A stretch of 56,487 bases of DNA from Saccoglossus kowalevskii. Lineage: Eukaryota > Hemichordata > Enteropneusta > Harrimaniidae. The notes under the pieces are model-generated. The model did no database searches. It saw only the letters and a list, made by a program, of their open reading frames with translations, and was not told where the DNA came from. Positions 1 to 56,487 of this stretch are shown one piece after another (positions within the stretch are counted from its first letter, which is position 1; every line of letters begins with the position of its first letter). Made by a program: the position numbers and the translations under genes. Where the stretch lies: positions 176,915 to 233,401 of the forward strand of contig NW_003129358.1 in assembly GCF_000003605.2 (NCBI RefSeq), read 5' to 3'.

Positions 1-2
1 TT

Positions 3-531
3 ACCCAGGACGGAAAAGACAGTATTTGTATGAGAAAACAAATACGTGGATTGTTTGCTCAAGCCAACTTTTTATACATAGATTTAGTAAATGTTCTCTT
101 TATGTTAAGTGTACGCTATTTCGTGGTTATTGTTCAAATTTGTATTGTAGTTACCTTTGGTCGGATTTTACTGTGGCAGATTTTAATCGTATTCGTGTTG
201 CGTATAACAACGCTCTTAGAATTATATGTAATGTTTCTCGTTCTCTTAATAGTAGTATAACAGAGACTTTCGCCAGACTACATGTTGATGATTTTCAGGT
301 TAAACTTAGAAAAATGTGCTACAGTTTTTCGCAACGTATTTTGTCGAGTAAGAACTCTGTTTTAATCAATCTATTATCTAGTGATATTTTTTTTAAATCA
401 CGTATATGGCAAATGTGGCGTGGTCGATTTTATTTAATGCATACTGTGTAATTTGTTAATATTTTTTTTCTTACTTTTTATATGGGCTTGTCCTGAAATA
501 AAAGATAATAAAACTAATAATAATAATAATA
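3..531 (+). mobile_element. 3' end of a non-LTR (LINE, CR1-like) retrotransposon, decayed
   Basis: The conceptual protein matches the region after the catalytic core of CR1/L2-like reverse transcriptases. A segment starting near base 3 with MRKQIRGLFAQANFLY continues, after a frameshift near base 80, into a frame carrying the C-terminal hallmark of a hydrophobic W-S-x-F stretch followed by RIRVAYNNALRII (about 190-230). The protein frame ends at the TAA at 449-451. It is followed by a short AT-rich 3' UTR and a tail of AATAAAAG and (TAA)n ending near 531, which is how many LINEs of this type end. The 5' part lies outside the window. The frameshift shows that the copy is dead. The class is fairly sure; the exact clade is a guess. 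Confidence 0.75.
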
Positions 532-3500
532 TCTATCCGTAACATTGTGGCATATATTAACTTTTGACTTTTGAGCGCCAAAATCAACTTTTGTCACTTT
601 TATAAAATTAAACTCAAATAATTTTTAATGAAGACATGTAGAAGAATATGTATATTATACAAATATAAAAATAGGCGAAATGTTGACCACAATTTTGTCG
701 GCGAAAAAGTTAATTTCACATATATGGAGAAAACATGTTCTCCAGTCACTCATGCTAATTTACCAGTACCGGAATACGCTACGCAGCTTATCCTTGCTTC
801 TTCCTCTTCTGATTGTCAGAAAAAACTATTTGATATCTTCACGTAATATGATATGTATACCACTAATTCTTAAGTGAGATATCATCAGTAAAGTCAGAGG
901 TCAATTTGACGTAGAAAAATAGTGGCTTTATCAAAACACATTTTCATAGATGAAATGTCAGATGCAGTTACGATCGCGACACAGTTACGAAAGCAAAGAC
1001 ACACTGTTTAACATATTAGGCTCACCATTATTTAAGTACCTTAGTTCGACAAGTCATTGTACGTTGGTAGTATGCATTTTGTACGCAGACCACATATCAG
1101 TACACACTCGCTGTTTTTGGAATAAAGTCTTTAACTAAATATGATTTTGTTATCTGGCGTGCTTGAAGTGCTCTGTGTGTTATGTATTTGGCAATCCACT
1201 GCAGTAGTTCGGTATATTACTTATATGTTTGACAGCCATATATAGAGGAGAAATTCAAATATAAGAGGGGCAGGTCCGACAGCAAAATATATTACCGAGT
1301 TTAATAGCAGGGAACATGCCCCATGGTTATTCATTAATACATAAAGGTGTCTTGGCTGTCGTGATAATGTAATTGCGTTCTGGTGCGTTAATGCAATGAT
1401 GCACTGTGGGCTAGTACAGAACATAAACTAAGAAGTGGTGAATTTAGAATGCCGATTCAATGGTATTTCCTATTTAAAGGATTTAGCATAGACCTTAGAA
1501 AAACCCGTATATTTAGATTGAAACATTTCACTTCATGTACGATTCTCGTGAAATATATTGCTCAATGGTAATTACGTAATTACACTATGTGCATACGGTT
1601 CATGTGAACTCCAGTCACATCCTTAGAGACGGACTTGCTGACATCTAGCATAATGTTTTTTCTAAATCTACTTTTAAGCTCAAGGCTGTGTAGAAAGGAT
1701 TGTGATTCAATCAACGGCAGCGATGTCCGTTTACCGACCCCTCCGGCACCTTATAGACTATGTCAACCCCTTCTTTGAACCCTCGCCTATCCACGAAAAA
1801 TGAAAGTCAAAAATAATAAATAGACCAAATCGCCGGAGCATCCCATAATTTACCGAATATGGCGAACACTACAATTACCGTCCTTATATTAAGACAAGAA
1901 AGTAAAAACGAGAACAAACCAATGTGTTTTTTGACAAACATTGCATTTGAATTGATGAACAAGATGTAATTTTGCACGTGTATGGCATCTCAAACACTAT
2001 GTTCAGCCTCTAGCTACGAGTACATCACTAAAGATACCATCGCTCTAGAGAACAGTCGTGACATGTAGAAAGATAATACATTAATTATTTTGTATAAAGT
2101 ATTCTCTCAATTGTTTTTTTCGCCAGCATACATGTACGTCTGAGTAGGCTTTAGTACTTTTTTCCTGATTTCTACTTCCACAGTTTATGGCTTCAGGTCA
2201 TATGTTGACATTGATTTGCCACGAAAGGAAGTTGTAGCATGCGAGAATATCTCGCTACTGTTACAGAATTAATGTCTACGAGTCAATAACCGTGATTGAC
2301 TCGTAGACTCGAGTCACGATTTATTTGTTTAAAGTTATAAACTTTATACTTGGGGTTACAAATTTAGTTCAATACATTCTTCATGGAAGTCAAGTTTTCA
2401 AATTTGAAATCATTACCTCGGAGTTACAAATGTTGCGTAATTACTAAGCTACAAACCTCATGCTTATGAGAATTCTGTGTAATTATGTAATTCCTTGTGT
2501 TACAATCGTTGAGTCATTAATTAGGGTTACTTTTGATTCTAAGTTACAAATTACCTTGATTACTAATTGACCCAATAATCACAATATATTATAAACTGTA
2601 ATTCAAAACATAAACTATTGTTGCTATAAATCGGGCGTGAAAATGAACAGTACACGCTGTATATTAGCGCGTAAAAGGCTGTTCTGCCCATCATGAGTAA
2701 TTGGATGAACAGTTGAAACAGAAAAACGATTACCTTCTAAGTGGGAATACGCTAATACTATATTCAGGTGTTCTTTAAATTGCCATAACAAAAAAATGAC
2801 CATTTTTAGAAATTAGATTTCAAAATTCTTGTCATTCAAGCAGACTGCATTTCAAATGGACTCTATCACTCACACAGGTGATTGATTAAGTCCTCGAGGT
2901 TCTGTTAATTATGTATCTCAGAGTGTAATTTTAAGCAACGACTTCTTCACTGTTACATCACACATAATATGTCTTCGAGTGTAGGTCATGTTTTATATTA
3001 GCAATTCATCAACGTAAAAGCATTCTCCTCACACAATTCCATTATATTTGAGTAGCAGTATACAGGCGAGCGAAAACCTTGTTTCGTGTTCCTTTTTATG
3101 TTATATGTGTGTGTGGTCATCTGCCTAGTCTGTCGCTAATGCCACTCTAAACATAGTTCTTTTACGTTGTGAAGCTTTCGGGAATGTGAATTTGAATATG
3201 TTCATCCTAGGACGTCAGCTGGTGGGGCCCCGTGGTCGCTTTGTCAAGATTTAATTAGATATTTGATTTTTTCAACCGCGGGGGCGGAGTTCCTGTACAT
3301 CTCAATATCCCAATTCGTTTAGAAAGGATTATAGCACTGGCTACAACAGTAAACTAGAATAATTGGCATTACAACCAGGATGTTCAGACAGTTGTGACGT
3401 CAATAACAGCTTCACATTTTATTGTGACATATACACACAAATTCGCGCACTATTGAGTCAGATTATTTCCTCTAAGAATATACCTTAATTCCACGGATTT

Positions 3501-4343
3501 CCGGATTGACCTTAAATGTCTCAGAAATATACAATTACTCGACAAACAAATTCAAACTCACAATTTTATGTAACTCTATATTACACTTCGATATTTTAAA
3601 AATATTAGCAGGAAACCCTGAACCGTTATTACACATTTAGAGCTCTTCAAAACGGGCCGGGTGTCAAGTATATACCACTTAACATAAATATTGTTATATA
3701 TTTTATATATTTTTATATATATATTATTTATTTATTTATTTTCGTCTCGGTAAAATTCAATGCGCCACACTGACTGTTTTGCAAACAATTAGAAAGAACG
3801 CGTAATGAGTACGGTTGTGTTTGAAAAATGTATTTCTGTGTCCAGAATATAGGCTCAAATGTAATCGATTATGCAAGTTAGACAATTATTATACAACAAT
3901 TTTACCCAAAAACAATCCCGTGAGGTTTCCAGGGTACTCCTAGCTTCATTAAAAATGAGATGGTTTGTTCTCGAGATAGCAAAGGGAACATTATCTAATT
4001 AGTTTACCTAGTAAGCATGAATTCAATGCAGAACTAATTTAAACTTTTGCATTGCTCCCAAGGTACATATGTACCAAGTATAATTGAAAGGCGGTAATAT
4101 CGGGGAAATAGCGGGAAGTTGACTAATTATGCAAATTAGGTAATTAGAATGTACAAATTTATATCCACAATTAAAAAAAAAATTGTACTGCCTCAGGCAT
4201 ATATGTCTCAAGTTTAATTGGAATATAATGATTACTTCTAGAGATAATACCCAAAACTAATCATTTCTTATATCCTATAGTATGTATCCGAGTTTCGTTT
4301 GTGGTAATGATAATGGAGGTGGTAACCCAAAGACTCCCGTCGT
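532..4343. other. Intergenic, no gene recognised
   Basis: AT-rich sequence with stops in all frames and no conserved protein segment that I recognise. It contains a 14-bp perfect hairpin (2274-2308, listed separately) and short A/T microsatellite-like tracts such as 3695-3740. Confidence 0.5.
2274..2308. repeat. Short perfect hairpin
   Basis: The arm gtctacgagtcaat (2274-2287) pairs over 14 bp with attgactcgtagac (2295-2308) around a 7-nt loop. There is no T-run after it and no neighbouring gene, so a function cannot be assigned. Confidence 0.6.
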
Positions 4344-4349
4344 GTGCTT

Positions 4350-5290
4350 CACACATGGGAGTCAATAAAATGTAATATCAACCACACATGTAATAACCAT
4401 CAATCACAAATTTCCACTTCAAAAAAAGCCAATGACTTTCCCAGTTTAAATTGGTTACCTAAGCTACATAAAACACCATTTAATGCCACATTTATAGCAG
4501 GTTTATCTAAGTGCTCAATCAATAAACTTTTCATTATCCTAACATCTGTCCTTTCTACAATCAAAGATGGACTTCAAAAATACTGTGATTTTCCAGAAGT
4601 TAATCAAATGTGGATATTTCAGAATTCAATACAACTGATCTCTTTCTGATATTTAAAAAGTTTTCTATACGTTATACTTCCATTACATATTGTCTAATTA
4701 AGAAAGAAAACATCTATCAAGTTTTTTTTGTTTTGTTTTTTAAATATTCACCATGATACAAGTACATTGAATCAGGGTACACAATCACATATAATCACAT
4801 CGTCAGTATGCTTAAATATTTCATTGACAACATATTTGTAGATTTCGGCGGCTACGTTTCTTCAGAACCTTGTAAAAACAGGATGACGAAATCATTCAAT
4901 TTCACATTCAGATATAATGATGATGTACTTTCCATCAATCCTGAAACTACAGAATCAAGTTCTTCTGCCTCGTATGTTGATGTCCTAATTGAATCTAAGG
5001 GTAACCTTTCCACCGTATGTTGTCACTTTCCCTTGCTTCGCAGTAATATCACCCTATCTCCTACATATAGTGTATACATTTCCAGCTATTTGATATGCAC
5101 AGTTTGCACAGATCATGGTGACTTTGCGAAACGTCACAGACTCCTGTTCTCCAAGCTGATATGTTTAAGTTTTTAAGAGAAGTCTTATCTTACCATTCAA
5201 GTGTTTCTATGGCAGATATCATGAACTGGTGACAAAATACGACAAATCACCTAGGCAGATGATCCCTGATTTTTTAACAACATTTGTCCT
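4350..5290 (+). mobile_element. Penelope-like reverse transcriptase relic
   Basis: Several disconnected reading-frame blocks, in the right order, resemble one reverse transcriptase family. They are LNWLPKLHKTPFNATFIAG (near 4450-4505, the LPKLHK motif typical of Penelope-like elements), FIDNIF (near 4818-4840), FNFTFRYNDDVLSINPETT (near 4900-4955, the catalytic YxDD box as YNDD), SSSASYVDVLIE (near 4960-5000) and, in another frame, FYGRYHELVTKYDKSPRQM (near 5205-5260). The segment that normally carries the G-I-P-M-G-T block between FIDNIF and the YxDD box is deleted, and several frameshifts and stops are present. The element cannot be active. Family membership comes from remembered motifs, so the subclass is less sure than the reverse transcriptase call. 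Confidence 0.65.
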
Positions 5291-8013
5291 ATATAGAAGT
5301 TCATGAATTGATTACTTAAATCGATATATGGCGTGTGCTAACAGTGTTTTGCAAAAAAACAGGTATAATAATTATCAACCACAAATATAATATCAACTAC
5401 AATTGTAATAAACCTTTAACTAGTATGCACTCAAATATATTTGATACTCAAATTAAAAGTCTTTCTATTTTTCGTTACATATGTAACGCTTGCTCGGAGG
5501 GCATTGATGTACAACACAAAGCACATTATTACTGTCATGCAATTAAGGTTTACGTTTATTTTTGAGCCGTCAACTTATTTATAGTTTCCAGTGTTTATTG
5601 GAGTCATATGATTATTATTTTTTGGGGTAAATCAAATCGTTCGAGAAAAGACCACCAGACACTTCTTCGGCGCGAGCATGCTGCGGTTGGACATATTAGA
5701 AGTGGTGTTTTACGTATATGCGGTTTTATAACACAGATACAGTTTAATCAAATATTCTAAAAAATATCAATTATTATATGAAATTAACATGATTAATTAA
5801 ATAATATAACAATAAGTAGTATAGTGTAAAACAACATGTTGACATATTTCGAGATTTCGAGCAGAACAAATCCATCTTTCTGTACTTTTGCTCTGTAGAT
5901 ATACTCCCAATTCGTTCATCGCATTCGTTTAGTAAGGAAGCCACCAAGATAGAAGCATCAGTCGCAGAATCTAGAAGCGCGCAACCGAACGTACTTTAGC
6001 GTATAGGACAGACGAGGTCCCCACAAAATTGTCTGATTTCCATACTGAAATCTGTTATTTGTAATGCACCATTTTATATGATGCCGATTTTAGAATTAAA
6101 TACTTGTTACCTTACAATTGCTCTTCTTTTTAAATAGCTTCCGAGAACAACGTTGTATTCCTATTTAGGATACGGGACCTTGAAGCTCAATAATGGGATA
6201 CATTATCGCGAATAATCTGCAATGACATCATACAATTCGCTGGTATTGATAATGCTATAATATAATGATACATAACCGATAGAACGTCTCCTAACGTGAC
6301 ATTTCATGCGCGTTACTTTAAACCAATCCACATGCACACAACTGCATTGACCTGACGTTTAGGTTCACGTATCTTTGACGTAAAAAAATCATTTTTTTCA
6401 AAACACAATTGAACGAAAATTCATGTAATTAATGTAATCATGCAGACGGTGACTTTGTGTTCACAAACGAGACAACGACTAGAGTTGATGGTAGAAACGC
6501 TGAGAAACCCACATACATATCTTGACATTGTTATTTCCAAAGTCATTGGTGCAACACATTTGAACTCGTACAATGAGAGTGGGAACTGCATTGAGGATAA
6601 ACGATAAAAGAAATGCTTGCATATAATGTAAATACAGTTGTTTGTTTAGGTAGTTGTTGATGGCAAAGACTTTGATAAATCGGTGAATTAAAATGTTGCA
6701 CTCTTAAGTTTCTCATATGGTATCGGCAAAGCACATGTGTGTTGATACCAGTGTATTACATAACCTGTCCCCATTCAGTTCAATAATATGACCTCTGTTA
6801 TGCGAAGTTCTACAAATTTGGCCGATCTAAAAAGGTCGTCCCCGTACCACAAATTATCTTAATACTGTATCAGAAATATTTCTCATGTCACCGCACGAGT
6901 TTTGTTTCATAATATTATATAATTTCGTTTTGAGATATATTATTAATACCCACATGGTTACCAACGTTTAAAAATGTTCAGTTGAGAATGATAAATTAAT
7001 GGGTTATATGGAGCATATTCATCTAGAGGAAATGAACTGAGTTTGTTCAGCTTGATTGAAGAACAGGTGGTATTTATCCCTACCACCTGGGTAAGATGAA
7101 TTAAACGAGGTCTTGAATATTGATAGTAGAATAGTATAAAAAGACGAGATACAAAATATGCATGGAGAAGTGGGATGGGCAAATGAGATACTAAAACATT
7201 CAGTAGTGTAACCGACATATTGTATATATTGGATTGTTAATAATCAGTGTTCTGTAAAGCATACAACATAATTCTTTGTGAAGAAGTCGTTATTAGCCTC
7301 CGATGGAACCAATGTATAATTCTGGGAATTATCAGGAATTTCAAAACAGATATGATGACATGGTGACTTTAATGTATCCATGTGTTCAAGTATTTATATA
7401 ATCTGTCTAACTAAAGAGACTTCGTAATGAATTACTAGGCAATTACTATAGTTACCATGGATACAGGGCAACATTGATTGATCGCTTTTTCTATTATGAT
7501 AAACACACATATGCTAAGCAGCAATTCTAAGCTATAATTTGTTTCTATGGTCAGAATATACGTTTACATAGAGTTGTCTGCAGCCATATTGATATTCCGC
7601 GGGAAATGGAGTTCGGTGATTGAACCTTGTCAGCAAGTTGTTGGACAACTAGAGGCACAGTGATGGATAATTGAAGCGTAACAGACTTGGGTCCTTGATT
7701 GAACTTATATTATTACAATAGTTCCATTCGATTATCACTAATTAGCTTAGTTTACAGAATAATTTGTTTGTTATTATTAGGGTCAATGATTATATGTTGA
7801 AACCGACATGTGTATGCTGTGGCATTATAGTACTCCAAAATTATACATTGACTCTGTCTAGCTGATATTACAAAGAGATCCTAACCCCATTATATGAAAG
7901 TAAACATCTTTCTCATACGGAACTACAACAATCAAGTACACCAACGAATATAGAATTATAAATTATCATGCAAATTATAAAAGTAATCTTCAAAACAAAC
8001 AATACTGATAAAA
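5291..8013. other. Intergenic, no gene recognised
   Basis: AT-rich, with short open frames only, none with a recognisable domain. A small hairpin (9-bp stem, caggtggta 7064-7072 with taccacctg 7081-7089, 8-nt loop) is the only structure noted. Confidence 0.45.
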
Positions 8014-8149
8014 TGTAACATAACATGACATGACATAACATAACATTACATTACATTACATTACATAACATAACATAACATAACATAACATAACATAACA
8101 TAACATAACATAACATAACATAACATAACATAACATAACATAACATAAC
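8014..8149. repeat. (TAACA)n microsatellite
   Basis: About 136 bp of a 5-bp repeat. It starts with variant units (ATGAC, ATTAC) and becomes perfect (ATAAC)n over roughly the last 90 bp. It begins 37 bp beyond the C-terminal end of the - strand GIY-YIG reading frame, so on the - strand it reads (TGTTA)n directly downstream of that element and may be its 3' tail. Confidence 0.95.
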
Positions 8150-8186
8150 GCATCGTTTGCAAGTGCTACTGTACTAATTGTCCATG

Positions 8187-9560
8187 TTATTCTATGCTCA
8201 ATACTATTTTCCTTGAGTGACCAAATATGCTTAGTTCTGCCGCATTTCTAGAGGCCTGGTTACGAAATGAGACTGTGTGGTTAATGTTAATTTTTTTAAA
8301 CTCATTTCCAGTGAGCCCGATGTAAGTTCCGTTGGTTTGATTGTCTAATAGTGTAACTTTCGCTTGGTATATGACGCCAGACCAGATAGCATGCCGCAGT
8401 GGGCATTCTTCTAGCAATTACATAGCTTATTTACTTTCGTGTTGTCGGTCGTGGTGTTCATATCGGTCGACATTTGCCGTTTTTTACTGTTAATTGTATC
8501 TTTTATATTATTCATAAACTATAGCTGACTTTGATATATTTCTGTTGAAAGTTTTCCAGAGATTGTTACGGTCAGCTCTACGGTGGATTAAACCATTTGA
8601 CATTACTACACGGCCGGTTTTTTTTTACACTTCTCCGTGGGGGCTCAAACTTTAATTGGTGTTTGAAGCCGCTTTCGCGTAGAGTTTTTTGATAGAGTGG
8701 TGCCGCAATGTCAAACATTTTCTCATCTGATATCGATGATGTTTATTTCTTCATCCGGGATGTTATCGTAAGCCGAAGCGAAACGCAATGCATTGCTTAG
8801 TAGATCTTCGCTTATGGATTGGCAAAATTCCACAACGCCAAAACAAATAAAGTTATAACATGCCTTGTTATCGATGTTGTCAAACCATTTTATCACGGAG
8901 GACGTATTTTTCCACGGGTGGATAACAGTAACTGTGGTGATCTTCTTGTTTATTCTGTCCAGGATTTGTTTTCTTATCTTTCCTAGTTCAGATTTAGATG
9001 GATTAATTAATCTACACGATGGGTTATTTGCGAAGTTTGGTTTGTGGCCTTTTTAAGTTATGTTAACATTTCTCTTCCCACTAACGTCTATTCGGCCGCC
9101 AATTTCTAATGACTGAGCTTTTTTTTTTATTTATTTGCGTGATTTTAACAGCGATAACGTCGGTAAATCTTTTGTAGAATTTTGTCACGTTCTACTCTAG
9201 GGGTTCCCTATGAGCGGACGTTTCCATTTGTGTGGTTCATGGTTCTATCAGCTGGAGACATCAGCTGGGATTAATATTTTTTTCTCATTTAAAATAGCTT
9301 AACATCATTGTTAAGATTTTTGTGAAAACCATTACTCACGGGTTTAAACTTGATAGATGTTATGATGCTTAGCATTCCATCTTCGAATTCTTTTAATTCT
9401 TCTATATGTGGCGGGTTCTTTGTTGAATTAAAAACAATTAAGGTCTGTTTACTTAACGAGTATTGAGCCGGGTTCAGAAAGAATTGTTCTGTTTTTTCGA
9501 TTAGTCGGTGTAGGTAGTCTCTTTGATATATGTATATCGTATCTCGATCGTTTTAACTAG
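8187..9560 (-). mobile_element. Penelope-like element with GIY-YIG endonuclease, decayed
   Basis: Reading the - strand from about 9540 down to 8187 gives, in shifting frames, the blocks of a Penelope-like element in order. An N-terminal segment has RDYLHRLIEKTEQFF and PPHIEELKEFEDGMLSII (9530-9350) followed by ILIPAD. A reverse transcriptase segment has CRLINPSKSELGKISKQILD (near 9010-8950), WKNTSSVIKWFDNI (near 8920-8870), FICFDVVEFCQSISEDLL (near 8855-8800), then FDIAAPLYQKTLRESGFK and WFNPP. A C-terminal GIY-YIG nuclease-like segment (8187-8417) has VIYQAKV, then GTYIGLTGNEFKK and FRNQASRNAAELS. In the family the nuclease nicks target DNA for insertion. Several frameshifts and stops and the lack of an obvious YxDD box show that this copy is dead. 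A (TGTTA)n tract follows the 3' end. Confidence 0.72.
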
Positions 9561-10351
9561 AATATGTAAAACAAAGGAAGACGAAGCGTCAACGCGTGAT
9601 ACAATAACATATTTATTGTCAAGTTATACCAAATGTGAGATACTGTCGTTTCAAACAGAAACATTATGCTCTTAAAATCATGAATATCTCTTGATTGCTA
9701 AGGCAAACTGTTCACACGAGGTGATACGGTGGGTTGTTTATATCTTGAATCTATGTATATTGATAGAACATAAATTAATAATGCGATTGCTCTATGAAAA
9801 CGCTGGTAGGTATGGAGTATAATCTTCCATTGCCATATGTGCGATCAATGATATGATCCATGCATTCCAGGAGCGATACGTTTAACTCTGATGATTCGAA
9901 AATCATTACAATTGAATTGTGTGGGCTTGTGATGAACTGCCTCCAACATACGTTGGTTATGAATACTTTGCAAAGCAAGTAATCTTTCAATAATTTTGAT
10001 TTCAGCCAACACACTAAATGATAAAAAAAACTTCGAATAGTATTCTGTCAGGTTTCATATCTGCACATGCTGTTACAGTATTTTAAGTTATTAAATAATT
10101 TGATACGATTTAATTTCATCAAAATTCACACAGGCACGTTTTCTATCTATTGAGGTTGATTATTTACATTTCAAACTTAATCTACTTTTCCGAGATATTG
10201 GAGTACCGGTACTCACCCTTTTATACCAAAGCTTTTTTGACATGCACTTCAATAATAGCGGACGATATTATTAAGTTGATGGGAAATATACCGAAGGCCT
10301 AGTTATTATTTGGTGACGACAAAGTCGACAGTGTCTCGAAAAGTGTCGGGA
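9561..10351. other. Intergenic, no gene recognised
   Basis: Contains only short open frames with no domain that I recognise. The left part may include more of the - strand Penelope-like element's 5' region. Confidence 0.4.
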
Positions 10352-10743
10352 ATGATGATTTAGAAGTTGTTGTCGATTTTATAAAATCACAAAGAAATGC
10401 ACGCACAGTTTGTACAACTGAACGAGGCGTCGCAAAGGTAAGGAGTTACGTCAGAGCAGATATGCCGACCATCGTAAGCTATTTCACTGAATGAGTACCT
10501 GGCCACATTCTTTGTAGAAAAAAAAAACAGAATAAAACTTATTATGAACCACAAACTGTCTCTGCAATAAATGCTAGTTTAGAAAGATACATCACAGAAA
10601 ACATTTACGAAGCTAGTGAAGCCATGTTTCCGGACAAAGAAAACGCAATATGGGAAGAAAGTAAACCAGGGACTACCGAAGAAGACATCCTAAATTTCAC
10701 GCTGTGGTATTTATTAACCAAGCAGACTTTGTTGCGTCCGGGA
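10352..10743 (+). mobile_element. Decayed Crypton-like tyrosine recombinase fragment
   Basis: One frame stays open for about 130 codons with a single internal stop (TGA at 10493) before TGA at 10744. Its start, DFIKSQRNARTVCTTERGV, resembles the N-terminal DNA-binding part of Crypton-type tyrosine recombinases (F-I-x-S-Q-x-N-x-x-T-x-x-T-x-x-x-V). The later block YYEPQTVSAINASLERYI matches the Y-E-P-x-T/S-L-x-S-x-x-x-S-I-x-R-Y-L segment of the same family. The end, LWYLLTKQTLLRPG, sits where the catalytic arginine block (G-L-R-G) is expected. The C-terminal catalytic residues are missing. The match rests on pattern similarity only; a domesticated KIAA1958-like gene fragment is possible but less likely given the stop. 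Confidence 0.45.
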
Positions 10744-12910
10744 TGAACGGAGGATGTTGTTCCATGGAGATATTACTGTACAACAAAATGGTATGTGGCG
10801 TGAATTTCTGCAGTTCAAAGGAGTCTTTGTCGCTTGTAACTCGAAGTTCGGTTAACTGTTAATTAATGTTCGAGCTACTAAACGTGGACGTTCAATAAAA
10901 ACTAAAAATGCATGTGGTTTTTCAAACGTATTTTTTTTTAAATATGGGCGTGGTCATTTTTGTAACTCGATATCCGGAACTCAGACAATTCAGCATCTGG
11001 CTTTACGGATGCCATTCTTATAAATATAAATGTGGCACATATGTATGTATACAAATCGATTTATATCGACCCGAAACTATTGTGCGTACAATGAATTCAA
11101 CTGAGCAATGTTCTCTATAAAAATCATATAATCAGCGCCACTCAGATATTGATTTTCAAACCCAACCACATACAGATAAACACTCGCTCTAGACTATAGA
11201 CCGTTATCTCGCTGCCAAAAGCATCAAGGAAGCTTGGGATGATTAAATGTATGGCCAAACTCGCCGTGGGGTCTTTGCCTCTGTGGTTCAGCCAACGTTT
11301 TAAACCGCGACTTCAATCGGTTTGTAACATTTGGGTGCAGTACGTAGAAGTGAAGCCCTAAACACAGGCAAGAAACTTTGTTAAGAAATGGATTGATGTA
11401 GAGATTGCATATCTAGACACAGGGAGCCCATAATAAACTGTGCGCATAGACTAGCCGTATGAGGGTGGGGTATTAGTTCCTGGGCTCTCTGTAGTGTTAC
11501 AACAAAATAAATGCGTACAGGGTTGGCGTTGGAACAATTCAATGTGAAAAATTAATTTTTACATACGCAATGGACACACAAACCATGGACGAGACCCATC
11601 ATACGATCATTCTCTGGTAAGAACGCGGTGCATTCAACTTCGAAATTGTACTATAAACAAACGATCTTCCCCTGTATAAAACGACTATTCCGTCTTTCCA
11701 GATTTGTTTTTATAATGAACACGTAATGGAAAAATCAATTTCTGTGTGGCACAAGTAGTAACTATTAACATAAATTATATTAATGGTCAGCATTATATCA
11801 GATATTGAATAATAATAATAATGCGTGTAATACAAATAAATTGATGAAACATATTTGTTGTTTTACTGTCTTAACTACACCTGTTACTGATACATCTCTA
11901 ATAATCAGAAGACACGTGCACTGTAATTTGTAAACTTCAAAACTAATAAAAAACATATGTCACGAAATATATTGATGAACAAATTAACCTATTAGGTATA
12001 GTTCTCTGTATCAGATATCTCATATTGCTATCATCTCATTTTACAAGCGACTTGTGTGTCATCCACAGGAAATAACACATGGTAGTTTTGTTCGTGTATT
12101 TTCACGCATCGTTTATACAGGATACCATCACATAAACAGCGAACCGCATTTAATACTTATCTTAGAGCAAGGGTACCACTATCGAGTATAGTATTTGCAA
12201 AACAAGACTTAGTATTTACTGTTGAATGTGTGATGTAATTACCAAGTCTTACAAATACCTGATGAGCGGTGTTTGTTCCAATATCATAATATTCTTCCAT
12301 TGTCTGAAAAATACTATACTAACTTTTTTGAAATATACACAATTCTGATGGAGAAATCAATAGTATAATAATATGACGGTCATCTTGAATTTATGCAAAT
12401 AAGGAATGTTAAAATAGTCACACATTCCAGTACCTTTAGACAAGAAAGTCGCTTTTTAAATTACTAAGAAATGTTGAATGGAGATGGAGATATGCTGTGT
12501 TATGGTGCCGTGGCGACCATTTTGAATTTATGCAAATTTAGAAGAAATGCACAAGGATGACGTTATGCCATCATGCCTATTCAGTATCATGCCTGAGTGT
12601 ATGGTCTCAGTAAACAAAATGTAACAAAATATTTTGTATAGACTCCAAATCCAGGTTCAGCTCAAAAAAACCATTTGCCTGTCAGACTATATATGCCATT
12701 GACCAAATTAGACGACCACCGAAGGTGACGTAATTCAAGGCATAATAAGATGGACATAACGTCGCCTTAATCAGGAAATAGTTTTATGTTTATCATGTTC
12801 AGACATCATTCATTCAGTTAGCAACATATCAACACTATTCCAAGCAGGTAGTTTTACTTGTGCGTACTTCCAACAAAAAAGTCGTGTGGCGAATTGAAAA
12901 TTGAAATTTA
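10744..12910. other. Intergenic, no gene recognised
   Basis: No supported reading frame, RNA gene or long repeat seen. The first part may be the decayed remainder of the Crypton-like element. Confidence 0.4.
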
Positions 12911-13135
12911 CTACATATATTCTATAGCTCCCATGTCAAATAAAGTAAATACAGTGGTGTTATTGGTTGGTTTGTGTCATAACGTCCTGTAAGGGATTAT
13001 AATTGATATGTTTAAAACGAATTCAATACATTGTACTACATATATTCTGTTGCTCCCATGCCAAATAAAATAGATAGTGACGTTAGTGAATGGTTTGTGT
13101 CACACCGGTCTGTAGGGGAATAAAGAGCGACTTGT
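12911..13135. repeat. Diverged tandem duplication, period about 125 bp
   Basis: Two copies start with ctacatatattct (12911 and 13036). Both continue with gctcccatg(t/c)caaataaa, a variable stretch, ggtttgtgtca and ctgta(a/g)ggg. Many substitutions separate them, so the duplication is old. Function unknown. Confidence 0.7.
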
Positions 13136-16100
13136 CTCTAACGGAATGAAAAGATCGCTAGATAAAACATCATATACATGACATACAGAAACGTTAGTAG
13201 TCGGGTAATGCCATGAAATGGGCACGTTTTATAGTTCATTCGCTAACAGTCTGAGCGCGTACGGGTCACGTCAAGTTTACAGTACTACGATTCTAGTTGC
13301 ATCCACGAACAGCTTCTTAGCACGGGCTAAAATGTCAACAACGTTAGTCTGTGCTATTATGGTTTACGAAACGGTAATACGAGCTAAATCTGATCTGGTC
13401 TTAACGGGCTAACGAAGTGTACGCGAACGCTTAGCGTGGGCTAAGCGCCAAAACACCATTCAATGCCCATTTGGAAAATATATTCATATTAACTATTTCG
13501 GTCGGTATGCCCATGGAGATAATAAGAATTCTTATTACCTCCATGGTATGCCATTTCCGACATGACAATCAACGCGAGCAAATCCAGAGACATTATTCTC
13601 GAGAGACTACATCCTTTTACTCTGCAATCTGAATTTGCATTATTGTTTTTATTCATAGAACTAATATATGTACATTCCTAGTTACCGTACTGAGTGGGCA
13701 TGGTTAAAAAGACTGGAGATCTGTATATTCTTAACAAGTTTGGGTGTTCCTTAAATTAGTCCGTGCTAACTGTTGTACCCTCCCGTGTGTGGACGCAATT
13801 TTGTCTAGCCGATATGCAAACATATGAGATTGGCTTAAATCTTAGCCCCTACCTGGTGTAGCATAAATATCATATGAATATGACCACTATCTCCATGGAA
13901 GATAGTCGGTACATTTCAGATGTTCACATTTCCATTTCTCAGTCGAGTTATGCCCAAATCTGGAACTATAAACCAATCTGCTTGTTCACCGTGTACAACC
14001 GTACAATGAACGTGCCTCTACCCGCTGCTATCAGAGTTTGTATTTTGTTACCGTTAAAAATATAACACGTAATTTGTGAATGTATTATTATAGGGCGACA
14101 TTCGTTTGTGTGTAGTGTGTGAGTTTGTTTGAGTTAGCGCGTTTTTGAATCCCCCGTATTAATCCGCGCCAGTAAAAAGAACCATATTGAAACCTTGGTG
14201 AAATCGTATATTTGTTGGGAGTACAAGACAAGCGAAAACTATCACAACTAAAAATATATTCTTTTAAGGTTTATGATGTCCTAGGCGGTACGGCTTACGT
14301 GACCTCGCAAGCTCGGGCGCTTCCGTCACACAACCTAAGGCAGCAAAACTGTATACAGTGCATAAAAATTAGTAGGTATTCACGTCACCTTTAAAAGTTT
14401 ACAAAATGCTCGTGTTTTACATTCATGTACACCTATTGAAGTTTGACAAATTATAATCTATCACATCTGTCTATTCGTATGTACTTTTGTAAGATATCCT
14501 AGGGGCTCAATATACAATTATGTATATTCAACTTGTGAAAAACAAATTTGCGAGCGCGCTCAGTAACGTAGCAACCAGAGAATACTTCCGAACTCGAAAC
14601 TCGTTTAGAAGATACTTTAGAGCTCGATGTGGATTAAGTTCTTATGGGTCAGTTGATGTCGTGATTTCTTCTGTGCACTCAGTTTAAATAACACGCTGTG
14701 ACAGGTAAGACGAGAATACTCCATGGATAGTGAATGAATTTCAATGATTACGTTTATTTTTTGTTTTTGTCAACAAATTTGAGTATTTTTTTTTGTTTAT
14801 ATTTATATATAACAGTGTTATGCAGGGTTATAATAGTCAGCTTTCATTAGGAACACAACAACAATAGTTTGATAGCAATTCGTTTACAGTAGTAGTAGCC
14901 CTCGGCATCTTTACTCAGTGGACAAACTGAAAGTTGTTATACTAAATGCACATAATGCCCTAGGTTTACTTGATTTAAAGGCTCGGCGTAAGTGTTATGT
15001 GACACTAATATTTAGAATAATATTGTTAATGCAAGATGGACTTCTGTGTGTCTAAAATCCACAAACAAATTGAGGGTTATAAACAACGTGACGGAATTTC
15101 ATTAATCCAAGGTGATAGGTGAGTCGTCCTTTTATTCAGTGAGGCAACAACATCAGTTCGTTTACTTTTAATACCCTCATAAAATACCCGTGTTGCGTCA
15201 AATTGTCAACATACTAGTATTTTATGTAACAGTTGTCTATATGTTCACACATCAATTCAGCGCCTGTATCTTTCGAGACTTAGGCAAATGAAACTATGCG
15301 ATTCTTACCATGTACAGATCTACACGTTAGCCTTAAAGTGGTTTAGAGAAATGCTCACTATTGTATAGGCAGCTGTATGTTCAAAGATAAAGTACTTTAT
15401 AAGGAGTAAGGATTTCTATTGTAAGTTCGATCTTGTGCAAAGTCAGGAATAACTAATATTCCATTTGATATTTTTCTTATTGTCTACCTTTCTAATGAAT
15501 CACTTTTCTAATGTGAATATAATAGTTTGACGACAGGAACATCGTCTTCGTAAAAATGAATATTCAGAAAACATTCTGACGTCATTTGGTTACACGCTAT
15601 TTACAGGTGCCACAACAACCACTACTCCAGTTATTTCACAAATGAGTTTCACATAGTATATCAATACTACAGCATCTGAGTTTATAAATTATCACAGACT
15701 AATTGCAAAACGATACAAACACAGTTTAGTTTAGTTTCTCAACAATAACAATTGACAGAATGCATTGCGAAATAACGTTGAAGTTGAAAATAACGACCTC
15801 GGCTACGTATAGAATATAAACATCGTAATACCCTCGTTCGGAAACTCTTCTGAAATATAAAATTCGACCAGAAATCAAACGTCGAGGCCATATGCCGAGG
15901 CATCTTGTCGTGTGCAGGACATTATATCCAGAAGAGTACGACTAGGAGGGCGTTATCTGACTTAAAACCCACTGCTCGAACCAGGTACTATGTACTATGT
16001 ACTAAATATGCTTTTGGGCGATTATCATATACGTGTAAATGCATTGTGTGAGTTCTTTTAACAATTCTGTACGAAATTCGTCATGGAAAGGGGGCATCAT

Positions 16101-16800
16101 GCACATGAAAGCTATAAAAGTCGGGAAACGGTTGTTTTCTCATAAATTTGCACACAGAAAAATAAACATTAAATTATAAAACATGTTAAATATGTAATGT
16201 CATCATTTGAAGCTTGGCAGCAGGCAAAGTTTTATTTTTACTGCTCACCACTATATTAACATAACTGTTATATATGGAATATAATCTTATTCATAAATAT
16301 TTACAGGTAAAAATGTGGGTAAATGTGACTATGTATTATGAGATTCAAGGGGAAAAAAGCTGCTTGGGTAAAATCTAGTATAGTCTAGTCTGGTTTGGTT
16401 AAATGAAAGCCTCAAAAACAACTATTCTTCAATATATACAAGCCACAAATCAGTCTGTACTGTTGCCTTTTCATTATTTTATAATCAGTGGAAGAAACTG
16501 ATTTTAACTGATTGTATTCAAAGTGCACAAAAATACTAATTAGACGACGATCAGATAACTAATTTACATAATTGACTGTAAAATAAAGTAATATTGTATC
16601 TAAGCATTAATCTACTGTATTTGGCCCTACAGGATGATGTTAAATCACATATTATTCTACCATGATAAGATTATTCTTTAAACATAATTCAATCAATTTT
16701 TGCCAAACCCATTTGTGCCTTCATATAACTAATACATGTATATTGTGATCATTTAATTTTTCAACTCTGCTTGAAATTATTCGAATTTACATATAAACAT
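13136..16800. other. Intergenic, no gene recognised
   Basis: Apart from the palindrome at 13511-13546, I see no supported gene, RNA or transposon. A weak retrotransposon-like stretch around 14915-15060 was rejected. Confidence 0.4.
13511..13546. repeat. 36-bp near-perfect palindrome
   Basis: Centred on GAATTC (13526-13531) and bounded at both ends by CCATGG. All 18 pairs match except one. Copies of ggtatgcc flank it as a direct repeat (13504-13511 and 13545-13552, overlapping the ends), as a small palindromic insertion would leave. Confidence 0.7.
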
Positions 16801-16802
16801 GA

Positions 16803-16872
16803 AACACAAGATTCGAACTCAGCAAATGCGCCTCGACACATGTAAGTAGAGACGCTACCCGTTACGCAAATA
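16803..16872 (-). repeat. tRNA-like sequence, probable SINE head or tRNA pseudogene
   Basis: On the - strand there is a degenerate D-arm/A-box-like stretch (gtaacgggtagcg), about 35 nt later a good B box (gagttcgaatc), and spacing like a tRNA. The acceptor stem does not pair. A tRNA-derived SINE head is the simplest reading. I did not find a second copy in the window. Confidence 0.35.
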
Positions 16873-19800
16873 AAATAATCTTTCCCTTTTGAGTTAATCT
16901 ACTTATTTTATTTTCCAAAATTGCGAAATAATCTTTGCCAATGTGTCAAGCTGAGCTTTCTGGTGGTAGATAGATATGGCCTGAATAAAAGTCGTGTTCC
17001 AGGATTTGTAATCTAATCTACACCACAAGATGCTTATCCCCTTTCGCAATTCAGATAAATAATAAAGCTACACCATCTGAATATTGACTAGTTTTATTCT
17101 GTTTCTGTTACAGTAGCCTATAATATCTAAAAGTGTGCTCACATTTGATTTACCCAACCACGAATTCCGAAGACAGAAAATATCATGTTTATCAATAACG
17201 GAAATAAAACCTGTTCCATCACATTAGAGTTCGAATCTAGCATTTGAACTAACACTGTAATCTTCACATCAATATTATTATTATTTACATTACTCGTCTT
17301 AATTGGTTGTACTTATTATTCGATTTTCGTGTCAATTATTATTTCGTGTGTTTTCAACTAGTCACTGAGTGATGGCTATTTCGAGCCAACTGTTTTTGAT
17401 ACTTATCATGGCAAGTAGTGCGCCTACCTACAGTGGCAAGCGTTTCCGTGATCTCGAGTTGTTACTGTGTGTGTGTGTTTGTGCAAGTATTTAGATAACA
17501 ATTAATGTATTATATTGAAACTTACCGTGTTCTACTCTGACCCCCACTTTAACTTGTGAAACTTGCCATCTATAGACTTCAAGTATGAGTATGATCAGGT
17601 GATTTGTATTGAAATTTGTATTATTAATGAAACAGCTATTTTTTCAATATCTAAAATGGTATGATATTTTACATCCTGCAATGATTAGTCTTTGTCTACA
17701 ATTTTAGAATGCCATAAACCCCTAAACGATGAAATTGCAGTAAATCACTAATTTAAATAAAGGCACTGTAAATATTCTAAAAATAATGATTCCTTAAATG
17801 TATCTAAAGTTCATTAAACAAAGATGAAATGCTGAATGAAAAAGATATACATTGTTGACAACTTTTCAATCTAGGTATGCATTGGAAATGTCAATAATAT
17901 GTTGTCAGTGAACTAATTACAATAAATGGATCCGAATTATGTGATCGATTGAACCCGAGAAATAAATCCAAAGGATCAACTATAAAATCACGTCATGGAT
18001 TCAAGCTTTAGCTACTTTAATAAATAAAACTGTATATTCATTATTGATCTCTCGATGTCCATGTCACTTAAGTGAGCAAAAGAGATTATCTCTCTGCTAG
18101 GGGATACAGAACCTCATTGACGACAGGGAGTCTTTCAGGTTATCTGTCTCGGGATTACCTTTATTCTTGTCAAGGGTTTCATTAGTTAAGTAGTTTGTGG
18201 AGTTATAAATCAACAAATTCGCTTTTTAACTACTTTTTCAGGATTCATACAAACTTATTATCCGAAGATTTGTTAATCAGATTAAAGCCAAATCTGTTTT
18301 ATGTTAGGATAAATTCATGTTTAGGGTAATGCACAAGTGAAGTTCAATGTCTGAACGATGCACGCCATAAGTGGCATAAGTGTATTGGCTGACTTGCAAT
18401 AAATCAAACGCACCTAAAGAATTGTACCGGCCAATCACGCCCAACTGATGTGTTGGTATAAATGTGTATGCTTGTTTCATTATTCACATAAATTTACATA
18501 AGATATTGCAGTTGTGCGACATTACACTGAATATTCATGACATTTTGAACGTGTCAAGGTGTTCGAAAGCCTACCGAAATACAATTATATACGTCGAAAA
18601 AAAATCTGTCCACAAGCAAGCTGCTCTCTGATTGGTCTGACTCTTAGAATGTTAGGGTTGGGTAGCCAATCAGGTACAATCTTGTAAGTAGCTTCGCATT
18701 GACTTAACCATTGTGACTGTGATTTGACAAGTTCACTCCATATACCATAGTATACCACACGATTTTCACCATTTCAATCCATATACACTTGCCGACCACA
18801 TCCAAGGCCGTTAAACTAGTGAAAATCTCATAAACATGCTTCTGGTATCACGCAAACATGACGATTTAAATAATCTGATTCTGGCTACTGACCTCAGAGA
18901 CATATACAAAGAAAAACATGAATACTTCAACAATATATAATTTAATTGTAAATATTATTAATTATCTAAAAAAAACGCAGGATGTTAGAAAAACACAAAA
19001 AAATTTCACAACGGTAAATGCATCATTAGGGAAGTCGTTAAATGTATATACAGTAATATATTCAGGTTGAAAGGCCATTTGACAAGGTTACTGAACTGAA
19101 CTGACAGTTTATCTTAAACATAACTGTGACCTTGTACAACAATGATAGTTCCTTTAAAGCATAATTCTCAATTATTACCCAATCTTTGTGTTTATACTGG
19201 TGACAAATGTTAATATTCGCAGTTAAAATGTAAATGTTTTCATTTGTAAGCTGTTTTCAAGACATAACAATAAACACTCCAAGCCTCATATTTTCTGCAT
19301 AGACTAAAATAATTGGTAGGTTATAGACCTTTGTATGCTCAGTTTTTAAATGCTGTTTAGTAAAATTGACATGCCATTGCTGTCCACACCTCCATGGTTT
19401 GTATATGGCTGTGTGAATGAGGGTGAAACAAATTTATGAAATTACATTGAAGGGATTGAATAAGGGTCATGGCACACCCGTGTTTATATTGTTCACAATG
19501 TTAATCCACCTTTTTATAATTTCAATCTATTTTTTCTGTGAGATTAGGCTTAACTGGAGTTGCTACTATAAATGTTCAAATATAATGCAGTAATTTAAAT
19601 GGCTATATTTTCTAAATTTGCAAACAGAAACACATTCATCTTTTGTAACTCTGTACAGTAAATCAAGTATACAAGGTAACACATTAAAAACACTGAATGT
19701 GAGCTATCTCAGTCAGCGTCAATAAACCTTCATGACAATTTATAGACAACTGTATATCAAAAGTTATGATAAAAAAAAAGATCACACCACAGAATGAACA

Positions 19801-22226
19801 TAATTTTAACTAGTAACAATTTAGGAACATAATTCACTATTAAAAACAAATGATTTGCATAAATTGATGTTCCATACACAACAATTTATGCTACTAGATA
19901 ACATTAATCATGTTACTCCAAAGTAAAATATATTGAAAGTTAGTAATCTTAGTCCATGGTAATTCAATATAGTGAGCTCAGTGACTTGCGTGATGTGATC
20001 AACTGCTGCCATTAGTGTACAATTCCTCATCCATGAGGTAAGCATAACATACTTCTCAGAAAACTTAATGATGTAATAGTCTCAAAGAATACGATATATA
20101 CACATCCCTTCAAAAGATTGATGCAACATTTTGCCATTTTTATGTATTGTTTTATATAATTAGGGTGATTTTTGACATAATATCTCATTGGTAACAGATC
20201 AAAATTTAAGGTGACAAAAATGTACTTCAGTATACAACAATTAATATAGAATGATCCTCTATTTTCTAGTTATCAGATTGCAATTAAATTCTACATGTGT
20301 ATATTGCACAATATTTTTAAAATAACTAAAAAAACATTGGATCATGGGGTCACATCTCTACTAGTGTCATTGATTTTTCACAATTTCAATTCAAAATGGC
20401 CACCATTATGGGCAATAATGCTATGACAATATAACTACAACAAAGATGAGATGTGGGAACTTAATATTATTTTCTCATTTACTCATTTACAACTTACTTG
20501 ACACAAATGTTTACACAGTATCTCCAATATTAATTCATTCATTATTGATATATACTTATTTTCAAAACAGTCATAAAACTGTACTCTGTTCCATTGCATA
20601 TAGTACATAATCATTCTTTTGTGTTCTTGAACTGACAACAATTGACAAAAAACAACACATAAGTACACTACACTACACTACAAATCAGTAAGAGAAATTT
20701 ATATGGACTCCATGGTATACAAGAAGTTATGTGAGATGTTTCAAAAAGAGTGAGCACATCATGCTCCACCATGTGACACTCGCCATATATTTTTCTGTAC
20801 CATAATCAAATCAAGGATCTATATGAGAAAAGTGATATTGAAAACAATCTGACCAAAAAATGTTTGTCAGGCTACTGGTAAAGTAATGAAAATTTAAAGC
20901 CACATCATAACAAAATTAAGTAATTCAGCAATCTATTCAATGGGTACCATGGCAACCTGGAGGTCGGAGGTAAGTACAACATCAGCGTTTGGGGTGAATC
21001 ACCAGTGAAAGAAACAAGGCACAGAAAAATATGCAATTGAAGAAAAACAAGTCATTGCAGTACACAGTCCCCAAGTTACTAAATTTAAGAAGTAACTGAC
21101 AAATTTGTAGGCTATACACTATTACTGGTATAATCTCAAAATAAAACAGCTTCAAGGCGTGGTTTAGAAAATATGGGAGCTATAAATGTTTTAAAATTGC
21201 TTAAATTACTTAATTTACACTCTCGTTTCAAATCTGGACATTATTTTTACTGAATGTAACACAGAAACCTATATCATTTATAGTGAAACTGTCTTGAGAG
21301 AAGACAACATTCAGACTGACTGGGAACTTGTCTCTTTTTATACATAGAGTGAACTACTAGAAATGTATCTACATTTATGGATGAGCAAGATATGTAGCTT
21401 TAGTACATACTTCTCTATTAGAAGACAAATGTACTGTAACTAATATAAAAATAAAAATGACTGATTTAATATCATATAAAACGTGAATATTTGATAAAAA
21501 CACATAACTAAAGCTACCCAAAGGTCCCATAGAGTGAAAAATCACCTTGTTTAAGGAATGATGAATTGTCACCTATATGAACAATTCCATTCCATCACTT
21601 TCAATGACAATAAGGCTTTAATTTAAGGCTTTACACTCAGTCATAAATATTGTCAACATTCATTTAGTATCATAATTGTATCTATTATAGCTAAATAAAA
21701 ATTATATTTATGTATGTTAATATGGTCACATGACCTTCTCCTCCATGGTCAAAATGTTGTGGACTAGATCAAATTTCTGATGAGAAAGCATCTTTCAATT
21801 ACACACACACAGGGGAGACCATTCATCTACTAGCTCATTTCTGACTGTAGCCAACGGGGGCTAAAAACTGGGAGTGTTGCCAAGTACAGGAAAAAAATAC
21901 AGGACAATACATGTTCTAACCCAGCCAGCCCCAACAGAATTAATGGATGGATCAACAACTGACTGTTACTATGGATACTATCACAGCCTCCGGAGTAAGT
22001 GTAAATACAGAATATAAAATAGACGATAATTTAAAAGAAACAGAATCATGCAGTTATTTTTAGAAGCAAACAGCTGCATACATGTAATAGATGGATTCGT
22101 CGATTGTGTAAATAAGCAAAATATTTCTGATTCGGCAGGAGTTCACAGGAGGAAAAATCAAATCTACCACTAGAGGGCACTACTTGTATAGATCATCTCA
22201 CCACTAGAGAGTGACATTCCAGTGCT
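16873..22226. other. Region downstream of LRRC20, no second gene seen
   Basis: Very AT-rich with no domain-bearing frame on either strand. The right-hand part must include the 3' UTR of LRRC20 (- strand), whose end I cannot place. An AATAAA hexamer overlaps the stop codon (22226-22231 read on the - strand), but it is too close to be the sole poly(A) signal with confidence. Confidence 0.4.
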
Positions 22227-22366
22227 TTATTTCCTCTGCCCGATATGTACAGTCAATCTACCATTCAGCACTTCTATGGCAAGACATGTCTCCTCACTTA
22301 ATGGATTGTCATTTAAATATACATCATGGAGGTTTGGTATTTCTTGTATTCTTTGCGTGTCAATAT
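22227..22366 (-). CDS. LRRC20: LRRC20 coding exon 4 (last)
   Basis: Follows an AG acceptor (read ctatatag on the - strand) and ends in TAA at 22227-22229. Encodes residues 128-173, including IDTQRIQEIPNLHDVYLNDN and the C-terminal tail LTVHIGQRK. Confidence 0.88.
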
Positions 22367-25300
22367 CTATATAGATGAAAAAATATCATTGGTATATGGG
22401 ATACAGAATATGAACAAAAAAGTAAAATGATTGATAATTTGCACTGGTTTTGAAAATATCTCGTATATCATATCATATCTCAAAATTTCACTCAGTGATC
22501 TGGGATGATAGTCATATATTATTATTCATATCAATCCTAATATTGTTACAAAAAATCAACATTCAACTTAGAAAGTTTCCAGTGTGATAGTTTTCTTTTA
22601 TATACAATGTGAATTTCCATCCCATAATTCATTGCATATTTGCACAGTAACATACTCAGTGGTAAACAAATTTAAATTTGGCTCAACCTGCCTTATAAGG
22701 AAGTTTGTGTAGAATTTTAAAATTACATGTCACTGGATTCATTTAGTAATTTTTGTTCTTTTTGATCTTTAGCGTTGTTTTTTATGTTGAAATAATTACT
22801 TCATATTTCAAAATTTAGCTTGGTGCTGAACTAAAAAAGTTTAATACTGTTATGGATATGGTTCCTGATAAACAACTTCTCAAAATAGGTTCAATGGAAG
22901 GCTTTCCCATAATGCATTGCACACATTCAATCACAAAGTGTGGTTTACAACCTCATATCACATGATTAGTTACTCACAAAGATGTTTGACTTAGACACAA
23001 AAAAATAAACATAACCTAGATTACCTGTTGGGACATTAAAATAATTTCTCAAGGGGTATGTGCAACCAATAAACTCACAGTTCACAAAAAATTACCAAAA
23101 AGCCACAGCAAAATTATCATTATCGTCTGCACAAGTTGTCCACATTTCAAATTTATTTCAAACATTCCATGTTATGTCAGTTCTATTGATATTAAGATTT
23201 TGTAATCATAACAATTTTTTCCACCACTATATTTGTACCGAAAGATTTAATGTCTGACTGGCTAAAGGTCTTGACCAAAATGAGCATAAGCATAGAGCAC
23301 AACTTGAAAATTACAAGTACGATAATATGTTCCAATTTTGACAGGTTTTTCTAATCTAATATTACATCAAATGCCTTGTTGGACACAATATAAGAGGTAG
23401 GGTTATAGTGCCACCTACAGTTGAAACTGAGAAGCAGTTCCCCAAAACAAGTCCAACGTGCAGATGGTTTATACACATTAAAACAATTACCACTGATATT
23501 ACATTCAAAACATCAATCAACCTGACTACAGTTGCTAAGAATGTGCAAAACCAAATTAAGGTAGATACCCCTAAAGCCAGAAATGTGTAACATAGAAAAT
23601 TATGTCCAGTTGGTCTAAGATTATAGAAAAATAGATGCAAATTTGATTGGTAGTGTCGTGAGCACATAAATAAAGGTTAGAAAATGAAGAAGACGACCAG
23701 AAATTTGTATCGCTGTCGCATGATTTGTTTTTCTCGTATAATGTCCTGTTATGAATAAAATGAACATATTACGCAATAAATGCAACAACTGTAAAAGATA
23801 TACTGTAAAACATGTTGAAAAAGCGGCATGCAATTTTAGCGAATTGTGGTAAAATGACGTAATAGCATAATGCTGATTTAGCGAATCTCTCTTGCCATTG
23901 TTGAGTTCTTGTTTGGCGGCCATTTTGAATTGATAATAAACTCATTAACGACATATTGAATTAGTGAATCAGTTCTCTCACTAAATTCGCAAAAAAGACA
24001 TGTTTTACAGTATGCACTATTGTCATGTGATAGCATTGCATATCATAAACAATTATGAATCATACCTGTAATCATATTTGCCTTAGCGTTAAACGTTTTC
24101 AGACATGATAAACTGTAAACCACGTCGGGAAAATCAATGAATCTATTCTCAGATATATCTAACGATGTTAAAGCAACCATCTTACTGAGTTCATTTGGAA
24201 GACGAGTCAGAAGATTAGAAGACAAATTCAACTCTGAAAACAAAGATATAATAATGAAATTATAATCATTTAATTATTTTAACAATAAATTAAATAATTC
24301 TTAAATGAATCAATGATTACATAATCATCACTCATATGAGAGTACATAGAGACCAGAGTACAGTGGCCCCTCGCTAAGTCGCGGGTGTTGGGATCCAAGC
24401 AAAAACCGCGACTTATCGAGGGCCGCGACTTACCGAGGGACGTCGTGAAAGAGGGAGGTCGTGCATTGAAAAACATATAAAAAGCACATATAAACCCTCG
24501 GTTTAGTTAATTGATGTATCATCACATGTGTCAGGCAGTATTCGAATAAAATCATGATTATGTTTGCTGTAAACATTGCGTTGATTATTTTGTTTGTGTC
24601 TGATATTATGTGGGCCGCTTGCTATTGCTTGCGACTTCGACGGTAACAGCTTCCAAAATAAACCAGTTTCATCGCAATTATAAACATGTTCGTCAAAATA
24701 ACCACCTTCATAGATAATTTCTCTCAGTTTTTCGGGAAANNNNNNNNNNNNNNNNNNNNNNNNNNNNNNNNNNNNNNNNNNNNNNNNNNNNNNNNNNNNN
24801 NNNNNNNNNNNNNNNNNNNNNNNNNNNNNNNNNNNNNNNNNNNNNNNNNNNNNNNNNNNNNNNNNNNNNNNNNNNNNNNNNNNNNNNNNNNNNNNNNNNN
24901 NNNNNNNNNNNNNNNNNNNNNNNNNNNNNNNNNNNNNNNNNNNNNNNNNNNNNNNNNNNNNNNNNNNNNNNNNNNNNNNNNNNNNNNNNNNNNNNNNNNN
25001 NNNNNNNNNNNNNNNNNNNNNNNNNNNNNNNNNNNNNNNNNNNNNNNNNNNNNNNNNNNNNNNNNNNNNNNNNNNNNNNNNNNNNNNNNNNNNNNNNNNN
25101 NNNNNNNNNNNNNNNNNNNNNNNNNNNNNNNNNNNNNNNNNNNNNNNNNNNNNNNNNNNNNNNNNNNNNNNNNNNNNNNNNNNNNNNNNNNNNNNNNNNN
25201 NNNNNNNNNNNNNNNNNNNNNNNNNNNNNNNNNNNNNNNNNNNNNNNNNNNNNNNNNNNNNNNNNNNNNNNNNNNNNNNNNNNNNNNNNNNNNNNNNNNN

Positions 25301-28300
25301 NNNNNNNNNNNNNNNNNNNNNNNNNNNNNNNNNNNNNNNNNNNNNNNNNNNNNNNNNNNNNNNNNNNNNNNNNNNNNNNNNNNNNNNNNNNNNNNNNNNN
25401 NNNNNNNNNNNNNNNNNNNNNNNNNNNNNNNNNNNNNNNNNNNNNNNNNNNNNNNNNNNNNACGTACGGTCACTACTCGACACCCCTGTTGACACCTTGA
25501 GTAAGGCCGCCGTCACCCATTGCATCTCAGCAATTGACGGACAGTAGGTGTTAAGTTTTCTCTTTAACGGTTAGTTAAAAACACTATGCCACGAAACATT
25601 AGTCTTTGTACTTCAAAATTGCTGTCAAAACACAATAGAAATTTTGGGAGCCATCCAAGTACCCGCGACTTAGCCGAATCGCGACTTAGCGAGGGGCCAC
25701 TGTATTTAGTATTGGACAGGAGAGACGATTTCCAACCAGTCCAGACTGCCCTCATAATAACTTGGTGCATGGTAGGCTCAAATAGTAATGGAGTTGAATG
25801 CAACTACAATGAGCATAAAATCCAATTAATATTAAGATCTTTTGCAGGCATTTGACCTATTAAATATGAAATAGCTGTAACTGTCAATCTTTTTTTTCTA
25901 ATTTTAATTTTTAATAAAGCATTTCCTGTGTCATTAGCATGAATTTGTTATGGTTATCGTCGAAATGTGAGCACAGAAAGCGTGGCAAATACGCTATATA
26001 GCGATGTTAAACGAAAAATCATTTGAAAGTGAAAAAAGATGACTATGTGGTTGCGTCTAATCTTATCCAGAGGGTACCATCTTTTGAAATCCTATAAGGT
26101 GAATTTCATTGATTAGGGTGCAACATGAGGGCCCTTAGCAAAATGACCAATATTTGGAAAGTCTCTCACTGATTATTTAATGTGTCATTTGCCATAATAT
26201 GTGGTTATTATGAGAATACCTCAAAGTAAGCACAAAGACAGTACAGCTGGAGTATCAACTGACGTGCAGTGGAGGTCGTTGTGCGGCGTTCTGAGTGCAT
26301 ACTTTGAGATATCCTTGTAATGACCTTATTATTGTACATCTTTTCCTTCCAAGGATATACCATGGGAATGCCGAAATCCAGGTGACAGATGTATAATAAT
26401 AGTATTTATCGAGAGACATATTTTTCTATCAATGACATAGCAAATACCAGTACTCAATCTTTAGTTTTCACATCACATTTCACTGATATTAGCCTTGTGT
26501 AATGCAACTTTGCCAATACAATTGTGTCTAAAACAATATTTTGGGAAGATTCAGTTATCAAAATCACAGCTATTTTAGCTTTATTAATTTTTGTTTGAGG
26601 CACACTGAATGGTATTTGTTGGAAGCTATCAAGTGCATTAAATACTTTCACTCTTTCATTTAACGAATATTTAGATGCGAGTTTCAAGAAAAACATGCGT
26701 AGTTCATGGGACATCATAATCCAATGTAAACGGCAATATGCAGTAATTTCATACTTTCATCCATAATGCATCTTGAAATAAGAGCAAAGAAATTACCCAA
26801 TTTTTTTGTTTCATAATACTATTGTTTCATAACTCTGTACAAAGTTTTTTTTTTTGAGAAAAACTGTCTGAAAACATGCAAAAATGGGTCTTTTTTGGAA
26901 CTATTTCTGAAGAAAGTTTGTTAAAATAAATTAGATATTGATAATACGGAATAATGAGAATTCCTAAAATAAAACATAGGAACCAATGGTAAAGTGCCTT
27001 AAACAAATAGTAGTTTGGTGCTCATGCCTTTTTATCTGAATGTTTTTGATGATCAGTATTAGCGTCATATGAGTAAGTCAAGGAAAACTATTATTTTTAA
27101 TTTACAAGCATTTTTATTATATTGAAATAAGATTTATTATTTGCCACTACAATAAATGGCAGAAAACTGTACCTGTACAGAAAACTCAACATACACCCAC
27201 ACAATGCGTGCAAGTCTTTAATATATGTGGATGTGACATGCTGTAAAACAGGTTGAAAAAGCGACATGCATTTTTAGAAAATTGTGGTAAAATTGAGTGA
27301 ATCTCTCTTGTCATCGTTGATTTCCTGTTTTCACAATTCATGTCTGTCACATGCCAAAACAAATGCGCTCCATAAAAACAAAGAAAAACTGTAATTAGTG
27401 TAATTAGGAAGCATCCCTAATTTTTATGTTCCGGATTACTATATACAAATCCCCAACCCTTGGTCATTTTGAATCTATAATAAAGTCATTTGGACATCTT
27501 GAATTAGCTAAATTCACTAAAAAGACATGTTCGCAAAAAAGACATGTTTTACAGTAGTGTCTGTTTGGATGACATTGTACTAACTCATTAATATTTATTT
27601 ATACTTGCTACAATGTCACAGCACCATTACTGGATTGGTCAGTAAAGCAGCCATTTTGAATTTATTTCTAATTTTTTTATTTATTCAACGTTCACAAGAT
27701 ACTGTTACCCACTGTATAATTTTTGCAATATGACATTTTGAGTGCATTCATTGAAGCTAATTCTATATTTAAGACTGTACATGACAATATTCCTAACATA
27801 ATGACATTAAGGATGTTTACTACACTATCTCAATATTGACCAAACAAAGTAGCTCTTGAACTTGGCCAATAGAATCAATGAAAGGATTCTTGAGTTCTGA
27901 TTAACTTAAGTACATGTATATTATGCTCTTGTTCAATAATAAAACAAATCAATGAAGAAGACTATTACCCTTTAAGTTATTAAAATTAGAAGGAAATTTG
28001 GCTGGAATAATCTTCAAGACATTAAGAGACAGATTACATATTTCAGGCGATGTCTCTCGAAAAAATATGTAGACAGCGTCTGGGATTGCTTTCAGATTAC
28101 AATCAGATAAATCTGTAGAGGAAAAGAATGAAAAGATCACTACAAAATATTAATGCATTAATACAATTATGATTTGCTGTACATTCCATTTCATGAAGGC
28201 ATGAATATTTTTTACATGTATAAAAAAATATTAATAAATGTTTCATAAATTTTGATTGACAATTGAATACAACTTGATATTAGTGAATGCAAACATCTCT

Positions 28301-29977
28301 TATAGAATATCTTGGTGGTAAATTGACCAATGACGGAAATGAGTAATGGGTATAACCAAAAGGCTTTTTTGGTGTCTTCTCTTGGCAAAGTTTTCCAGGG
28401 TTAATCTTTCAAAAAATGAAAAGAAGCATTATAAATTATTTATATTTTCTATACATATTTTTTGAAAAAACACAAAAATAATTTTGAAATTTATTGAAGG
28501 ACTGTATGACTTTTGTAACATGTGATGTCATCAGGAGAACTATTGTTAAACAATTTGTTATTGTCCACTGACATGTGATGCATCATGGGAACATGGCAGT
28601 GAAGTATAGACCAAAAAAAATAAATATTGTTGGTCACTGCTGACATTCACTATAAATGTGCACATCACAGCTTTCAATTTCATTATATTTGCAGCTATAT
28701 TCACCAATACAAACAGTGCATTTCATTTACCCTGGAAGCATAGTCAGCTGGAGTTCAAGTGATAATAAAATAAATGTGATCAATTTACAGGTATTTATTA
28801 TATGGGGGAAGCTATCTTGAATACGGCTTGAAATTAAAAAACTATTTATTTAAAAATGATATTCAGATTGGAAAAATACCTGGTTGATATCGAGAACACC
28901 GAAAGAAGAAAACAATTGAGTAAATTCAGACTTACAATCACTGTGTCAAAATCCAAATGACATACAAAACCTAAAACTCCAATTGACAAAAGAATGTTCT
29001 ACTTATGTACTGCTATGGGAATTGAAGACGAGACACACTTCATAATGTCATGTAAGAAATACAAACATCAAGGAAATTTACACCGCAAAAGTAAAAAAAA
29101 AATGTTCTTCACAATCATGAGTTCAGATATAACATTTCTTAATATCATATTAGCAAAGTACATAGAGAAATGTTTATATATAACTTCCAAACCAAACACA
29201 ATAAGCCCAGTCTTCATAAAATATTAAAAAAATTATTGCCAATTTCTCCTGAAATACTTAACCTTAAACATTAATTTCTTATTTTTGTAGCTTTATAGTT
29301 TCTAGTTGTTTTGTATTTTGTATGTCTTAGTTTTAGTTTGTTTATTTTTTAAGACCATACTGCTGTACCTTTATGCGGCAGTGTTGTGTCAATAATATAT
29401 ATAGTGGTATATCAAACCAAAGACACTAGTGTCTTTGATTAAACTGTGCCTAGAAGACTCATTTAAAAGCAATCAATAGTCGAATTACTGTAATGCATTA
29501 AAAAATTCATGCCTTCATGAAATTCACTGTAACACTTTAGGAACATTGAATTTTATTTCTAAAAAAACACATCATTTGATTTTGAAAATGTAGGATTAGA
29601 GGGGTGAATGAGCTTCCAGCAGCTGGAGGCAATAGATAGGCGAGTAAAATATAATAGTTATATCCAAAGTGCCATAGCAAACGATGGTTGTCATGACAAT
29701 ATATTAAATCGGTCAAAACCCGTAGTATGTTATGTTTTAACTATCGACCTGAACAAAATATGACGTCATGTAACGTGACTGTGAGCAAAAGATGGGCGTG
29801 GTTGAAACTAAGTGGGCATGGCACGAGGTGGCTCGCACGTCACGTGTGCAAACCACAGGGGAAATTTTAACGTCAGAGTTAAAAATAAATGAGTTGATTA
29901 TGTTTACCTAACTGTTTGTCTGCTTGGGCTTCTCTACACTTGTTCGCAACCTTGGCCACTTCCGCTGCAGCTGACAT
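22227..29977 (-). CDS. LRRC20: Leucine-rich repeat-containing protein 20, four coding exons
   Basis: Coding exons on the - strand are 29977-29908, 28112-27969, 24233-24066 and 22366-22227, giving 173 aa (522 bp with TAA). All three introns are phase 1 with GT..AG ends, and the joins give an uninterrupted frame. The protein has a short helical N-terminus (MSAAAEVAKVANKCREAQAD), then leucine-rich repeats: LSDCNLKAIPDAVY, LSLNVLKIIPAKF, LNLSSNLLTRLPNEL, LDISENRFIDFPDVV, a weaker repeat, and LHDVYLNDNPLS near the C-terminus. No signal peptide or membrane segment is seen, so it should be an intracellular repeat scaffold. Length and repeat order fit LRRC20 (human about 184 aa), whose molecular function is not established. 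It is head to head with EIF4EBP. Its introns hold a Tigger element, two MITEs and a LINE tail. Confidence 0.9.
23801..24012. mobile_element. TA-flanked MITE, copy 1 (in LRRC20 intron 3)
   Basis: Terminal inverted repeats tactgtaaaacatgt (23801-23815) and acatgttttacagta (23998-24012) match perfectly over 15 bp with TA at both outer edges. The element shares internal blocks (ttgaaaaagcg(g/a)catgc, gaattgtggtaaaat, gaatctctcttg) with the copy at 27240-27556. No coding capacity. TA target sites suggest a Tc1/mariner-type helper. Confidence 0.8.
24066..24233 (-). CDS. LRRC20: LRRC20 coding exon 3
   Basis: Acceptor ttttcag and donor gtatga on the - strand. Encodes residues 72-127, two clear leucine-rich repeats (LNLSSNLLTRLP and LDISENRFIDFP). 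The split glycine/glutamate and aspartate codons join in frame with both neighbours. Confidence 0.92.
24361..25702 (-). mobile_element. Tigger/pogo-type DNA transposon (in LRRC20 intron 2)
   Basis: Inverted ends CAGTGGCCCCTCGCTAAGTC (from 24361) and its complement (to 25702) are flanked by TA (24359-24360 and 25703-25704), the pogo/Tigger target duplication. Subterminal copies of the ccgcgactta motif lie inside both ends. On the - strand just left of the assembly gap (24739-24600) the frame reads FPEKLREIIYEGGYFDEHVY and then NCDETGLFWKLLPSKS, the first DDE aspartate block of Tigger/jerky-like transposases. Immediately after this the frame no longer matches the family, so an internal deletion is likely. 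The middle (24740-25461) is unsequenced, so whether the N-terminal DNA-binding domain survives cannot be judged. Confidence 0.88.
24740..25461. other. Assembly gap (N run)
   Basis: A run of N inside the Tigger element. Any open frame crossing it is an artefact of the gap. Confidence 0.99.
27240..27556. mobile_element. TA-flanked MITE, copy 2 (in LRRC20 intron 2)
   Basis: Same family as 23801-24012. The left end is ctgtaaaacaggttgaaaaagcg (one change in the inverted repeat). The right end is aaaaagacatgttttacagta. About 105 bp longer than copy 1 because of extra internal sequence after gaatctctcttg, and it has a duplicated aaaaagacatgtt block near the right end. Confidence 0.75.
27969..28112 (-). 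CDS. LRRC20: LRRC20 coding exon 2
   Basis: Acceptor ctctacag and donor gtaata on the - strand. Encodes residues 24-71, from DLSDCNLKAIPDAVY through IIPAKFPSNFNNLK. Corresponds to the repeat region of LRRC20 that contains the L-x-L-x-N-x-L pattern. Confidence 0.9.
28820..29395 (+). mobile_element. Non-LTR retrotransposon 3' end (in LRRC20 intron 1)
   Basis: A + strand frame reads ERRKQLSKFRLT, one stop, then PKTPIDKRMFYLC and GIEDETHFIMSCKKY (28900-29070). This is the conserved cysteine-containing C-terminal segment of CR1/L2-like retrotransposon proteins (I-E-D-E-x-H-F-x-x-x-C-x-x-Y). The frame ends at 29227 and is followed by a 3' UTR-like stretch rich in T to about 29395. It is 5'-truncated and carries a stop, so inactive. 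It lies antisense to LRRC20. Confidence 0.7.
29761..29768. promoter_or_regulatory. Consensus CRE (TGACGTCA)
   Basis: Perfect palindromic CREB/ATF site at the edge of LRRC20 intron 1, about 210 bp from the LRRC20 start codon and 650 bp from the EIF4EBP start codon. Occupancy is not known from sequence. Confidence 0.45.
29841..29846. promoter_or_regulatory. E-box CACGTG near the shared promoter
   Basis: Palindromic CACGTG, the site used by MYC/MAX, USF and TFE-type bHLH factors, 62 bp beyond LRRC20 exon 1. Short motif; functional only by inference from position. Confidence 0.35.
29908..29977 (-). CDS. LRRC20: LRRC20 coding exon 1 (start)
   Basis: ATG at 29977-29975 opens MSAAAEVAKVANKCREAQAD, a helical N-terminus like that of LRRC20 orthologues. 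The donor is gtaaac right after TTA G, giving a phase-1 intron. Exon 2 continues the frame. Confidence 0.82.
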
Positions 29978-30414
29978 TATAAGCTGTCAAAAGTATTACA
30001 CATTTAAACGAGGATTTGCTGGTGGTGCTAGTTTGCACGATTATCAGTAAATCAGTAAAACAAAATAAAAGAAGCAACACAAGTCTGATATCTGTGAGAA
30101 CAAATCGATAGCTATTTCAGAAACGAATTAGAAACATTATGTGGAAAAATCACCAATAAGATGTCTACCCGTTGACAAGGTCATAGTGCATGTGATGGGT
30201 TAAAGGTTAGGCCTCGTGCGGCACACATATCCACATATGGAAGTTCTCGGCTTTACTCGGCATTTACCGAATCAATCTCGTGACTTCGGTGGTGGAATGG
30301 TTGAACATCTGAGATCGTGTGTTTGTGTAGCTCTTCTCTAAAACTTATTCGATTTAATGACTGTTTCCTGCCGTTATTTACCCAAGATTTGACGTGGCAT
30401 TTTGTTTTACCAGC
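29978..30414. promoter_or_regulatory. Shared head-to-head promoter of LRRC20 and EIF4EBP
   Basis: Only 437 bp separate two divergent start codons, so both 5' UTRs and core promoters must lie here. More CpG and G/C-rich than the surroundings (for example 30205-30300). No TATA box at a sensible position. A pyrimidine run (ctcttctct, 30331-30339) upstream of the 4E-BP start could be a TOP-like leader start, but the transcription start is not determined. Confidence 0.7.
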
Positions 30415-30553
30415 ATGTCAGAGCAAGCTGTACCCCCATTTTCCAAGAGTCGGGAAATCCCGACGAGAAGAGTGATACTAAATGATCCATCTCAAATGCC
30501 TTCTGACTACTGCACAACTCCTGGAGGTACCATATTTTCAACTACGCCAGGAG
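30415..30553 (+). CDS. EIF4EBP: EIF4EBP coding exon 1
   Basis: Encodes residues 1-46 plus one base of Gly47, from [16 protein letters not shown] to FSTTPG. The intron falls inside the second TTPGG motif, as I remember for vertebrate 4E-BP genes. Confidence 0.95.
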
Positions 30554-33500
30554 GTTGGTTACTATTGCATTTTATCAATATTAAGTGTTTCATCTTGTAC
30601 TGCTGTATTCTGGATTCTTCGCTAGTATAAAAATAGGCATTATTTGTTATTACATCGATCGTTAACGTGGTAAACTGCAAGGTGTTTTGGTTCTCCTCCA
30701 TGACGTAAACAAAATTTAAAAACGTGACGACGCCATTTACTGTGTATCTAGGTCAGCCTTGTGCAGGTTTCTTTAATTAATTGACACTGAACTGCTGCTT
30801 TACATAATATTGTTTATAGTGACTTTTTGTGGACTATTGGAAGGCGCAAATGTTGTATTTTTGTAACTCTTTCGACGTGGTCAGTCAATGATTGTATGCG
30901 TGATGTCAGCAGAGCACGTGATTTTGTTTTGATCCTACCCCTTCCCCGCAAATCCAGGCTACAAACAAAACGCACCAATCACCTATTACGTCGCGGTTGT
31001 AATATGCACTTATTGCCATTTATTAATATTCCACATCTCATTTTATGAACATATAAACTTGTCCAAAATACCAAAACATTGACATTTCGAAACATATTGC
31101 ATCATGTATCTTCAAGGTCACCTGACATTGTCTGTTTGTGTTATTCATCCCTGGAATGTCTGACCTTGTGAATGACCTGCTGCATTCGTGTTTATATCAA
31201 TTTGTTTTGTGGTGCATAACAACTCTGGACCAGTTGCAACATTGAACCCTCTATGTTGACTTTTCCCCTAAAAATAATATATCTGTTAATTTTAAATCCC
31301 AAATAATATCAATGCAAGTGTCGTTTTGTGTAGTATTGTATCGAAATGTGAACACTGTATTGTTGAAGTTGTGATATATATTATTCTTAATATTATTTGT
31401 GATAATCTTTTGTTTGCATATAGTGTCTCATCACATAAAACATCACATCTGGTAATAACACTGCATTGATAAAGACCTGATATTTTTATAATATTGTAGA
31501 GTGGTCCAATTCAGCGATGATAACAAATCATGCATTCACATTTTTTAAGGTTTTAGCAATGTTTAATTTTGGTGGAAACACTGCAAATTCTGATAATTCT
31601 AAGTTAAAATGGAGCATTCTATGGCTTCCTTGGGGCCAACATTACTATCAGACAGGTCACAGGTGATCCCTGGTCAATCAGAATTTTATGGTTGCCAGAG
31701 GATTTGCTCCCCAGCGTAAGGGGGCACATGACCATGGCATGTAGGCACTTCACCCCTGTTTTCTTGTTTAAAAAAATCCCTGTAATTTGCATGTCCTGTT
31801 CTGTGTTATCTACTTTGTAAACAATTGTGAGTGACAGGCCATATCAAACGAACCAATAGTGTTGAATGATGATGAGCAGTTAAGCCAAGGCACATCTAGA
31901 GATGTTTTATTCTTCGCAGTTAGCATGAGATGTGTGAAGAGAAGAACAACAAAATCTATCAAGAATTTGATTGATGATTTCCCTGTGTTACAGCTGCTTT
32001 TATGAATAGTATCAATGACAACATTTAGGAACTTGATATTTCTCGTAATTTTGTCATCAACTAGGATCAGACTGGAGTTGCTATAATTCCAGCTGGCCAG
32101 TAGACCATGGATTACACCAAGTATCTTGATGACAAATTACACTGATGACAAATTACTGCTCTATTTGCTCTTTCTGTTGCTATTGATTTTTCTTACTACT
32201 TCAAGTACTGTAACAGGGGTAAATAGATCATTGTCATTCAGCTTGCATTTTGCAATTCATTGGATATTTTCAACACAAGAAATCACTGGTCAAACCATAA
32301 TTCCATGATGTTTCAACTTCCAGTCACACACCAGGTGGAGGCCGTATTTGACATGTACAATGTGTATTGCAATGACGAGCTGCTGAAAAAGTTGAGTGAT
32401 CACCATATCTCTGTTGTTTGTACCAGCTTACTGTACTGACTGGTAATAGCCATTGGACTTGTCAGTGCACAAGATATTCAAAGAACAGAGGAAACAAGGG
32501 TTTTTAGAAGTGGTACAATGATCGTGTGCGCTTGGCAATGAAAGATGGCGTTGAGGGCCAAAATTCAGATATTCAACTGAGCGAATTATAACCTGTAGTT
32601 GTTCAAATCGTATCAACATGACCTGATCAGATTAAAGATTTGAAAGCAGCAGCAATTTTAGACTGTTTTTTTTATTCAGCAGTGCATTTTATTTTGTTAT
32701 TCAGATTAAACCTACCCCTATTGGATCCCAGACGCTAGTGTGTGATTGTGTGTCTTTGTTCTCTCCCCTTGTGATATGCAGCCCTGTCGTGACCTGGATT
32801 TAAAATACTGTGAAAGAGAATAATTGTTTCACAGAGTATTTAATACATTTAATTAAAATAAGTAGAGGGGGTTCTTATAACAATGGTGTGTGTGTCTATG
32901 GTAAAAAATTAATGTGCTCAGAAACTGACTATTTATTGTATTTGGTCTAAATCTTTGATTTATGTATACTAGTTTTGTTTCATCGTTCCAAAATTCGACC
33001 TGACTATGGTAAATATTACCATATTTTAGCCACTAACTGGCCACAGTCCAAGTAATTTATGTATTCATTAAACAAGCCTGCATGTTTTGATATTTATGAG
33101 CTGCTGAGGTCAAAGGTCAGCAGGGATATCTATGGATAAATGTTACATGGCGTTATGTCACTGCTACTGCATGATACATGTAATAAATGTATTTTTTTGT
33201 TGTTGCAACAGTATGATCTATTTATTTCTGGATAAATATATCAAATGTATCAGTTGGTGATCCATAAAAAAAAATAATTCAATCTCCATATATAGACACC
33301 TCCGTAAAGACCATTTTAATGATGTCACTAACTTGGTCGCTATACACGGGTTTAACTATATGCAAATAAGCTTAAGTCATTACAGTGTTATGGTATAACT
33401 TGCACTCAAATTCTGTGTAAACAAACACTGTATGCCACATGGAACCCATATCGAAGACAACACAGTACAAGACTGCTTTAACCATAATATTATTTAGACT

Positions 33501-34093
33501 GTAACTTAACACTATGTCATCTATATTTCTGTAGGAACTCGTATTATTTATGAACGGAATAAGTTAATGCAAATGCGTAACTCTCCATTGGCAAGGACTC
33601 CCCCTAAGAATTTACCACTGATTCCTGGAGTTACAAGCCCATTAGAGAATGAGAAAGATAAGAATGAGAAAAACAAGTCTAGTCCAAACCATGACAAAGA
33701 GAAAGGGGGTAAGTACCGGTAAATGTTGTAGTTTCATGTGGGTTGAGTAAATATTGCGACTTGCACAAGTTACATGTCAGTTTCCAGATCTTGATTGATT
33801 TGCCTGTTGTATCTAATTTTAGACCAGAGACAGAGAGCTCAATGAAAAAGTCAAGAGGGATTTTAGTTTTTTCTAAAGCAGAGGGAGGTGTCTTATAGTG
33901 TTAGTGGTCCAGAAAGCATAATTAGCCCATTCCCTGTTTTGGAAAACTATAAATTCATTATACATTGTCTGCTATCCCTTTGGATTCTTACCGAACACAA
34001 GTACATTAACTGTACCTCAGCTAAACCTTTCTTGACTGTTCTTCCTTTTCTCTTCCAGATCTTGACGAACCTCAGTTTGAGATGGATATTTAG
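30415..34093 (+). CDS. EIF4EBP: Eukaryotic translation initiation factor 4E-binding protein (4E-BP), three coding exons
   Basis: Exons 30415-30553, 33535-33708 and 34059-34093 join to 348 bp (115 aa plus TAG); both introns are phase 1. 4E-BP binds eIF4E in the cytoplasm and blocks eIF4G binding and cap-dependent translation until mTORC1 phosphorylates it. The eIF4E-binding motif Y-x4-L-phi is YERNKLM (52-58). The two priming TTPGG sites place the phospho-threonines at 35 and 44 (human T37, T46). RNSP gives S63 (human S65) and RTPP gives T68 (human T70). The C-terminus is FEMDI (111-115), a perfect raptor-binding TOS motif. The N-terminal raptor motif is REIP (13-16) where vertebrate 4E-BP1 has RAIP. 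Length matches the family (100-120 aa). The first donor is GTTGGT, weak but supported by the conserved join. The ATG at 30415 is chosen by homology. Confidence 0.96.
30554..33534. other. EIF4EBP intron 1
   Basis: 2981 bp from GTTGGT to TGTAG. No other gene, RNA or transposon recognised inside; the small open frames lack domains. Confidence 0.8.
33535..33708 (+). CDS. EIF4EBP: EIF4EBP coding exon 2
   Basis: Acceptor atttctgtag, donor gtaagt. Encodes residues 47-104, including the eIF4E-binding helix and the RNSP and RTPP phosphorylation sites, then a Lys/Glu/Asn-rich linker that is more charged than in vertebrate paralogues. Confidence 0.97.
34059..34093 (+). CDS. EIF4EBP: EIF4EBP coding exon 3 (last)
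   Basis: Acceptor ttcttccag. The short exon encodes [11 protein letters not shown] and TAG (34091-34093), the TOS motif that recruits mTORC1 through raptor. It is too short to be found as an independent open frame. Confidence 0.95.
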
Positions 34094-37000
34094 AATGATG
34101 CCCCCTCAGTAACTTAGGCTGTGCAGTGCATGGTGGGTAGTGATGTATAACTGTACCCAAGGTGCAATAGTTGTTCTCAGATGATCACATTTATCCATGG
34201 AGGAGATAAAAAGATGGAGTTTCATACAGTGGTCACTTAGCATCAGCGTTTATTACAGATTTTCTGATTTATTTCAACTGTGAATTGCAAGCAGCATTGA
34301 TTGGATCACCTACTGAAATGGAGTACAAGTGTACATGCGGTACTATGATATAAAATTCTGTTCAATATTTGTTAAAAATATTTTCTACTCGTAAACATTG
34401 TCAGGGTATGGATTTTTAAGCACTAATTTTGTCTCTCGTCCTCACTTCAAAGTAAAAGTCACTACTGAAAAAGTACAGCATGACTATTGCAATGTGTATG
34501 AACTGAGATTGGTCTTCTTCCTCATACTAAGGTATATTATGGTATTGTAAAAAGAGAAAATTGACTGGATTTAATTTGTGCACATTTTGTACTGCATAGA
34601 TATTTACAAGGTTTTAAATTCATTTCTTTGTGAGGGAAAGAATAACTTCGCATATTTGTTGCATTTTAATTTATTCTTCTTTATCTATCAGTGAAAAACA
34701 AGCATAAATTAAAACCAGTGAATAATTCTACTCTTACAGTATACATTTATTTTACATTTATTTCATGATTTTCAAAACAGAATCTGTGTTGTCTGAATCA
34801 AGCATGTCTGTGACATTAACTGATCTCATTATTTTGTTGTGTTCAACACTGTGTTTAGCTGATACACTGTAAATGAACTCAAAAGAGGACATCTTTGTTG
34901 ACATACAGTTGGCTGATGTTGCATATATTCTGATTTCAAGCTGCTGCATCAAATGCATATTCTTACACATTAGGGACTAATAATCATTGCACTTGCATGA
35001 GATTTGTTTCCTTCAAGATATGCGCTCAAAGATTATCTGCCATGGTAAATATTATTTGTGACTATTTGATAATGTAAAGTTTGAAACAACTGTTAGGTAT
35101 CCAGAAAATCATGAAGATGCTAAAGTGAAATGAGTGAGGTCAAATGCAATTTGATCTACAGTAGGTTGATGGGTAGTTTCTAGTTATGATTGCTGATCGT
35201 GTATCACATGTCTTTTGAAAATCATAAAAATGATACAAAAATACAAAATTTCATAAAAAGCTTGAAGTTACTTAAACTTAATAATCCAAGTAAAGTGAGA
35301 TAATCGTGGCTGACTATGTGCTTTCTAAAAGATGTTGGGCAAAGAATGTAACGTACATGCTTGATTCAGATTACTAGATTTTAGAAGTGCCGTAAGCATT
35401 GCCTTAAGTTTTTCATCACATGATCAATACGATAAAGAATTTACTGAACATTATTTAACATAAATAAGACAAAAAACTGACATATTCCAAATGTAAAATC
35501 TGTGGTTGCTAATTTGTTTTGTATGCCAGTATCGCCAGGTAATGTTTTTAGAATTGGTCGTTTTCAGTCAAACTCTTCAATCATTGAGAGTTTTGGGCAT
35601 TTTTCGGGGCTAAGTCGCACAAGCAAAAGCAAAACCAATCAATTTTCCCTAAGAAATAGACTTATTAGCTGAATGAATGGCAGAATGGAAAACTATTCCC
35701 AAAATAGCATATTGGCTGACAGTACAACAGTGTCACAAGCAATGTTGCATTCAGGAAATAGATCATTTATCAGAATTGAAGGCAACATCGCTTGCTACAC
35801 AAATAGGTGGATTGGTAAATGAAACAAATTCGCAGCCACAGTAAGTGCCTCAATACGTTGTTATAATGTATAACATATAATAGGCTATTTAAGCTTCATT
35901 AAAGTTATGTTATTTTCTTTCATGAGTCGAAAAAGGAATGTTTTTTATTTGTTTTTTTTTATTACTATTATTGTAAGGTTATTTTTCCACTGTACCATAG
36001 CTCTAGAGGGCGCTATTCACCAGTCTGCATTTGATAAATTCTATAATTACAATGATTTACCAGATTGTTTGCACCCAACTGGCACGTAATTATTTTTCAA
36101 TAGCACCCTCTATGATGCCTGGCAATTATAACATTCACTGTTAAACTTCTCAAAGCTTGCATTATGGACTTTGACTGTTATTTAGAACTAATTTCACGTT
36201 CTGCTTCATTTCAACTTTTAGAGCACCATTTGCGAAAGAAACCTGTATAATTTTCTTTGTATTCTAAAAACAATTTTGTAACTTATTGGAAATTGTGTCC
36301 ATCTAGTCCAAAACTAAGGAAGAAATTATGACATTCAGAGGACTCTAGATGGAATATGGACTAGAGTATATGTGTGTGTCCTGCAAATGCAACATTTTTA
36401 GTTTAGGATATTCCATATTGCATCTTTAAGTAGCTTATAGCTGATTAAATCTATTCTGCCTTGAAAAACATGGAAAACTAAAATGCCCCCTGGGTGTAAT
36501 GGAAAGTATTGAGCATTCAAAACGGGTTACATGAAAATCAAAATCAATTGAGAATACGCTTCGTTCTCACTGCACCACAGGCTTGGGTCAGTCAACCAGT
36601 TATTGACAGGTCACTTTATGAAACTTCTGCTTTAAATTGTAACAAGATGGAGGTCATCCCATAACTAATATTTTATTTTTGTTTTGTAGTGAACTTTTGC
36701 CAAGTGTAATGTATTTCAACCAGTTTATTATAGCTTTAAAAAAAAAAAGATATATTTTGGGAGGTGGCGCTTTACATGTCACTGTTTGGTACTGGTGAAT
36801 TTACTTATTTGAGATGTAGATACAATATTTAGTGTGAGGGGGCAAAGCTTTCCTCACTGTCAAATTGTAGGATTTTGTTGTTTTTTTAAATTCTGCATCT
36901 GTGTAGTACAGGGACACTGGGTGAGCCTGTCACTTATTTGTGTGCATGGACATTGCTTTTTGACTGCCACAAAAAAATTGGATTATTCTAATGAATTGTT

Positions 37001-38495
37001 TTTAGTGTGGGTCTCTAAAACTAGCATGGTGCTTATAACATACAATAAAAATGTATGTTTTGGCACTGCATTTATCATGTTATGTTTGTAACTATATTTA
37101 AGCCACAGAGTTTAGTTTGAAGTGTTCATTAAATTCATTCCAAGTATATGAAAAGCTTTCCCATACAAGCATGTTGAGGACACCACAAACGTGTTAAGTG
37201 ATCAACTTGTATCTTACTAGTTGCACACTTAATGTTGCAGCATGGATATTTTACAGTGATACTTAGTATACTTATGATATATGCACCATTCCTGTATATA
37301 AATCACTCCTTGTGATGGAGAGCGTCTGTGACATCAAAACGACAATTTGACACGGTTTGTTGTGTAGTCGTTCAGCATCTAGAATATAGTAAAAACATGT
37401 TTATTAATGAACGATTACAGAACAAAACAATATCAATGTTTGTTTTGGGTTTTGTGTTACGTCATAGACATGTTTTGCCACCAGAGGGTGTGTTTTGTAG
37501 GAAAGGCATATCGTCAGTATCTTTCACAGCTGTAATTTTCTGATGAAAACCATATGCTTACTTACATTCATAGATTGTGACAAATTAATTTTATTTCTGA
37601 ATATTATGAATTTCAAAAAAAAAATATTCAAAAGGTGCTTTATTTGTTGTAGAGAAGTATCATTAGCAGGTAGTAATATGGGATGTATCTCCATCAATGT
37701 ACTGGTGCTTCTCAAAGTTGTGGCCTTTGTTTTATCTCACCATCTTTTGTTTTACAAGTGTTTAATAAGCCTTCTTTCAATAGAGGTGTTCCAAGATGCT
37801 GGCAAATCCAAAGGATAAAGGGATTTCCCCCCAAATGTGGGAATGGGCTTTCCTTGTTGACTGAAATATTGGAAAGTTTTTACCACCGTTTCTATCATTG
37901 ATGCATACTTGAAGTCATTCTTGTTAATTCCCCCCAAAGAGACACAAAAGGCTCTGTCAACAAAATTTACATTCACCTGTCCAAATGCAGTTGATATCCA
38001 CCAGGTTATTGTGAAGTAAAATCAAGAGAAATAAAAAGATGAAAATATCATCACTACAAAGTGAAATGTCTGTAGGTGTGATTACTGGTGAATGTTTGAA
38101 GCCAATGTAGTAATGGCTGCCAAGACTCATTGATGATTCCATTTCTCAGCTTTAGTATAAGCCCTGGTGTTTATTGCCGTAACAATATTTGTTTTTCTTT
38201 CATTTTCACATTATTTTGTCAGAAATAAAAAGTCAACACAAAAATAATAAATTAATCTACTTTTTTGACCTAATGAAATGTACTAACATAAGGCCTTTGG
38301 TCTTGTGTGTTTACAAAATGTTGACAAAAACTATGGCATTTACAGTTGTAAATGCATGACAACTAGATGCAATTAATTATAGAAAACCCTGATTTTTGAA
38401 ATAATTCAGGATGAAAAAAATATTCCAACTGCACAGATATACAATTTGTTCACACAATGTCACCAGAATTTGAGATGTAGACCAGCCAAAGCATA
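34094..38495. other. EIF4EBP 3' UTR and downstream spacer
   Basis: The start is the 4E-BP 3' UTR. ATTTA-rich stretches occur (for example 34745-34765), and an AATAAA hexamer lies at 37044-37049, but the true poly(A) site cannot be placed. No second gene is supported on either strand. Confidence 0.45.
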
Positions 38496-38643
38496 TAAAA
38501 GCGGGAGAGTCGTCACCTGCGCATGCGACAGCCATAGCGTGTCATTGTTTGCAAACAAGCGTTAACCCATGAGCCTTTGTGTTTTTAGCGTGTGTTATCG
38601 TCGCTTGCAGCATGTGCGCATGTGATGACCCTCCCGCTTTAAT
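38496..38643. mobile_element. Small foldback MITE, same family as 43999-44306
   Basis: The left arm aaagcgggagagtcgtcac (from 38498) pairs with the right arm gtgatgaccctcccgcttt (to 38640) with two mismatches, and the pairing continues into tgcgca. The right end carries TTAA (38639-38642); the left TTAA is mutated. The arms resemble those of the element at 43999. No coding capacity. Confidence 0.7.
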
Positions 38644-39472
38644 AATAACTTTATTACACTACTAAAAACCTTAAGGGTTTTTGTATGGTAAGGAACATAA
38701 ATACAAAGAAATAAAAATAAAAAATAAATATTGACAGAATGGCTGCCATTCCATTTCAGAATAATGGCTTTGAGCCAAAAACTATAAAATGAAATGAAAA
38801 CAATATACCCGTATTGTTTTTTTTAAATGAACTACAGATGTATGGAAACGAGAGAGTCGTAGTTGATCTTAACACAGGTAGTGTAAAAAACATCTGAGAC
38901 CCCCCCAAAAAAAAGCACCCACTATGGTTCAATTTTCTACCCATAATATTTCTGTCTTTGTTTGCATGTGAAATTCAGCAGCTTGCAAACTTAGCATTCA
39001 ATCTATTTGCAGAAGCAAGCGTGCAGTGCTGCCTTTTTTTATGATGTTTATCGTGTTTATGTAAGTCATACCTCCCAAATTATTGGTGTTTCGACAACTC
39101 CTCACACGTCCACTGAAACAGATTACTGATATCGAACATTAGATCCGGGATTAGATCCAATCTGGCGCATTGGAATCAGTCCTTTACATGCACCTAATGC
39201 CAACTCCAAATTCCTCAAACTTCAAACTCGATATATATAAAACAAGATCAAAAATTGGTTACAATTTCAGGCTTGCTGACGTCAGAAATAACTACCACAT
39301 GTCAGTCACAGTGATTGTACCCTCCTTCTCACATAATCTGCCGTGCTTCAATGTGGTAATTTCATTGAAATTAGACGCCATTTAAAATAAATGCAAGCTG
39401 TTTGGATTTTGTTCAATAATGTGGCGTAATGCTACATATGAATTAATCACCACACGTCAGAGTTGTTGTCAA

Positions 39473-39544
39473 GCCTCCTTAGCTCAGTGGCAGAGCACTG
39501 GTCTTGTAAACCAGGGGTCGTGAGTTCGAATCTCACAGGGGGCT
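39473..39544 (+). tRNA. tRNA-Thr (anticodon UGU), copy 1
   Basis: 72 nt with full cloverleaf. The acceptor stem GCCTCCT pairs with AGGGGGC (one G-T pair), the D stem GCTC with GAGC, the anticodon stem CTGGT with ACCAG around loop CTTGTAA (anticodon TGT at 39505-39507), and the T stem GTGAG with CTCAC around TTCGAAT. The discriminator is T. A Pol III terminator T5 lies at 39552-39556. A and B boxes are intact. No intron. Confidence 0.95.
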
Positions 39545-40572
39545 ACTGTAGTTTTTGTCAAACTTCGTTATTTGTCACCCCAAAAAATGAACTAACGGAA
39601 ACTGAATGTTCATTGATCGGTACAGATTAGCAGAAGTTGGCTGGTTCATGGACACATTATAACGCTTTGCGCCCTCTATCGATTTCTAACGAGGCCGCCG
39701 ATGGCGCAATTTACTAATATTCGTCGCCAGGTCCATGGACTAATTTACGCATGGTCTTCGTAAACACTGTTGTCGGCACTGCCACCAGTGTTTGAATTGT
39801 CGCATATTCTCAGTCAGAGGTAAGATATTTTATTTAAATAATTGTTGATCGAAATAACCTATTTTCACCTGGAAACTAATTACGGGTTACGGGACGCGTG
39901 TCGTTCAATTCGTTTCCTTTATTTTCATGTCCTACCCCTACCATCACATCACGCTTTCACGAACATTCGAAAGTTTAAATCGCCGCTTGCCATGCTGCAT
40001 TTTGAGGTATGTATAAAATGAGTCTCCATGTGGTAGTTGAGCGCGGTAACTGAGTGTCTCAGTTTTCACGAAGATACGAGTTGAGCGTACGCTCACTTTC
40101 AAAAGTAAGCGTGGGGACAAACCATGGAATGCCGGTAATGTAATGAAAGCTACGCTCAGTTTAACATGAAGTTGATACAAGTTCGTTTCAGAGGTGTAAC
40201 TTAAAACGCGGCCCCGCAATCCCAGGGATTGCACCAGTGTGTCATGGGAAATTTAATGTAGTTGTTTACTTGGCACACAGCTGTTATTAGTGGTGTTTTC
40301 ACTAGACGAAATAAGCCGTTGTCACGACGCCTTTTATTTGAGAACGTTGTTAAAATGTGTGTGTGAACAGAATACGTCGTTGTGGTGTCGGCGTTGTTGT
40401 CACCGTCGTAAAAGGGGTGGACCAGATCCTAAACGTCGGTGTCACACCGGCTCTTGCACAACGCAATGTGCCATGTGAACACAATACAACGCTCAAACGC
40501 CCTCTGTCACCGACTTATTTACTAGTAGTATGCTTGTCATCACACAAGACGGCGTCAGAGGTTACAGGTTAA

Positions 40573-40737
40573 ATGTCGAACTGGTCAGACAAAGAAACGA
40601 GATTACTGATATCTGTATGGAGAGAATCGAATATTCAAAGAATGATGGACGGAACGTCCAGGGATGCTAGAATATATGCTGTGATTGCAGAGAAAGCGGC
40701 TGAAAAAGGGTTGGACAGGACGTTATATAAAGATTAG
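40573..40737 (+). CDS. Short Myb/SANT-like (trihelix) DNA-binding ORF, probably one exon or a fragment
   Basis: ATG to TAG encodes 54 aa starting MSNWSDKETRLLISVWRESN. W-S-D-x-E-T/x-x-L-I-x-x-W is the start of the Myb/SANT-like (Myb_DNA-bind_4) domain seen in trihelix and Harbinger-associated proteins; the next helix ARIYAVIAEKAAEKGLDRT also fits. The domain's third helix (R-T-x-x-Q-C-R-x-K) is missing, so the real exon may splice out near GLDRT (a GT follows at 40721) or the gene is truncated. An AG acceptor just upstream (ttacag, 40562-40567) and a possible 5' exon donor (cagag/gtaag, 39819/39820) would make a two-exon start. No downstream exon was recognised. Confidence 0.5.
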   Translation: MSNWSDKETRLLISVWRESNIQRMMDGTSRDARIYAVIAEKAAEKGLDRTLYKD

Positions 40738-41366
40738 TAACCGTGGACATACACAATGTATAGTGTCGCATAGTACAACGTGTGCCATAACGTGTCTTGT
40801 CGGCTAGGCAATAATGACGTTATGCTACGCGAAAAATGGCTCCAACAAATTAAAAAACAAAATCAAAAACAAACTTCGTGATACGTCTGTGTGGCATAGG
40901 CATACCCAGTTGCCCGACGCCAAATATACACGAATATATGTGCGACTTTTTTGCGCAATGTTGTCGGTCAACAAACATTTCATTGCGGGGATATAGTTCA
41001 GGGAACATAACATTTTTTGCGGGATCTTTCAATTTATTTCGAGACACATTTGTACTTTTAAAATTGTCGAGAACGTTATATATTAAATTCGAGAAGCATT
41101 CGCATACTCGAAGTATATTGTCCGGGAATTGTTTGTTGAATAAATATGTTTCTATATGGAAGAATCAAAATCCAGCGTAAACATCGTTAAATTGCTTTAA
41201 TCATTTCACATTTGACAAATAAAATTAAAGCCACTGTAGTTAAATATATGTTCGTCTTTATTTGGTATAAGTATGGGTTGAAAAAAATGCTCATTGATAT
41301 AAATTCAGGTATGAACGTTTTCATAACAATGTTCGAACTTTTGAAGGCTCAATGACACCCCTCTGC

Positions 41367-41643
41367 CTAGACTTGCTTGCCATCTGATGCGATTCCGATA
41401 ACAAATTCTTGAAAAATAAATATAAATTTCGTAAACGAGGGGTAAACGCGAAAGTCCTGTAACCGCGAAATCGCACCAGATCTGCAATCAGTGTAAGCGC
41501 CCTCACATTACCGGCCAGATTGGGCTTGTAAATTGGGATATCGCGGTTACACGACTTTCGTGTTCACCTCTCCTTTACGCAATTTGTATTTATTTGTCAA
41601 GAATTTGCCATCGTAATCGCAACAGACTGCAGGCAAGTCTACC
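41367..41643. mobile_element. Long inverted repeat (foldback element), arms about 105 nt
   Basis: The left arm 41367-41471 (tagacttgcttgc ... gtaaccgcgaaat) is the imperfect reverse complement of the right arm 41537-41643 (atatcgcggttacac ... ggcaagtcta), with a loop of about 65 nt. Long identical blocks include acaaattcttga, acgaaagtc and gtaaccgcga. No coding frame, so it is best read as a foldback MITE; a hairpin RNA is also conceivable. Confidence 0.75.
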
Positions 41644-41945
41644 CTCTACCCAGTTTTAGGTCTCGTGACCGCCGAGCGTGTGTCTATCTTTTCTGCATAT
41701 AATGAAAACTACCGTTGATGGCAGTATATACAAACAATCCAATTTCAAACTTTACCATTATTTTTTTCTACTTTTATTTGCAGTTGTTTTTTTATTTTAT
41801 TGTTTTTTTCCTGTGTGTAGTTTTATTTTCACTGTAATTGTCTGCTTGTCTTTATTTACATCTGTATTGCATTTTAGTCAAAATCCTAATAGGGATACGA
41901 ACACAATAAAGAGTATTATTATTTACAAACATAAACGGCAAATAT

Positions 41946-41983
41946 CTGTCCCGAACGTATACATGCATACACGCTCGGGACAG
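41946..41983. repeat. Hairpin with 9-bp perfect outer stem
   Basis: ctgtcccga (41946-41954) pairs with tcgggacag (41975-41983), and the inner part cgtat/catacacg is partly self-complementary. No known role. Confidence 0.5.
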
Positions 41984-42596
41984 AGACTGAAAATCAGTCT
42001 AATGTTAATGAACTACAAAACGGCGTTAAACATACACACTTGTTCACATTTTCAGACTTTTTCACCTACAGTGGATGACAAGTGCCGTCACGTGATTTAT
42101 CTTTTCCTGTCCATGCATAAACGCAATACTTAGACAACATGCGGTTCACTTGCATAATAATCAGTAGATTCGGAACTGTTGGATTTTGGAAAAATTGCTT
42201 CGGATTAATTCAAAGTTGCGTTTGTGCTGTTTCCTTCAGAATTTTGCTGTTTTCACCGGCTCTTCGACCGGCGTCACACAGCAGCTCGCGCATAAATATA
42301 CTTGGTAGAGTGCGAACTCCGAGCATTTCGACTAGTCCCCACATTTTCTACTCTGATAATGTAGATATTGTTAGTAGTTTACCATTTTTTGTGTTTTAAA
42401 GCTCAGACAATTTATAAAGATTATAGTATTGCATTCATTTCATATTTTATTGTTTTGTACATAATGCATTTAATTTTAGTGCCGTAATTAGGGAAGATTT
42501 GCAGGCTCCTGAATAATAAATCAATATAACAAGCAAGGCCTAGCACACATACGCACACATACATGTCTTACTATCGTTGTGACGCCACACATTGGA

Positions 42597-42636
42597 TTAA
42601 CTTTTAATATAGTTGAATTAACTTTTAATATAGTTG
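42597..42636. repeat. 20-bp tandem repeat, two copies, next to an assembly gap
   Basis: attaacttttaatatagttg occurs twice in a row. It is followed by a stretch rich in tttaattaaa-type palindromes (42675-42758) that runs into the N gap. Confidence 0.7.
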
Positions 42637-42758
42637 CGATATGAACTCGATTAAAACGCGTTCCTATATAGGGTTGCGTTTTAATTGGAGTTTAATTAAA
42701 CTCAATTACAATGCAATACAATGGAGAATTGCACTTTAATTAAGTTTAATTAAACTAG

Positions 42759-42808
42759 NNNNNNNNNNNNNNNNNNNNNNNNNNNNNNNNNNNNNNNNNN
42801 NNNNNNNN
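42759..42808. other. Assembly gap (50 N)
   Basis: A run of 50 N, probably a placeholder for an unresolved low-complexity stretch. Confidence 0.99.
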
Positions 42809-43583
42809 ACTTTGTGAGTGTGCGTCCATGGATTTGGCGTCACTTGGATAGGTAGACATGACCACGTCAAACGGATTGCACACCGACTTGGAAGTCACCT
42901 TCAAGTTGCACATGGCTGGCCGAAGGCGGTGAAACGAAAGTGTATTTGGACTCGGAATTGACTGTGAAGATATTGACGTCGGGTTTCCCTTGCCAATAGC
43001 CGAACATCGCCGAGCAGTTTCGTATAGAGATTCATTCAGTTGTGATTGTGTTTTCAGAATATCAGGGTGTCGTCATTCAACCGTGGTTTGTAGGTCCATG
43101 ACTCGTAATAATCGCACGCGGGAATCTCTGCTCGACGATCGACTATACACGTATAGTTGTCGCCATTGACTATATGACAACATCACTATTCGAGGTGAAA
43201 CATTTCCCAATTAGATTGAGTTATTTCCTGTATATGTCACTCCTCTTGAATTTACAGCACGAGTACTCTACCATAGACCTTAGAAAAGATGGATGTGCAA
43301 CTGCGGTATTTCCTTTCATCTAACGTGGGTTATAATCTCAATTTCATAATCTCTGTAACTATAGCAGGGATTTACGTCGTTATATATCTGTTTTAATGTA
43401 TATGATTGTACGAGCGAACTTCGCGAATGACAATGCATGACGGGATTTACTATTGTAGTGAAAACAATAAACAACTTAGTTGATAAACGGTGCAATGAGT
43501 TACGATCAATATCAGTGACGTAAACACTGTTTTAGACATTAGAGTAAATGTGAATTAATTAATTCACGCAGTGTACACGTCAA

Positions 43584-43655
43584 GCCTCCTTAGCTCAGTG
43601 GCAGAGCACTGGTCTTGTAAACCAGGGGTCGTGAGTTCGAATCTCACAGGGGGCT
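43584..43655 (+). tRNA. tRNA-Thr (anticodon UGU), copy 2
   Basis: Identical over 72 nt to copy 1, with intact cloverleaf, A and B boxes. TTTT at 43663-43666 serves as terminator. The five bases before it (gtcaa) are the same as before the other copies. Open frames crossing this locus on both strands are spurious. Confidence 0.95.
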
Positions 43656-43998
43656 GCTCATCTTTTGATGTACATGTATATAGTTTCGCTGGAGCCGATA
43701 TGAGACTCCACATGGACTGTGATATGCTAAATATTTTTTTTAAATGTGGAAACTTCACAAAAATACATTTCAGGTACAGTGCCTCATTTTATGGGGACTA
43801 TGCTTTACATACTAGTATATCCAATGAAATTCTAGTTGTTGTAGGTGAAGGCGCGTTAAATTTGAAGATTACCGGTACATAACTTAAATTCAGCCTGATT
43901 TAGATTTTGTTTTTACAACGAACCGGGTTAAATAAAAGTTAAAACACTGAAAATGCTGATGAACGTCGCAAAACTATTAATTTTTGGTGATATATAGA

Positions 43999-44306
43999 TT
44001 AAAGTGCGATAGTCGTCGCGCTGCGCATGTGCGACATTTGTGTTGATAAACATTGATTTTCCCACAATCGAATTCGCTCTTCAAATGGAAATCACAAGTA
44101 TGAGGTTTGACCTGGGCGCGATTTGCACTGATTACCACCGGTAACTCTTTGATACCTTCCAGCATATGAAAATTACTTAATTAAAGCATGGAAACGTCTC
44201 AGTTCGTACTCGTTGACCTGTGCAACAGTCAAAGTCTCCATCTTTGTTTATAGTATGGTACCCATATATCTCGCACATGCGCAGCGCGACGACTACCGCG
44301 CTTTAA
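43999..44306. mobile_element. TTAA-flanked MITE with 34-bp terminal inverted repeats
   Basis: Both ends carry TTAA (43999-44002 and 44303-44306). The terminal repeats read TTAAAG(T/C)GCG(A/G)TAGTCG and then TCGCGCTGCGCATGTGCGA, with two mismatches over about 34 bp. TTAA targeting is typical of piggyBac-type elements. No transposase frame, so non-autonomous. The tandem duplication described below breaks inside its right terminal repeat. Confidence 0.8.
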
Positions 44307-44848
44307 CAAATAGAACCGATTTTCGTTGTATGTTATCTGTTCACAACCATTAAGGGCTGAAAAATATTAATTTTGATTAGTCAACGTGCACACCACTCAA
44401 AATACGTGCGGTCCGATCTTTTGTCTTTTAATTTGCCATTGTACAAACACCTATGTTGACGAATTGATCAGATCCGCAAAATTAGCAACTAGTGTTTTAG
44501 GTGAGTGTATATAGCATTTTTGACGTCAAGCCTCCTTAGCTCAGTGGCAGAGCACTGGTCTTGTAAACCGACTACCGCGCTTTAACAAATAGAACCGATT
44601 TTCGTTGTATGTTATCTGTTCACAACCATTAAGGGCTGAAAAATATTAATTTTGATTAGTCAACGTGCACACCACTCAAAATACGTGCGGTCCGATCTTT
44701 TGTCTTTTAATTTGCCATTGTACAAACACCTATGTTGACGAATTGATCAGATCCGCAAAATTAGCAACTAGTCTTTTAGGTGAGTGTATATAGCATTTTT
44801 GATGTCAAGCCTCCTTAGCTCAGTGGCAGAGCACTGGTCTTGTAAACC
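44291..44848 (+). repeat. 279-bp direct tandem duplication with a breakpoint inside a tRNA gene
   Basis: Unit A 44291-44569 and unit B 44570-44848 are nearly identical; the two differences I saw are g/c at 44494 versus 44773 and c/t at 44524 versus 44803. Each unit runs from the last 16 bp of the MITE right end to the anticodon arm of tRNA-Thr. The duplication left one truncated tRNA in unit A and kept one complete tRNA at the end of unit B. Near identity means it is recent. Confidence 0.95.
44530..44569 (+). pseudogene. Truncated tRNA-Thr (5' 40 nt only)
   Basis: Identical to the intact copies through the anticodon loop (to aaacc at 44569), then replaced by MITE sequence at the duplication junction. 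Lacks the T arm, B box and 3' acceptor strand, so it cannot give a tRNA. Confidence 0.95.
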
Positions 44849-44880
44849 AGGGGTCGTGAGTTCGAATCTCACAGGGGGCT
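44809..44880 (+). tRNA. tRNA-Thr (anticodon UGU), copy 3
   Basis: 72 nt, identical to copies 1 and 2, with T5 terminator at 44888-44892. Lies 348 bp upstream of the ANKHD1 start codon and on the same strand, so its Pol III unit sits in or beside the ANKHD1 promoter. Confidence 0.95.
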
Positions 44881-45107
44881 AGTGTAATTTTTGTTGCGCT
44901 TTTTAATTTTAGTCTTTTTGGACATTATAGGTCTTTATTGTACGTTATACCTGTTGTTTACATAAATTTATTTGGCGAAGATTGCTCATGTGCAACGAAT
45001 CGGATATTTGTATTATTTGCTGGCTTGACGAATAAGCGGCTAGATATCTGGAAATGCGCGACGAGCTGCGCAATTTACAACATCCGGGTATCACAAAAAT
45101 CAACTTC

Positions 45108-45122
45108 TAACATGGCGGGTGG
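45108..45122 (+). promoter_or_regulatory. YY1-like AACATGGCGGG element in the ANKHD1 leader
   Basis: taacatggcgggtgg resembles the (A)ANATGGCGGC motif bound by YY1 just downstream of many animal transcription starts. The ATG in it also opens the uORF. Assignment is by motif only. Confidence 0.4.
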
Positions 45123-45153
45123 GATGGCTAGTACATTGAGTCCAAAATATTGA
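45112..45153 (+). promoter_or_regulatory. Upstream ORF (13 codons) in the ANKHD1 leader
   Basis: ATG 45112, TGA 45151-45153; encodes MAGGMASTLSPKY. It ends 74 nt before the ANKHD1 ATG, far enough for reinitiation. It is real only if transcription starts upstream of 45112, which is not known. Confidence 0.4.
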
Positions 45154-45227
45154 AAATACCCGAGTAAAATAACCGCCTTTCTGGAAAATAACTGGACTCT
45201 GTTGTATAGGAGAAAGAAGGTAGGAAA

Positions 45228-45410
45228 ATGCAGAATGTTGGACACTCTTTAGGTGAAGAAACTGATGATATTCTTAAAATGAGTGAGCATATTGAGGACA
45301 GGGTAACTTCGACTGCGGCATCGGTTCTCGAAAAAGCACAGGTTTTGGCAACTCTGCAACAGGATTTAATGGCCGATCTTTCTGGCAGTGAAGAAGGAGA
45401 GGTCTCAGAG
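45228..45410 (+). CDS. ANKHD1: ANKHD1 coding exon 1
   Basis: 61 codons, phase 0, donor gtaaga. Encodes the acidic, predicted helical N-terminus that ends GSEEGEVSE and joins exon 2 as EVSE-VESFIL, a sequence typical of the family. Confidence 0.88.
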
Positions 45411-48400
45411 GTAAGATAATCAGTATTCAATAAACTCAGCCGCGGAGCCGACTTTCATGACCTGATTATTCTTGGAAAAAACAACGACGCATCTGAAATT
45501 TCTACATCACATGGCCGAATCTGATTTTCACCCAAAGGGCCCAAAGTTCACAAAATGACGATGGTTACTTACAAGGATGAAGATTGTGATCTCCCGGTCT
45601 GTTAGCGCGATTTGATTTTTCAGGATTTGAAAGTTGTTAGTGATCTGGTCATCTCACATTTACATGTCAACTGCCATTTTGTTCATAATCCCGCTGTAGT
45701 TCACCGATATTTGCTACGTGTAATTTCCTAATGGCAATTTTATTTTGATTGACACACGTGCGGTCACTGTAATGTTTCCACTGGTTTTCACATCAAGCAC
45801 AGTTTTACAGGTGCTGTATATTCCATCTAGAGTCTTGCCATATTCCATTCACTTCACATGTTCACGTTTTCAAAAAGACAGTCTACTAAATCAACCTTAC
45901 ATTTCTTGAAGAATGTTTTAGTGTTGTTGTACTGTCAAGTTATTTTTATTATATTAATATTCATTACAATGTATTCTAATGTAGACTAACCATTGACAGT
46001 GACGATTAGATTTTTGCTGATCACACTTATGTTTTTTATCTGTTGGAATTATGTGATTGACACTGTCAGAAAGTTGATGTTTGTGCTTTTATAGAAAACA
46101 ATTATTTGATGCAATAAAAGTTGTTGTGTACAATGCTGATCATGACTGATCACACCTGTGCAGTGATCGTCATTTGTTTCCAAACCTCAAAACTGTTCAT
46201 ATATTTTCTCTGTGGGGCAACCTGCGAATAGCTATGTAAATTTTTTTCACTTTTTGAAATTGTTAGCTATAATTCTGACAGTTTCCTATTCAACACCTTT
46301 GTGATATTATGAGTTTTGGTAACTGTTTTTTTCGTATTGTGCTTTGCTGTGGTTGTTTTTTTTCACTGAATTTATGAATATTTTGACTCTAGACTTGTAA
46401 TGCTGAAATGTGTTATTTTTTACAACTTAGCTAGTTGTCTATACATCCTGTATAGGTCGTACACATACCGTGTTCTCACTAGAAAAAGTTACATTGACAA
46501 AAGTTACACCTTTGTAATAAAAAAATGTATAATGCACTCGATGGTGCTGATTTGTTGGATAGGCAATGCTTTGGTTGACCATATATTTCTGCCGTTTGTG
46601 TTCTTTTTCATTCAAGCAATTATAGTTACCCATTCCTGCTAAAACATAAAGCTAATCTCTTTTTAGCTCTATGGTGGAACCAAAACCTAAACTGATCTCA
46701 AATTTGACACACATTGCCTACTTTGAAATAAGATTTGAACTTGAATACAGTTGACAGTACAGCTCCAATACACTTAAACACAATTTGTGAACGGTAGCTG
46801 TTGTTGCCAGATTTAATTCCCTTTACACCTGTGTAACATGTGCTCATCTGTCTGTGCCAACATTACTACCATACTTAAGGTCCAGGGTGTTTTACCAAGC
46901 GTCGATGACATTTATCTCTTTTGAGTAGTAGTTTTCGAAACGGCAAAAATGTGATCGTCAAGTCGTGAAACCTGGTCATTGAACATTGTTTTACTTTACC
47001 GAATAAACGTCCATTGAGACTATCAAGAATGGGGTGTGAACAAGCAAACTATTCTTCGACATGACTTGTTGGCGGCCGTGAAAAGTTTAAATACTTCTTC
47101 TACCCTCAGTTTACCTTTTGTAAATTGCGAATTAACAGCTTTTAAAGGGGAAAATTACTGTGTTTTTTTTTGTCAAAATCAGTGTTAACAGATCGTATTT
47201 TAACATCGCGGTAATTCACCTCCGCATTGCGTTGAAAAAATTACTTCATCAATAATCAGAAAACTTTGTCTGTACGACACAGCATTTTGATTGGTTAACA
47301 AAAGACGTGACTTGTTAGGTCAAAGGAAGTTGTTCAGGTCAAATCATAAGAGTATCAAGAGTTTGGGTACGATTAAAAACATTCCACAACGAAGATAATG
47401 ATAAAGATCTTGTCTTTGACTGTTTCCTCACAGACCCTCTCGATTTTTGCACTGTAAATTCAGACGGTATGTAAACCGTATTGTAATAAAATGTGTGTAA
47501 TTTTATGAACATGTTAGTTTCTTCATTGTAAAATGTGTCATGGAAATTAATGACAACTCGTTTTGCATTTTTTTCCACAAAGAGACGTATTATTTCTCCA
47601 AGATCAGTGCTGTGAACGAAAAATATAATTTGGATAATTTTTCATGGGTTGGAAGATGGTTATCTTTTCTGAGGTGGTCCTCAAGTATAAGCCCACCCCC
47701 TAATTTTCCTGATTTTAAATGTTCAGGCCCCTGGGCTTATGATCAAGGAAGTATGGTATTACCATACTCAACCGTGTGAACGCCCAGTGTTCTCAACTCA
47801 GAAAATCATTATTTTTTAGGATTGGGTGCTTACCTGAGCACCCCCATCGGGAAAAGAGTGCAAATGACAATTTTAGTTCACCCTGTGACATTACAAAATT
47901 AGTTGCGTCGTCATTGACTTTCACAATGAATAAACAGAAATGGTCACAAAAATATGAACATTTTATTACAATATTAATTACATAGGAGTTGAAGTCAAAA
48001 TCTTCATTATTGTCGAATGTATTGGATTGCATTTCATTTTTATTAACAGGTCTTTGTCGAAGTGTAATTTACACATGGCTACCATAGTCTACGCATTCAC
48101 AACATATTCACGTTGGTTGATATCCACGTTGTACCATATAAAAAGATTACCAATATCCGTTTTATGATTAGACAAATTACAGGCATTTTTGAAGGGGTTG
48201 TTCGCTTAGCGAACGTGAACCCGAAAATATAATTGTTCCAAAAGTGGGAGTGGGTGCATAGCCGAGCATGGGTGCTAAGCCGGTCGAGTACGGTATATAA
48301 TATTTATGCCAGTGCTGTCATTAGTGTAATATGTTCACTTATGATTTTCTCTTGCCCTAATGTGAGTGATGTCAACGGAAAGGGGGACAAAAAACAGATG

Positions 48401-51400
48401 TGAACATGGTAATTGTCAGTCGGGTATTTCTGTATTCACTCGCAATATTATTTGATTCGGTTCAAGATTTATTGTCAAGGTATTTCATCTTAACATATTG
48501 AAATTAGACACCCTATGGTTACAACAGTATTTAGAAGCAAATTAAAAAACACCATTATTTAGTCTACGAGTGTAAACGACCGTTTCTCATCAACCAGACG
48601 ATGCATACTCACAAGTGAGTCCCCCTGTACTTGAGATGCGTCTTTAATAGTAGAGCAAATACGGAATATCAAGTGGCTTTTCAGATTGTAATTGAATGAA
48701 GATTTGATTGTTTGCTGGATTATTCACTGGAATGAGTAACTTCATTTCAATATGCTTCAAAAAGTTTGTGACCACAAAACATTCAAGTCAGAGTTTGAAT
48801 GTGTATCTTGATAGTAGTGCAAATAAATTACTGTAATTACGATGTAATTCGTAAATGTATGTAAAATAACAATACTCACTGGAATTGTCAGCTTAAAACG
48901 CTTATGCTCAAAATAGTGAAACTAAGTACCACAGCATTTTTTTTTTATATCTGAAATAGTCATGTGACCTTCTGGCCACAGTCATTTTCAATATCAAATT
49001 TGGAATCATCAAATCAAATTAAATCTCATCAAAGTTCAAAGTTTGACCCAGTTCTGCACGATGAGAAACATAACTGTTTTGGGCATACTGGTAATGTTGT
49101 TGGAAACTTCATATATAATGGGAATGAGCTCAGCCATCCCACCCCCTTTCCGCCTATGTCAGAACCCATATTCAAATGTACAAAATCTTAAGTTAACAGA
49201 TTTTAAGATTAATAAATTGGAATGATCTGAACATGGTCCCATAACTGAACCAACACACAGAAAATGCTGAATAAAAAATATATATATATTTTCCTGGAAA
49301 AATAGCAGTTTGTATGAGCAAATAGTTTCTATTTCGGATTCTCGGCCGAACGAGGGTAGTACATGTAAGAGTTATATTCCTAACATTACTGGTATATATT
49401 TCGTTTCGATATATTGGTAAACCAGTATTCCATAAATGTTGATGTGTTCCAGTGACGTGTAAAAATGTACAAAAAAGTTTGAATAGAGATGACACATGTC
49501 AAAAAGACATTGAAAACTGCATTTCTATAATTTCATTCAGTGAAAATACACAACACACAAGATGGCAGACATGCCTCTACTTCTATGATGGCTGAACTGA
49601 TGGTTCATTGCATTTTATTTTTCCACTCTGCACAAAACACTGTGCACTACGTGTAGTTTGTACTGTAGAACATGTCGACCCTGGTAGTTTGAAAGTTGCG
49701 TGGTTACTGTATTCGTGGTATTGGGAATTAAGTGCCACATTCGTTATGCAACAAATGTTTTTTTTTGTATGTTACACGCATAGTATATACTCCACATGCA
49801 ACCAGCATATGTAATTGAGCATGAATGTTTTATTTAATATGTTGTGTGTTTGAATTTGTATGGTAATTCACCTTAGAACAAAACAAATTGTGTTTTTTTG
49901 TGTGTGATCAGGTACCAGTGGGACACTAACTAAGCAATGTTAAATTTTGGATGTATAAAACATGGCAATAATTTTGTGTTTACCATGTATATCATCCACA
50001 AATTGATAATGTGGCTTTGTTGGGCTGAATAATCATTACAGGTTGTTCTTGTTGGCATATGAAAAGAAACCAAGAAAAATGTGGGTGTCACACAATGTTG
50101 GTGGGTGTCACACAATGTTGGTGGGTGTCACACAATGTTGGTTGGTGTGCCTGCCACCCACATGTCGAGAGAACACTGCACTTTATTTTGGTAAACTGCT
50201 TCATCTAATGGATAGAAATCGTAATTTCTTTAATAATTGGTAGCGTTAGTTGACTGCTCTGAAGTTTGAGTCCTGTTACTGTTACATATATATTATCGAC
50301 GCTATACAATTATTATCAATCATGTTAATTTTGGGACAGATAATTTTTGGAACCTTTTATAATAACTTCAGTTGCTGCTTGCATCACCTGTCTGAGTTAA
50401 CCCATGCATGTAACGTGTCACCGTATATAGATACATGTAAATGAATCCTTATTGGATTATTCACATACATTTTGTGGAATGAATAGGAGCAGTGTGGAAC
50501 TCATGAAAACAGCTCATGCAATTCATGGAAATCTTTTTATTCCTGGTATATACAAATTAGGTCAAGGCTACAAATCTTTCTCACAGGGTTTTCAAAAGAT
50601 TGTGTCTGTCTGTCTGTCTGGGGCCATATCTGTGCATAATAAGCAGCTATTTTGCATATTAATTATCTTATTTCAGCCTGTTTCAAAAACTTCAGAACAG
50701 ATTTTCATGAAATTTGCTTTAAATTGGTGCTGAACATCTTCTGGCTGATGATCTTAACCTCTAATGCCATTGCTCCTTCACTGACTGTTAGCAATATCAA
50801 TTTCTTATAAAACAACAATAATATATATATGCTGTATTCACATGGGAGTTTAACTTTGATTATTGTTCTTTGTTGAAATGTCTTCAGAGAGGAATACATG
50901 TATAGTGTTGAGATATCTTTACTTCATCAAAATTAACCTTCATCAAATGTGTAGCATAAAAATACTTAAAAACTAGTTTGGTATATGTCGAATCCCATGG
51001 GATTTGTTGATGTTACTACGATGCTATGACCTATGTCCTGTTATTACATTCAATTTAATGCATAACGTTTCATCTGATAGTCTGATAGTACCGTAGATGT
51101 TATTTGCACATTTCTGGACTTCCTATCGTTTGATCATGTTACAAAACTATATGGTCCCAGAAGCACAGAAACTAGTGATGCTATGATAGATGGGTGTGGT
51201 ACCAGTAATTCTCAAAACAACATGCTCACTGTTTTCTGTTTCAATCACTGTCATTTTTAGACTGTAAACAAGCTGTGAGAGTCTTGTATTTTCATGTGTT
51301 CAAATGCAGAATAGTTTTAAAGACACCACATGGCTTTTGAGGGTAATTGCTACCTTTGAGACTAATATGCCATTTTGTATTTTAAATGTGATGTCTTTAT

Positions 51401-54400
51401 ATTCATAGGGATTGTCACAGTTGTAGACAAACCTTAAATGTGATCTATAGAATTAGTGTCACCTCTGAATACATCTATTGTCTCATGTATCAATGTACAC
51501 TTGTTGGACACTGTTTTTCACATCCATCAATACTTGACCTTTCATTAGACTGGTGAAGTACCCCTTTCTTTTTTCCCTTTTGATATAATTATAAATGGTT
51601 GTTTTCAAGTAATTATTCCTAATTTGTTAGTTTCATATGTACTGTCAAATGCAGTAAATTAGTATATTGTAAAGCAGTAGTTGCTTGTAATGATACAGCT
51701 CTTTCTCAGGTCAATGTACTTTGAAGGTCACTCTTACTATGAGCTATATAAGTTGGTGTTGTCTGGTTGGATTGTGTCTATATCCTAACACTAACAAATA
51801 AAATGCACATAATTTTCACTGTTCAATCTAAAATTAACGAGATTCTGAAAAAAAAATTCAAAATGTTTTGGTGGCTTCAAAGATAAAATATACATGATCA
51901 TTACTGTGAATTGTTAGCTCAATAACTGAAACAGATAAATTTCCCTCCATAGCCGCATTGTTTAAAACAAAATAAATTTTTCCCTAATAATGAATGAAAT
52001 GGCAGGATGTGTGAATAAATAATACCTATTTCATAAAATCTTATATTGGTTATAATTTTGTTCTGTTACCACTTCATATACTCACTCAGGTTTTTTGATT
52101 AAAACTAATGACTGATTACCTGTCAGTTGCCAACTCATCACTTAATTATGCTTCATGTCTGAAAATAAAATGTATATCATCATGCAACTCTTGTAGACAC
52201 AAATTAGGATTTCTCAAATGCACTAATGTATTGTATGTGACCTAGTTGGTGTGTATTGCGTTATGGAAATTACAAGTTTGATGCTCAACGGTCCACACAG
52301 TAAATATAGTGACTTTAGACTACTTTACAGAATTGCAGCATTTCATATTGTGAGATTAAAAGTCTGTCAAAAGAAAACTCATGACGCATTGTGTGATGTT
52401 TCTGGTCTCAAGTGCATGTAGAAAGTACTAGATTTATCACTGCTTTCTCACTGAAAGTTGTCATGTTTAAATATATAAATGTATAAAAAGTTGTCACTGT
52501 TGCATTTTCGTTGTTGCAGCAAACCCATTATTGATTAGTTCCAAATTTAAATCTCACTGGTATCCAAAGTTGAATACCGAAAACCGTAGGTGTGACTAGG
52601 TTGCTAGAGACTCGTTAGAGCAATCAATATACTATTTACTTAACTGACAAAAATAACTGACTGCATATTCAATTTTTACACAGGTCGAATCCTTTATACT
52701 GGACCCAGATGAATTGGAAGGTGAACCAATACTAGACACCGCATCTAAACTGTTACAACTCAACAGTACTGGTGGAGATTTAAAAATTGTTGATCCCGAC
52801 ACACAAGAAAAATTAGAGGCTTTGTTAGAAGCAGCAGGTACAGTAGAAATTATTGTGACACGTCTAGATAGTGGAATCCTTGAGTGTCATGGGTGTATTT
52901 ACAGATTACATTGAATCCCTTGAGGTTTGCTTAATCTGACATCAGAAATTGTTCCTGACAAAGCTGCTACATCATTCTGAGCTCTAGGTGATAATTAACC
53001 ACCCGTCTAGATTTAAAATAAGGGGAGTCTCATACTTGTACAATTTTCCTAAGCTCCTCCTACCTATACATGGCTTCCCGCATACATCATCACTACCACA
53101 TTCATTTCTTTCTGAATATTCATATTAGCATTCTCAATCTTTCTTTCTATATCAGCATTATCATATTCTTCTCCAGAGAGTTCAACTACCTTAAATTTTA
53201 TGTGTATTGTTTTTTTTTTGATGTCAACTATTTGACTCACAAAGCTCACTAATTTCTATTCCTGCTTACTTATCCCAAACCAAGAGAGAATATCATGACA
53301 TTGATTATATATTATTCATTTGTATATTTCCTACTTTAAAAAATAAATAAATAATAATGAATTGTTGACTATAGAGGTAATATTGATTTAAAGTTTTATA
53401 AGAATTTCACAAAATTGGTTCTAGTAACTGAATTCAGACGTGTCCAAAAAACTTGTCAGCGATGTGGTTATTTGCCATACTCAATTTATATACTCAATAG
53501 TTTTGACCTGCACTTATGGAGGTGATTGACTAAACCTGAATGTTTTGATTCAATATGTCCTAGGCATTTAATGTGGCCATGAAATCGGGTGTCCTTAGAA
53601 TAGTTCCAATTCAAGCCATGTTAGGCATGATACCAACATCATTCAATTGTGGAATTCTAATGAAAATGCTTTCTTGGTATTGTAGGAATTGGCAAATTAG
53701 CGACTGTAGATGGCAAAGCTTTCACTGATCCTGAAGTTTTGAGAAGATTGACTTCATCTGTAAGTTGTGCATTGGACGAAGCTGCAGCAGCATTGAGTCG
53801 TATGCGAGCTGAGATGGGTGGATCAGGACCTGTCTCTGAGGGGTAAGATATATTTCACTAACTGTCATTGACTGACATAAAACTATTACTGTAATATCTA
53901 TACTAGAAGCCATGGCTTCTATTTATATGGTGGAATGCAATAGAGGGATGTGGCTTCTATTAGAGCATCTACACATGAGAAATGATGAATTTTTGGTTCT
54001 CAATTGTTCAAAAATGATTGAGTGCGACTCCTACTAGGGATGTGGCTTCTAATACAGATAATACAGCTACTGGTATAGACATGTTCAGTTTGAATTGCTC
54101 TGATGACCTGGCTACTGTTACCATTTAATGTCGACTACTACCATAACAAAATCCTTTTTTTAGTGCCAGTAACATTATTGTAACATTTAGCATGCAATGT
54201 ATCAACATACACAGTTTGTCAATTCGTTTTGGTTTTTTTGGTGATCAAAGAGTGGGGAATAACCTTTCTAGCCGTAGACTCTCCAGAATTTTGGGCACTG
54301 ACTATTTTTTCAACAATTTCCTGAATTCATAAAGCTTATTGGATGTGAATATGAACTAATGTAATCTGTCAACTTGATGCATGGCTACTACAGTCAGTTA

Positions 54401-56152
54401 TGTCAACAGTTAGTTACAACTCTGTTGTTATTGATCTGTAGAATAAGATCATTGGTCGATGCATGCACTGAAGGAGATGTGAATGCTGTCAGGAAATTAT
54501 TAGACGAAGGTCGTAGTGTACATGAAACCACTGAGGAAGGGGAAAGTTTATTATCGCTTGCATGTTCTGCTGGCTACTATGAACTAGCACAGGTAAATGT
54601 CTTGTCTTGTTCTTTATAACAATTATAAATCTGAGCATGTATAATAGATCATTTATCGAAAAAACTATTTAAGAAAAACGTTTTGAGGAATCCACCTTCA
54701 TTTCCTATTTCATATACCGTATTTGCTTGTATAAACATTTGCATTTGTTGTCAAGTGAACCATTGAAATATGACTTATTTTGACCATAGAAACACCTGTG
54801 TGATTTGTGTATTAAGTGTACGCTCTATTGATAGTGATATTGTTGTGAAGTAAGCCACTTTTAATACTAATCTGATTCTTTGTAATAGTGAGGATTATCC
54901 TATCTTAATGCTTGGTTATATTTCATTTACTTGCCATGCCAAGTTTGATATCTGTTTTGTCTGATATTCATTATTAATTCATCAAAAATTATGAATTATT
55001 TAACTGTACATGTGTGATTGATCTATTCCTTCTAACTATTTGATTAGTACCAAGTTGGATTATTACTGTATTTGCTCTATTAATAGCTAAGGTGTGTCTC
55101 TGATCAAAATGAGTCGTACTTTAATTATTCATTGTACAATAAATGCAATATTTGTTTTCTATGCACTTGTGATAAATAAAACATATACAGTTACTAAGCA
55201 TTTATGTCCATAATAGGTTCTGTTAGCAATGCATGCTAACGTAGAAGACCGTGGTATAAAAGGGGATTGTACACCATTAATGGAGTCGTCATCAGCCGGC
55301 CACACTGATATAATCAGATTACTACTCGCCCATGGCGCTGATATTAATGCCCAATCATCTACTGGTAAGATTACAATCTTAGTTTTCTGGTTTATTTGGT
55401 TTTCTGCAACTTAGCATCAATAATGCTGTCTTTATCAACACTTGTATTCATTTATTCAATACCAGAAGTCTCCGGCCTAAAAGTAAAACATGAGTAAGTG
55501 AGAAATATATAATAATGCACTAGAAGTGAAGTTCATATTGTCAATAATTTTTAACAATAAGTTATAGACATAGAGCAAGCCACTCCAATTTTGCAGTTAT
55601 TAATTTTTGCCATTTGATGATTCGTGATGCTAAAATTCTGTGAAAGTATTTGACAGTCTACGTTCTATGATTTTACAACTAAGAAAAATTGTTTTTCACT
55701 GACCCTCGAAAATTTGTTCTTTACAAATTAAACCGGTTTACAGTACGTTGCATTAATAGTGTACTGTAAAAAGCTTCAATTTTGTAAGTGAAAATAAAAT
55801 ATATTGGGAGATTTGTTAAAAATAAAGCACTGTAATGTATAATAATCTAGAGAATGTCTTTTTTTGGGGGGAAAGGGACCTTGCTGACTTGTTGAAATCA
55901 TTTTGGTAATTTTTGCAGGGAATACACCACTTATGTATACATGCAATGGTGGTCATGAGGACGCTGTTAAGGTGTTATTGGAGAATGGTGCTAATTTAGA
56001 GGATGTCAATGAAAATGGACATACACCATTGATGGAAGCAGCTAGTGCTGGACATTTAGGCGTGGCTAAAATACTCATTGAAAAAGGAGCACTTATAAAT
56101 GCCCACTCCAATGAATTTAAGGAGAGTGCTCTCACTTTAGCCTGCTACAAAG
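45228..56152 (+). CDS. ANKHD1: ANKHD1/MASK ankyrin-repeat KH-domain protein, first six coding exons (partial)
   Basis: Exons 45228-45410, 52684-52837, 53686-53842, 54442-54592, 55217-55364 and 55919-56152 join in frame for 342 codons plus one base; the gene runs off the window. MASK proteins (human ANKHD1 and ANKRD17, Drosophila mask) are very large cytoplasmic/nuclear scaffolds with two ankyrin blocks and a C-terminal KH domain, linked to receptor tyrosine kinase and Hippo/Yorkie signalling. Seen here are an acidic N-terminus (1-61) and a conserved pre-ankyrin region (ESFILDPDELE, LEALLEAAGIGKL, DPEVLRRLTSSVSCALDEAA). Then five ankyrin repeats follow (about 167-325: RSLVDACTEGDVNAVRKLLD, LACSAGYYELAQVLLAMHA, GHTDIIRLLLAHGADINAQS, GHEDAVKVLLENGANLED, NGHTPLMEAASAGH) and the start of a sixth (KESALTLACYKG). 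The start ATG is the first in frame; context ggaaaATGc has A at -3. The short N-terminus means an alternative upstream exon is possible. Confidence 0.95.
45411..52683. other. ANKHD1 intron 1
   Basis: 7273 bp, GTAAGA to ACACAG. Contains a 3x20-bp repeat (50081-50140) and a short (TCTG)n near 50606. No nested gene recognised; the open frames in it lack domains and codon bias. Confidence 0.8.
50081..50140. repeat. 20-bp minisatellite, three exact copies
   Basis: gtgggtgtcacacaatgttg occurs three times without change, followed by a partial fourth copy (gttggtgt). Exact identity points to recent expansion. It may vary in copy number between individuals. Confidence 0.95.
52684..52837 (+). CDS. ANKHD1: ANKHD1 coding exon 2
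   Basis: Acceptor ttttacacag, donor gtacag. Encodes VESFILDPDELEGEP through VDPDTQEKLEALLEAA plus one base of the next glycine codon. Confidence 0.93.
53686..53842 (+). CDS. ANKHD1: ANKHD1 coding exon 3
   Basis: Acceptor gtattgtag, donor gtaaga. Encodes IGKLATVDGKAFTDPEVLRR and SSVSCALDEAAAALSRMRAE, the most conserved pre-ankyrin stretch of MASK proteins. Confidence 0.95.
54442..54592 (+). CDS. ANKHD1: ANKHD1 coding exon 4
   Basis: Acceptor gatctgtag, donor gtaaat. Carries ankyrin repeat 1 (GDVNAVRKLLDEGRSV) and the first helix of repeat 2 (LLSLACSAGYYELAQ). Confidence 0.95.
55217..55364 (+). CDS. ANKHD1: ANKHD1 coding exon 5
   Basis: Acceptor cataatag, donor gtaaga. Encodes VLLAMHANVEDRGIKGDC and repeat 3 (TPLMESSSAGHTDIIRLLLA), ending in the split glycine of repeat 4. 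Confidence 0.95.
55919..56152 (+). CDS. ANKHD1: ANKHD1 coding exon 6 (last in window)
   Basis: Acceptor atttttgcag. The donor is GTTTGT, non-consensus after the GT, but it falls exactly after LACYK-G, where the family continues with HLDMV. Carries ankyrin repeats 4 and 5 and the start of 6. Positions 56153-56487 are intron. Confidence 0.92.
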
Positions 56153-56487
56153 GTTTGTACACCTAACCTAACATTTTTATACATCTAATATACTCTAATA
56201 AAACCAAAATATTATTTCTCGTAGATATCAATGATTTCATTGTAAGATTAACAGAAATAGGAAAGACTGTTTGTATGAAATTTAACAGGTATAATGTACT
56301 GTCTGAGGACGTTATTTACGGTATTAGCAATACATCTTTTCCTTCAAAATTCTGTAAATGTAAATGCAGAGCAATAGCATTTGTTTTCAAATGAAGTCAT
56401 TACATCGTTTAATTAGGACAAACAAGTGAGTAAACAAAAACTAAAATGTCCTAAATAGAAGTCTTTATAACTGTTGTGGTGTGGAAC

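Follow-up and report, generated by a model that had tools for sequence, protein, structure and literature searches.

Does a single 4E-BP gene lying between LRRC20 and ANKHD1/MASK preserve the arrangement from which separate human gene neighbourhoods descend? The window, the whole 56,487-nucleotide stretch of DNA analysed here, holds in this order LRRC20 (-), 4E-BP (+) and the 5′ part of ANKHD1/MASK (+), as open frames with GT-AG splice sites. Gene models, strands and family matches confirm the original prediction of a single 4E-BP gene flanked by a head-to-head LRRC20 and a same-strand ANKHD1. On the basis of this genome and the vertebrate literature, we consider it highly probable that a block of NPFFR (-), LRRC20 (-), 4E-BP (+) and ANKHD1 (+) was inherited from an ancestor common with vertebrates and then duplicated and thinned, LRRC20 and 4E-BP probably sharing a promoter. 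The features of the window are as follows.

22227..29977, minus strand: LRRC20 orthologue; exons 29977-29908, 28112-27969, 24233-24066 and 22366-22227 (stop)
29500..31200, no strand: CpG-rich island over both start codons (300-bp windows, edges approximate)
29978..30414, no strand: putative bidirectional promoter, 437 bp between divergent start codons
30415..34093, plus strand: single 4E-BP gene; exons 30415-30553, 33535-33708 and 34059-34093; 115 aa, C-terminal FEMDI
30901..38900, plus strand: low-CpG stretch (o/e 0.37) that takes in most of 4E-BP and the ~4.4 kb after its stop
38901..45700, no strand: CpG-normal stretch between the 4E-BP and ANKHD1 units, o/e 1.13, including the first ANKHD1 coding exon
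45228..56152, plus strand: 5′ part of ANKHD1/MASK, running beyond the window
45228-45410, 52684-52837, 53686-53842, 54442-54592, 55217-55364 and 55919-56152, plus strand: ANKHD1 coding exons, with open frame and splice sites

LRRC20 has four coding exons and an open 173-aa frame (175 aa with an alternative junction choice) that carries LRR Pfam matches. Its alignment to a provisional human LRRC20 sequence spans query residues 3-155 of 173 at 96.7 bits and, by this reference, the small LRR protein is collinear with LRRC20 rather than with another LRR protein. SHOC2 or another LRR gene is ruled out as its identity, as the best SHOC2 stretch reaches 53 bits against 96.7. No LRRC20 appears among the PDB matches listed (best 60 of 138).

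The three coding exons of 4E-BP give an open 115-aa frame with YERNKLM where YDRKFLL is expected, TPGGT twice, and FEMDI, a C-terminal motif with a role in 4E-BP proteins. A 118-aa version, in which the last junction differs slightly, matches Pfam eIF_4EBP PF05456 (E 3.5e-46, profile 9-117 of 117) and human 4E-BP1 in the PDB (E 2.7e-31). Its eIF4E-binding site and TPGGT sites are of the kind described in the available literature and, going by sequence, the protein is expected to behave as a conventional eIF4E repressor under TOR control. Identity to provisional human 4E-BP1, 2 and 3 sequences is 62/103, 63/106 and 48/86, with 4E-BP2 scoring highest in this pairwise ranking.

The ANKHD1 model of six exons, for which the first of four alternative junction choices was taken, carries ankyrin Pfam matches and contains the conserved ANKHD1/MASK N-terminal block and the start of the first ankyrin array. 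Over a 282-residue stretch it is 72% identical to a provisional human ANKHD1 sequence and 75% to one of ANKRD17; the window genes do not clearly appear to favour any one vertebrate paralogue. The 3′ part, where the second ankyrin array and the KH domain would be expected, is not seen because the gene enters an N run (C2107:233402-241934) directly after the window; a provisional human KH segment gave 0 matches in the assembly, in a search without a positive control that says nothing on absence. Neither 4E-BP nor ANKHD1 had a relative in the prokaryote and viral contig collections.

Each of the three window genes was found a single time in the 572-Mb assembly. Both family matches to 4E-BP are the window's own exons, which rules out multiple copies and answers the call for a check on extra paralogues, and the same holds for both matches to the ANKHD1 N-terminus. 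The LRRC20 search gave 55 matches, of which 4 are the gene's own exons and the remaining 51 reach at most 45.7 bits (150 of 170 candidates scored).

The flanks extend the block. An NPFF receptor gene, a fitting neighbour that had not been predicted, lies some 82 kb past LRRC20 and shares its strand (-). Its best PDB matches are NPFFR2 (E 1.1e-90, 308 bits) and NPFFR1 (1.5e-87, 297 bits), the next class, an orexin receptor, scoring 208 bits. Unlike the three window genes it has many relatives in the genome: at least 131 matches, including its own two exons (130 of 617 candidates scored). The best non-self match reaches 172 bits, and a short match at another place is 51% identical. The flanking contig was judged by eye from frames of at least 95 aa (at least 80 aa in the outer pieces), and provisional human queries for five further paralogon genes (NODAL, SAR1A, PPA1, part of SLC4A4, PFDN1) gave no hit at E up to 0.1 among the 198,342 readable bases surrounding the window. 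The 11.1-kb gap between 4E-BP and ANKHD1 holds three tRNA-Thr genes and a weak Myb/SANT-like frame. Six-frame Pfam scans of 1-7200, 7201-22200 and 34101-45200 (E up to 0.05) returned nothing beyond one weak Myb/SANT-like match; the scan of 45412-52680 covered a single frame.

Both pairings of the window have human counterparts. In the available text of the sources, LRRC20, EIF4EBP2, NODAL and PALD1 are listed together at 10q22.1, and a sheep list of genes lying no more than 100 kb from markers names NPFFR1 along with LRRC20, EIF4EBP2 and NODAL; NPFFR1 apparently belongs to this mammalian neighbourhood. The human arrangement NPFFR1-LRRC20-EIF4EBP2-NODAL-PALD1 resembles the window in keeping LRRC20 and a 4E-BP gene together, but has no ANKHD1 among the listed genes and has NODAL after EIF4EBP2, whereas the readable flanks here gave no NODAL match. 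The predicted placement of LRRC20 beside EIF4EBP2 on chromosome 10 is therefore documented as a neighbourhood. We take the human pair to be head to head, with NPFFR1-LRRC20-EIF4EBP2 on strands (-)(-)(+), in agreement with the contig, and presumably separated by about 20 kb, where the window has 437 bp from one start codon to the other.

The second pairing, ANKHD1 next to EIF4EBP3 on chromosome 5 with a MASK-BP3 read-through, is borne out by the literature available in part: ANKHD1 (+) and EIF4EBP3 (+) are adjacent at 5q31.3, and the read-through connects ANKHD1 exon 33 to EIF4EBP3 exon 2 by way of an additional exon. As in the window, ANKHD1 and a 4E-BP gene adjoin on one strand, but ANKHD1 is upstream in human and downstream here. 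Since 4E-BP is upstream, a human-type MASK-BP3 read-through is impossible here. Where human MASK-BP3 joins ANKHD1 to EIF4EBP3, CpG-normal DNA at 38.9-45.7 kb divides the two units of the window, and on that ground a read-through from 4E-BP into ANKHD1 was rejected as a probable product. In Drosophila, Thor and mask presumably lie on different chromosomes. A statement of Mask-BP3 in Drosophila, in the available text of PMC10454556, was for that reason doubted and set aside.

Human chromosomes 4, 5, 8 and 10 form a 2R paralogon (PMC2453138, available text), quadruplicated and thinned in vertebrates, whereas the window genes are single copy. One table groups the zebrafish Nodal gene squint with htr1ab and eif4ebp1, and human NODAL lies with EIF4EBP2, so EIF4EBP1 and EIF4EBP2 have a Nodal neighbour in common; the anole table, in the part of its source available, shows no EIF4EBP3 homologue beside ANKHD1. 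A non-vertebrate animal would here retain single-copy neighbours from an ancestor common with vertebrates. In early vertebrates the region would have doubled twice to give the 4/5/8/10 paralogon, and the copies would not all have shed the same members, so that NPFFR1-LRRC20-EIF4EBP2 remained on chromosome 10 and ANKHD1-EIF4EBP3 on chromosome 5. A chromosome 4 remnant would be NPFFR2 and ANKRD17, both of which we take to lie there, and we likewise assume vertebrate counterparts on chromosomes 4 and 8. We infer common descent with differential loss, as had been proposed, from the documented pairings, the single-copy 4E-BP, the paralogon and the additional NPFF receptor. The block probably predates the early vertebrate genome duplications, yet "pre-duplication ancestor" was the wrong wording, as the window is a living, unduplicated relative.

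The reversed order of 4E-BP and ANKHD1 had been put down to a local rearrangement in one lineage. This understated the change: to turn the human arrangement into that of the window takes two inversions or more, or on our reasoning a single transposition, four ancestral orders tie in the inversion comparison, and the lineage cannot be assigned. The reversal relative to 5q31, the two inversions required by all the best scenarios, and the 11.1-kb spacer containing tRNA genes and a weak Myb/SANT-like frame fit an alternative in which only the LRRC20/4E-BP pair is ancestral and ANKHD1 joined 4E-BP independently here and in vertebrates. We regard this as unlikely, since the same single-copy genes would have had to approach each other twice (of the order of 1 in 10,000, an assumed figure) and chromosomes 5 and 10 share a paralogon (PMC2453138, available text).

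Chance adjacency or an assembly artefact is very improbable. N runs do border the window on either side, and the remainder of ANKHD1 is not seen, but the window itself contains just two, one of 722 bp in an intron of LRRC20 and the other, of 50 bp, in the gap separating 4E-BP from ANKHD1. If the three human copies are taken to have six immediate neighbours between them, the probability that both genes directly flanking 4E-BP here belong to that set by chance is about 7.5e-8. For a genome of 20,000 genes this amounts to 0.0015 expected cases, or 0.18 if ten genes per side are counted, the inputs 6, 60 and 20,000 being assumptions. Equally hard to credit is a vertebrate or other post-duplication lineage with every pair retained. 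Nothing was found in favour of it beyond the high conservation of ANKHD1, and against it stand the one 4E-BP in the assembly and a CpG o/e that is close to 1 outside gene bodies but 0.36-0.50 in most gene bodies, unlike the uniform depletion usual in vertebrate genomes. Uneven CpG density together with single-copy genes points to a non-vertebrate animal.

Returning to inheritance from a common ancestor, we think it somewhat favoured that all four genes, NPFFR-LRRC20-4E-BP-ANKHD1, were already linked in that ancestor, perhaps the bilaterian ancestor, as the source of the human 10q22, 5q31 and 4q13 neighbourhoods. If so, the closeness of MASK and 4E-BP would be far older than the MASK-BP3 fusion, which would be a by-product of the members that each duplicate lost. 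Common inheritance would also make the ANKHD1-EIF4EBP3 adjacency inherited rather than acquired, tie the 4E-BP paralogues to 2R and supply an unduplicated point of comparison for as many as three human neighbourhoods simultaneously. Linkage is easily lost, so unlinked genes in outgroups would not by themselves disprove shared ancestry.

Ancient neighbourhoods of this type are already known, and the block is a fresh case. In the main text of PMC8851819, 256 new microsyntenic blocks are assigned to the bilaterian ancestor, against 45-56 in shuffled genomes, and, as in the window, several orthologues stay together across distant lineages; eif4ebp, lrrc20 and ankhd1 have 0 mentions each in that main text, supplements being outside our scope. 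Our literature search, covering partial texts without supplements, found no published description of the NPFFR/LRRC20/4E-BP/ANKHD1 block. In the available texts, PMC12752085 does no more than name two of these genes in a cockroach expression table, PMC4208404 gives no places for NPFF receptors, and PMC2446394 and PMC6354393 contain none of the terms sought.

Why should LRRC20 and 4E-BP have stayed together? Head-to-head genes within 1,000 bp are treated as bidirectional promoter pairs (PMC2194621, available text), and the 437 bp here, measured between start codons rather than transcription starts, fall inside that span. An island of about 1.5 kb with near-normal CpG density covers both starts amid CpG-depleted gene bodies: o/e in 300-bp windows is 0.20-0.38 for starts at 29000-29400, 0.62-1.15 at 29500-30900 and 0.11-0.49 at 31000-31500. 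The 437-bp region itself has an o/e of 0.97, a value reached by 7 of 329 overlapping gene-body windows of the same size without the transposon and 17 of 347 with it. Head-to-head orientation, short spacing and the island therefore make a shared bidirectional promoter likely. Such a promoter would hold the pair together and so explain its persistence, a constraint that we infer and that would offer a testable reason for it.

The CpG profile bears also on the 3′ side of 4E-BP. In the 500-bp windows printed, CpG is low from 36001 to 38500 and the next window is at 0.81; AATAAA occurs at 37044, 38030, 38224 and 38246, among other positions. Judged from base composition, the depleted ~4.4 kb past the stop may possibly be a long 3′ UTR.

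The LRRC20-4E-BP-ANKHD1 block is real, and the main line of the original prediction, which took it for the likely pre-duplication ancestor of two vertebrate neighbourhoods, is probably correct. A fourth gene, an NPFF receptor, extends the block. We regard it as probably one more case of genes kept side by side since a distant ancestor, a kind of neighbourhood of which hundreds have already been described; 256 new blocks have been assigned to the bilaterian ancestor (PMC8851819). Its particular value is that two known human neighbourhoods are joined in one block. Coding exons of the three window genes were rebuilt using GT-AG junctions, and the models match the predicted extent of 22227-56152.

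Genes of the block (C2107, the contig; other coordinates, window positions)
C2107:98719-117025, minus strand: NPFF receptor gene, 3 exons (contig pieces L006, L007 and L007-L008)
29977 down to 22227, minus strand: LRRC20, 4 coding exons
30415-34093, plus strand: 4E-BP, 3 exons
45228 to 56152, continuing beyond the window, plus strand: ANKHD1, 6 exons seen

The identity of 4E-BP is supported by Pfam eIF_4EBP (E 3.5e-46) and by human 4E-BP1 in the PDB (E 2.7e-31). LRRC20 is absent from the best 60 of 138 PDB matches to the window LRRC20, among which SHOC2 ranks first via repeated LRR stretches; human LRRC20 aligns with residues 3-155 of the 173-residue window protein at 96.7 bits, and the top-scoring SHOC2 stretch reaches 53 bits. 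Compared with the human sequences, the window's ANKHD1 fragment shares 72% of its residues with ANKHD1 and 75% with ANKRD17, and 4E-BP matches 4E-BP1, 4E-BP2 and 4E-BP3 at 62/103, 63/106 and 48/86 positions, with 4E-BP2 scoring highest. At the sequence level there is no clear preference for any one vertebrate paralogue among the window genes, the pattern that would be expected if they are unduplicated.

Additional 4E-BP paralogues, which by the original prediction would make the linkage secondary, were looked for in the assembly (572,110,611 bases, 4830 contigs; window at C2107:176915-233401). The family search returned two matches, both exons in the window, and both matches to an ANKHD1 N-terminal query also lie there. 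The LRRC20 query gave at least 55 matches (150 of 170 candidates scored), four being its own exons and the remaining 51 reaching at most 45.7 bits.

Chance is a poor explanation for the adjacency. If a genome is assumed to have 20,000 genes and the three human 4E-BP copies a total of six immediate neighbours, the probability that both 4E-BP neighbours are drawn from those six is 7.5e-8, which amounts to 0.0015 cases expected per genome. If ten genes per side are counted the expectation rises to 0.18 per genome, so the strength of the case rests on immediate adjacency.

The flanks (C2107:36915-176914 and 233402-373401; with the window 336,487 bases, 198,342 of them non-N) place the NPFF receptor gene on the LRRC20 side, with ~82 kb separating it from the LRRC20 stop. 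In the PDB it matches NPFFR2 (E 1.1e-90) and NPFFR1 (1.5e-87) best, with orexin receptors ~90-100 bits lower. Related receptors are numerous, with at least 131 assembly matches to the query, and because the class is so large here we assign its orthology with less confidence than for LRRC20, 4E-BP and ANKHD1. One further contig, C2070, carries five matches to such receptors. Between the NPFF receptor and LRRC20, a weak test by eye of frames of at least 95 aa recognised no further conserved genes. On the other flank, past the ANKHD1 exons, a run of N (C2107:233402-241934) starts exactly where the window ends, and a query with the human KH segment of ANKHD1, run without a positive control, had no match in the assembly. 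Beyond the run we noted by eye two similar arylsulfatase-like genes in tandem on the plus strand (L014-L015 and L017; C2107:243-248 kb and 265-268 kb). Also recognised by eye was a minus-strand gene of at least two exons that resembles two-pore potassium channels (L022 and L024-L025; C2107:314-344 kb).

Among the human relatives, we take chromosome 4 as the location of ANKRD17 and NPFFR2, and chromosome 8 as that of EIF4EBP1. A 10q22.1 deletion gene list includes LRRC20, EIF4EBP2, NODAL and PALD1 (PMC5720705). In sheep, two chromosome 25 markers are located within LRRC20 and GRID1, genes within 100 kb of markers include LRRC20, EIF4EBP2, NODAL and NPFFR1, and NODAL is 69 kb from marker s09443.1 (PMC5408376); from these entries we deduce that all four genes were assigned to the same single marker. 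The ANKHD1-EIF4EBP3 pair lies at 5q31.3 (PMC6862657), and human ANKHD1(+), EIF4EBP3(+) and SRA1(-) have been tabulated, with no EIF4EBP3 homologue listed for the anole (PMC2764143). The 4/5/8/10 paralogon has been described as fitting two early tetraploidizations, ADAMTS3 being on chromosome 4, ADAMTS2 on 5 and ADAMTS14 on 10; that account names neither 4E-BP nor ANKHD1 (PMC2453138). Zebrafish squint, a Nodal gene, is tabulated alongside htr1ab and eif4ebp1 (PMC6347452). A Nodal gene is thus found beside both EIF4EBP1 and EIF4EBP2, in support of the pair being 2R duplicates.

The differing 4E-BP/ANKHD1 order had been put down to a local rearrangement in one lineage, and this does not hold as worded. 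With the three genes handled as signed markers, and LRRC20 and EIF4EBP2 on human chromosome 10 taken to be head to head, at least two inversions are needed overall and four ancestral orders are equal. From one of these, ANKHD1(+) LRRC20(-) 4E-BP(+), both human arrangements follow from gene loss alone, so the window arrangement may itself be the rearranged one.

The LRRC20 and 4E-BP start codons are 437 bp apart. Around them, 300-bp windows have a CpG o/e of 0.62-1.15 at starts 29500-30900 and 0.11-0.49 immediately outside.

CpG o/e along the window
1-18500: 0.98
LRRC20: 0.50
4E-BP and downstream stretch: 0.37
38901-45700: 1.13
45701-49500: 0.72
49501-56487: 0.36

We read the alternation as the mark of a non-vertebrate genome with methylated gene bodies, together with an unmethylated shared promoter. 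A bidirectional promoter of this kind would hold LRRC20 and 4E-BP together and is, judging from the sequence, most likely the constraint on the pair. This explanation is limited to these two genes; ANKHD1 has a CpG-normal 5' region of its own and is without such an explanation. Shifts over 1-56487 are abrupt (~1 versus 0.2-0.5) and apparently mark transcription units, with CpG-depleted sequence suggested ~3 kb beyond the LRRC20 stop and 4.4 kb beyond the 4E-BP stop.

An LRRC20 intron holds a DNA transposon (24359-25704), presumably Tigger/pogo-like, with perfect 25-nt terminal inverted repeats and a middle of N (24740-25461); CpG o/e around it is 0.88-1.21, as if it were a recent insertion. 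Between 4E-BP and ANKHD1 a short frame at ~40579-40722 (+), a gene fragment or a small gene's first exon, weakly matches the Myb/SANT-like domain PF13837 (E 3.3e-5; 24.6 bits, below the curated cut-off of 27). Inverted arms at 41368-41475 and 41534-41641 (108 nt each, 84% complementary, 58 nt spacing) resemble a small non-autonomous element. Three intact tRNA-Thr(TGT) genes (39473-39544, 43584-43655 and 44809-44880, plus strand) score 71.2 bits each, and a fourth, cut-off copy (~44527-44569) lies where the two units of a 279-bp tandem duplication meet (44290-44568/44569-44847, 99% identity). Broken frames at 4326-5176 (+) and 8187-9552 (-) are presumably retroelement-like; none of the three frames tested among them had a retroelement match in Pfam. 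A five-base TAACA unit and its variants are arrayed at ~8016-8150.
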